In this document: in pieces, positions 1 through 64,000 of the stretch
Numbering within the stretch: position 1 is the first letter of the stretch
Layout: each line of letters opens with the position of its first letter
DNA from: Mimachlamys varia
Lineage: Eukaryota; Mollusca; Bivalvia; Pectinida; Pectinidae
DNA length: 64,000 bases
Direction of reading: 5' to 3'
Assembly: GCA_947623455.1 (NCBI GenBank)
Contig: OX392532.1
Coordinates: forward strand, 27,688,792 to 27,752,791
The notes under the pieces: model-generated
The model's database searches: none
Seen by the model: only the letters and a program-made list of their open reading frames with translations
What the model was told of the DNA's origin: nothing
Made by a program: the position numbers and the translations under genes

Positions 1-587
1 CTTTATTAGATATAAAAGATATGACATTTAAAACAGTACTTTTCAAATATTTCAAAATCTTGAGTCTCCTTGGCTAAAGAATGTTGAGACTGATCAAATC
101 TTCATACTACCTTATCCAAACATGCTTACAGCCACTAATATCTCTGTAATCATGACCCAGGGCCTACTTAGATAATGCTGAAGAAGATATATATATGTCT
201 GACACTTAGCTGTGACCTTGATATTAAAGTAGTTCAAGGTAACTTATTTGAGGACACTCCAGTGCACTCCGTTGTAGTACATACAAGACCAGTACATGTA
301 TCATTACTCTGGGGCTCCTGGTTATATTCAAAAATTAATTTTTTATGCACCGCCTAGAAACGAGTGTGATTTGGAGAGGTCTTCATTTTTGTTTAAGCTG
401 CATTATAAAAGCTTTTTGATCATAAAAATTACACAAAACAGGTGCAGTGATCTGTTATTATTGGGTAGTTTTGAAAAAGAGTTGTAATATCTTTGCTATG
501 ATCTCCAACAGAGACATGCTATTATTACTTTGTTGACAGAAGCTTGAGAATAATCCAACAGGGGCAATAACCAGTCAGGACCCTGAT

Positions 588-2120
588 TATCCTCGATATC
601 CAGGGATTACACTCACCTACCCTCTCTACACCCCTGGAATCATCCTCGATATCAAGGGATTACACTCACCTACCCTCTCTACACCCCTGGAATCATCCTC
701 GATATCCAGGGATTACACTCACCTACCCTCTCTACACCCCTGGAATCATCCTCGATATCAAGGGATTACACTCACCTACCCTCTCTACACCCCTGGAATC
801 ATCCTCGATATCCAGGGATTACACTCACCTACCCTCTCTACATCCCTGGAATCATCCTCGACATCCAGGGATTACACTCACCTACCCTCTCTACACCCCT
901 GGAATCATCCTCGATATCCAGGGGTTACACTCACCTACTCTCTCTACATCCCTGGAACATCCTCGATATCCAGGAGTTACGCTCACCTACCCTCTCTACA
1001 CCCCTGGAAGCATCCTCGATATCCAGGGATTACGCTCAACTACCCTCTCTACACCCCTGGATTCATCATCGATATCCAGGAGTTACGCTCACCTACACTC
1101 TCTACACCCCTGGAATCATCCTCGATATCCAGGGATTACGCTCACCTACCCTCTCTACACCCCTGGAATCATCCTCGATATCCAGGAATTACGCTCACCT
1201 ACCCTTTCTACACCCCTGGAATCATCCTCGATATCCAGGGATTACGCTCAACTACCCTCTCTACACCCCTGGATTCATCATTGATACCCAGGAGTTACGC
1301 TCACCTACACTCTCTACACCCCTGGAATCATCCTCGATATCCAGGGATTACGCTCACCTACCCTCTCTACACCCCTGGAATCATCCTCGATATCCAGGAA
1401 TTACGCTCAACTACCCTCTCTACACCCCTGGATTCATCCTCGATATCCAGGAGTTGCGCTCACCTACACTCTCTACATCCCTGGAATCATCCTCGATATC
1501 CAGGGATTACGCTCACCTACCCTCTCTACATACCTGGAATCATCCTCGACATCCAGGGATTACGCTCACCTACCCTCTCTACACCCCTGGAATCATCCTC
1601 GACATCCAGGGATTACGCTCACCTACACTCTCTACATCCCTGGAATCATCCTCGATATCCTGGGATTACGCTCACCTACCCTCTCTACACCCCTGGAATC
1701 ATCCTCGATATCCAGGGATTACGCTCACCTACCCTCTCTACACCCCTGGAATCATCCTGGATATCCAGGGATTATGCTCCCCTACCCTCTCTACACCCCT
1801 GGAATCATCCTTGATATCCAGGGGTTACGCTCACCTACACTCTCTACACCCCTGGATTATATGTCATGGCAAAACTGAAGGCATGCTCAGGTAAAAAAAA
1901 ACTGACCAATTGCTAGCTTGCATTGCTGCCATTGGAGCCGCAACCGAAATCAAATTTTTACTGTTATGCGACTGACATTCTTTTAATGTACTTCAAAGGA
2001 TCATTACCAGTAGTCTTGTCTCATCAACACGTTAACGCACACCGAGCCTTCAATTTTGCTTTGACATATTCCAGGGGTGTAGAGAGCGTAGGTGAGCGTA
2101 ACCCCTGGATATCGAGGATG
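588..2120. mobile_element. MULE-like non-autonomous transposon with amplified left terminal repeat
   Basis: The right end, read inverted, starts CATCCTCGATATCCAGGGG and runs on through a TIR over 70 bp long. The left end starts TATCCTCGATATCC. Both flanks carry the 9-bp GACCCTGAT (579-587 and 2121-2129), an apparent target-site duplication; 9 bp with a long TIR suggests a Mutator-like element. The left TIR has expanded into a 53-bp minisatellite. No transposase was seen. Related copies lie at about 2340-2593, 26735-26820 and 36552-36845. Confidence 0.65.
589..1855 (+). repeat. 53-bp minisatellite derived from the transposon end
   Basis: About 24 tandem copies of a 53-bp unit (ggaatcatcctcgatatcca, then gggattacgctcacctaccc, then tctctacacccct). 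The unit is the same sequence as the terminal repeat of the surrounding element, including its outer end. Left copies read ttacactcac, right copies mostly ttacgctcac, so the array has two sub-blocks. Open frames of 146-177 codons crossing it are by-products of the repeat. Confidence 0.93.
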
Positions 2121-2339
2121 GACCCTGATCAGCCTCTAAAGAGGTTCCATCAGTATCTCTTTCAAATTCTTAATAACGGCTGTTTCAGAATTAACTGTGT
2201 GGGAGGGGTGGGAGGCACTTTTTCAGAGATCACACCACCCATCAAATATTAAAAGAGATTGAACAGAAGGAACAGTATGCAGATCTGGTTTTAAACTCAT
2301 CACCAATTATGTATTAATGCAGGTGCCACCCACCTCCCC

Positions 2340-2593
2340 CATCCTCAATATCCAGGAGTAACAATCAATACCTAGTTGAGGTACACTCACACAAAGGAGC
2401 CGCAACCAACTTTAAAGCCTATTAATCTTTAACTGTTATGTGATCACCAGATTTTTTTATGTACATAAGTTGGTTGAACCAGTCTTCTTGCCTCATCAAC
2501 AAAGTCGGTGCACACAGAGCCTTCAGTTTTGCCATGACATATTCCAAGGGTGTAGAGAGCGTTGGTGATAGTAACCCCTGGATATCGAGAATG
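2340..2593. mobile_element. Second copy of the MULE-like element family
   Basis: Left end CATCCTCAATATCCAGGAG, right end CCCTGGATATCGAGAATG. The interior shares blocks with 1880-2080: gagccgcaacc, the ctgttatg stretch, and cttgcctcatcaac. It has no amplified repeat. Flanks acctcccc and acatcccc may be a degenerate target duplication. Confidence 0.6.
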
Positions 2594-2919
2594 ACATCCC
2601 CCACACAATTAATTATGTATTAGCCCTAATTTTGTTCCTGTTTGCTAAACTTGAATGCATGTAGTCTGTCCCAATAAATCATCTCATGTGCAGGTCATCA
2701 TACAGATTTTATTACAGTTGTAATATCATCATTCTCCGTTGTGTAACTGGTAGCTAGACTTTCAGCCATCTCTAGGATTCTGTCACAGTTGAATTCTATG
2801 TGCATTGTAGTCTTACCGAGTTCAGACTGAAACCAGTTGTCTGTTTGTCAACTATCCTATTGCATGACCACTTTGGTTCATGTTTTATGTCCTATTTAAA
2901 GCTACAGTCATTGAAAGAC

Positions 2920-3060
2920 AAGCCTGACTGTAGTGCTGGCTGAAATCTGGAGTTCCCCCGAGAAAAACACCGAGTTGCAGCCAGTTAGCATACCTGCATT
3001 GCGACTGTAGGTACCAAGTAGGTCTTGAACCCATGACTCCTCCCTCTGAACAGCTAACAA
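2920..3060. mobile_element. SINE fragment
   Basis: Holds ggagttcccccgagaaaaac, accgagttgcagccagttag and a tcttgaacccatgactcctc end, in the same order as the other SINE copies but diverged. Further scraps lie at 24900-24975 and 58835-58885. Confidence 0.45.
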
Positions 3061-4868
3061 AATTTTTAACCAAATTAAGAATGAAGCATCACTGATCACA
3101 GTCAGAAGACTCAATATTGTATGAGTAATTATAAAGTATTGTGTACAGACAACAAAAACACACTGAGTTTAGAACTGGATCCATTTTAATACTTTTGCTA
3201 AAAGCAAAAAATTGACCAGCATGGCCCTAATGAAGGGTTATTTCCATATCTATGTCCAACTACACATAACATGATACAAAAGTTTCAAAGTTACTTCTAG
3301 TGTCATTAAAAGGGCAAGTAAGATTACTAATTTCCACAAAAAATAGACATTCACATTGTATATGAAACCAGTCTTTCAATACCTAAAAATTCAATTTTGA
3401 AGAATTCACAAAACAGATTGTTCTTAATTTTAAAAATAAATAATGCAAAAAAACACCAATTTTTTTTAAGTCTATTGTTATTGCCTCAGAAATACAACAT
3501 TTGAATTTTACACATATAAAGAATTTAAAAAAGATTTTTTCATTTAATATTTTTTTTTTACTGTTTGTATTTCCCCTCTCTGTGTTTTTTGTGAATTTTG
3601 AATCTTGATACAGGAAATTCAGCTGGTTTGCATTCAGCTGGTTTTCATTGTATATTATATGTTTCAAATCCAGTATATATATCTATACGAAAGAAAATGT
3701 GTGAACATCAGTTGAAAATTACATAAATGTACTACCAAGTCACAGAAAATCACAATTTTACCATACAGACAAAGTCTATTTTAAAACAAGAGTAATTCAT
3801 ACAAAAATAATCTGTGTATGCCAAAACAACAACTTTACTGATAGTGTAAAACAATTTCAATTTTGGGATTTTTCTTATATTTCTTAATATAAAGCAGTCA
3901 TAAATAGAATTTTACAATTGGCAAAAATTTATCAAAACAAGAAGAAAACAACTACCTCATCAGCTAATATATGTACTTGATTTAAACAAACTCAATCTTA
4001 GCTATTTAGCAAAGTATTTCTGTTGTTGTATTTGGTATTCATTTTTCGCAAAAGCTTTTTAACAGATTCACTGCATGAACCACAACACTCCAGACAATAA
4101 GAGTAGCACAACAACCATTTTACTGATAGTACTTAAATAGAAAAAAATATGAAAATATATATATTAATAAAGAAATTAAACTTTATCAAAACACTGATTT
4201 TACAAATCACTTATTAAAAGTAACGTAAGCAAACAAGTTGTAACAAAAATTCAGATTTTTTTTCCAATTGTTAGAACTTCACTTCTCAAACGGTGAGAAA
4301 GTAGATTGTGTTGAGTTTGAATCATTATACTGTACTGACATCTCATTCACTATTGGAATTTTCATAAATATTTGCAGCAGAAGAAAAAGAATTGGCTTTT
4401 AACCCTCCCACCCTATATTACTTGAGTGGCCTCTACCAAGCTTTTATCTGGACGAGGCCATTAAGGTGAAAGGGCTAACAGATTGTTGACATGTGCTATT
4501 GCTCCCGAATCAGTTCTGATTCACAATTAAGTGTTTAATCCGATCTTATGACTTGTGCAGGCCGTCCTAAATAAACTAAATACAGGTGGTTCTTAAAATA
4601 CTCTAGTGAAGTAAGATAAGAAAAGATAGATTAGTTTATTTCCGGTGCATGACTTTTTATAGTCCTCTATACCAGACTATAACAAAAACAACAAAAAACA
4701 GACATTGATATAGATGACACATATCAAAACCGTTTTTTTAAAGACAAAGCAACTTCATTACTTTTCAGAAGGCTTTCTTTTTTTCTTTCTTTTTCAAGTT
4801 TTCTCAATTTTGTTCAACATATCAACAAATCAATTAAAATCTAAAATAAACATGAACATTTTAAACTT

Positions 4869-4950
4869 GTTCATCCCTGAATTCACATTTGGAACCTTCC
4901 AATGAAAAGAATGGAACAGGCCATCATGAAGTTTCAGGGGTGAATGAGTT
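4869..4950. mobile_element. Tiny MITE with TTCACCCCTGAA ends
   Basis: About 80 bp framed by ttcatccctgaa and ttcaggggtgaatgag. Related copies are at 19240-19313, 20728-20969 (longer), 26908-26994 and, partially, 46955-47000. Confidence 0.55.
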
Positions 4951-6819
4951 AAAATTCTTCTTTTTTTTTTATTTATCAAAAAAAAACAACATGGGGTGTG
5001 CAAGTCTAAAGTGAATGTATTTTGTTTGGCCTGAGTCCATCCTACAGATTTTCAGTGTACATAAGATACAATAAACCACAAAGGAGAAACGCCTTCAGAG
5101 GTTTACTGGGTGTATCTAGCATCTCGAATTTAACTGACTATTCAATGGAATGAAAAATATCAAAACTGGGGAAAAAAAAGTGAACATTTTATAATTTGAT
5201 ACGGAACAAAAAAAAAACAAAACAAAAAACAAAATCAATCTTAACTTCATAAAATATTTAAAAAATAAAATTCATGTACGAAAGTAAAGAAATGCTGAAA
5301 CTGTGACAATTATAACCACTTAGTCATATGTAAGGCTCTAGTGTCCACAATGTACAACTTCACACTTTAACGTGACCGATTCTAAATCTGAAACACACAC
5401 GTAAGAAAAATGATTCTAGTTTATCAAGATATATAGGGATAATTATACACCAAGTATTCGTAACTGAAAATAAAGTCACTAAATGTAGCTAATATTGATA
5501 TATGTACTAAATAAAACAAAGCATTTATGTCTCATCAGATCTTAACCATGGAAATATATTTGGTCAGATTAACATATAAATAATGGAACTTTTATACATA
5601 ACAGCTTTTCCTAATACTTGCAGTGGTAACAATTATCTCTCTTTCCATTTGTATTTTCTGAACATAAGAGAGGGTCACTAATTTTTATATAATCTTGATG
5701 TGGAAAAGTTTTCAGCATATAAATTAAGAAGTAGTTGTAAGAATATTGATGTATAGAGAGGCAGCTAGCTCTATCTAATTTTTACTTTTTTGATTAAAAA
5801 TTTCTGTAGGAAAAAACTAACCTTTATAAAAATATGAAAAGAGATTAGCAGTGTAAACAAAATGTTTGTGGGTTACTTCCCTTTGTTTCTTCACTAAGCA
5901 TACCTGAGAACTCAACAAGTCGTATCATAACACTTTACTGAAATATTAACCTAGGTCAACGGGGATTTGGTAAAGCATGAAACTAACACAAACACATTAA
6001 TTCCTATTAAGTATTTGAAATACATAATAAATATACTGTATGATCAAAATTTGGCATTTGTTCTAATTCTAGCCCTCCTTGCTCCCAAAAATAAAACCTC
6101 AAAATTTTCCAAGTGTTTTTGTTTGATAAAAACTTATTTTTCATACTGCAGTCGTTTTTCAATGTGATTGATTGTGAAGCACACAACACCTGCTGTTGTG
6201 TTCAACAGTAGCAATGTAAAGAACGAAAAAGAATAAAAACCTTCAATCGAAAACATCAGTTCATATTCTTTTGTAATTAAAAGGTGGGATCACAGCTGGA
6301 AGTTAAAAATGTTTGGAAGAACAAGTATCAGAGAATTAAGTCTCCTGGCAAAAAAGCAGTGTGATACAAGTAGAGAAGCCACAATGACATGTTACAGGCG
6401 AAGTAAGGGGAAAATATCCATACGTTTACACAAGACTCTGATCATCAAACTTGTCTTTGTGACAGTGAAAGTTCTAGATTCATGTATATGTCTGATTGAA
6501 GTTTAGAGGGGGAAATCTCCCTGCCTCTTTTCAGCACTAAATATTCGGGGTTTTCCAGAACAATCTTTCAAACATATTATTTTTTATGATATACAGAAAT
6601 TATTGTTTTATGTTAACAAGCGTAACTAAGTCTCCACATTCCACTGTATTAAGACTATAGGTGGTCTGTTCTCTGTTCCTTTGGCTTCAGATGGTAGCTT
6701 CATAACTTCACAACTTCCCAAATCCACATTCTTCCTTGATAAAACGATGAAGTGTTTGTCGTTATGGTGAAGTAACATTAGAAAACCGCTGCAATCTGCC
6801 GAGGGTGGTGACGGTGAAA

Positions 6820-6869
6820 TTAAGACTCTTCCTGTTCACCTTCAATATCCTCTACTCTCTGACTTTGTT
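6820..6869 (-). CDS. YWHAE: 14-3-3 C-terminal tail exon, cassette A
   Basis: Acceptor TTGTAATTGTAG; in phase with body A it reads E-QSQRVEDIEGEQEES and a TAA stop. It shares VEDIE with tail B. It lies about 130 bp beyond the end of the 7-kb palindromic minisatellite in transcript direction. As the last tail exon, its 3' UTR probably extends into the repeat-poor AT-rich DNA below 6.8 kb, but no signal was found in the first 500 nt. Confidence 0.86.
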
Positions 6870-7000
6870 CTACAATTACAATACAAAATCTGGTCAGTAT
6901 ACATTAACATTGAAACTCTTTCCAAAGTTTCATCCTCTGACAACCTGTTTAGTTATAACATTAACACTGATTGGGGCATAACCGTTAACCTCTAAAACCT

Positions 7001-10000
7001 CCAATGAGAGAGATCTCCCTCATTTCACAGTTCCAATGAGGGAGATCTCCCTCATTTCACATTTCCAATGAGGGAGATCACCCTCATTTCACAGTTCCAA
7101 TGAGGGAGATCTCCCTCATTCCACATTCAAATGAGGGAGTTCTCCCTCGTTTCACAGTTCCAATGAGGGAGATCACCCTCATTCCACATTCAAATGAGGG
7201 AGATCACCCTCATTCCACAGTTCCAATGAGGGGGCAACCCTCATTCCACATTTCCAATGAGGGAGATCTCCCTCATTTCACAGTTCCAATGGGGGAGTTC
7301 TCCCTCATTTCACATTTCCAATGAGGGAGATCACCCTCATTCCACATTCAAATGAGGGAGATCTCCCTCATTTCACATTTCCAATGAGGGAGATAACCCT
7401 CATTCCACAGTTCCAATGAGGGAGATCTCCCTCATTTCACATTTCCAATGAGGGAGATCTCCCTCATTCCACAGTTCCAATGAGGGAGATCACCCTCATT
7501 CCACATTCAAATGAGGGAGATCACCCTCATTTCACATTTCCAATGAGGGAGATAACCCTCATTCCACAGTTCCAATGAGGGAGATCTCCCTCATTTCACA
7601 TTTCAAATGAAGGAGATCTCCCTCATTCCACATTCAAATGAAGGAGATCTCCTTCATTTCACATTTCCAATGAGGGAGATAACCCTCATTCCACAGTTCC
7701 AATGAGGGAGATCTCCCTCATTTCACATTTCAAATGAAGGAGATCTCCCTCATTCCACAGTTCCAATGAGGGAGATCTCCCTCATTTCACAGTTCCAATG
7801 AGGGAGATCACTCTCATTTCACAGTTCCAATGAGGGAGATCACCCTCATTTCACAGTTCCAATGAGGGAGATCACCCTCATTCCACATTCAAATGAGGGA
7901 GATCACCCTCATTCCACAGTTCCAATGAGGGGGCAACCCTCATTCCACATTTCCAATGAGGGAGATCACCCTCATTCCACATTCAAATGAGGGAGATCAC
8001 CCTCATTCCACATTCAAATGAGGGAGATCACCCTCATTCCACAGTTCCAATGAGGGGGCAACCCTCATTCCACATTTCCAATGACGGAGATCACCCTCAT
8101 TCCACATTCATATGAAGGAGATCTCCCTCATTTCACATTTCCAATGAGGGAGATAACCCTCATTCCACAGTTCCAATGAGGGAGATCTCCCTCATTTCAC
8201 ATTTCAAATGAAGGAGATCTCCCTCATTTCACATTTCCAATGAGGGAGATAACCCTCATTCCACAGTTCCAATGAGGGAGATCTCCCTCATTTCACATTT
8301 CAAATGAAGGAGATCTCCCTCATTTCACAGTTCCAATGAGGGAGATCTCCCTCATTTCACAGTTCCAATGAGGGAGATCACCCTCATTCCACATTCAAAT
8401 GAGGGAGATCTCCCTCATTTCACATTTCAAATGAAGGAGATCTCCCTCATTTCACATTTCCAATGAGGGAGATAACCCTCATTCCACAGTTCCAATGAGG
8501 GAGATCTCCCTCATTTCACATTTCAAATGAAGGAGATCTCCCTCATTTCACATTTCAAATGAAGGAGATCTCCCTCATTTCACATTTCCAATGAGGGAGA
8601 TCACCCTCATTCCACATTTCCAATGAGGGAGATCTCCCTCATTTCACATTTCAAATGAAGGAGATCTCCCTCATTTCACAGTTCCAATGAGGGAGATCTC
8701 CCTCATTTCACAGTTCCAATGAGGGAGTTCTCCCTCATTCCACATTCAAATGAGGGAGATAACCTTCATTCCACATTTCCAATGAGGGAGATCTCCCTCA
8801 TTTCACAGTTCCAATGAGGGAGATCTCCCTCATTTCACAGTTCCAATGAGGGAGATCACCCTCATTCCACATTCAAATGAGGGAGATAACCTTCATTCCA
8901 CATTTCCAATGAGGGAGATCTCCCTCATTTCACAGTTCCAATGAGGGAGATCTCCCTCATTTCACAGTTCCAATGAGGGAGATCTCCCTCATTCCACATT
9001 CAAATGAGGGAGATCACCCTCATTCCACATTTCCAATGAGGGAGATAACCCTCATTCCACAGTTCCAATGAGGGAGATCTCCCTCATTTCACATTTCCAA
9101 TGAAGGAGATCTCCCTCATTTCACATTTCCAATGAGGGAGATCTCCCTCATTCCACATTCAAATGAGGGAGATCACCCTCATTCCACATTTCCAATGAGG
9201 GAGATAACCCTCATTCCACAGTTCCAATGAGGGAGATCTCCCTCATTCCACATTTCCAATGAAGGAGATCTCCCTCATTTCACATTTCCAATGAGGGAGA
9301 TCACCCTCATTCCACATTTCCAATGAAGGAGATCTCCCTCATTTCACATTTCCAATGAGGGAGATAACCCTCATTCCACAGTTCCAATGAGGGAGATCTC
9401 CCTCATTTCACATTTCAAATGAAGGAGATCTCCCTCATTTCACATTTCAAATGAAGGAGATCTCCCTCATTTCACAGTTCCAATGAGGGAGATCTCCCTC
9501 GTTTCACAGTTCCAATGAGGGAGATCACCCTCATTCCACATTTCCAATGAGGGAGATCACCCTCATTCCACATTCAAATGAGGGAGATAACCTTCATTCC
9601 ACATTTCCAATGAGGGAGATCTCCCTCATTTCACAGTTCCAATGAGGGAGATCTCCCTCAATTCACAGTTCCAATGAGGGAGATCTCCCTCATTCCACAT
9701 TTCCAATGAGGGAGATCTCCCTCATTTCACAGTTCCAATGAGGGAGATCTCCCTCAATTCACAGTTCCAATGAGGGAGATCTCCCTCATTTCACAGTTCC
9801 AATGAGGGAGATCTCCCTCATTCCACATTCAAATGAGGGAGTTCTCCCACGTTTCACAGTTCCAATGAGGGAGATCTCCCTCATTTCACAGTTCCAATGG
9901 GGGAGTTCTCCCACGTTTCACAGTTCCAATGAGGGAGATCTCCCTCATTCCACATTCAAATGAGGGAGCTCTCCCTCATTTCACAGTTCCAATGAGGGAG

Positions 10001-13000
10001 ATCTCCCTCATTTCACAGTTCCAATGAGGGAGATCTCCCTCATTTCACATTTCCAATGAGGGAGATCTCCCTCATTTCACAGTTCCAATGAGGGAGATCT
10101 CCCTCATTTCACAGTTCCAATGAGGGAGATCTCCCTCATTCCACATTCAAATGAGGGAGATCACCCTCATTCCACAGTTCCAATGAGGGAGATAACCCTC
10201 ATTCCACAGTTCCAATGAGGGAGATCTCCCTCATTTCACATTTCAAATGAGGGAGATAACCCTCATTCCACAGCAAATGAGGGAGATCTCCCTCATTTCA
10301 CATTTCAAATGAAGGAGATCTCCCTCATTTCACATTTCAAATGAAGGAGATCTCCCTCATTTCACAGTTCCAATGAGGGAGATCTCCCTCGTTTCACAGT
10401 TCCAATGAGGGAGATCACCCTCATTCCACATTTCCAATGAGGGAGATCACCCTCATTCCACATTCAAATGAGGGAGATAACCTTCATTCCACATTTCCAA
10501 TGAGGGAGATCTCCCTCATTTCACAGTTCCAATGAGGGAGATCTCCCTCAATTCACAGTTCCAATGAGGGAGATCACCCTCATTCCACATTTCCAATGAG
10601 GGAGATCACCCTCATTCCACATTCAAATGAGGGAGATAACCTTCATTCCACATTTCCAATGAGGGAGATCTCCCTCATTTCACAGTTCCAATGAGGGAGA
10701 TCTCCCTCATTTCACAGTTCCAATGAGGGAGTTCTCCCTCATTTCACAGTTCCAATGAGGGAGATCTCCCTCATTCCACATTCAAATGAGGGGAGTTCTC
10801 CCACGTTTCACAGTTCCAATGAGGGAGATCTCCCTCATTTCACAGTTCCAATGGGGGAGTTCTCCCTCATTTCACAGTTCCAATGAGGGAGATCTCCCTC
10901 ATTCCACATTCAAATGAGGGAGTTTTCCCTCATTTCACAGTTCCAATGAGGGAGATCTCCCTCATTTCACAGTTCCAATGAGGGAGATCTCCCTCATTTC
11001 ACATTTCCAATGAGGGAGATCACCCTCATTTCACAGTTCCAATGAGGGAGATCTCCCTCATTCCACATTCAAATGAGGGAGTTCTCCCTCGTTTCACAGT
11101 TCCAATGAGGGAGATCACCCTCATTCCACATTCAAATGAGGGAGATCACCCTCATTCCACAGTTCCAATGAGGGGGCAACCCTCATTCCACATTTCCAAT
11201 GAGGGAGATCTCCCTCATTTCACAGTTCCAATGGGGGAGTTCTCCCTCATTTCACATTTCCAATGAGGGAGATCACCCTCATTCCACATTCAAATGAGGG
11301 AGATCTCCCTCATTTCACAGTTCCAATGAGGGAGATCTCCCTCATTCCACAGTTCCAATGAGGGAGATCACCCTCATTCCACATTCAAATGAAGGAGATC
11401 TCCCTCATTTCACATTTCCAATGAGGGAGATAACCCTCATTCCACAGTTCCAATGAGGGAGATCTCCCTCATTTCACATTTCAAATGAAGGAGATCTCCC
11501 TCATTCCACAGTTCCAATGAGGGAGATCTCCCTCATTTCACAGTTCCAATGAGGGAGATCACTCTCATTTCACAGTTCCAATGAGGGAGATCTCCCTCAT
11601 TCCACATTTCCAATGAGGGAGATCACCCTCATTCCATATTCAAATGAGGGAGATAACCTTCATTCCCACATTTCCAATGAGGGAGATCTCCCTCATTTCA
11701 CAGTTCCAATGAGGGAGATCTCCCTCATTTCACAGTTCCAATGAGGGAGATCACCCTCATTCCACATTTCCAATGAGGGAGATCACCTTCATTCCACATT
11801 CAAATGAGGGAGATCACCCTCATTCCACATTTCCAATGAGGGAGATCTCCTTCATTTCACATTTCCAATGAGGGAGATAACCCTCATTCCACAGTTCCAA
11901 TGAGGGAGATCTCCCTCATTTCACATTTCAAATGAAGGAGATCTCCCTCATTCCACAGTTCCAATGAGGGAGATCTCCCTCATTTCACAGTTCCAATGAG
12001 GGAGATCACTCTCATTTCACAGTTCCAATGAGGGAGATCACCCTCATTTCACAGTTCCAATGAGGGAGATAACCCTCATTTCACATTCAAATGAGGGAGC
12101 TCTCCCTCATTCCACATTCAAATGAGGGAGATCACCCTCATTCCACATTCAAATGAGGGAGATCACCCTCATTCCACAGTTCCAATGAGGGGGCAACCCT
12201 CATTCCACATTTCCAATGAGGGAGATCACCCTCATTCCACATTCAAATGAGGGAGATCACCCTCATTCCACATTCAAATGAGGGAGATCACCCTCATTCC
12301 ACAGTTCCAATGAGGGGGCAACCCTCATTCCACATTTCCAATGAGGGAGATCACCCTCATTCCACATTCAAATGAGGGAGATCTCCCTCATTTCACATTT
12401 CCAATGAGGGAGATAACCCTCATTCCACAGTTCCAATGAGGGAAATCTCCCTCATTTCACATTTCAAATGAAGGAGATCTCCCTCATTTCACAGTTCCAA
12501 TGAGGGAGATCTCCCTCATTTCACAGTTCCAATGAGGGAGATCACCCTCATTCCACATTCAAATGAGGGAGATCTCCCTCATTTCACATTTCAAATGAAG
12601 GAGATCTCCCTCATTTCACATTTCCAATGAGGGAGATAACCCTCATTCCACAGTTCCAATGAGGGAGATCTCCCTCATTTCACATTTCAAATGAAGGAGA
12701 TCTCCCTCATTTCACATTTCAAATGAAGGAGATCTCCCTCATTTCACAGTTCCAATGAGGGAGATCTCCCTCGTTTCACAGTTTCAATGAGGGAGATCAC
12801 CCTCATTTCACAGTTCCAATAAGGGAGATCACCCTCATTCCACATTCAAATGAGGGAGATAACCTTCATTCCACATTTCCAAAGAGGGAGATCTCCCTCA
12901 TTTCACAGTTCCAATGAGGGAGATCACCCTCATTCCACATTTCCAATGAGGGAGATCACCCTCATTCCACATTTCCAATGAGGGAGATCTCCCTCGTTTC

Positions 13001-13994
13001 ACATTTCAAATGAGGGAGATCACCCTCATTCCACATTTCCAATGAGGGAGATCTCCCTCATTCCACATTTCCAATGAGGGAGATCTCCCTCATTTCACAG
13101 TTCCAATGAGGGAGATCTCCCTCATTTCACAGTTCCAATGAGGGAGATCACCCTCATTCCACATTCAAATGAGAGAGATAACCTTCATTCCACATTTCCA
13201 ATGAGGGAGATCTCCCTCATTTCACAGTTCCAATGAGGGAGATCTCCCTCATTTCACAGTTCCAATGAGGGAGATCTCCCTCATTTCACATTTCCAATGA
13301 GGGAGATCACCCTCATTTCACATTTCCAATGAGGGAGATAACCCTCATTCCACATTTCCAATGAGGGAGATCTCCCTCGTTTCACATTTCAAATGAGGGA
13401 GATCACCCTCATTCCACAGTTCCAATGAGGGAGATCTCCCTCATTTCACATTTCCAATGAGGGAGATCACCCTCATTCCACAGTTCCAATGAGGGAGATC
13501 TCCCTCATTTCACATTTCAAATGAAGGAGATCTCCCTCATTTCACAGTTCCAATGAGGGAGATCTCCCTCGTTTCACAGTTCCAATGAGGGAGATAACCC
13601 TCATTCCACATTTCCAATGAGGGAGATAACCCTCATTCCACAGTTCCAATGAGGGAGATCTCCCTCATTTCACATTTCAAATGAAGGAGATCTCCCTCAT
13701 TTCACAGTTCCAATGAGGGAGATCTCCCTCGTTTCACAGTTCCAATGAGGGAGATCTCCCTCGTTTCACAGTTCCAATGAAGGAGATCTCCCTCATTTCA
13801 CATTTCCAATGAGGGAGATCACCCTCATTTCACAGTTCCAATGAGGGAGATCTCCCTCGTTTCACAGTTCCAATGAGGGAGATCTCCCTCATTTCACATT
13901 CAAATGAGGGAGATCACCCTCATTTCACATTTCCAATGAGGGAGATCACCCTCATTTCACAGTTCCAATGAGGGAGATTTCCCTCATTTCACAT
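7001..13994. repeat. 7-kb palindromic minisatellite, about 32-bp unit
   Basis: Roughly 210-220 units of 31-32 bp. The commonest form is ccaatgagggagatctccct followed by catttcacagtt. Its core GAGGGAGATCTCCCTC is a perfect palindrome extending to AATGAGGG on each side. Variants alter the right arm (gatcac, gataac) or left arm (gaagg), or give gagggggcaaccctc. It fills most of the intron between body A and tail A. Decayed units continue to about 14130. Not a CRISPR array: there are no unique spacers. Confidence 0.95.
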
Positions 13995-14402
13995 TACCCT
14001 GAAGAAACTAGATCATTAGACCAAGGGATGTAGATTTTGATTTTGGACTTAAATGAGGGAGATTTCGAGGGAGATTGGTAAATTTTAATCAGAATAAGAG
14101 ATTCTCCATCATAATAACTAATGAGGGAGTATTAACGGGTATGTAAGGCACACTGACATAGGGCGAGGATAACCCCATGTCCACTAGATTTAGTCTGATG
14201 GTAAATAAATATTGGTGACCACTTACTCCACCGGCAACTGCAGATTTTCTTGCAGTTTTTACCTTTCCTTTGAGTTAATTTGACCACTATGTTTAAACCT
14301 TGGGCCAGTACTTTTGAACAAACTTGCTAAAAGGACCAGTTATGTTGATATTTTATTTCTTGCAATGTAGTACAAATTTTCCAAATTTTACAACCCATGT
14401 TA

Positions 14403-14563
14403 CAGTGATCAATTTACAATTTATTTTCATGGGTCCTTTTTGTAAATATTATCGAAAACTATTGGTCCCACAATGTTAAATTGAAGTATTTCCAGAATTT
14501 CTATGAGTCCTTTCATAATTTTATGAGTACTGGACTCGTGACTCGCAAGTAGATTGATCACTG
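14403..14563. mobile_element. MITE with CAGTGATCAAT ends and 5-bp target duplication
   Basis: 161 bp, starting CAGTGATCAATTTAC and ending GTAGATTGATCACTG, or tGATCACTG at the tip, flanked on both sides by TGTTA. The interior includes catgggtcctttttgtaa and cccacaatgttaaat. One of seven copies in this window. CAGTG ends with a 5-bp duplication would fit an hAT5-type non-autonomous element, but that is tentative. Confidence 0.75.
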
Positions 14564-14851
14564 TGTTACAGTGTTATTGGTTTTTTTTTTAATACAGGAA
14601 CTATGTACTTACATACATACTTAATAAATCAATATGGGAGGGTGGAGACACAACGTGCCGGGAGGTAGTAAAACGTACTGTAGATATCCTGTCGAACCTG
14701 CCGTGGATACAGGTGTATACAATGTACATGAGGTTTCCCCGCAAAAATCCAGGTAATGTACAGTAAAATAAGAGTCTAACATGACGGTCACACCACCGAC
14801 TCCCTATTTTACTGTACAATACTTAATAAATGGTGATGACAGAAAGGATTT

Positions 14852-15065
14852 TCCTTTTGTGTCATATGCTCAACAGCTATGGTCATTCAAGGATGTGAAA
14901 GATTTTGCAGTGGAGGAAAACCAGAGTTCCCGTAGAAAAACCACCAACCAATAGCCGGTAGCTGGTGTCTGCCAGCCCCACAGGTCTTGTACCTGTGACC
15001 TAGAGACGGAGGGCTAGTGGTAGCAGAATGTTGGATGCCTTAACCACTTGGTCATTGCAGCCTCT
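14852..15065. mobile_element. tRNA-type SINE copy
   Basis: Contains agctatggtcattcaaggat, gtagaaaaaccaccaac, tagctggtgtctgccagccc and a 3' part with gtgacctagagacgg, ccttaaccacttggtcattg. The order matches a SINE pattern I associate with mollusc genomes. The 124-codon minus-strand frame at 15014-15388 is not a gene. Confidence 0.55.
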
Positions 15066-15259
15066 TGAAGGATTGAAATGGGGTTAAATGAAGGGGTGCC
15101 TATCAAGCAGGTTATAATTAGGTCTAATGGTGTTGAAATCTGGGCCCAGATCAATTGTTCAAGGAATATTACTGAATATGTTATATTGGACAAATGTGAA
15201 TATAGTTTAACATTGTCATATTTTATTTTATCAGGTGGGACAAAATGATGAATGGCAAA

Positions 15260-16190
15260 AAAGAAAATACAACTGAACAATCCAGCAACCTTCAGGAAAT
15301 TATTGCCTTTCCCCAGAGATGTTTCAGACCAAATTTGTTGAAATCTCTCCAGGAATATGGGATTTGTTGGTTTCAGTTTAACAGCCAATCTATGATCAAT
15401 TAGGGCCGAGAAATATAGGAAGAGAATAATTTTAAAGCATCAGACCAAATTTTCCCTTAAGGGGCTCCCCCCTTAGCCCCAAGGTTCCCCAGTCATACAA
15501 ATTATAATTGCCTTCCCCAATGATGTTTCAGGCCAAATTTAGTTTAAATCTGTTTAGGCACAACAGATGAGATTAGTTTTGAAGCCTTATCCCCCAATTT
15601 CCCCTCAAATGGCCTCTATCTTTGTCCCTAGAGGTTGCAAAACCTTCAGTTATATAAATCATCATTGCCCTTCCCTCAATGATGTTTCAAGCCAAATTTA
15701 GTTGAAATTTGTCCAGTCTTATAGCAGAAGAATTCATCCCGTAATTTCCCCTAACCAGCCTCACCCCTTGACCCCAAGGGATCGCAATCCCTTCATATAA
15801 ATTATGATTACCCTTCCAAAATGATGTTTCAGGCTGGTAGAAATCTGATCAAGCATATCTAAAGAAAAGAATATTACAGCTTAATTTTCCAATATCTACC
15901 AACATGCCTCACCCATTCGTTGGCCGCTAGGGGGTTGCAATACTTTCAGCTATGATTGCCCTCCACAAATGGATTATTAAGAGTTGAAAAGTGTCAAGTT
16001 TATATCCGAGGAGAATAATTTCAAAATCAAATTCCCAATTATCCTAAATGGGCCTCATACCTTGGCCCCTTGGGTTTGCAACACCTACATTTTCGATATT
16101 ACGATTGCCCTCTCCTAATGATGTTTCAGGCCATACTTTATTTGAAATCTGTTCTGGCATATGGGAGAAGAAGCATTTTAAAGTAAAAGT
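15260..16190. repeat. Degenerate tandem repeat of about 150 bp
   Basis: Five or six diverged units, each with an atgatgtttcaggccaaatt core, an ttgaaatctg follow-up and a ccttgacccc/gggttgcaa segment (cores near 15316, 15528, 15683, 15824, 16119). It lies in the body A to tail A intron. Confidence 0.6.
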
Positions 16191-16290
16191 TTACCGATGA
16201 TGGACAAAGCACAATGGCACTACAAAAATGTAGGGTCCCTACCAGTAATGGTAGTTGGAGTAATCGGAGTTTAATTCTAATACACCTTAC

Positions 16291-16640
16291 CATCTCCATC
16301 TTTAACGGACATGTCAGCTGTCCACAGTGTCAAGTTGTCTCTCAACAGCTGCATGATCAGGGTTGAATCCTTGTAGCTTTCCTCATTCAAGGAATCAAGT
16401 TCCTGAATGGCTGCATCGAAGGCTTTCTTTGCGACATCGCAGGCCCGTTCAGCCGAATTCAAAATCTCATAGTAGAACACCGAGAAGTTCAGGGCCAGAC
16501 CGAGCTTGATAGGATGTGTGGCTTGAAGATCACTTGCTCTTTCAGCAGCTAACTTGTAGGAGGTCAAGCTTTGCTCTGCCGTTTCCTTTCGTTCATTCCC
16601 AACAGCAAACTCAGCAAGGTAACGGTAATAGTCTCCCTGC
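16291..16640 (-). CDS. YWHAE: 14-3-3 body exon, cassette A (last alternative copy)
   Basis: 350 nt, acceptor TTATTTCCACAG, donor GTAAGG. Begins [19 protein letters not shown], then [20 protein letters not shown]; Arg127, Tyr128 and Asn173 are kept. The IRLGLAL motif has Lys for Arg, and the NSP motif is NSAERAC, so the Ser is not followed by Pro. It ends [29 protein letters not shown]. The tail exon is 9,421 nt away across a 7-kb minisatellite, by far the longest intra-cassette intron. Retention of the intron gives three more residues and a stop. Confidence 0.94.
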
Positions 16641-17789
16641 CTGTGGAAATAATAAGAGTTCAACTTTCAAATAATGTTTCAGAATGCTGACTAGACTTAA
16701 TATACAATATACAATTGATATAGCGCCATATTTAGCTAACATAAGCCACTTTAAAGCGCTTTACAGTACATGTACATAGATATATATTTTGATACAATTA
16801 ATAAATTTACCTATACCATTAGGAGGAATTCACAGGAGCTGCCTTATCAGGCACTAACTACTTGTCCTATGCCACCTGGCTAATATCTCCCTATGCATGT
16901 GTGCCTGTGCTGGAGATGTATTGTGTTCTGTTAGTTAGTAGTGGGACTGTGCTTTCAATGGCATCTTTTATAGAGCCGCCTAACTTGAATGCTACAGCAA
17001 ACACCACAACACCAACTCAGACCAATTTAATCCAAATGGGTTGTTGAAGTTGTGTTGGCAGAAGATCACTTTCTCTGAATATTTCATGTGTACGATGACT
17101 TTGTGGATTGAACCCCGACTGCCTGCATGGACAAAATATGGTTATAATCCTGTAAAGGTTATTTAAGGAAAAAAATTTTCAGTATAAGCGCAAATTCCTC
17201 TATTGGGCCCAATCTGATTAAAATACAGATCCTTGTTCTCACTCCGTTTTACAAGGATCTGACAACATCCCATAAGAGGTCACGTCCAGATGACCTTTGT
17301 CGCCTCTTCACTTAACACCAAATAATTTTCCAAAGACCTGTCATCTTGCAGCAAGCCATTTCGTCTAATTATTACACATGAACCTTTTGGTGACGAAATG
17401 ACTAAACGGACAAATGCATTTATGCAAGTTTTGTCGCCTCAAAATTTCACTGTCAAGATTCTGCCAGTAGTAATTTGATTGGCTAATGCAAAAGGTCATC
17501 GGGACATGACCCCCTATGGGATTATCTCAGATCTTAATGCAGCAAAGAGAAGTGCACGGAACGGTGCGGGATCAAGATATGATTTTAATCAGATTGCTAT
17601 TGGGCCTTGCCTGTCTTTTCCAAGCCATAACCCTTCATAATACCTGAATTCCGGATTAGGCCAGGACACTTTGCCAAAGGAGGGCAGGTGTAGGAGGGGG
17701 CTACACCCACTGCTTACACAAAATTTAAAAACATTTAAAAGCAATTTTCAACAGTTAAGCGTTGAACCTTATAGACATAGTTTCATTAT

Positions 17790-18511
17790 CTGTTTTTGAT
17801 AAATAGACTTATTCCCTTGGGTTAAAAATCTGTCCATGATCAATACACTTATTTCCCTTGGCATTGTCGGAAACCTACGGTACACTTCTAACGCTTGCAT
17901 ACCGTGGGCTAGAATAGATACAAATCTTTGTTTCCTGAATAGAAGTTTATTCAGAGATTTCAATCAATCAGAATGGTCGTTTCTCGTGACACTCTAGTAG
18001 ATCATTTTACCTTGACCACGACCAGTATATTTCTGTAGGCATGACATCGATGTAGGACCTTATATTCTAATCACAATTGACAGGTTTTGTTGACAGGCAG
18101 TGCTACAAATTAAACGGGATACCCCGGCTGGATGTAGTCACGGTTGAAAGTATCGATATGATTGGCTTCTATTTTAGAACAAAAACGAGGGTTTCCATCT
18201 ATTTTAGCCCACGGTATGCAAGCTTCAGAGAAGTTTACCATGGGTTTGTGACAATGTCCCCTTGGTTAAATTATCTATCCATGATCAATAGACTTATTCC
18301 CCTTGGTTAAAATATCTGTCCATGATCAAGTCTTATTCCCCTTGGTTAAAATATCTGTCCATGATTAATAGACTTATTCCCCTTTGTTAAATTATCTATC
18401 CATGATCAAGACTTATTTCCCTTAGTTAAAGTATCTGTCCATGATCAATAGACTTATTCCCCTTGGTTAAAATATCTGTCCATGATCAATAGACTTATTC
18501 CCCTTCATTAA
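17790..18511. repeat. Fold-back block with a 41-bp minisatellite
   Basis: 17893-17955 (gcttgcataccgtgggct) is inverted at 18160-18225. Both arms end in cccttggttaaa...atgatcaatagacttatt, and the right one has amplified to about six 41-42-bp units (18258-18511). The minisatellite seems to have started from the fold-back arm. Confidence 0.75.
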
Positions 18512-18530
18512 AATTGCATATTTTAACAAT

Positions 18531-18689
18531 CAGTGTTCTCACTAAGTTTTGAAATTGTTAGTTGACTTCAATGGAATAGCCGGCTGAAGGTTCACATGCT
18601 ATAGTATTGACCTATATAAAATTCTTATCAAATAACCGGTTCAAAGAAGATAAATAACAGGCTACTTTTGCCGGCAACCGAGAACACTG
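18531..18689. mobile_element. MITE with CAGTGTTCTC ends
   Basis: 159 bp from CAGTGTTCTCACTAAG to CCGAGAACACTG, flanked by ACAAT on both sides (18526-18530, 18690-18694). Contains acaggctacttttgccggc. A related inverted copy is at 36980-37122. Confidence 0.7.
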
Positions 18690-19770
18690 ACAATGTTTGT
18701 AGTTTCAATGTGACTAATAGATTTTACAACCAAGTACATTATGTAGGTTGTAGGTTATTGTGAGACCTCGCGTAATCACCTGCATCCACAGCAGGTTTGA
18801 CTGGATATTAACATTTGACCACCTCCCGGGATATTAACCCACCCCCCCCCCCCCCCCCCACGACCTAAGACTTGTTTCATAATTATTTTAAAATCAACTT
18901 AAGCAATAACAAGCACCTATACATGGCTCATATGGCAAAAACAACACACATTCATTTTAATTCATTTTGAAATCTTTAATATTCAAAGCTGTACAGATCT
19001 TGGACATTCTAGCTAATACATTACACTGTGCTCTTTCAATTCACACAACATGGCAAAAATTCCTTACAGGTAATTTATATAATTAATCTATGAACCATAC
19101 ACATATATAATGTGTGTAAATATTATTGTCTAAATCCTGGAGATATAACAAAAGGGGAAAAAAAATGAAAAATCTGACTATATGTTCAACCTTTTAATCA
19201 CAATAGCCTTAACATAATCATGATCTCTTCAATATGAACTCTTTCACCCCTGAATTTGATAATGAATTGTTCCAATTTTCAAAAGTTCAAAAGTGTTTTC
19301 AGGGGTGAACGAGTAAAAAAAAAGTTGGAAGTAAGAAACCAAACCCTGAATATTAATTAGCGCCCTGTGAATGGATAAGGATCTTCCGTATAATTAGCCT
19401 GCTATGACAGAAAGGTAGTTACCTTTAAGGATCTATAATTGGCATTACAGGTACAAAATGGAAAACTTATAGTAAAACAAGGAAACACCTTAATATATCT
19501 CAGCTTTATTAAATCTGTTTCATAACCGGATGACCTTTTAGACGTTGCTTCATGTCTCAATCAAGTCACAACATGGTGACAAAAGTCTCACCTACCTCGA
19601 ATATCTTCTGACATTGATGAAAATTTACCGAGTTTTGAGGACTACATAATGTTTAATGATTCTGTTCTCTACACTCCTGGAATATGTCACTATGAAGTCT
19701 AAAGCTTGCAGCAAGTTAATTCACTGCTTTCAGGTGTTTCGGTAGATTAGTCTTCAACAAATATCTGTCC

Positions 19771-20166
19771 TTTAAAGGCCCAATATACGTAACTTCAGGG
19801 AAATTTTTCGTGATCCTGAAAAATTCTGAAAATAATCCAGTTGATAACCATGCAAAAATAAGCCTAAAACGAAGTAAACCTGAGCGGTAACTAACAAGAA
19901 ACTCTTGACAAAAAAAATCCAAAGAATTGAAAAATATTCAGGTGGGGCCCACTTCAACAACAAACAGAAGGTAGAAGACGGTTCGAAATGGATGCGTGTT
20001 TACAAACAGTGTGTTTCAACTGCTGATGTACCGGTAACCGCGAAGGAATTCATCTTGGATATTGCTGATATCAGTTAATCTTAGCTAAATCTATAAATAT
20101 AATAAGTTATTAGGCTTGATTTTCGCTTCAGGTTTTGTCAAAAGTTACATATATTGGGCCTTTAAA
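19771..20166. mobile_element. MITE with TTTAAAGGCCCAATATA ends
   Basis: 396 bp with terminal inverted repeats of about 25 bp (tttaaaggcccaatatacgt, then aactt, mirrored at the right end). A shorter copy is at 25173-25423. The 19716-19963 minus-strand open frames fall inside it and are not genes. Confidence 0.75.
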
Positions 20167-20217
20167 GATTACAGAAGGGCTACTCTTAAAGTTCAACACC
20201 CGTTGATGTTACCAATA

Positions 20218-20371
20218 CAGTGATCAATTTAAAATTTATTTCCATGGGTCCTTTTAGTACATAATGCTAAAAGCAATGGGTCCCACAATGTTAAATCTAA
20301 ATATTTCCACGATTGCTATGAGACCAATCATAACTTTAGGAGTACAGGACTCACATGTAGATTGATCACTG
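20218..20371. mobile_element. CAGTGATCAAT MITE, copy 2
   Basis: 154 bp, same orientation as 14403-14563, flanked by CCAATA on both sides (20212-20217 and 20372-20377). Confidence 0.75.
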
Positions 20372-22040
20372 CCAATACACTAGGATACCTTTGATCTTCA
20401 ATCTTATTAGGGAAAATAGTTACACGTATCATAATCATACATCTACTGGAATTTTCTACAATAAATTATAATAAAAAAACACACAATAGATGAACAGACA
20501 AAACAACGAAAGTGATAAACAATTACTGATTCACATATCCAAGTGGAACATACTCAGTAATTTTCACATGTTATCAAATCATTCTTACAAGTCAATTAAC
20601 CAAATTGTGACCTTTTCGTGGAAATACACAGGTAATACTTGTGTCGAAATTCTAATAGCAAAATATTCAAATACGAAATATGCTGAAGACATATTAGCTG
20701 CTAAAGAATTTACATAGTCATCTTACACTCATTCACCCCTGAAGACCAGGGATTCAGATAAGTAGTGTTCCAGTAGCCAATGGCCCCCAAAAATTTGTCT
20801 GGGTCCCCGAGATTTTCAGAAATTTTGCCATTTATTACTACTGCAACTTCTCTGAATTGAGCAGGACCCTAACTCAAAACAGTTAAATATTTATCCCCGA
20901 AGACACGTCTGAACTCTTCAAATTCATTGTTTTGGATAGTTCATTATGAAATTTCAAGGGTGAATGAGTCAATGATGAATAGAATTTAGCCTGATGTACA
21001 TTATCATTGACAGTTAGCCAATAATGAATGCCATATTGAAATACAAGAGTTACCTCTTTTGAGTAGGTTTAAACATCATTTTCATTGTGATGTCATTATG
21101 TTGCTAGGAAATCAACGTAAATAAGCAGAAAACTGTAGACTGAAAACCTGTTTCCTAAGCAAATTGACAATGTTACCATGGAATTATATAATATGTACCA
21201 TAAATATGCCTCAAGTTAATAGCTAAAAGCTTTTAGTGGATTTTTGTTTTAAAAACCGTATTAAGTTCTTTTTACATATTTGTTACATATTAGATCAAGA
21301 TACTAATTTGTAGCTAGAAAAACATTGATTACAACCTATTTCTGGCAACATCCTTTTATTTCATTGAAGCTAAAAATTCTAGAAATAACATGTATATTTT
21401 TGGGGGGAAACCTTTCCAGAAGGTTGAAAAAGAAGGCTGTAGAAAAGCGTAAATCTCAAAAAGTAGAAATGTGACTTTATCAATTGGAACCAAATACAAC
21501 TAACAGTGACCATTACAAAAAGTTCATGCCTGATAGAATTAATAGGAGGCTTTTTCTTATGACTTATTTAAACATGTACATATTCCATAAAATATCAAAA
21601 AGTACACTTTTTGTAGCTTGTAATGTTTAAAACATAATACACTTTGTATCTTGACAACAAAAGTTCATAAAATATGACTCACAACAATTAACCCATAAAA
21701 CAACCCAATCAAAATGTTTTTTAAGAATTATATATAAAGCACTCAATTTTCAAGTGCACCTTATAAAATACGGATTATTCATATTAAACTATAAATTAGT
21801 TACCCATAATTGTGTTAGAGGATGGTCTCAATTTATTTTCTCTTAAAAGAAAAAGAACATTGTTTTTGATTGTATCACTGACTAATCAAGATTAATTTCC
21901 AGTTGTGTCAGAAATGTCAGAGAAAAGGACAATTAAGGATATGATAGCATTCTAAAACAAAAACAGCTAATTATGACAATACCCATAACATGTGAAAAAC
22001 AACAAACTGCCATATTGCTAAGTAGAATTTCTGATTTTTT

Positions 22041-22046
22041 TTTATT
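22041..22046 (-). terminator. Possible polyadenylation signal for cassette B
   Basis: AATAAA on the minus strand, 222 nt after the tail B stop codon. Position and orientation fit use as a polyadenylation signal that would end cassette B transcripts before cassette A. In AT-rich DNA this hexamer is common by chance. Confidence 0.3.
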
Positions 22047-22267
22047 ACAGGAGAATCAAAAGATGAAGTATATAATTTTGAATCTGCTTTGTTTTGACAA
22101 CAAACTACTCAATCTCTGAACAGGGTCCACAGCTCCAGTGTGGTCTGTCACTAACGACACTCCCAGGTAGATGTTGTTGAAGTTAGAAGATGGAGATGAT
22201 GACATTTTTTTGGAGATGGTCCCATGATAAAACTTATCATAGTCTTGTGGGTATTTAATCTCTCCTT

Positions 22268-22299
22268 CTACTCAATGTCCTCCACTTCCTGCTGGTCTT
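22268..22299 (-). CDS. YWHAE: 14-3-3 C-terminal tail exon, cassette B
   Basis: 32 nt of coding sequence after acceptor TATGTCCACAG. In phase with body B it reads E-DQQEVEDIE and a TAG stop. It is the shortest tail and shares VEDIE with tail A. The intron from body B is 1,655 nt, about 1.1 kb of it minisatellite. An AATAAA hexamer lies about 220 nt downstream of the stop. Confidence 0.88.
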
Positions 22300-22854
22300 C
22301 TGTGGACATAAAACACATTAAAATGAACATTCGGATATCTGGTGTAGTCAGAGAAAAAATTCTCAAATTGTCCTTTTGTGTACATTTTAATTAAAAACAT
22401 TATTTTCATCATGAATGACAATGGCTGATTTGGACATATTTGACAAGAGGTGTGTTTATACTTTTACAAAATACAAAACACCTTTGATTGTTATTGAAGG
22501 CTCAAAGGAATCAAATCCCTCAAAAACAAAGTATTAGTTTATTACAATAATCTAAACTGTACTTGGTAAATCAACTAAGGCTAAATCATATTTTGCATTG
22601 CCATATTCTCCAGCAATAAGCCCATGCTCGGTAATAAGCCCAACCCCACTTCTGATCTCCCCTTTTTGCCTATGTATTGGAGGGATGTCTGGTAAAAAAA
22701 ACAACCCTAACTTTGATTTCTCCCCATATGCATTGGGGGTGGGGGGTAATAAACCCAAACCCTAACTTTTGACATCCCATATGCATGGGGGGGGGGGAAG
22801 CCTGATAATATGCCCATCCCTTCTAGACCATTTCTATTCAGACTAGTGCAACTG

Positions 22855-23935
22855 TTGCTACTCCTATATAGACCAGACATTTTGTATTTACTTCTATTTA
22901 GACTGAAGACATTGTATTTACTTCCATTTAGACCAGCGACACTGTATTTACTTCCATTCAGACCAGTGACACTGTATGTATTGCTATATAGATCAGTGAC
23001 ACTGTATTCACTTTTATATAGATCAGTGACACTGTATGTATTTCTATATAGATCAGTGACACTGTATTCACTTCTATATAGATCAGTGACACTGTATTCA
23101 CTTTTATATAGATCAGTGACACTGTATGTATTTCTATATAGATCAGTGACAATGTACTCACTTCTATATAGACCAGTGACACTGTATGTATTTCTATATA
23201 GATCAGTGACACTGTATTCACTTCTATATAGATCAGTGACACTGTATTCACTTTTATATAGATCAGTGACACTGTATTCACTTCTATATAGACCAGTGAC
23301 ACTGTATGTATTTCTATATAGATCAGTGACAATGTACTCACTTCTATATAGATCAGTGACACTGTATTCACTTCTATATAGATCAGTGACACTGTATTCA
23401 CTTCTATATAGACCAGTGACACTGTATGTATTTCTATATAGATCAGTGACACTGTATTCACTTCTATATAGATCAGTGACACTGTATTCACTTTTATATA
23501 GATCAGTGACACTGTATTCACTTCTATATAGACCAGTGACACTGTATGTATTTCTATATAGATCAGTGACAATGTACTCACTTCTATATAGATCAGTGAC
23601 ACTGTATTCACTTCTATATAGATCAGTGACACTGTATTCACTTCTATATAGACCCGTGACACTGTATGTATTTCTATATAGATCAGTGACAATGTACTCA
23701 CTTCTATATAGATCAGTGACACTGTATTCACTTCTATATAGATCAGTGACAATGTACTCACTTCTATATAGATCAGTGACACTGTATTCACTTCTATATA
23801 GATCAGTGACAATGTACTCACTTCTATATAGACCAGTGACAATGTACTCACTTCTATATAGACCAGTGACACTGTATGTATTTCTATATAGATCAGTGAC
23901 AATGTATTCACTTCTATATAGACCATCGACACTAC
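22855..23935. repeat. 30-bp minisatellite beside the body B donor
   Basis: About 36 exact-length 30-bp units (cttctatatagatcagtgac then actgtattca). A 120-bp higher-order pattern is visible: gaccagtgacactgtatgta recurs at 23171, 23291, 23411, 23531 and 23651. As 30 is a multiple of three, several frames stay open (328-420 codons), which is an arithmetic effect. It starts about 20 bp after the body B donor in transcript direction. Confidence 0.95.
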
Positions 23936-23954
23936 GTTCACCATTAGCTCTCAC

Positions 23955-24310
23955 CTTCACCATCGTCATCTGTTTGTTTTTCTGATGTCCACAAACTCAA
24001 GTTGTCCCGAAGCAGTTGCATGATTAGCGTGGAATCTTTGTAATTTTCCTCTGGGAGCTTATCCAGTTCCCTGATAGCAGCATCAAAGGCCATTTTGGCA
24101 TGTTTGCAGGCCTTGTCAGGAGAGTTGAGTATCTCATAGTAGAAGACAGAAAAGTTAAGTGCCAGACCTAATCTGATTGGATGGGTCACGGGAAGGTCAG
24201 ATTCACTGATAGCGGTGGAGTCTTTGTACGCCTCCAGGGCCAAGTCCGTAACCTTTTTTCGGTCGTCCTCTGTTGCGATCTCGGCCATGTACCTATAGTA
24301 GTCTCCTCGC
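23955..24310 (-). CDS. YWHAE: 14-3-3 body exon, cassette B
   Basis: 356 nt, the longest body exon, with acceptor GTTTTTGTTGTAG and donor GTGAGA. Begins [10 protein letters not shown]; keeps Arg127, Tyr128, the [19 protein letters not shown] block and [18 protein letters not shown]. It is the only copy with the canonical NSPDKAC, hence the only one keeping the Ser-Pro that is a JNK target in some vertebrate 14-3-3 proteins. It ends [13 protein letters not shown]. Failing to use the donor gives a stop after two more codons. A 30-bp minisatellite begins about 20 bp past the donor. Confidence 0.94.
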
Positions 24311-25172
24311 CTACAACAAAAACAGTGGAATGCTTCCTGTTACAACACAGCAATTATCTACATTTTATAGAAAGTGTGCACATAAAGTTAAGAACTTCTT
24401 GAATTCAAATTTCAACCTCACACCAACAGTAAAGCCTCCACTCTCTTTCTGAACAACACCGCACTAACTAGATCAATAACTACTAAAACTAGCTCAAAGT
24501 CTTACAAGTCACAGTCTTAACACATTGTAACATTTGTACAAAACCCTTAATAAAACTGTCAAAATGATTCTCTCATTCACTCGTAAGTACAACTAGATGA
24601 TGATAGTTAAAAATATTTTAATCCAAGCCTGTTAAGGCCAAAAACAAAATGTGTTTTGGCTTTTATCTTTAAAAATAATATAACAGGAAGCTAAGCATAT
24701 TTTGTTTACTAGGGAAAAGTTTTTGTACCCAGCTTATATTAAGAAGGAATTTTGACTTAACAGTGCCTTTTGCTATAAGCCAGAAAAAACTTTAGGTAAG
24801 GCACACTAATCTAGAGTAGGTATAGGCTAGTAGAAACACTAAGAGTTATCTTAATTTACACATGTTTCGTGGCCTGAGCATTTGCTGCGAGTGATGAAGA
24901 TTTGGTTTTATTTTGTTTAACATCCTATTCATAGCTGAGGCCAGTTAAGGATGTATGATTTATCAAATTTATCTGACCTTTTTGTAATGTCACAAAACAT
25001 AATAAGCATCAATGGCTTAGTGTTTTTTAATTAATTCAGCAGGTTTAATCCATATCGTGATCCACATACTTTTAACATTCTGAATAGTGAATATCGTCAT
25101 TGATCATATTGTGGTTACCTTGTAAACATACTTTACTTATTTTGGTGCACATAACTTTAGTGCATCACAGAA

Positions 25173-25423
25173 TTTAAAGGCCCAATATAAGTAGCTTCAG
25201 GAATTTTTTCGTGATTCTAAAAAACTCTGAAAAAAATCCAGCTGATAACCAAGCAAAAATAAGCCTAAAACGAGTAAACCTGAGCAGTAACTAACAAGGA
25301 ACTCTGACAGAAAAATCCAAAAAATTGAAAAATAATTCAATCTTAACTAAATCTATAAATATATTTTTAGGCTTGATTTTTGCTTCAAGTTTTTAAGAAA
25401 GTAACGTATATTGGGCCTTTAAA
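25173..25423. mobile_element. TTTAAAGGCCCAATATA MITE, copy 2
   Basis: 251 bp; shares aaataagcctaaaacga and the terminal repeats with 19771-20166 but lacks about 145 bp of its interior. Confidence 0.75.
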
Positions 25424-25864
25424 TGGTTAAGCACAATGATGAATTGACACACAATAATCGCTGTAAGCAATATACAGAAAATGTAATTAGCGCAATCATA
25501 ATTTAGCAGAATGCTTTCAATGCAAAAATCGCTAAAATAAGATTACCATGAAAACAGTACAGTATTTTTGTCTAAATTATTTCTTATAAAGCCCAACAAG
25601 GTACAGTTTTTTTACAAAAATTATCTATGAAAACTATATTTATGGTGGAAAAAAACATTTTCCATTATTTATTTACAGTTTTTAGCAGTGGTACAGAGAT
25701 CCAATAATAGACATACTGCAAAACACAGAAAAATATTGAAGAAACTTCTACTATCAATGCAAAAGAATGCAAAATACGAGAAAATGCAATGCCACTTTCT
25801 TCAGAAGAAGAAATAAGGTCTAAATCAAAACCTTTGTATACTACGCACAACTATTGTAAATTGA

Positions 25865-26440
25865 TATACATTCTCGCAGGTCAATATGTGAAGAACATTC
25901 TCGCAGGTCAATATGTGAAGTACATTCTCGCAGGTCAATATGTGAAGTACATTCTCGCAGGTCAATATGTGAAGTACATTCTCGCAGGTCAATATGTGAA
26001 GTACATTCTCGCAGGTCAATATGTGAAGTACATTCTCGCAGGTCAATATGTGAAGTACATTCTCGCAGGTCAATATGTGAAGTACATTCTCGCAGTTCAA
26101 TATGTGAAGTACATTCTCGCAGGTCAATATGTGAAGTAAATTCGCGCAGGTCAATATATGAAGTACATTCTTGCAGGTCAATATGTGAAGAACATTCTCG
26201 CAGGTCAATATGTGAAGTACATTCTCGCAGGTCATTATGTGAATTACATTCACGCAGGTCAATATGTGAAGTACATTCTCGCAGGTCAATATGTGAAGTA
26301 CATTCTCGCAGGTCAATATATGAAGTACATTCTCGCAGGTCAATATATGAAGTTCATTCTCGCAGGTCAATATATGAAGTACATTCTCGCAGGTCAATAT
26401 GTGAAGTAAATTTGCGCAGGTCAATATATGAAGTTTACAC
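25865..26440. repeat. 27-bp minisatellite
   Basis: About 21 units of cattctcgcaggtcaatatg then tgaagta, with variants (attcgcgcagg, ggtcattatg). Length divisible by three explains the open frames of up to 205 codons. Confidence 0.95.
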
Positions 26441-26734
26441 ATTTTGCTATCAAGGTAAAACCAAAATATCCAAAATGCTATTCACTGGGAAAACTTAGAT
26501 TTGGTTGATATGGGACTGGATTAAAATACATGTTCTGTATTTTTCTTTTCAAATACATTATATTTATTCCTGCCTGCTTGTTTACAATTATGGATGATAC
26601 TTTTCATTCAAGAAAGTTTGGTGATAACATTCCTTTAGGGTTATTTCAGTTCCTCTTATATTGATAGTTCATTTTCATTCAAAAACATTTTCTCTCAGGA
26701 TTTAATTACATGATGTATACATATACCCAAAACG

Positions 26735-26820
26735 GCATCCTCGATATTCAGGGGTACGATAACCTATGCTCTGTTTGTAGACAGTGTAGGTGAGCGTAAC
26801 TCCTGGTTATCGAGGATGCT
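26735..26820. mobile_element. Short palindromic relative of the MULE-like family
   Basis: 86 bp running from GCATCCTCGATATTCAGG to TATCGAGGATGC; the two halves are inverted copies of the family TIR with a loop of a few bases. It looks like an internal-deletion or solo-hairpin derivative. Confidence 0.6.
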
Positions 26821-27164
26821 AAAATAGTAGGGGTCTTAAAGTGCTTGCAATGAGATTGTGTTAATGAAGTTTGCATGGGAACTGAAAAGGCATCAAAAGG
26901 TGTTCAATTCATTCATCCCTAAAGATACATTTGAACCCTTCCAATTCAAAAGTTGGATTAGTTCAATATGAAACTTCAGGGGTAAAACGGTTGAATGGAG
27001 TTATGAAGTAGAGTTAAAGGAGACGGAAACGGAATTCGATATTTCCGCACTGATGAGTAAAAATAACGTGACGGAAATCTGTTCCTGTGCATTTCTACCC
27101 AGATTGTGAGTTTTCCATACCACTGACGTCCAGATTATCGTGGGTCCACTGTATATGACCCTGA

Positions 27165-27345
27165 CTGTTTGGTATTGGTTTATTTTGTGTTACGTTCTAC
27201 TAACAGCCAGGGTAATTCAAGGACGTACGAGGTTTTTGAGATTGGGAAAAGCTCGAGTACCCGAAGAAAAACCACCGACCTACTGTCAGTACCTGGCAAC
27301 TGCCCCAGGTTTACATCCATCCTCAATTGACCCTGGCTGTTGCAT
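27165..27345. mobile_element. SINE copy, second
   Basis: Shares acagccagggtaattcaagg, agaaaaaccaccgacc and gtacctggcaactgcccca with 14852-15065; the 3' part is lost. Confidence 0.55.
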
Positions 27346-27699
27346 ATCCTAAGATACCTGTGGTTATGACCCTCGCTGCTGTGTCTCCTTATATAATTAG
27401 GCACCTGTCCTAATTTGAACCTGGTCTAATCGATACACATTACTACCTGGCAAGTACCGCCGTTCCTATTGTCCTAAACACCATTACATTTGTGATTTTG
27501 TATTGCAAATTGTTGAAATTGAATGTTTTTTAACCTTATAGTATTTTGCCGTGCGGACAGCTGATCGTAGAATTCTACACACCATTGAGAGATGATGTAC
27601 TTGTCCAAATTTGTAGTTGTAGGTTCAAATAAGATCAAGTGTCTAAGGAGGCGCAACAGCGAGGGTCGAATGTGGGCAGGTGCCTTGGGAGACAAGACA

Positions 27700-28560
27700 G
27701 TCAGGGTCAAATGAGGGCAGGTGCCTTGGGAGACACAACAGCCTGGTTCAAATGAGGATGGGTGCCTATGGAGACACGACAGCCTAGTTCAAATGAGGAT
27801 AGGTGCCTAGAAAGACACAACAGCCTGGTTCAAATGAGGCTTGGTGCCTAAAAAGACACAACAGCCTGGTTCAAATGAGGATGGGTGCCTAGAAAGACAC
27901 AACAGCCTGGTTCAAATGAGGATTGGTGCCTAAAAAGACAACAGCCTGGTTCAAACGAGGATGGGTGCCTAGAAAGACACAACAGCCTGGTTCAAATGAG
28001 GATTGGTGCCTATGGAGACACGACAGCTTAGTTCACATGAGGGCAGGTGCCTATGGAGACACAACAGCCTAGACTAGTTCAAATGAGGGCAGGTGCCTAT
28101 GGAGACACGACAGCCTGGTTCAAATGAGGATGTGTATCCAGCAAGACAATGGCAAGGGTCAAATGAGGGCAGGTGCCTATGGAGACACGACAGCCTGGTT
28201 CAAATGAGGGCAAGTGCTTATGGAGACACGACAGAGTCAAATGAGGATGGGTGCCTAGAAAGACAAAACAGCCTGTTTCAAATGAGGACGTGTATCCAGG
28301 GAGACAACGGCAAGGGTCAAATGAGGGCAGGTGCCTATGGAGACACGACAGCCTGGTTCAAATGAGGGCAAGTGCTTATGGAGACACGACAGAGTCAAAT
28401 GAGGATGGGTGCCTAGAAAGACAAAACAGCCTGTTTCAAATGAGGACGTGTATCCAGGGAGACAACGGCAAGGGTCAAATGAGGACAGGTGTCTTAAGAA
28501 GAAATTATAGCCAGGGTTAAATACTCATGAGACCGAGTGCCTTAGGAGACACAACAGTCA
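27700..28560. repeat. 41-bp minisatellite with 158-bp higher-order unit
   Basis: About 20 units of roughly 41 bp (agacacaacagcctggttca then aatgaggatgggtgcctaga). In the right half a 158-bp block recurs: gtgtatccag at about 28131, 28289 and 28447. Confidence 0.9.
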
Positions 28561-29764
28561 GGATCAAATAACCATGAAAAAAAATGAAGACAGGATAGAA
28601 AGAAGACAAAAGAAAAATATAGAATTAAGAAGATTGCATAGGTATTGCAATGCTACCTACAGATCAATGTTTTTCCTATTATCACACAGAAGCAGTGGGA
28701 TACAACAGGCCTACTCCTAGTTTCTTCAATGTCTCCTGAACAGAAGAGAAACTTATTAATAACTATACAGTAGTCAACTCTTATTAGAAATTAATAAATT
28801 AAAAAAAAATCATCAGGTTGAGAATGTTTTTGATTACGCTTCAAAGATCATAATGATGCTTATTCACAGATCATATTTTTTTAGTGCATAGCCATGCGAA
28901 TGAATTAGCAGTAATGCTCAGGCTATTTATTCATACACTGCAAATGCTATTTGCAGTTATACTTTCGTAAATGAACCTCCACATAGAATGGATACAAAAA
29001 CATAACTCCTCGCCTGACCTTACAATAATACCGCTGTTATACACAGCTTTCAAAATGTATTAATTATTCATGGATGGACATCTGTTCTTGAGCGTCAGCA
29101 GTGGTTAACCATTACATGTGGCATGAAATCTGATAGCAATTTCACCACTTGTGTGCCGAACGCCTCCAGTTATTACGTAGGCAATTAACATGTTTATGTG
29201 GAATTAATTAGATATGACGTCTTTATGAAGTTCTTCAGAGCTTTACAAATTTGTTTCCCTGCAATAGTCTCTTGTGATATACATGTATAGGGTTATCTTT
29301 GAAAGTGCTACTGCTCTAAAATCATGTTTTTGCTCTTTTGCATGGTTGCCAGGTCAAATTACAGGTTGGTAACTTAAACAACAAAAACGTTTTTTAACAT
29401 TTAAACTACAAGTAGTTTTTGCGTCTATTGCTGCGACTATTCTGTGACCTTTGACCCATGTCATTTTTTCCCCTCCCGCTCCGGAAAAGATTGAATACTA
29501 CCAATCGCATGATATCTGAACTATTTGAAAGCCTAAACATAACAGGAAATGATGTTCGCATGGTATTGTAAATAATTATGATGACTTTAATAATCTAGGT
29601 GCAATTTGTAACAAAGAAATCAATTTTCACTTCCACGGCTCATTTAAATATTATGTCTCTGCTACTGGTAAACCTCTTGGTGTATACATACATTCATGTA
29701 TACCTCTCTGTGCTTTACAATCATATATGGATTGAGGAATGTCGCGGAGTGTGTACTGTTCGTT

Positions 29765-29900
29765 AATCTTTGATTATATAATCGCACCATTGCCAACGAT
29801 CCTGATTTTGATTTCAATGGTGTATTACCTTATACGTGTGCGTAAACCAAAATACTTGACCAATTTGTCGGTCGGAAGAATTGATCTGTAATTACAGTGT
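29765..29900. repeat. Fragment shared with the 43.4-kb transposon
   Basis: The stretch containing ttgattatataatcgca, a diverged middle, and atctgtaattacagtg aligns colinearly with about 43865-44005. It has no terminal repeats of its own. Confidence 0.5.
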
Positions 29901-32900
29901 AAATCCCTTTGGATATGATATTGTTATTTACGAATCACTTCCACTGATCGTCACTAACGTTGTGATATACATATACTGAATGCACAAACTTACTTAATAT
30001 TGTACCGAGTATACATTTTTTTAACGAGACATAATCAGAGCCTGCATAATGTACATATCAATTGGCAAAATACTTAATTTATTGAAAATAACACATACTT
30101 TTTCTGGGACATTACCTAAAGCTTCTGAAGAGAAATATTTGCGAATTCCTTATTTTTTTTCATCTAATATCCATTGTGCTAACTACCAGCAGCTTAGATT
30201 TCAATGATTCATTCACCTTCCTCCAAACGATAATGTTAACCAGAAGTTTTTTTGTGTTAAAAATTTCTTCAGTGAGTTTCTCAAATTTCATATGTAGGTT
30301 CCCCTTGGTCCCTAGTTGTGCCTGTTTGCTTGTAATTGGGTTTACTCTTAAATACTTACTTAATCTCTATTCTGAAACCTATTATCAAAACTAAGTAATC
30401 CATACAACAAAATCACTTCAATTGCTGTCAAAAATAAATATTATTGTTAGAAGTTTTAGTATTTCAATACTTTCAGTACTTTGATTCTGTTCTATATCCC
30501 GAAGTTGCAGATAATACATATTATAAATGCAAGGAGTCCTTTCCCAAATGGGGTCCTTCTGCATAATTAAAATGGGAATCCTGAAAAGAAGTGTCCTTTT
30601 CAGTTTCAATGCTTGGAAAAGATATAGGGACGGCTTCAATGCAAACCCCGATAATTATTTTAAGAGTTTTCTGGGAATACTATTTTACCACAAAGGTATA
30701 CTAGCATCTTTGAAAGTACTGCGATCTGCTGTGAAATCATATTTTTGCTCTTTATGCACGGTTGTCAGGTCAAATTACTGGTTACATAAACAACAATCAC
30801 TATTTCTGCCCTTTATCTCTTGGGCAGGCAATACATAAAGCAATACATTAAGAATTTTCTGGGACTGATGCTACTGATAAGGCCAAGGTCAAACTTTGGC
30901 CGTCAACATATCTTTCTTGACAAACCACAAAGTTTATTGACAATACAGTTGTATAAACTAGCATACTGAGTATTGCTAAAGCAATAAATGTCCACTACCC
31001 ATCCCCCTCTAGCCATTTAACTGTAATGATTTATGAAGATGACGGTCAAATTTTTTCAAGACATTTCAACTTTTTTTTTAAGCGTAAAGCTGGTTCAAGG
31101 TTTTTCAAATTTGTACGGTAAATATTTATTGTGAGTTTTTATTTCACCATGTTGCTTTTCCCTTATTGTGGCATCACATTTCCAAATTTGTGACATTACA
31201 TTGCTGTCGAGCCATTGTGATATCATATGAAATGGGATAAAAATTTTCTGCACTGGACAACTGTATCTTGCAGATATGGAGAAACATCCTAATAGTTTGT
31301 TGGGATATATATACACGATAGTGACTATAGTAAGGACAGACAGAGCAACATTATGAAAATCTGATGGCTGGGGTATCTACCATAGCTTTTAATGTTCTTG
31401 CATTCAGTACACATCTGCTGAATATATTTTTTTTTATTTTTTTCATTTCCTGGTCTCATCCCCAATTTTTAAGATCTTTTTAAGATAAAATTCCACAAGG
31501 TTTGGCTTTTCTTTCCAGAAATAAGTTATCAAAGCTAAAATTTTGTCATGCCAGAAAAAACAGTTTCTAATTCATAGTGTTTTTGGCAGTGAAAAAATAT
31601 CCTAGTCAAATTGACTTGTTATAGATGTGATTACAATATATTGTAGACAAAATTGTACCATTCAACTCTCAACCCTGATGAGGGGGAGTGGAGGAATGGG
31701 CACCCTCGAGACAGCAGTGCAACACTTATCAAGTCAATAAATTTTCTTATCCCACCACAATTTCATCTAAATCTGGACATTTCCTTTTGGCCAAGCGGGT
31801 TTAAAAAGCTGTTTCTCTGGATGAATAGTATCAACCAACTTTTAAATGTTAATCTACAGAGACCAAGATGGGTTCAGGCTTTTTTGAGAATTTTTTGAGG
31901 AGATATGTCATTTTTATTTTGAGAGCAACAACTGTAGTAATAACAAATTGTTTAAGGACACACAATTGACCAACAGATGATGGACCATGGACAAGATAGC
32001 AAGCTAAAGAAAAACGACAAACAAGGGTGGCAGTATATTGTTGCTTTTTAATGGTTTACTGTTAGAAAAGCACATTACAGAGACATATAATTCAAGACAT
32101 TCATTCTACAAAAATTTTGCTTCAATTCGCCTACTACTTATTATACATAGAAAAACTGACAGTGCAATCCACAGCTTCTAGTAAAAAAAAAAAAACGCTG
32201 TGTAATGCAGCTCATCTTCCGTGGATGAGAAGTCATCAGACTTTTTAAGATTAAGTTTGAAATGAAGTTATTCACTTCTTTTAATAAGTTACTACCATAA
32301 ACTAGCTACGGACAGTATTAGATTGTTAATTTGTCTAAATGTATACATAATCCGACCTGCGACTCTTCAATTTAAACAATTCCGAAATATAAACATCTGT
32401 TCGTGGTTCGTTTGTGTATAAATGCCGTCATGTCAACTTAGTTGGAATTTTCTGATCTCATCTAGATTAGATGGCAACAGCATCAAATCTTATTAATAAC
32501 ATAGTAATCACACTCGTGTGTAAAAAAAAGTCACAAAAATAGGACAATGCAATGTGACAGCTACAATTTGGCTTTTGATATCAAGACCTGCGTTTACCTG
32601 GTCATCTATATGAAACCAAATGAAAACTTGAACAAGAATGAAAAAAAAGCATGTAATGATGGCATGCATTAATTATAACAATAAAATTACAACCTTTTTT
32701 TTAAACCAGTCTTAGCTCTCACTGTGCCCTAGGACATGCGATAATGGAAAATGGACATAGTAAATTTGTAAATAGTATTAAACACATTACACACAACAAT
32801 GTTGAGCAACAATATTTGATCAGTCAATGTCTCAAGTTCAATATTTAAAAATAATTTGAATTTGGATGTCTCTAACAGCTAGGATTTGTTTAAAGTTTTA

Positions 32901-33975
32901 CGTCACAGTTTTCATGGATTTGTTTAAAAGTTTTACGTCACAGTTTTCATAAGATACCAAAGAAATATGTTTTTAATGATTCTGGGGTGTGAAAATCAAG
33001 TCGTTGTGCTTTAACGATTTACCGTTCTACTCTGGTCGAGATCACGCTACTGTACCCAAAACTTTTTTTGTATTTTCAATACAAACTTCCAAAACATATT
33101 TGAAGCATTTTTGTTTTGACTAAGATACAGGTGCCATGGTAGAAATAAGTATGCAGCAAAATTGGTCACCAATCGGTAATGTTTCAAGTTACTGGAACAG
33201 TTTTGTCACTGCTTCTGGCTTGTAGACCTTTACACCCCGAGATTCTTAAGAAAGAGTAGTACTACCAATATCAACAAAATAAATTCCATGACTTGCCCCT
33301 TAGATTATGATAAAGGTCAGGCCGGTTACGTTTATACCATCACCATATATCAATACATATATCTGGACCTGTTTTTTAGTAAATAGTATTATTATCAAAT
33401 TATATTTAAAATATATATTGGTGACATTTTCTTTGGACATCAAGGTCCATTTCTCCACACTAATATTCTTTCCTTATACTGACCAATAAAGTTAACACTT
33501 AATCTGGGTTGGTCTGCCTTTAACTGGGGCAATGTCACTTTCTAGGGGGCCTTAACTTACAGGAATGGTTACTATAGAAACAGATCCTCTCCATAATCTA
33601 ATTTGATGTAACAAGTACAAAATACATGTAAGCATACTACTATTTCACCCAACATACCAAAAAATTTGTATTGATCAAGTTTCATGCTTATATTTAAATT
33701 GGAGGTCACATATTTCTCCAGAAGTACAAGATGATTCGTCTCCTGGTAGTCAAAAGTGAAAACTCCTTAACAATCATTATTTTCTGCCAAAGTCTTTCAT
33801 CGGGCTTGTCTTTTTGTACTACATCTTTGATAGAACAGCACACCCTAAAAGAGAATCCAGAGTTCTATAGACAATATGCTTGGTACTCGCTTCATCAAAA
33901 GACTCCTTCATTACATTCATATGATAATAGAGGTTGCTACTAAGCATCCGTCACAGCCACAGCTATATGGTCACA

Positions 33976-34028
33976 CTATGATTCTTGCTGTTCAATGTCC
34001 TCCAACACTCCATCTTGCTGTTGCTCAT
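33976..34028 (-). CDS. YWHAE: 14-3-3 C-terminal tail exon, cassette C
   Basis: Acceptor TTTTTGTTTACAG; joined to body C it gives D-EQQQDGVLEDIEQQES and a TAG stop. The EDIE core is shared with tails A and B, which argues for common descent of the tail exons. It is 1,448 nt beyond body C, and that intron holds a large fold-back element. No AATAAA or ATTAAA was seen on the minus strand in the next 500 nt or so, so the 3' end is undefined. Confidence 0.88.
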
Positions 34029-35476
34029 CTGTAAACAAAAATATTTTACAATTATTGACTTTTTAAAAGGTCAATATAAGGATTTATCAACCCGAGAAAA
34101 GGGATGTTCTTTTTGGCTATTAAGAAAATATCAAAATAGTTAGTTACATTATAAAATCCATTATGAACAGAGTAGTTACTTGAAATTGCACACAAATTTA
34201 AACTTTTTGTGTTACAGTAGATTCCCTTATGCTTTTATCAAAGTAATTTCTATAAAAATCACTCAGAAAAGACATCCATTCTCCTTCAAAGCTTCAGCAA
34301 AAATTTCCAGATTTCCAAGAGATAGAAGATCTAACAGTTTTTTAAGGAATTTAAATCATTCAGGTCTTTTTGCCAGGCTTGTTCAACTGTTTCTATTATA
34401 TTAGGAATAAGATTCCACAGTTTGGTATGAATGATATACTGAGACTTTTTGTACACAAACAGGAATTGAAAACTTAACTTGCGAGCTTTCGAAAACGTCT
34501 GTTTCCTTTGTCAAGCAAAGAGTACAATAGCCGAATGTCGGTGTTCTGACCGCTGAATAAGGGGCGGAATGGGTAAACATCTTATCCGTCCCTCTGTCTA
34601 CCTGTAGTACTAGAGTACATTTGGACGAAATGTCGAGCTACATTTTTGACAGCTGACTTCTCTAACTCGCCCTATTTTGGGTAGTGAGCTGATTTCAGCG
34701 GTCAGAACACAGACACTCGGCTATTGTACTCTTTGCTTGACAAAGGAAACAGACGTTTTCGAAAGCTCGCAAATTAAGTTTTCAATTCCTGTTTGTGTAC
34801 AAAACAATCTCAGTATATGTTTCTATTATAATCAGACTATATCTATGATGGCCATCTTAAGACGTTCTAAACAATTTTACCTGAGCAGTGTTAAGTTCAA
34901 AGACTTTGACCTTTGGCACTAGAGTTAATCACCAAGTAAATTCTGATACTCAAGGGGAAACTAACTTTAAACTTAAAACAAATGACTTTCACCTTTGACC
35001 CGACAAGAATGTAACATCTGAAGGCCAATCAGCCCACAAGAACTAGTCTGTGGTTACAGGGCAATATATGCAAGTTTCAACCAACCAATATCTTTCCCAA
35101 CTATCTGAACTTTCTGGTAAGCATACAGCTGCTGCTGCCATTTTTGCACTCACAGCGAGCATTCTAAAATTTCTGGCACCTAGCAACCACATACTCATAT
35201 ACAGCTGAGTAGATGGAAACCAAGGGAGTAAAGATCTTGATCAAAACACTTATGATTTTAGTAAAATTGAGTGTAACATTTCAAGAAAGTATTAATTTTT
35301 TTACCATAAGTTAATTCAACATGGAATACAAAAACGTTTGATTTTAAATATTCTCGACTTAAACAATACACAAGAAAGTGATTAAATATTTTTAGATTCA
35401 AACAATACACAAGTTAGTGCATTGATAGATATCCTATCCGATGGCAACTTTTTACTGTAACATATCATCAATTTAC
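34029..35476 (-). other. Intron inside cassette C
   Basis: 1,448 nt, the shortest intra-cassette intron, containing the fold-back element at 34433-34816. No coding sequence seen. Confidence 0.75.
34433..34816. mobile_element. Fold-back element in the cassette C intron
   Basis: Inverted arms of about 120 bp (34433-34558 and 34691-34816), both carrying gtacacaaacaggaattgaa, cgaaaacgtctgtttccttt and gtcaagcaaagagtacaata. The spacer is about 130 bp. Confidence 0.75.
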
Positions 35477-35823
35477 CCTCATTATCTCCAATGTCGGTGG
35501 TCCACAGGGTCAGGTTGTCCCTCAACAGCTGCATGATCAGAGTCGAGTCCTTGTAACTGTCCTCAGACAATTGTTCCAGTTCTGCAACGGCGTCATCAAA
35601 GGCTGTTCTAGCAAGCTCACAGGCCCTTTTGGGGTTGTTGAGAATTTCATAGTAAAATACTGAGAAGTTGAGGGCCAGGCCAAGGCGAATTGGATGAGTG
35701 GAGGCTAGTTCTTGGGCACATGCTTTTTTAGCCTCTGTGTAGGCCATTAGACTGGCTTCGGAGGCTACATTTCTGTCATCACCAGTAGAGAACTCGGCTA
35801 GGTAACGGTTATAATCCCCCATC
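35477..35823 (-). CDS. YWHAE: 14-3-3 body exon, cassette C
   Basis: 347 nt, acceptor TTTTTTTACAG, donor GTAAAT. Begins [10 protein letters not shown], an unusual Asn in place of the second Tyr of GDYYRY, while Arg127 and Tyr128 are kept. [16 protein letters not shown] and [19 protein letters not shown] are intact, and the region after FYYEI reads LNNPKRAC, so the Ser of the usual NSP is Asn. It ends [10 protein letters not shown], then phase 1. Reading through the donor continues in frame for about 30 codons, so intron retention here would give a different tail rather than an immediate stop. The intervening segment looks non-coding. Confidence 0.93.
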
Positions 35824-36551
35824 CTGTAAAAAAATTTCAAACACATGAATCTGTCATAACTTTGGATTACATTTTTTTATATGTCATACATAACATAGCA
35901 ACAATGGCATTTAATTAGCTTGCCCCCATCCAACCTTCTTACTAGATCTTATCAGATGTATTCCAACTTTTTCCTTTTTTAAACTAAATGTGGTTTTACT
36001 TCTGGTGGAATAGGAAATGCCCCATAAGGTATTAATATTTAGGTTACATCTACACAGTACGACACTTAAAAGCCAGGAAACCCATACTTCGCAGCCTGTT
36101 GCTGAACAAACATGAACGCAAGGATTTATCATGTCATCTTTCACCTTTCAGTTATACAAGCATGTCATAATAGCATTCCTGATTAATATCCGTCATCTTA
36201 ACCAGCAAAAGCCAATGCATTAATCTGGTTTATATATATATATATATATTGTATTTATGTTTACAACAGCGTATTATATCCATAGTAACATTCCGACCTA
36301 TTTATTTACTTTGTAAAAATTGCAATTCTTTTTATGTCTTATCAAGTTAAGGTATCTCACCATTTACAAATATCACTGAATCACTGCCTTATCAAGGAAA
36401 TTGTTGTTTTTTCAAACTAGGATTGAATTTGTCAATAAAACCATTTCAGCTGATCTGAAGTCAAGAATGCAATCTTTGATTCAAATTGACCAGCAAAAAC
36501 CTGCTGGATATTTGCACTAAATTTCGCATCATAGTTTTACACTCACATACG

Positions 36552-36845
36552 CTAAATACACTCCTGGAATATGTCATGGCAACACACTGAAGGCACAAAG
36601 ATACCAGTTGGTCTCTGGGGAGGGGGGGGGGGGGACCTGACCTAGCACTGGGCTGATGTCTTTGAGGATTACAAAGGAGACGCAACCCACCTCAAAGCGC
36701 ATCATTTTTCACCATTATGTGACCGCAGGATTATTACGATTTTCATTTAATTTCTCGCTTCATCAACAGAGCCTTCAGTTTTGCAACAACATATTTCAGG
36801 GGTGTATACAATGCAGGTGAGCATAACCCCTGGATATTGAGGATG
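36552..36845. mobile_element. Partial copy of the MULE-like family
   Basis: Contains cactcctggaatatgtcatgg near the left, agacgcaaccc and atgtgaccgc inside, and a right end of taacccctggatattgagg then atg. The outer left terminal repeat is missing. A 13-nt G run lies inside (36622-36634). Confidence 0.55.
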
Positions 36846-36979
36846 ACATTTTTGTGGACTGTTGCTTCTTTTATTTAAATCTCTTCCCCACCCAAACACT
36901 GTATATCCTGGAATGCTGCATAATTATGTTTTATTTTGTGCAATGGAACTTGTTATGGTATAGTCTTTAAACCTTTCAA

Positions 36980-37122
36980 CAGAGTTCTCATTAAAAGCCG
37001 GTTGCCGGCAAAAGTAGCCTGTTATTCAAAATTTTATATATATCAACATTACAGAATGTGAAAATTCAACCAGCGTTTCTTTGGAAGTCAGCCAATTATT
37101 GCAAAACTAAGTGAGAACACTG
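36980..37122. mobile_element. CAGTGTTCTC-type MITE, inverted copy
   Basis: Starts cagagttctcatt and ends gtgagaacactg; ccggcaaaagtagcctgtta matches 18531-18689 inverted. No clean target duplication. Confidence 0.6.
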
Positions 37123-37493
37123 ATCTGTCTATGGGACCATCTTTGTGCATACAAGATTTCCCTAACCCGGGGATCATATAACATTTTTTGCATGTTCTGT
37201 TAGTCTGTTCATGTAGTTCAGTCAGAGGTACATGTTTTCTTTGTTATCTACAGAAGAGCTTCCTTTGTAATGTAATTTATTATCATCCGATAATGTTATA
37301 AAAGGAATCATTCTCCATACTACTTGGGTTTGACTTGCTTGAATCGCTCTCTGCACTCCCGGAATATATTTAATTACGAATGAAGGTTTGCAATTTCAGA
37401 GCATGTTCTAAACAATGTGGATGGGACAATTGACTAGTTTGATCCATTGAAGAACATCCAAAGAATCTCACAATCACTCAACAGTAAACAGTC

Positions 37494-37644
37494 CAGTGAT
37501 CAATCTACGTGCAAGTCCAGAGTCCTGTATCATAAAATTATGCTGGGACTCATAGAAATACTTCAATTTAACATTGTGGAACCCATCTTTTTTAGCAATA
37601 TGTACTAAAAGACCCCATGAAAATAAATTGTAAATTGATCACTG
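37494..37644. mobile_element. CAGTGATCAAT MITE, copy 3 (inverted)
   Basis: 151 bp in the opposite orientation: starts CAGTGATCAATCTACGTG, ends aaattgatcactg. Flanks are related (AGTC) but no clean duplication is seen. Confidence 0.7.
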
Positions 37645-37790
37645 AAAGTCACATGTCCCTAAAGGACAGATATCAACCTAGTGATTGGTCAGGGGATTTT
37701 TACACGAGACCAGTTAAATATGGTAGCAATCTCTGTGTCTTCAGATTTGCTATAACAGAGCAAGGGGAGCACAAGTGAGTGTATCCCCCT

Positions 37791-37813
37791 GGGGGGGGGG
37801 GGGGGGGGGGGGG
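37791..37813 (+). repeat. Poly-G run of 23
   Basis: Longest of several long homopolymers: C runs at 18842-18859 and 52121-52142, G runs at 50809-50826, 36622-36634 and 62783-62795. Lengths in an assembly may be unreliable. Confidence 0.9.
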
Positions 37814-38060
37814 TATACGTAGCAGAGGTAAGATTCAAGGATGCTACCGACAGTACAGTGAAATTGCCCAATTGCAACGAGTCCACATCACAGGCAGACA
37901 ATATAATGCAATAAGGTCAATGGCCTGGACTATGTAGTTAGTCCCTCCCAGAAGCTGTAGCATTTTTTCTGTCATTATAAAAATATCTATTGATCAACTA
38001 CTAATACCAACACTCTGTGAGCATGACCAGTTTATCCTAAGTGATGCCATTTTTGAGTTT

Positions 38061-38730
38061 GCAGGGATCACTTTTGGGCGAGATTTGGGGATTTTTACTC
38101 ATATTTTTACAGAAGATCTCATTGCAAATTCAAAACTGTATTACTTTATATAGAAAAATCTCAGATATTTTGCTGATCCCATAAAATCCCTCAAATTCTC
38201 CCATAGGTTTTAAGAGTCAGAATTATCCCTGAATTTGTATCATGAAACATGTCGTTTATATAAATCTTTGTATGGTCCAAATAGCATTAAAATCCATCTA
38301 TTCTGAACATGCTTGGGTATTGCAGCAACTTGAACAAAGAATGAATACCTAAACCGTCTTTATCGAACAATGTAGCCCTTCAGGCCAACACCTTCAATTC
38401 AAACAAGTTTTAGTTCTCTTTACCAGAATTGCTTACAATGGATTCCAGAGGGATATTACCCAACCATCTTGCTACATGTTATGTAGATGCAATAGATCTT
38501 TGTCAATTCAGTAATTATCTGCTTAATCGAGCCATGTAAAAGTAAAGGCACCTTTACAGGGATAATGCCGACTCTTATAACCTATGGCAGAATTTGAGGG
38601 ATTTCATGGGATCAGCAAGATATCTACGAAATTTTTCTATATAAAGTATTATAATATTGAATTTTCAATGAGATTTTCAGGAAAAATATGGGTAAAAATC
38701 ACCTAATCTTGCCCAAAAGTGATCCCTGCC
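38061..38730. mobile_element. Fold-back element
   Basis: Inverted arms at 38061-38220 and 38570-38730, sharing gcagggatcacttttgggc and gctgatcccat with scattered mismatches; about 350 bp lie between them. Confidence 0.7.
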
Positions 38731-41700
38731 TTTAGGTAACTTTTAATCTAAGCTTCATATAAAATTGGTTCTTGTTGGACTATCCCTGGGAAATATTAAT
38801 ATTCATAGATAGCTACATAATTTTTTTTTTTCCATAAAGATACATGCATAAATTTTAACCAATACGGAACCTTCCGGTCTTTTTTGAGAAAATAGCGATA
38901 AACAAACTTTTCAAAATCCAAGATGGCAACATGGTAGCCATGTTTTTAAGACAAGTCTCAATATGAATCATACACAACAAAGGACCCACAGACGAAATTT
39001 GAGAGAGATCCCACCAGTAATAACTTACTGAAAATGTCCAAATCTAAGAATGGCCACAGGTCAGCGATAAGACTCGAAAGTAGACATGTACAACTCCGGA
39101 ACAAAGATTTACGCAAAATTTGAGAAAAATTTTGATATTTTCCTGACATTTCCCACGTGGGGCCCCCACTGACACCTCTTAGCCCCGAAGAAGGGGTTAG
39201 GCTTCAGTTTATTCGAATATGAGTCCCTTTTCCCAAAGTATGGTCCAGATCACATTCAGTTGAAATTTCCCTCACTGCCCCTTTTTGGGCCAGCGCCTAA
39301 ACCCCATCCTCTCTTCAAATAAAATGCCCTTTGCCCAAAAATTCAGATTAAATCTCTTTCATAGTAAATCAATAGCAGAATTTTCAAATTATCAGAAAAT
39401 TTGTAATTATTCAAGACTGCAATTCCATACACCTTAATGCAGTTGGATTTTTCAATATATGTGTGTTAAAGCCATTTTTTCTCTTGGTAAGCACATTAGT
39501 AACTCAAGGTAAATGGTACCACTGCATAGTTATAACTGCCAAGAACTCCACGAGTATTATCCCGTCTATATTTTCTAAATTTACACTTTGCACTACTATT
39601 CGAACATCACAACAAAGGAAATGACAGGATTTGAAATTTGAGGTACCAAAGTCCAACCCTGCCATTTCCATTTTCTAAAAATATCTAACATTTCAATCAA
39701 CTCTGCGTAAAATACAGGACAGGAAGTAATTTTATGAAATACCTCTTTTGAAAGGCTTAAAAAATAGTTCCTATTGGTAGCCTAGTTTAACACATTTGTT
39801 GCCTGTTAAAGAGATAGCTTTACTTGTAGACCTTTCAGGAATAGTGAAAGGCACAAGGTTTGACAAGGCCAAAAGCTTTGTACCCAATAAATTAACACCT
39901 ACTTTTATATCACACCCAAAGAGACCAGAGAAAAGGTCAAGTGATACATGTGAAAATAAACAAGGGTGTTAATTATGATATCAGCATCACCCCAACACTT
40001 ATTTATTGTGCGAAATGATGCACTGAACTTGAAAACCAGGGGACGGAATTGTTTTGAGGTCCACACATTTGAACAGAAGACAGAACAACAACAGATATAT
40101 ATGTATATTTTAATGGTTTCACATTAATTCTGTTAAAACAAAACAATGAGGAATACATAAAGATTATGTGGATATTGAGTAATAATTAATTATAAAAACA
40201 AGCACAAACTAGATTGATGATAGTATTGGTATACATTTTTTTTTCTGGGGCTTTTCACCTTTGATAACTTTATTGAAGCTGATTTTTGTTAGAATTTGCA
40301 TGCTTAAATGTTGATAATGTTTGTAACAGGTATTTTCATATATCTGTTTAGATTTAATCTTTATTCATCTAACTGAAAATGAATCAATTTTTTAAAAAAC
40401 ATGTTTAATTTGTATCAGTAATAAATAATTTCAAAGGCCAAGAAGTCAAGCCCAAAATCTGGTACAGTAAAACTTTTGACTGTTAGCCCGGTAACTAGAA
40501 GTTTTCTTGTTTTAAATTTGTCTATATCTGAACTAAAATAGCCCATTATAAATCAACCTATTGTTCATAGTCTACTACTACCCAGAATTCCACCTTTATC
40601 AGCTAAAAATATCAATAATTTAACCAATGTGGCAGCAAATGAACCACAGCCACAACATTCAGATCGAAATAACTTCATTTAGCAAGCCACTATATAAATC
40701 AACACATTTCATCACACAACTAATGATACCAATTGATCAACACTATTTCAACAAATTCTTTTTCATGGACCTTGTCAAATATGACCAACAGCCAGTATCC
40801 ACTTAAGTCTTGTGCTACATTTTGAATATGGTAATATTACTCCTCCTATATATATGTCATTGAACTACTTATATTTCTGTAATGCTACACCTAAGAGACT
40901 TTCTTGCCATTTGTATATTCATTCTGCCACTATTCAACTGCAGGAGGTTTCCTGTCCAAAAAAAAACGGGGCTCAACTTTTTGTACTCCCTTTAGACAAC
41001 TTTTTGTTAATTTGTTGAAGAAAAATTCCAATGTTAGTTCACTTTCTTCAGAGATATAAAAGTAAAAAGATTTTTAGAATATCAAATATTTGGAAGGAAA
41101 AAAAAGAAGAAATGGGAGAACAGAAAAGGAAAATAACTGTCATTTTGGCAAGTCGAAGGAAGGTGGTCATTGCTTAAACACAAAGATAAAATCCTGCTTT
41201 TCATCCTTACAAATTCATAGGCACAACATGCACGTAAAACACAGGAAATGCAACAATTATTACAAATAGCAAAGACAGTACTACTGTTTTACTGTTGTGA
41301 ATTTTGTGATGAAAATGATACACAAATATTTACCTTACACAATATTGGACAATAATAAAACTATGCGAAACTTGCAATCAGAAAAAAGATAAAAACAGAA
41401 AAAAGTTTGGGAGGTTCAAAGGATTGGCAAAAAATATTTCTGGTAGCTCGAGGCAAACAACAACAAATGACAACCATTCCATCCTTACACCACTTTTTTC
41501 ATTTGCATTTTTCTAGTGTACTTGCAGTAAAATTTAATATCCCACTAAATAAGTCACTTTTTCATAATTCGATATACATTACAGATTTTAATATTACTTT
41601 AGTAGAACATCCAATACAAACATACAGATCATCTGTATTTTTAACAAAACAAAGACGAAAAATCTTTTTTTTTTAACTTTAAATTTCATGTGAAAATTGA

Positions 41701-41913
41701 TTTGAAATTGTCATAGTCTCACAATACATACACTTAACTTAGGCTAATGCTGAAGTTTAGATCAAAATTTTCACAATACATTATTACAACAATGTAAACA
41801 TCACATTCCCATTCCAAAGTCCATACGATAGTCCTGTCTATTTGCTAGTTGATGAAGTGAATGTAATAATCGTAGTGTCCTCAGCATTGAGGGATCATAT
41901 GATGGAGATCAGG

Positions 41914-41954
41914 TCAATTCTGCTCCTGCTCCTGCTCTGCGTCCTGTTCCTCTC
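41914..41954 (-). CDS. YWHAE: 14-3-3 C-terminal tail exon, cassette D
   Basis: Acceptor TTTTGTTCACAG at 41966-41955. Joined in phase 1 to body D it gives G-EEQDAEQEQEQN and a TGA stop. The tail is acidic and Gln-rich, as expected for the flexible 14-3-3 C-terminus, but lacks the EDIE motif of the other three tails. It lies 2,732 nt beyond the body D donor. ATTAAA-type sequences on the minus strand at 41592-41587 and 41538-41533 are possible polyadenylation signals. Very short exon, called from acceptor, phase, composition and position; transcript data would settle it. Confidence 0.82.
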
Positions 41955-44686
41955 CTGTGAACAAAACACAAAATTGTCAATCACGAAGACCAGCTCAAGG
42001 TCACATCATTACTAGTTCTTGTACTGTTCCGGACTAACAGGGTTTTACCTGAAGGTAGATTAGAAATCTCATTTTATAGAAGGCGAGAGAACTCCTTTGT
42101 TCCCTGGCATAGGGTTACAACAAAACCTTAATTTTACTGCTGAAATGCAAGTTATAATATCCTTTTTGTAATAAATGTAACAGCACTGTTCATCAAAGAT
42201 AACTGCTTTTCAATCTCAAAACAAGATGTTCAACTTTCCAAGGAATGAGGGTTTATTATAATATGTATTGATCTCTGAACTCAATTACCCTTATAATGAA
42301 CCTTGAATTACAAGAGTTTAAATGTTTTCAGGGGTGTATGATTTATGTGTCTTCTCCTATTTTATCAAGATATATGAATTGTCAACATCTTTTTACAATA
42401 AAATTTTTATTTTTGAATTCATTAAAACATGACAACCAACCATATCCAGTTGAAAAACTTGCTGGATCATCCTTTTATGTCAATTTGTAAAGCAATATCT
42501 TACTTTCCAATGGAGAAGAAATCTCACATAAATCATGATGTCAATTGATATTAAAATACAGCTTCAATTTAATAATATAAAAGACATAAGAAAATGTTGC
42601 AACTTGATTTTGAAATGGATGAAAATTAAATGCTTTCAGACTACGGTATATCCCTATATGTAGCATGAAGATCATCGATACTAGTGTTCACTTCACAGGT
42701 TAGCACTGGTGAAAGCGTAATACACACTATGGTAGAAGCACATTGAAAACACAAAGCATGAAAACACGAGAATTTATGCACCATAATAACTTTGCTTATT
42801 ACTCAAGTTGGATCTTTCTTTCCCTTCCCAACATAAAATCTACCAGACCTGGATGTAATGCTAGAGAAACTGTATACTTATGCATATATGAAAATATTGG
42901 GCTAAAATATATTTTCTTATTCTGCTTTAGAGAGTTTGTCAAAATTATGTTCCCCAAGTTACATCAAGATTGTGTCCCTGCACTGTTCCTTCAACCTTTA
43001 GAAGTGGCGTCAAATGTTCCCATTCAGAGTTCAATCATTAATTTCATACACAAATTGAGTATGGACTCAAACTTGCATGTAAGGATTTATATCTCCAACA
43101 AAAATATTCACACAAAGCTATTCAAAAGATTTCCTAATCATTCACAATTTACTGGGAGGAAATTTCTGAATTTTGTAAGTCTAATTATTTGTATTCGGAA
43201 GTAAAACAGGTAAACATTTTTCTGACACGAATTCAAGCAAATTCATAATTTTGTATTAGGTTTACTTGATTAATAAGCTGATTGCTCATGATTCATGGAT
43301 TTTGATACATAACTGATACAAATTGATGTCAAATAAAGTTCAAGTTTACATGAAAACTTGATGTAAACTTGATGCTACCAAGAAGAATATACGGTAAACC
43401 TTCGGTTAGTTCGAATCAGCGGATAATTCGAACGCAGCATTTTAGTAACAGAAAAAACAAATTTTTTGACTCCTAATAGTTCGAACCTTGCTTACACAGG
43501 TTTCGGATAGTTCGAACACACAGAATTTGATTAGACCTGTGTACTGAACTTATGTAACGGATTGCTCTCGGCAATACAATTTACAGCCACGCAAAACTTG
43601 TGCAAAGAGATCTATTTTCACACCATCGATTATAACAACAGTATAACGTGTAGTACTCGTGATGTGTGATATTGTTGTCAGCTTTTTCGGACAATTTTTG
43701 CATAAACGAGCCACATTTTACCAATGTTTCTTTCTTGTTAACATGAACATGTGCACGCGCTAATCAAACATCTTTATGACCCCGATCAGCATCGGACCGG
43801 AGCGCGGAATAAAGTGTCACACATGCCGACAGGTACGTGTGTATTATCATGGCATTACTGTGTTAAATTTTGATTATATAATCGCAGCCTGGTCACTGAT
43901 ACCTGATTTATATCTTAATTGATATATTACATATACAACTGCCTAGACCAAATAATCGATCAGGTATTCGATCGAAGTATTAATCCGTAATTAAGTGCAG
44001 TTTCAATCCAACATCCGCATAGGCCTTAGGATAAATTACATAAACTTCCGACGGTGGTTACGGCATAAAATATTTTCTCTTCTTTGCGAATTGATACTTG
44101 ATAATTAGGCCTAATATGAAATTGAACATTTAAGCCCTCTCATTGCTCATCTTCAGATTTACAAATAATCGTAATTGGCCATCATTGTTGAGGAACAACG
44201 ATTTGACTCTTTGCTGTAATTTTTTTTGCCAATGTCAAAAGTTCTCGGATGTCAACATGGATAGTTCGAACTCCTCTTTATTCCAGCGGCTGTAATTTCG
44301 TATAATTCGATCAGGATTGACAATATTTATTTAATTTTGGTGGAACTGACCGAAGGTTTATCGTATTGCCCCTTTTTCTTCCCAATCGAAAAAAATAACC
44401 AATAGATATCCTATTTAAAACTTAAGATGTTACATTTTCCCTCCAACCTTTAGAAATATCTTAAATCAGAATGTTCCATTGACAGGGAATTTAACTACCC
44501 CATCTCATAATTGGTCACCGCCCTAATGGACAAAATTTGATCTGGTCACCGATTATAAACAAATGTCATGAAAATGGAATTCTACTTTCATTTCAGCGTA
44601 TTCATGAAGCTTCATTTTTCGCTTCAAAGTATGAAAATAATCTTTGACCAGTTTTTTCATTGGATCCTATCGAAATAAGGTCGTAC
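41955..44686 (-). other. Intron inside cassette D
   Basis: 2,732 nt between body D and tail D. Nearly 1 kb is a TA-flanked non-autonomous transposon (43392-44363). A 153-codon open frame on the plus strand (42743-43204) is AT-rich and unrecognised. Confidence 0.75.
43392..44363. mobile_element. TA-flanked non-autonomous transposon (Tc1/mariner/pogo type)
   Basis: 972 bp. Left end CGGTAAACCTTCGGTTAGTT, right end inverted CGATAAACCTTCGGTCAGTT, TA on both sides (43390-43391 and 44364-44365). The interior repeats ttcgaac motifs. No transposase frame visible. An internal stretch near 43860-44000 resembles 29765-29900. Confidence 0.7.
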
Positions 44687-45018
44687 CATTTTGCTGATTC
44701 CATAGTGTTAAGTTATCTCTGAGAAGCTGCATTATTAACGTAGAATCCTTGTAACTTTCCTCCTCCAATGAATCCAGTTCGCTGATGGCATCATCAAAAG
44801 CTCTCTGAGCAGTTTCTTGAGCATCCTGGTATTTTCCTTTTATCTCGTAGTGAAACACGGAGAAGTTTAAGGCCAAACCCAACCGGATCGGATGAGTGGA
44901 TTGCAATTCTGATCTTGCCAATGAAACTGCCTCTGAATAAGCTTGTTCACTTTTCTCTGTCACCTCTGCCTTATCCTCTACAGATATTTCTGCCAAGTAT
45001 CTATAGTAGTCGCCACAC
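44687..45018 (-). CDS. YWHAE: 14-3-3 body exon, cassette D (first alternative copy)
   Basis: 332 nt, acceptor TATTTTGCAG, donor GTACGA, encoding helices F-I. Starts [10 protein letters not shown], so Arg127 and Tyr128 (zeta numbering) of the phosphate pocket are kept, as is [10 protein letters not shown] with Asn173 and the [19 protein letters not shown] block. It is the most divergent copy: [13 protein letters not shown] is replaced by [13 protein letters not shown], removing the Ser-Pro of the helix H region, and the exon ends LWNQQN, lacking the usual Thr after LW. If unspliced it reads five more codons to a stop. The exon is open, with conserved residues in place, so it looks functional rather than decayed. 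Confidence 0.92.
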
Positions 45019-45666
45019 CTGCAAAATAAAAGGAATCTCAAATATTCTAAAAATACTAATGAAAATCAACAGTGTATGTTTTAGTCACATTGTGCACATG
45101 ATTTTCAACTTTGCAATCTTTAAAATTACAATGGAACTAATTTTTTTGCTCTATTATATTTCGAAGCAATAGAAATTGTGCTCAAGAAATTGTGATAACA
45201 TTAAAAAACCCAAAAGATTTTGTGATCACGAAAAATCTACCAAGACTGATGGACAACAGAACAGTCTTAACATAAATGAAGATGTAAAGCAGGGATTAGT
45301 GACACATCCAGGAACAAAGAAAATTTCTTGGACCTTTTTTTCTTTTTAATCACAACTGCCGGTTAGTATTTAGTGAGCAGGGTCATTTAAAGTTGGGACA
45401 ATGATGCAGAAAAAATCTATGATGGGCTGAAATATTATACAGTACACACATTAGGTAAGACTGCTACAAACACCAAACAAATCAAAGCCACTTCAGAACA
45501 AAAGTATAATTCCTATTTGCTGCTTGCCAAGGTTTATTAAGCTTCTGAAATTCATTTACAATATTTGTACTATTTTTTTTTCTTTTAGTAAAAAAAGGTT
45601 GCACATCTCACTTCCATATATATACATTACTGTCTTGTGATAGTGAAATCATATTCAACACAAATA

Positions 45667-45819
45667 CAGTAAAACCCCACTTACTCGAACTTTGGGGACC
45701 TGGTATTGGGAGTAATCAGCAGATGGTTGAATATGTACAAACTTGGTCGAGACCAAACAGATGGTTTATAAATGAGGGGTATTAAGAGAAACTGGGTTCG
45801 AGCAAGTGGGGTTTTACTG
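45667..45819. mobile_element. Short palindromic TA-flanked MITE
   Basis: 153 bp, CAGTAAAACCCCACTTACTC at the left and its inverse (one mismatch) at the right, with TA duplications at 45665-45666 and 45820-45821. Mariner-type MITE. Confidence 0.75.
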
Positions 45820-48800
45820 TAATTATAGTCAAATCCTAAATCTGGACTGCAAATGTGGTGAAAACTCGAGTTAAATAATGCCTTGGGAAAATAGCTCTTA
45901 TCCTGAATTAGAATAAGGCCAAGTTTCCAGTGTCACAGATAGTCTCTGACATGCATCTTACTGATCAGCTCATGAAAAAACGTATTCCTGAAGGCCCGCA
46001 ATAGTTTTATACTCCCGGTTAACGGGCCTTAGTTTTATACTCCCGGTTAAGAGTTAAAGTGCTACAGAAAGTCAACCTGTAATATGGGTTAGGTATTTTG
46101 ATTTAAACTGTCATCTTTATGCAATGATGACGACCTAATTCAAAATTTGTGGAATAAATAGAAACTCAAAATAGACAGCAAAAATTGAAGACCAAGTGGC
46201 CAGTATTGCTAAATTGTTTCAGTATTTGATGGTGTCAGCAGAATAAAATTGTCAGTGATCAACATTTCACCATGAACTCTACCTTTGAATATTACGATAA
46301 ATTTTCGCCAATTTTGACTTTTATCAGAGCATCTTAACAATTCCTGCTCTCGTAATTCAAATTTTATTTTTTTTTTACACATGAATTCCCGACATAGGTC
46401 AATCTTATTTTTCTGAACAAACTTCATAACAAACTTAAGTTGATAATTGTGGAATCATTTATATTAATAAAATTGATCACTTTTTAATTGTGTATATTTT
46501 AAAAGCTTAGTTTAGTACCCCATATTCTATTTTCAACACTTTGATAGCGGTTCACTACAGCAAACTACAATCTCCATTTTCAGGTAAGTTATTAAATTGT
46601 GAATATATTGCCTATTATGCCATCAAGCAACAGACCACATATAGTATTACTTTAGGGGTAACAATTCATCAAAAGTTGTTGTAGTCTGACCTGTGACCTT
46701 GAAACAAGCCATTTGATGACCGGTCTTGACATACTTTCACCCTATGAAAATATCATGACATGACCCTGGGTCAAAGTGTTCTCTGATGTAAGTAGTAGCA
46801 TACAATAAATTTGATATTTTTCTCTACAGCAAGAAGCTGACGGAAAATAAATTTGATGACAAGGTTTATATGCGTTATAGCAAAAACACACTGAAATTGT
46901 GTGTCAGGTTAGACAAGCATGTAATGTCTTCTTCCAAACTGGCTTATCTTTCTCAACTTTTTCACCCCTGATATTCATAATGAACTATTCCAACCTTTGA
47001 ATGGAGTTGAAAACAGCCAATTGTGAAAAAGGAGGAAAGCTCACACTTTAAGGAGTTTTAATTGGAATTTTTAAAGAATTAACATTAATTACAGAAAAAT
47101 CATCAGGATTTTCATCCCTGAATTATTAGTTCAACCAATCTTTTCAAACTAGAATACCAAATCATTTGACATTATATTTTGGAAGATTTTTGTAAATCAT
47201 AATCAGTATAAATCTTTTTAAATAAATGTATTGCTGTAGTCTATCGGTTTTTGTAAGAGTTGCTAGGAAACAAGCCAGGTTAGACATTAAAGTACTATCG
47301 TGAGTAAATAAGAGTAAATAAACAGGCAGTGCTGGCTATAGTGAGTAGTGTACAGTGAAAACACACACAGAGCACCAGGGACAAGTGACTAATATACACG
47401 TGTAAAAAACCCAATCACACATTGACCGACAGTGACAGGTGGAGCTGTCAATAAATCAGGAATACGTAGCCAACAACAAAGGTGAAGTCAACACAGAAGG
47501 CAGTTTGACCAGATCAGGTGGCTAAACAGTTTCCATTCACAGCCCTTTTGAAATAAGTCCAGCCCCAGTTCCTTCCGAGGACTACCATACCAGCCTTACA
47601 TGATCATAACCATTTGCAGCTATGCGAGACTAAGTACAGGTTGTGACGTATTAATGACAAGACTGCTTGATGTCAATGCATGTTCTATTGGCTTGTGGAG
47701 CGAGCCTCCTGCCAGTGCCTGTGCAGCTACAGCCACAAGTATCCACTCTTGATATCAAGCAGCTTTACTCGTATATTGATTTCTCCAGTCCACATTACAA
47801 GTCGGCCACACACACACTCCCAACATCACATTTAGTCACCTACAGCATCACTATTACCATCATTCTAGTAGACAAAGTATTAGCTACGGACCAATCTGTG
47901 TTTTTGTGAATTCACTTTTTTGAAATTTAGAAGAAATTTTGTTCAACACTACATGACAATCTCAAACTAATGAAATTCAAACATACATGTACAGAAACAA
48001 ATATATCAAAATTGCAGAATATCAATTAAATTTCGTAACTTTACAGAACTATTTATGTGACTTTTTTTCTACCTAAAAAGGCTTTTGAATATATTGCAAA
48101 TTTTTCAACAAAACAATTTTATATTGGGAGAAAAATGCATTGAAAATCACAAATTTAAACACAAAACATAAAATCTTGCCTGTGATTGATCCCATCAAAG
48201 GAAACTACCGACATACGAGTTATAAACTCTGAATGTCTTCAATTACAATATGTAGCCCCTCACTTTGTCGATACTAGGAAAATATTGAAAAGTTTACTCT
48301 GACCATATTAGGGTCTCTACACTCTCCATTGATTTCATGTTTACAATTAGTACACATTGATTTTACATTTACAACAGCACATTATGTGTATTATGGAGCC
48401 TTTATATAACCGACAAAGCCTTCCCACTCTTTCAGTCGTTTAGAATCATTGATAATCCTGCCCTTTCATACCCTTGAGTGACCACAATGGAACCTTCAGT
48501 CAACTTATCATGGGCCATTCAATGAAATCTTGAGGGATGAAAAGGTCTAGAGATTTTTGGGATTACAGACTCCTCGATTGACCACCTTCTTAGAGACATA
48601 CAAATCTGTGCAATGAATGTCTACCTAGAGCAAAATACTTTTATCGCCATGGCTCAAAATTATGGTTAAGTAGGCAGATTGTAATCACTCATACATACAG
48701 TTCTATTGCAGATCAATGTATGTGAATAATTTTTATTTGTTTTGTCTATGATCAGATTTTGCAGTTCGATAATGTTTAAATATCAGCTTCTAATGATCAG

Positions 48801-50469
48801 GCCCCAAGATCATGAAGCAATCTTAAGACTTAAATTTGTGCTTAGCCAAACACGTATGATGTTACTTTTTGTAACGTTATTTGTGATTGGCCAAGTCAAA
48901 ACTTACGACAAATTTAAACTTAAGATTGTTTCATCATCCTAGGTCCTGAACACTACAGCCAATCAGTGAAACTGTAACCAGTCAGTTCATAAAAATGCAA
49001 AAAATGAAAACCCAAATGGAAAATGGTAAAAAAAAAATACCCACTTCAATGAAACCCAAGCAACAGAAAACAGCACCAATGGCTTCTCAGAATTATTTGC
49101 TAATTATTCAACTAATCGATTATTCTTGATAAAAAAAGTTGAATGCTGAAGAATTATGAGAAGCATATGCATATATATAGGCTTAAATCACAACAGGCAG
49201 AAACAAAACAAACTGAAAGTCTATCAGCAAGATGAAGGTTGCATTATACAAGCAAGAGGTATAACATAATGAAGACATGCACATGTTATGTAGATAGTTT
49301 TAAGTGACGCTGAAAACTACTGCAGCATTTCAAGAATAAAATCGAAATTCCAATGTATTCTTTCTGGTTTTTGAATCAGTATCTCAATATTACCGAAGTC
49401 AATATACAGCGTAAGAGAACATGATGCCAGCATGGTGCAGTCCCCGTTTGCAGACAGCAGTTGACTTGTGTATAGATCAATGAAGCTATAGTAAACCAGT
49501 AGTACCAATTCATATACGGCCGTCACCTTCAGCTATATGTGTACAATGTTCCATTCCCCAAGGGATACACCTCCAGCACACCACCACCAACCACCTCATG
49601 CTTATAACAAATATATGAATACAGGAACAAACCACAAAAACCTTCCAAATCAACATATCATAACCAACACTAAAGAACAAACTTTGCAAATATTTACATA
49701 TTGCAAGAAATTGAATTGCAATCCACCGATTCCATTTATCTACAAGCCAATTTATGTGCATTTTCCGAAACCATTTGCAAATTGTATTGAGAAAAGGAAA
49801 CTTAGTTACGATTGCTGTTCAGGAGATGTTAGGTCTGTAAGTCAGTGAAAACCCCAAGTCTATTTGCAGACTATGATCATCTTATAACTTGAATTACAAT
49901 GTATTGCTAATGTAGTAAATTCTTTCAAATATGTGGCTGTATTATACAGATATTTCTATGCAATCATTGGGTTCATAAATGACTTAGCAGTAGTTAGTTT
50001 CATTGTGAGAAACAATCCAGGAAACTCGAAGGATGGTGCTTGTGAACAACACTAACGTACTTCAGACATAAATCCACTCAGGTTAAAAAATCAATCAATA
50101 TATTAGATGGTGTAAGCTTAAGGAGGTCAGGTGTTCGTTAATTAGTTATCCCTGGAATTGCTGAGATATCTTATAAACTACTAGCACTTCATTAGTAAGA
50201 AATTCAACATTCTTTGGTAAAGGATTAACAAATAGTATCCAGTGCATAATTAGCTGGACTCATCTTGGTCTAAATTGTAGCTCAATGCAATACATCTATT
50301 GACAATTTATTTTTCTTACTCTTAAAAGATCCTTTTTTAATGAAATTATTAAAAAGTTATTTTGATTTAAAACAAATCAGTTGCTTTACATAAAATCTTC
50401 GAATCATTGTTACTAATAAGGGTGATTTTACAAAATCTGATCATCTGTACTGAAAACACTAGAATCACA

Positions 50470-50620
50470 CTAAATTTACTCATTTTTCATGGGTCCTTTC
50501 TATTTGTATTGCTAAACAATGGGCCCCACAATGTTAACTTTAACCATTTTCAAAAAATCAATGGATCCTTTCAAATTCTACGAGTACAGGATGCAGAATG
50601 TGCACTTCGAATCATCACTG
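50470..50620. mobile_element. Degenerate CAGTGATCAAT MITE copy
   Basis: Keeps tttttcatgggtcctttc, gccccacaatgttaac and atcatcactg, with decayed ends. Confidence 0.5.
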
Positions 50621-53600
50621 ACTCTTTGCTCTCAGTATATCTTTTACTTTTATGATGCTTATTCATATCATAAATCATAATTGGTTGAAATCTCTTTACG
50701 CATACTTAAAAAAAAGTGTTTTTTTTTCCGTTTCATATTTGCTAGAAATCCCCTCCCACATCCCCCTCGCTCTGCACTCTAAAACATCCCAGACTGGCTC
50801 CTTTGACTGGGGGGGGGGGGGGGGGGTCCACTGTACCATGACTGGGAGTGGGGGGGGGCATTGTACCAAAATTAGCTTTGTTTGCATAATGATGACGCCA
50901 TTTGGCCAAAGTGTGCTCCATACCATATCTGCCAAAATACATTTAGAATTCACGAACCTGGTGTTTTGAACAAAATAACTGATGGTCAACAGAGGCAATG
51001 GATGGTGTAACATGGTGCAAGAAACAAGCATATTTCAACTAAATTTTATTGATCATTCAAAAAAACATTGAAACTCCAACCTCTATCATAGCATCCCAAG
51101 CATTGAGACAATCTAAATCCCTACATGTTATGTATTTTTATTTGCTAAATCAAGATAAAAATACAATACTTGTCAAAAAAAATTTCAACTTAGTTTGTTA
51201 CATGATATAAGTTCAGAACATTTTCAAAACTACAGCTAAACATCTTGGCAATTAAAATGAAATTTTAGTAGCAGCAACAGGGCTTGATATTGACAAACAA
51301 AAAGACTACATATACATCAAATTAGACCAACACTACTACAAGCTTGCAACCCAGGAGATGTACAATGTATGTAATTGTCAAAGGAAAATATTACCTGTTG
51401 GACACGTGTCCACATGATGTCAGCCTGACTCAATCATACGCGACATCCAAAACTCACGGAATTGTTGGTGTTGGGATCAACCAGTCTCCACGACCCGAGA
51501 ATAAAAATAATTACGCGCATCATAGTCTCTCAAATTATTGCCGATTGAAAAAACCAGCATTATAACAGGAGAATGAACTTCGGACTTTCACCTCTCTGTT
51601 TATTTTAACATAGCTATAAAGCAAGTATGATCAGTCCCCTTTCATATACAGGTAATACAACTATTTCGTGTTCATTTAAAGTATAATTTATTTCTTCCAT
51701 TTAAAATGATTGGATTGGGCCAGTTGTACTTGTATACTAAAATTGTATAATCCCGTGAACATGTTATTACATTGTTTATCAGCTCTGCAAATCTCTTTCA
51801 GAGTGATTATCTTATTTGACATTGAAAACAGCACACAGTCAGTTTAATTCTTTTAATATCAAATTACATGTAGTACAAATTATGTTATTAGAACAAAATC
51901 ACCAATAACCAAGATTATTCTGAGAATCAGCAAGTGGTTCAGACCTTGAAAGTAATTGCAATCCAAATTATCTTGAACTAAATGGGTTTTGTAACCAAGT
52001 TTATTGTAAGACTTCCTACATTGGATGGAGAACAGGTAACATGCTGCAACCTTATGATGCCCAAATATATGCCTTGTTATCTAGAGTTTACAATATTTAA
52101 TATAACACCTCCTTCCCCTGCCCCCCCCCCCCCCCCCCCCCCACTCCAAATGTCATAATCATGATAAAATTACCTTATCTACTAGCAGTCACAACATAAA
52201 TTTTTCAAGAGAGTACATTAAAAAGAGAACACTATACTTACCAAATCTTTACCTGGGAATTGAGATATTTTCTCTTGCATCTTCAAAAATTCTATCAGAA
52301 CTGGAAAGCTTCAAACATCTCGGCAGTTTAAGCGGCTGGTTTAGTCTGCCATTTATAAACATCCTGCGTTTTTGTGATGGAACTTTATAAAGCTTCACCA
52401 TGAAGAATACTTTCGTAGAAAATTTAGGTGCAAGTACCAAAATGAAACCTTGCCAGAGGAATGCAACATACAACTCTTTAGTCTGGAAGTGGAGAGATTC
52501 AGGGAACAAAAAAACTTCACACTATTCAGTTTTTTTTTGTCATGCAATGGTGAGTGAAATGTGTAGTTCCAATCAACAAAGTGTTGAAAATCTTTATGCA
52601 ACTTAACACGAAACCTTGACCTATGTTAAACATCTATACAAAGACCTGTGGAAATCTTGTCTACCTGGGTATGTACCATGCTGGCCTTAAGGGATGCCAC
52701 CTATATCAAACTTCTCAATTTTGACAAACACAAACTCCGACATTTCGCATGTCAGCAAAAGCAAGTTTATGCCTTTTCAAATGCCTGCTTTCCATTGCTG
52801 ACCAATTTTACTATTTGAAACTACTGCCATAATTTTATGCAGTCAATTATGACTAATTGCCACTGTTAAACACATGTATATTCTAGTCACTCTGTTCGTA
52901 ATGTTGTAGTACTAGGAAGTGGCAAACACAAAAAATATCAAAATAATTGTGTTTTTTTTTCGCTATTTGTCATTACTAATCCAGGACATCGACATGAATC
53001 CTGGAAATTATATACAGACTCATTTTCATTATTTCAAATAGTCTTCGCACCCTAATTAGATCACTTTCATCTAAATCTCTCCCATCTGACAGAGGAGTAT
53101 AAAAACTACAAAATGATGAAAATAAGGTAAATTTACTTCAAAAAAAGCTTATATTGAGCAGGACAAGGGTAAAGGTGGGATCAACTAATGCAACCAGAAC
53201 ACTTTAAAGTGAATATTTTTTCTCAGTCAAATTTCTTTAATATATGGAAGTAACATAAATTTTATGAATAGTGCTTTGACTGTGAAAATGCCATTACTAG
53301 TTTTGTCAAATTGTTTCTTTTGTTGTATAAGATAAAGATCTATACTATATTAGCTACCAACTACTGAAAAACTAAAATTACAAATTATCTTGAGCAATAA
53401 AATATTCAACTAATAATACTTTTTTAATAGGAAGTGAAAGTCTTTGAATCATTCAAAAGAACACAGATGGTTATTTGGACATGTCAATAATTAAAAGTAT
53501 TGCAGATCAGATGTGTTAGGAGAAGTATATATATATATAGATCAGTGCATATACATACATTGCCTTCAGGAGTTGGAACATGTTTGCTTCATTTTCAAAA

Positions 53601-56371
53601 TTGGGTTTCCATACATGAATACAGGCATTATAATGCCACAGCACATTACTAAAATGCAAAAATTTCCTTATTAATAATACAACAAAGATTCTTTAGATAA
53701 TAAATGTTCATTTAAGAAAAATTTTTCCTTTCCAAATTTAAGAACTTTGGTATCATCAATACAGTCAAGACATTGTCTCGTACCAGGTAAATATATTTAT
53801 GCAGCTGTAGTTAAATTGCACCAGTTAAGACAGGAGCATAGAGCAATACAGAATAAATGTTTAAAAAGAACCTCAAACATTGCAAAACAGGGACACTTCA
53901 TGTACGTGAACTAAATTAATTTAATAAGATTACAGCAACCCCAGAAAGCAAATGTATAAGGCACATAAACGTTACCATCCTCAGTCTAAAGCATTCTTAC
54001 AGGCACACACACACTTGTCAAAGAGATGTAGCTGGGCATTCAACACTCAGCTTTTCATTGAGCTATGCCGAATTTTAAAAAATACAAAATATTACACAAA
54101 CATTTCATTAGCAGTACATTTTCCTTATTTCATCATATGAATCTGATCATTGAATTTGGAGCTTCTTCGCACTTTTGATTCAGGCTTTGCAGAATGAAGA
54201 AGCTCGACCATTTGTGCCCATCTACTATTTTACATTATTGTGAAACTAATCACATGCTTACCTGTGCAGCAAAGTATTTTCATTGAGACTCTTCACAAGG
54301 TTTATAATCCAAACTGGTTCTTTCTTGTCCTCTGCAGCTTTGTAGATACGCGACTTAATAAACATATCCGTATACTTTCACGACACTTTAATTAAAATGT
54401 GAATACCTGGTTTATACTGCCAACCACTGCACATTCGCTACTAATGACGCTAGAAAGGTATTTAACACTTAAAATCTGTTGTTTTAACAATGAAAATTTA
54501 ATTTTTAAGGTTGAAGTAAACTTAACACTTTTGAAATTAATGCATTTACTACTACATAGAAGCATTGACATTTAATAACCACAAAAAATCACTTCCTGTA
54601 GTGATTAAAAAGATTAAAAAGGGACTGATCAATAAATCTTGAACATTTTCATTCCACTTTATTTCATTACACGTGTTATAAGAACTGCTGCAAGAAGCAA
54701 ATATTCTTTACAATGCTCACATAAAAATATTACAAATGCATATTTGTCTAGATGTGTAAAGTGTTAAAACTTAAAAAAAATCCTGTCTTAACTTTTTTGA
54801 AGACTTACAAAAAGCTTGAACAGTGTATTCACTAGTTATTAAGAACTCAGAAATATGTGTCTTTTTGTATATCATATACCGGTAGGTATTATTTGTAATC
54901 TTCCAAAAAAATGTGTAACAGACAAGATGATATACAGAACTACATGCAAGCATGTGCAAATATGAATCATAAAAAAAAAAGAAAAATAAACCAGCAACAA
55001 AAAGTAGATTTCTTTTGTTATCACTGACTGGTTCCAGTCTAACAAGTAGTCGGACGTGATTTTTTTTTCTTTCTATTCAAACAAATGTTTAGTGTCCAAC
55101 TAGATATGATAGAGCTGATGCCTTTATCATATAGACATCAGTATCGGCTAAAACAGTTCATGTGTTCATCAGTGGGCAGTGGTCTGTGGTGTTTTCTGTA
55201 CCAAGTCACTGACAAAGTTACAAATTCCTTACAGAAGTACACTTCATCGTTAAATTGACCATAAAATCGTACTGATGTAGATCCACTTCCAACAGATCTA
55301 ACTGTACTCTCACTTGGGAGAGTTGTAAAGGTTACTGGCCGGAGAAATGCAAATTGCCACGACAAATTCTAAGCTTATTTAATTACTTGTCCGTAAATTT
55401 TATGCATCACACAAGATATTATTCAACAGATCGTCTGTAACATGAAAAATAATTTTGCAGTATCCAGGTGATTTCACAAGCTACTACTAGAAAGCTTCAT
55501 TCAAAGCAATTCCCCCACCACCATCACCAAACCGTTAAATATGGGGAAAATTCTTACCAGAAACCACACCAATTTAATATCACAAAATAATCCAGGCCAC
55601 AATATTCATGTTTTGTATTCTTTATATCAATATTTTCCCTAACAAAATCTCTTTTTTTTTTATTTGTCTCAAATTCTGAGCACGAATATTTATTGCATAA
55701 AAGTCAACATTAATAATACTCGTTTATAGTGAATTACCAAGATTAAAATATGGTATATCATTTATAAAAGCAAAAGTAGTACAATTTTAAATAATTTGAT
55801 ATTTAGATAGATAAATTTTCTTAAAGTGAAATGCATCAAATTTCCCAAATATTTAAACAAACGTATAACTATGGTATCTTCAATTTCAATTTTAAAAAAT
55901 CAAGACCACAACTGATTTAATTTAAATACGGTGGCGTCGAGTCTGGTGACCGTTTTATAGCAATAGGCCTAAGTGCGTACTGTATAAGATGTATATATAA
56001 TGAGGGGCTTGAGGTGCTAGTCCGTAATGTTTCCTTTACAATGTAGTACTAGTTCGGGAGTGAAAACTGGAGGCAACAGTCTTTGTCTCAAAATCACCCA
56101 TACAATTAATTCTTAATGCAACCACAAGATCTGCTTTCACCTTGAAATATATCATTTCCAACATTGATGACAATACCTTTTCATATACCTTCATACAAAC
56201 AATAGCAAAAGCTATTGCATAAACACCATGCTGTTCACAGGAGCTTGGTAGAAATTTTCTTACATGCCACATATAAATCATTACAATAAAATTAATTTCT
56301 CTGGAAAAAAGAAAACCGAAGCTTCATGTATCTTTTGTAAAATTTTGAAAATTTGACCAAAGAGTACTTAC

Positions 56372-56481
56372 ATTTTATAGTAGAACACCTTTGATTCTCC
56401 TGTTGCACCATCTGATCTCTCCAAGATACTTGCTAAAACTTTTAACACTTGACTGCAGGTAGCTTTCAATTCTGACTCAAT
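56372..56481 (-). CDS. YWHAE: 14-3-3 epsilon-like constant exon 3 (helix E)
   Basis: 110 nt between a TTTTTAACAG acceptor and a consensus GTAAGT donor, leaving two bases (AT) of a Met codon. It encodes IESELKATCSQVLKVLASIL, then ERSDGATGESKVFYYK. GESKVFYYKM is the family hallmark that leads into the GDY motif, including the Lys that matches zeta Lys120. The middle is diverged from epsilon: the usual CxDILDVLDKHLIP stretch is replaced by SQVLKVLASILER. It is too short to stand out as an open reading frame and was found by reading the minus strand between exon 2 and the body exons. All four body exons begin with G, so each restores the Met codon. Confidence 0.93.
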
Positions 56482-59290
56482 CTGTTAAAAAGAAAAAAGA
56501 ACATGCCATACATTTTAACTAAAACTCACAAAGAGATTCACCAGTATCCAAGTGTATATGTATGTTGTCAAGTGACTAAGAATAATATGATATATAAAGA
56601 CACAAATTTTCATTTTACTCTTTTCCTGGGTCCATGGAATTGGAAACTTTAAACGTAGTAAAATGAAATATTGCACTATTTTCACCCAAAAATTGCTGAT
56701 CAATATTTTTGCACCTTCCCATTGGAAATTTAATAAGGGATAGGAACCGAATTTCCCAAGGTGTAAAGAGCCTATTCGGCCCCCATTATTTATATGTTGT
56801 CGGAAAATCCCTGCGACAGAATATGGATACCACCAAGAAACAAAAAAGGTTGACCAACATTTATAAATACCGTAATTTCTTGCAAATAGTGCGACCTTTT
56901 TAGAGAAAATAGAAAGTGTCAAGAACGGGGTGACTTATGCGCAAGAACAATAATAAAATCTTGACTGGGTCGTGATCATCTATCGTTAATTTTTCAGAGA
57001 TTTTCAGAATTATTGTAATATCTTTGCGGTAGTAAACAGTTGATATTTTTTAAAAATAATTCCCAATTTCCATTAACTTTTAAAACTACGAAAAGTTGCA
57101 ATTGAAAACCATATGAAAGGATAGAATCTGATAAGTAAAATTGAGAAAAGAAGCCAGAACCGAGATTGTATTGATGCTACGTTATGAATTTATTAAAAAA
57201 CATATGAAGAACTATACGGAAGTATTAGATCGTTGTAGCATTGAGGCTAAAAATGCACTTCTTGTGTAAAATCATACTGAAAGATTCAATCCTGATGGTA
57301 GAAATGAGTCAAAAACAACATGGGAAGTTTGCCAGTTTATGTACTGCAAAGAGTCAAGGTCACATAATACTAAAATTGTCATTAATCCAAAGTACTGCCA
57401 ACTTGCGAATTGAACTGGTAACGATAAAATTAAAGTTTGGAAAATGATACTTTAGGGACTTAACCAATCCAATATATAACAAATTTTTTTTCAAGGAAAA
57501 AATACTGAAATCACAAAAGGTTTTGTGGTTTTTTTTATGTCTCGCAAATTCGGCTTTGTGCTGGCTGACAGGTACTGCATTTCGAGGCCCCAAAACACAG
57601 CCAGTACATATTGGCAAAATGGCTACAACTTTCAATCGAAATAATAAATTGTGACACGGACACTCTACATAACTGACAGTAGTATTCACACGTCTTTCTC
57701 AAATTCAAAGTATTTACTTGCCTATTCTTCTCTTTTGACGATAAATTTGTCAAGTTATAACATTTTCTTGCAAGTTGCAACATATGCTTTGGATTGCGTA
57801 ATCTTTTGGAATGGAAATAAACTTGCGGACCGCAAATTACTTTCGTTTTAGCATATATATTTGCCTTGCGCCAGAGGACCCATGTGGCAACAAAGTCGTG
57901 CGGCGTATTCAAAATGTATGCGGGATTGACGCGGGCACACTATCAAGCTGAAGCCCTGTATCTCATCCCCTGTTCCAGTTTTAAGACAACATTAAATCAT
58001 CCAAAACAGCCTGATCATTTTACTATAATTTTTTGTCCATGGCACATGAGTAGGTATAGGATCCACTTTACAAGCTAACCAAGTTTTATTACCCAAGGTA
58101 TACTGTAATAAATTCATGTGCATTCCGAGTCATGTACTCATAGAATTTTTAAAGGCCCCATTAAATTTCAGGAAATGGTAAAAAGAATCAATGAAAAATG
58201 ATTGTAGATTGATCGGTACAATTATGTTGGACCAATGGACTGGACACTCTGACAGAGGGTATATTGCCATATCCCCCCCTCCGTCTGCTTGTGGCGAGAA
58301 ATAACTGAACCTTAATTTCCTCATCTTAGGAGACGAAAAGCTGATCCCTACATTAATGTTAAAATGATAAGCATCTCATTCTGCTTTTTTAACACTTTTA
58401 TAGACTATATAGCCATATATACAATGATCAATTTACGATTAATTTCCATGGGTCCTTTGAGTCCGTACATATTGCTAAAAACAATGGATCCTACAATATT
58501 AAAGTGCCTGTATTTCTATCAGTCCAATCATAATTTTTTGAGTATAGGACTTGGGATTCCCACATCGAATGATCACTGCATATATATATAATGGATCACA
58601 GTGATCAATCTACATGCGAGTCCCGAGTCCAGTACTCACAAAATTATGAAGGGACTCACAAGAATTCTAGAAATGTTTCAATTGTTTTCAGCAATTTGTA
58701 CAAAAAGGACCCATGAAAATAAATCGTAAATTGATCACTGGGATGAGTGAACAGCAAAGTGCCTGAATTGAAATTATGCTACACTAGCTATATCACTACT
58801 CCATCAAACTAGGTCATAGGTTCAGGACATACTTGGACCAGTTACTGGCTGTAGGTCGGTGGATAACCCTAGTTCTTTAAATGATGTAAAACACAAACAA
58901 ACATTTTCCAAGGACTTCAAAAGAGCATCATTTCAAGGCCCCTAATGAATTACAGGTTTTTCCAGGTTGCAAGGTAAGTTTGTCTTATCAAGGTCAATAC
59001 AAATCTTGATGCCAAACAAGATGACACTACATAGAACTTATAAGCTCACAGCCATATGTCAGAACAACCAAAATAAAGGATTCAAAGGAGTCGGCTATTT
59101 ATCAACACTGAATACAGTACCTTTTAAGAATTTATATATTATACAACATCAAATATCTAACATGTGAACATTCAACACTTTGACTAATCAAAAATATGAT
59201 GTGAACATCATTGAGTGTTCGATGTTAAAGAAAAATATAAACATTTTTGTTTTATTTGTTACAGTCAGTATGTTCATGCTTTTAACAAAC
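56482..59290 (-). other. Intron 2
   Basis: 2,809 nt. Contains two CAGTGATCAAT MITE copies in opposite orientation (58432-58578, 58599-58740) and a SINE remnant near 58835-58885. The several short open frames at 57.2-57.9 kb are on both strands, overlap one another and match no family I know. Confidence 0.8.
58432..58740. mobile_element. Pair of CAGTGATCAAT MITEs in inverted orientation
   Basis: Copy one spans 58432-58578 and copy two, inverted, spans 58599-58740, with about 20 bp between them. The second has flanks GGATCA and GGATGA. The pair forms a natural long hairpin in intron 2. Confidence 0.7.
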
Positions 59291-59508
59291 CTTTTTTCTG
59301 TATTCGACGATGTAACCCAATTGCTTGCCCGATTGACCGGATTCAGTTTTGTTTTTATCAGCTTCTTTTTGTTCAATTCCAGTTATTATTCTCCACGATG
59401 CCCTTTTTGTTCCAATTACATTTTTGTAAGCAACAGAAAGCAAGTTACGCTCTTCTACTGACATCTCTTGATCCAACTCTGCCACTTTCTGCATCCACTC
59501 TACCATAT
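59291..59508 (-). CDS. YWHAE: 14-3-3 epsilon-like constant exon 2 (helices B-D)
   Basis: 218 nt, from a CAAACAG acceptor to a weak GTTTGT donor, ending in phase 0. It encodes [17 protein letters not shown], then [15 protein letters not shown], then [16 protein letters not shown]. These carry Lys49 and Arg56 of the phosphopeptide pocket (zeta numbering); the residue before Arg56 is Lys rather than the usual Arg. After EQKE there is a polar linker ([19 protein letters not shown]) before EYRKK. It is about six residues longer than in human epsilon, at the loop between helices C and D where 14-3-3 paralogues vary. The reading frame is intact. No second copy of this exon was seen. Confidence 0.95.
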
Positions 59509-61629
59509 CTGTTTGAAAAAAAAACATAAACATAAAACATGGATAATTCCAACTCTGTGTTCAACACTAACACTGGTCTGTTAGTCTGAGACTAGTAAAT
59601 TCTGAAGGACTAGTAAATATGCTCTGTTAAATTGTGTTTACTATTTCATTTTTGTATTCTAGTTCATAGCTTCTTCAAAGAGAGGAAATGGTACAAATTT
59701 AGCACTCAGGATATACCGAAACTCATATCAGAGCATTTAGATATTACAATTTTTTCTGTGGGAGACCCCCCCACCTTATACTCCTGCCTCTCTTTTGCAC
59801 TAGGCACCTACCCGCGGGCTCATCGCTTCCCAATTTGTTGTTTGTCACTTAGTGTTTCAACTGGCTGAAGCCCTGAGGACTTAGTCACAATAACATAGGA
59901 CTAGTACCTTAAAAATTTTACTAGTCCTTTGGACTTATATATTGAAAAAGTTACTTTCTAACCCTGAGACTTGTAGATTATTTGCTAGTGGGTCATTTGT
60001 GGGCAACTAGTGACGCTTACAGTGTCCACTAGACGAGTACCAGTTACACAAACACTAGAACAGTTCTTCATGTAAAGGAACATACTGTCAGATACATGGG
60101 TCAATTGAAACAACGAAGAAATACATCAAAGGGTTGTGATTAATAGCAAATAACTAACAATTCTGATGTCCATCAGATTTTGGCAACTTTTGCTACAAGT
60201 TGAAGGAGGCTGGCGTCAGTAGTTTTCACGAAAAAAGAAGTTGAAAGCAACGACTGATCATGAGCTATCATCATCAATTTTCGTTCAATTACCAGAAGGA
60301 TGGGGGAGGCAATTGAAAATAGTACTGTAAAATACAGACCAAATATAATTCATTTGCAGAAATGGACTTTCTCTTTCTATTTAAACCTGTTGGGAGTCCA
60401 ATGCACTGTTTGTCATTCACTGTATTCAAAACACTAAATAATACAGCATAAAAGCTTTTAACATTTATGCTGGATTGTAAAAAGTAACAAAATATTCCAC
60501 TATCAGCGATCAATATCATGTGCAAGTTCAGAGTCCTGTACTCATAAAATTATGAAAGGACTCGTAGAAATTCTGGAAATACTTTCATTTTACATTGTTG
60601 GACCCATTGTTTTCTGCAATATTTACAAAAAGGACACATGAAAATAAATTGTTAATTGATCGGTGCACTACATGCACTTTTGTCATAAATCTTCAAGATC
60701 CTTCTATTTATACATACTTATCCAAAAATCTAAACATTTTCAATGAATAATTTTATTAACAAGATATAAGAATTCCATCATATCAAATGACAGCTCTACA
60801 AATGCAAGTGTATCAACATTTGTTATGCTATATTAAGCGTATCACAGTCAGTAACAGGACAGATATTAACTGCAAGCATCTTATTTTTGATTTAAGCCTA
60901 ACTGTTTCAAACTTCCTTTGGTAGCAGCATCAAAGTGTCGAATAAAGCGATAACGGTCTTGCTGAAGAACTATCGCATATTTCAAGGATGAGTCAGAACA
61001 TGATTTCACAAAACTCGCAAGTCAATACAACTTGAGCCTGAATCTGTCTCACGACAAAATGCGTTCTAATGAAGAGTTAGGGGAAGAGCATAACCTGTGT
61101 GTTATACAGGACTTCACATTAAAATGCATTCGGAAATGTGCGAAAACGACTGATTAGGAGGTCTTCTCGACTACAAGTGCCCTTCCCATTCCACCACCCC
61201 CCCCTCCCCCACAGTATATTTAAACTATGTTTCATGTCAATGCAGAAGACGTATATCACCGATCGCTTGCAAGGTACTTTATTCATTACAAGATAGACGT
61301 ATATAAGAACGCAAACAGTAGGAAGTTCTTATTTTCGGTATTTATTTCCTAAATTCATGAATGACAGTTCGTATGTATCATTAAAGATGGCGGATGTCAG
61401 TTGCCGTAATAATATCCATGGACACACTAATTTAAACATTGGTTTGGGAAGCACAGACATATTTTTCGCTCGTGTCAACAATTGAATGATACAAGGGGAA
61501 GACAAAAGTGAATATTTAACGTCATATTTGACATGCATTTCCAAATTTTCTGTCGCTAAGCGGAGGACTAGGTTTCATCATGTCGCTCAGAGCTAAGGTA
61601 TTCAACGAACACCTCCGAACAATTTTTAC
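59509..61629 (-). other. Intron 1
   Basis: 2,121 nt between exons 1 and 2. Holds one copy of the CAGTGATCAAT MITE (60504-60665), a YY1-like AAGATGGCGG at 61384-61393 and a short C-rich tract near 61195-61209. No other exon recognised. Confidence 0.8.
60504..60665. mobile_element. CAGTGATCAAT MITE in intron 1 (inverted)
   Basis: 162 bp with slightly altered ends (CAGCGATCAAT and TTGATCGGTG), flanked by a CACTA-like repeat. Interior cccattgttttctgcaatat and acacatgaaaataaattg match the family. Confidence 0.65.
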
Positions 61630-61693
61630 CTTCATATCTCTCGGCCTGTTCAGCCAATTTACTTCTATATACACACTCCTCCCGTTCGCCCAT
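61630..61693 (-). CDS. YWHAE: 14-3-3 epsilon-like constant exon 1 (start codon)
   Basis: Encodes the first 21 residues (MGEREECVYRSKLAEQAERY then E) and ends with one base of an Asp codon before a GTAAAA donor. This is helix A and the start of helix B, part of the 14-3-3 dimer interface. The start is chosen because MxxRE followed by KLAEQAERY matches the family N-terminus and the context is good (A at -3, G at +4). The exon is 64 nt, so the next exon must supply two bases; exon 2 does, giving the conserved ERYED-M junction. An opposite-strand open frame across this exon is treated as chance. Confidence 0.93.
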
Positions 61694-64000
61694 TTTGATG
61701 CTCTAAATTCCTGGATGAAGCTGGATTTCCGATGGAAATAACAGGAAGTTCGCGAATAAGAGGAAATGGCCCCTAGAAAGTAGTCCACCTGAAAAATTCA
61801 ATAGCTAATGTATTCATGCGCACAGACGCAGGTCTGTTCATGATCGTTACCGAACCGGTGACGATTTGCGCCTAAATTATGTATCGCATAGACCACTGCG
61901 CTGTAAGGTATTTCCGTCTCTGTTTATAAATAAACATTCGGTGACACTGTGGAATTTATTCAGTCTTGTACATGGTTTTACGTACATTTCTACTTAAAGT
62001 CTCAAATATGTTGGGCTTCGTTAGATTCAGAATGACCATGACCTGTGTGTGCTGAGACCGCAGGGAGATTTCTCGGGTCTTTCCGTAAGGGACAGATCAT
62101 TTCTAACGTGAAATAAGGCCTTTTATTACTACAGTTTTTCATTGATAAGCGCCCCTTACTTTAAATAGTAATTACATGTAAGTCAGACCTAATACTAAAT
62201 ATATTAGATTATGAGCAGATATATATATACAAAGCCAGTACTTGATTCTAAGTCATAAGCTTATAGTTTTGAATATTAGTTGAGATCCCAACCATATTTA
62301 CAATATTGCCGTACGTTTAGCACGGTCCAAATAGATTCTAGGGATAGACCCTGCTATAGATTATCTATAAATAAAAAAAGAAACAGAGAATACCAAAGTG
62401 TCAACAAAAATCGATTAAACTAGAGGCAAAATATGAACAAAAGAAACAAAATTACATGGAGACCCTTATAAAAGTACAAGAGAATAAGACCAGATGTTCC
62501 GGAAGAGTAGCCTGAGCATTAAGCTCGATCGACGACACACGCCATGTAAATATTGGTCAAATCAAATTAAGCATCAAGTCCTCAAGATGATATCCGAGTC
62601 ATCATTGTCAATTACAACAAGTAATTAGCACACTAATGAGCATGTCAAAAACGCCATCTTCTTTTCACACAAAGATACAGAATTTCTTCATCTTCATAAA
62701 TTTACAATCCGCCATCAATACTGATGATTATGGATAGTGAAGGGGTTGGTTGCACAGAGGCGTGATTAAAAAAGTGGATAAAGGGGGGGGGGGGGTTCTC
62801 AAAGATAAAGAATATTTCTCAAGGAGACCAAGATGGCGACCATAAAACTTCATACAGAGATGCACAGGGCTTCCGGATGACCATCTTTTGGGTCTAGTCC
62901 CATCCATGGATCGAGACTAATTTAGTCCCATATGGTCATAAGAAGGACTTTTAAACGGAGATCCCCACATCAAAACAAAACTACGCGAACTGCGGAATGC
63001 AATGGAGATCATAAACATGCATGCTTCCAGGATGGTCCCAGGGTATGCCCCACCCTAAGATACTTCGACCCTGCATGGACGGTCATATATGGACGGAGAT
63101 ATCCACCTCAAAACTATGACTTGTTTGGAATAAAGAAATTATATCCCGCGGTCTTCCCCATCATTGCAAACTCAGTCAACCAGTTAGGGAGCCCCAGGTT
63201 TGAAATAGTTGTGCAAATTGGGTGCTAGTCTGTTAGATAAATAGAATGACGTCATGAATGGTATCCAGGTAGGACATTCTATTCATCTAGCAGTGGTTAT
63301 ATTTACATTTCAGATATATTGTAAGACATAATCATGCCATTTTTTTTTTTACAATTTATAAAGGTTTTTGTCCATGCATGTTAACATAGAAGAGCTTTAA
63401 AAAAATGAAAATCTCAATCACATTCATGACTTACGTAAAGTTATAATATGTATTATCTGAGGCGACGTGCAAAGCGTTGACGTTACGTATATATGTGTCA
63501 ATATGGCGCCAAAATGACGTCATGTAATTATGCAAAATGTAAGCTGGCCCACGGCTACTTGTGAAATAGTCAAGATCCCCGCCCCCATAACCATTTATAC
63601 ACATATGAAATCCCCACCCCTGTTACCATTATAATACACATATGCTTCAGCGAAATTGGTCTTGTGATCTGTGTTTATCCCTGTGGTCATTAGTTTTCCG
63701 TTGGAGAACAGAATGTGATAAATAGAGGATCTTGTACACGAGTGTCGATGTAATATGGAATTTATTAAACGAGTTAGATAATTTAATATGTCACGAACTT
63801 TTAGGCGAGTGACATATAAATTATGTAACGAGTTTGATAAATTCCATATTACATTAACACGAGTGTAAGATTCTATTTACCACATAACTTATATTTACGA
63901 GAAAAAAAAACATAAAAACTCCCATATTCATTCTCTATAAGAAAGGCAAATTTCTTCTGTGACGGTACGATTTTCACTACCGAGACAATCTTATGGCATC
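61694..64000 (-). promoter_or_regulatory. Upstream region and likely promoter of the 14-3-3 gene
   Basis: Sequence 5' of the start codon on the minus strand. The first 100 nt are probably 5' UTR or core promoter and contain ETS-like CGGAAAT (minus) and AGGAAGT (plus). No TATA box is obvious. Further up are an NRF/YY1-like AAGATGGCGAC (62830), a G run (62783-62795), and palindromic CRE-type TGACGTCA at 63247-63254 and 63515-63522. A fold-back element occupies 63715-63883. An open frame of 98 codons on the plus strand at 62932-63228 is not recognised as any protein and is not called. The transcription start was not located. Confidence 0.4.
63715..63883. mobile_element. Hairpin-forming MITE upstream of the gene
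   Basis: Near-perfect inverted repeat of about 80-bp arms (gtgataaatagaggatctt at the left, ttctatttaccac at the right) with a roughly 10-base loop; includes taatatggaatttat and its inverse. Confidence 0.65.

What the first reader, a model, noticed from the sequence alone, without database searches (positions are those of the whole stretch)
6820..45018. Four tandem two-exon cassettes give alternative C-terminal halves of one 14-3-3 protein
A single set of N-terminal exons is followed by four body+tail cassettes. All four bodies are open, have good splice sites in matching phase, and keep the phosphate-binding Arg-Tyr, [10 protein letters not shown] and QLLRDNL blocks while diverging elsewhere. 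That points to purifying selection on four functional alternatives. Drosophila 14-3-3 zeta uses mutually exclusive exons, but a fourfold duplication of body plus tail together in an epsilon-type gene is not something I know of.
Basis: partly seen in the sequence, partly recalled or inferred. Interest (0 to 1): 0.92.

Follow-up and report, generated by a model that had tools for sequence, protein, structure and literature searches.

The report
Scallop 14-3-3 gene with four endings
One scallop gene appears to make four versions of a common signalling adaptor protein by joining the same front half to any one of four different back halves, an arrangement also predicted in other scallops that may let one gene supply several adaptors.

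Summary
On the minus strand, exons 1-3 encode the N-terminal half of a 14-3-3 protein. Four open body exons follow, each with its own short acidic tail exon. All bodies enter in phase 2 and leave in phase 1, so a transcript with two bodies, or with none, is frameshifted. Deposited proteins from five other scallop genera carry these bodies: Mizuhopecten, Pecten and Ylistrum list all four as isoforms X1-X4 on one N-terminal half. In trees the bodies form four cross-species groups (support 95-100; 88-100 without a faulty row). The cassettes therefore predate the sampled genera and were kept. The window's own genome showed no fifth cassette and no second exon 2 of this type; its other 14-3-3 matches are three zeta-type genes and one divergent gene. 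Best reading: one epsilon-like gene with alternative two-exon terminal cassettes, like Drosophila pip in layout and like Drosophila 14-3-3zeta in family. How a cassette is chosen is unknown (weak scan negative).

The parts
61630..61693 (-). exon 1, ATG start, MGEREECVYRSKLAEQAERYE
   Evidence: joins exon 2 in frame; like the start of the scallop isoforms
59291..59508 (-). exon 2, constitutive N-terminal half; holds the Lys and Arg of the phosphate pocket (K50, R57 in the numbering of P0017; roles recalled)
   Evidence: only match of its kind in the genome search
56372..56481 (-). exon 3, constitutive, ends ...FYYK + AT of the Met codon (phase 2); shared donor
   Evidence: donor 8 of 9
44687..45018 (-). 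body 1 (332 nt), most divergent body, [13 protein letters not shown] in place of [13 protein letters not shown]
   Evidence: orthologues in 4 other scallop genera
41914..41954 (-). tail 1; with the last base of body 1 it reads GEEQDAEQEQEQN*
   Evidence: same tail in P0017, P0018, P0121; one change in P0041
35477..35823 (-). body 2 (347 nt)
33976..34028 (-). tail 2, DEQQQDGVLEDIEQQES*
23955..24310 (-). body 3 (356 nt); a second GT six bases upstream would keep the same phase
22268..22299 (-). tail 3, EDQQEVEDIE*
16291..16640 (-). body 4 (350 nt)
6820..6869 (-). tail 4, EQSQRVEDIEGEQEES*

Best explanation
This is one 14-3-3 gene, most likely the epsilon gene of a scallop. Exons 1-3 make a constant N-terminal half (helices A to D and the start of E; the half that holds the dimer interface in known 14-3-3 proteins, recalled). 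The exon-3 donor is then joined to one of four terminal cassettes. Each cassette is a body exon (rest of helix E to helix I, with the Arg-Tyr of the phosphate pocket and much of the client groove) plus its own acidic tail exon with a stop codon. The body length (2 modulo 3) makes the choice exclusive at the protein level: two bodies, or a tail joined without a body, give a frameshift. Shown here: anatomy, phases, frameshift logic, conservation of all four bodies in other scallops, and no other epsilon-like match in the own-genome search. Inferred: that all four are spliced in this animal, that the choice couples splicing with cleavage and polyadenylation behind each tail, and that isoforms can mix into up to ten dimer types differing mainly in helix F and helix H.
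For: Exon structure and phases. Body-body joins (6 of 6) and exon3-tail joins (4 of 4) break the frame. Sixteen of 16 scallop rows listed carry one of the four bodies; Mizuhopecten, Pecten and Ylistrum have all four, each set with one contig length. Four cross-species groups: c1 100 (5 bodies), c2 99 (6), c3 95 (5), c4 99 (6); 100, 96, 88, 95 after leaving out a faulty outgroup row. Mean identity within a cassette 73.7-88.4%, between cassettes 59.6-68.3%. Third codon positions change most in 6 of 6 body pairs. Own-genome Pfam search: 12 matches, 5 of them this gene, no further cassette and no other exon 2 of this type. A model of the Mizuhopecten body-1 isoform folds as a nine-helix 14-3-3 (pLDDT 87) with 14-3-3 epsilon as top PDB match, TM 0.90.
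Against: No transcript was seen: the scallop isoforms are deposited predictions and their RNA support was not visible to me. For Argopecten only two and for Mimachlamys only two full isoforms were listed. Two other deposited models (P0008 Mizuhopecten, P0012 Mimachlamys) join bodies 3 and 4 without the N-terminal half. The Ylistrum cassette-2 isoform has a different tail (P0206). The body-1 donor is weak. AATAAA/ATTAAA hexamers follow each tail, but they were not tested against chance. No docking-selector pairing was found. The full-length tree does not place the gene with epsilon.
Confidence: 0.9

Rival explanations
1. Four tandem genes or partial genes: cassettes 2-4 are transcribed from their own promoters, as separate genes that share only ancestry with cassette 1.
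For: Deposited models P0008 and P0012 begin with sequence unlike 14-3-3 and contain bodies 3 and 4 only. The bodies are 7-11 kb apart (coordinates).
Against: No second copy of the N-terminal exons in the window; no 14-3-3 motif in 9.9 kb downstream and 9.2 kb upstream; no other exon 2 of this type in the genome search (exons 1 and 3 are too short for it). A body alone lacks the dimer half and two of the four phosphate-binding residues. Three genera have full X1-X4 sets joined to one N-terminal half.
Confidence: 0.05
2. Only one or two cassettes are used; the rest are decaying duplicates.
For: Unequal divergence: cassette 3 is the least conserved between species (mean 73.7%); weak body-1 donor.
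Against: All four are open, keep the same phases and groove residues, and recur across genera; body 1, with the weakest donor, is the best conserved (88.4%). Codon-position pattern in all six pairs.
Confidence: 0.03
3. Free mixing: any body can be joined to any tail downstream of it, giving up to ten body-tail proteins instead of four.
For: Every body leaves in phase 1 and every tail enters in phase 1, so all such joins are in frame.
Against: In the 16 deposited full-length isoforms the tail appears, by eye, to follow its own cassette, with P0206 as the one odd tail; tails 2 and 4 resemble each other, so a swap between them could be missed.
Confidence: 0.1
4. Assembly artefact (uncollapsed haplotypes).
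For: Bivalve genomes are often highly heterozygous (general knowledge).
Against: Bodies differ at 33-39% of residues, far beyond alleles, and the same four recur in other scallops.
Confidence: 0.01

Closest known systems
Drosophila 14-3-3zeta (leonardo) mutually exclusive exons
   Same: A 14-3-3 gene with an exclusive choice among duplicated exons; three exons in D. melanogaster (PMC6071210, passages read).
   Different: There a single internal exon is swapped and the C-terminus is shared (recalled); here body plus terminal tail exon are swapped as a unit, four times, in a non-zeta gene.
Drosophila pip (pipe) terminal exon clusters
   Different: Unrelated protein family, different phylum.
Drosophila PGRP-LC 3' variable regions
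   Same: Exclusive choice among 3' variable regions, said to involve competing RNA structures (PMC9013439 passage).
   Different: No competing structure found here by a simple scan; unrelated protein.
Deposited scallop 14-3-3 isoforms X1-X4 (Mizuhopecten yessoensis, Pecten maximus, Ylistrum balloti)
   Same: Apparently the same gene: alike N-terminal half and all four bodies.
   Different: Other species; the database names (epsilon-like, artA-like, 14-3-3 protein 2-like, 14-3-3-like protein 1) do not tell that they form a cassette system.

Membership tests
14-3-3 family (PF00244) | Whole-domain profile match | tested here: met
   All four isoforms, E 1.9e-90 to 2.1e-94, profile 3-223 of 223
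14-3-3 family (PF00244) | Phosphate-binding Lys, Arg, Arg, Tyr | tested here: met
   K50, R57, R133, Y134 (P0017 numbering) invariant in 25 aligned relatives; the same residues are read in the four window isoforms. Roles recalled.
14-3-3 family (PF00244) | Nine-helix fold | tested here: met
   Model of Mizuhopecten P0017, pLDDT 87, top PDB hit 14-3-3 epsilon; the window's own proteins were not modelled
14-3-3 epsilon subfamily | Closest to epsilon by sequence | tested here: met
   Best PDB hits of body 2 and isoform 1 are 14-3-3 epsilon; a yeast 14-3-3 is third
14-3-3 epsilon subfamily | Clusters with epsilon in a tree | tested here: inconclusive
   Scallop isoforms together 100, outside the zeta clade (100) and outside the epsilon group (71); nearest branch is the fungal outgroup at support 29
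Mutually exclusive exon cluster | Tandem homologous exons, same phases, double inclusion breaks the frame | tested here: met
Mutually exclusive exon cluster | Exactly one exon in each mature transcript | not testable with these tools
   No RNA data; 16 deposited isoforms with an N-terminal half each have one body
Docking-selector (competing RNA structure) cluster | One intron element complementary to elements beside each variant | tested here: inconclusive
   Exact 8- and 10-mer complements of intron 3 in 800-nt flanks: no excess over 40 Markov resamples; G-U pairs, gapped helices and docking sites outside intron 3 were not tested
pip-like alternative terminal cassettes | Each variant ends in its own stop and terminal exon | tested here: met
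   Four tail exons with stops; 3' ends of transcripts not seen

The most novel reading that the evidence does not exclude
This scallop has no conventional epsilon gene: apart from zeta-type genes and one divergent gene, its only 14-3-3 locus has become a swapping system in which one dimerising half is joined to four client-reading halves, kept as four specialised isoforms since before the sampled scallop genera split and able to form up to ten dimer types from one promoter. Cassettes 1 and 4 lack the Ser-Pro site of the helix G-H loop (a JNK target in zeta, recalled) in all species seen, so isoform choice could also set stress control.
Probability: 0.5. Interest if true: 0.65.

Novelty: new variant of a known kind. 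Interest (0 to 1): 0.48.

Why it matters
14-3-3 isoform diversity is usually explained by gene duplication (seven genes in mammals, recalled). Here one locus keeps the dimer half constant and varies the client-facing half, while the groove helices stay frozen (45 of 106 body columns invariant in 22 scallop bodies; 15 of 21 in helix I, 12 of 17 in helix G, 1 of 22 in helix F). That is a natural experiment on which surfaces outside the groove give 14-3-3 isoform specificity, and a further case, besides Drosophila zeta, of exon swapping in the C-terminal part of the protein.

Tried and rejected
Separate genes, decaying copies and assembly duplicates were considered and judged unlikely (see rivals). 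Free body-tail mixing is not excluded.

Shared 8-10-mers in the 600 nt beside the bodies: none in all four upstream or all four downstream flanks, none in three of four upstream flanks. Complement scan of intron 3 against 800-nt flanks: counts within the range of the resamples, partly AT repeats. Rfam: no match at gathering scores. Search of phage records with body 1: no match, an uninformative control. A bacterial promoter scan is not meaningful for an animal gene and is not used. The first tblastn of the bodies used a wrong frame, and the first isoform-1 join was one base off; both were mended. In one search the Elysia zeta row contained a repeated model; I reran the tree without it and support for the cassette groups fell to 100, 96, 88 and 95. 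Support values printed after rerooting were shifted on some branches; those quoted are the splits recomputed. The order of the duplications is not resolved (c1+c3 82, c1+c2+c3 77, c4 with Lottia epsilon 65).

Literature: ten searches. Searches found no paper; some searches listed papers (the top 20 only), none of which appears from its title, the start of its abstract or the passages read to describe this gene. The library holds only openly licensed PMC papers. PMC6071210, PMC11802352 and PMC9013439 were seen as passages; all others as search listings only.

Full report
Observation. The finding is on the minus strand. Exon 1 (61693-61630) starts with ATG; exon 2 is 59508-59291; exon 3 is 56481-56372 and ends two bases into a Met codon. 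Four body exons follow: 45018-44687, 35823-35477, 24310-23955 and 16640-16291. Each begins with the G that completes the Met codon and each is 2 modulo 3 long (332, 347, 356, 350 nt), so each enters in phase 2 and leaves in phase 1. A script that looked for short acidic phase-1 terminal exons after AG sites gave seven candidates in the window; four of them lie one behind each body and encode 14-3-3-like tails (41954, 34028, 22299, 6869). The four spliced proteins are 254, 263, 259 and 263 aa and match Pfam 14-3-3 over profile positions 3-223 of 223.

Exclusivity. Joining any body to a later body gives a stop 8 to 41 residues past the first body (6 of 6 joins), and joining exon 3 directly to any tail breaks the frame (4 of 4). 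So among these joins only transcripts with exactly one body encode a full 14-3-3 protein. Body-to-tail joins are in frame in all combinations by phase.

Selection. In the six body pairs, amino acid identity is 61-67%, and codon positions 1, 2 and 3 differ at 33-42, 21-30 and 62-73 of 109-116 codons. In each pair 37-41 of the 64-74 identical residues use different codons. This is the pattern of old duplicates under protein constraint; no formal rate test was made.

Relatives. Three protein searches listed 120 hits each (of 7990, 7991 and 7994). One search, which scored the N-terminal half alone, listed 16 scallop proteins: four each from Mizuhopecten yessoensis, Pecten maximus and Ylistrum balloti (isoforms X1-X4), two from Argopecten irradians, two from Mimachlamys nobilis. 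That these are scallops, and that the window therefore comes from a scallop, is my inference from the names. I read all 16: each has one of the four bodies (c1 4, c2 5, c3 3, c4 4). Two further models, P0008 and P0012, hold bodies 3 and 4 without the N-terminal half. A tree of 22 scallop bodies (4 from the window, 16 from these proteins, 2 from P0012; P0008 was left out) with 12 epsilon proteins and one zeta row gave four cross-species groups: c1 100, c2 99, c3 95, c4 99. The zeta row was faulty; without it the support is 100, 96, 88, 95. Thus the four cassettes were probably in place before the sampled genera split. The order of duplication is unresolved; c4 and c2 are nearest to ordinary epsilon (mean identity 76.1 and 74.7%, against 67.9 for c3 and 64.7 for c1). 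For three other bivalves (Mactra, Sinanodonta, Dreissena) I read one listed protein each, an ordinary epsilon; further isoforms there are not excluded. I saw no oyster or mussel among the listed hits, so the origin is not dated.

Own genome. The assembly has 975 Mb in 71 contigs. A Pfam search gave 12 matches: five in this gene (four bodies and exon 2), four exon pieces of one gene on C14, two genes in single open frames on C16 and one divergent gene on C8. In a full-length tree the C14 pieces and both C16 genes fall in the zeta clade (support 100); the window isoforms join those of other scallops (100) outside it and outside the epsilon group, next to the fungal outgroup at support 29. The C8 gene was not in the tree. 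No fifth cassette was found in the genome search, and no 14-3-3 motif in the adjoining 9.9 and 9.2 kb. Exons 1 and 3 are too short for the Pfam search to rule out stray copies.

Structure. The Mizuhopecten body-1 isoform P0017, the most unusual one, was modelled as a nine-helix 14-3-3 (pLDDT 87, pTM 0.83); the best PDB matches are 14-3-3 epsilon (TM 0.90, 61% identity). K50 and R57 lie in exon 2, R133 and Y134 in the body, and all are invariant in 25 proteins. Across 22 scallop bodies 45 of 106 columns are invariant, most densely in helices G (12 of 17), I (15 of 21) and the end of E (7 of 10); only 1 of 22 columns in helix F is. Of 20 columns in which at least two cassettes are fixed for different residues, 7 fall in helix H and 5 in helix F. 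The Ser-Pro of the G-H loop is absent from all c1 (5 of 5) and c4 (6 of 6) bodies, present in 5 of 6 c2 bodies (not in the window's) and 3 of 5 c3 bodies (read from the sequences); that it is a JNK site in zeta is recalled.

Mechanism. Best reading: alternative terminal cassettes from one promoter. RNA polymerase passes cassette 1 first and cassette 4 about 28 kb later; the choice must involve both the splice from exon 3 and 3'-end formation behind a tail. How it is set is not known. Drosophila 14-3-3zeta is reported to use competing RNA structures (PMC6071210 passages; PMC11802352 passages), but a simple exact-complement scan found no such element here; the test was weak without other scallop introns.

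Comparison. The kind is known: exclusive exons in Drosophila 14-3-3zeta, and tandem clusters of exclusive terminal exons in Drosophila pip (PMC9013439 passage). What is new, as far as the ten literature searches show, is the combination: body plus tail swapped as one unit, four times, in a non-zeta 14-3-3 gene, kept across scallops, and in this genome apparently in place of a conventional epsilon gene. The isoforms themselves are already in databases under mixed names.

Noticed in passing
7000-13993: A 7 kb array of about 220 copies of a 32-bp unit whose consensus holds a 20-bp palindrome sits in the body4-tail4 intron, about 130 nt before the tail-4 acceptor; 72 perfect 20-mers. Similar arrays lie on many contigs of the genome (347 matches reported, with 40 of 822 first-look candidates scored, so a lower bound).
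   Followed up: partly
22883-23933: A 30-bp minisatellite (35 copies) begins about 20 nt after the body-3 donor and fills much of the body3-tail3 intron.
   Followed up: partly
589-1856; 25867-26434; 27622-28491: Further minisatellites with 53-, 27- and 41-bp units, the first two open in several frames.
   Followed up: no
L001, L002 (own genome C16): Two zeta-type 14-3-3 genes in single open frames, likely retrocopies, with diverged sequences.
   Followed up: partly
L003 (own genome C8): A divergent 14-3-3-like open frame (407 aa) with a long charged N-terminal extension rich in Asp, Arg and Ser.
   Followed up: no
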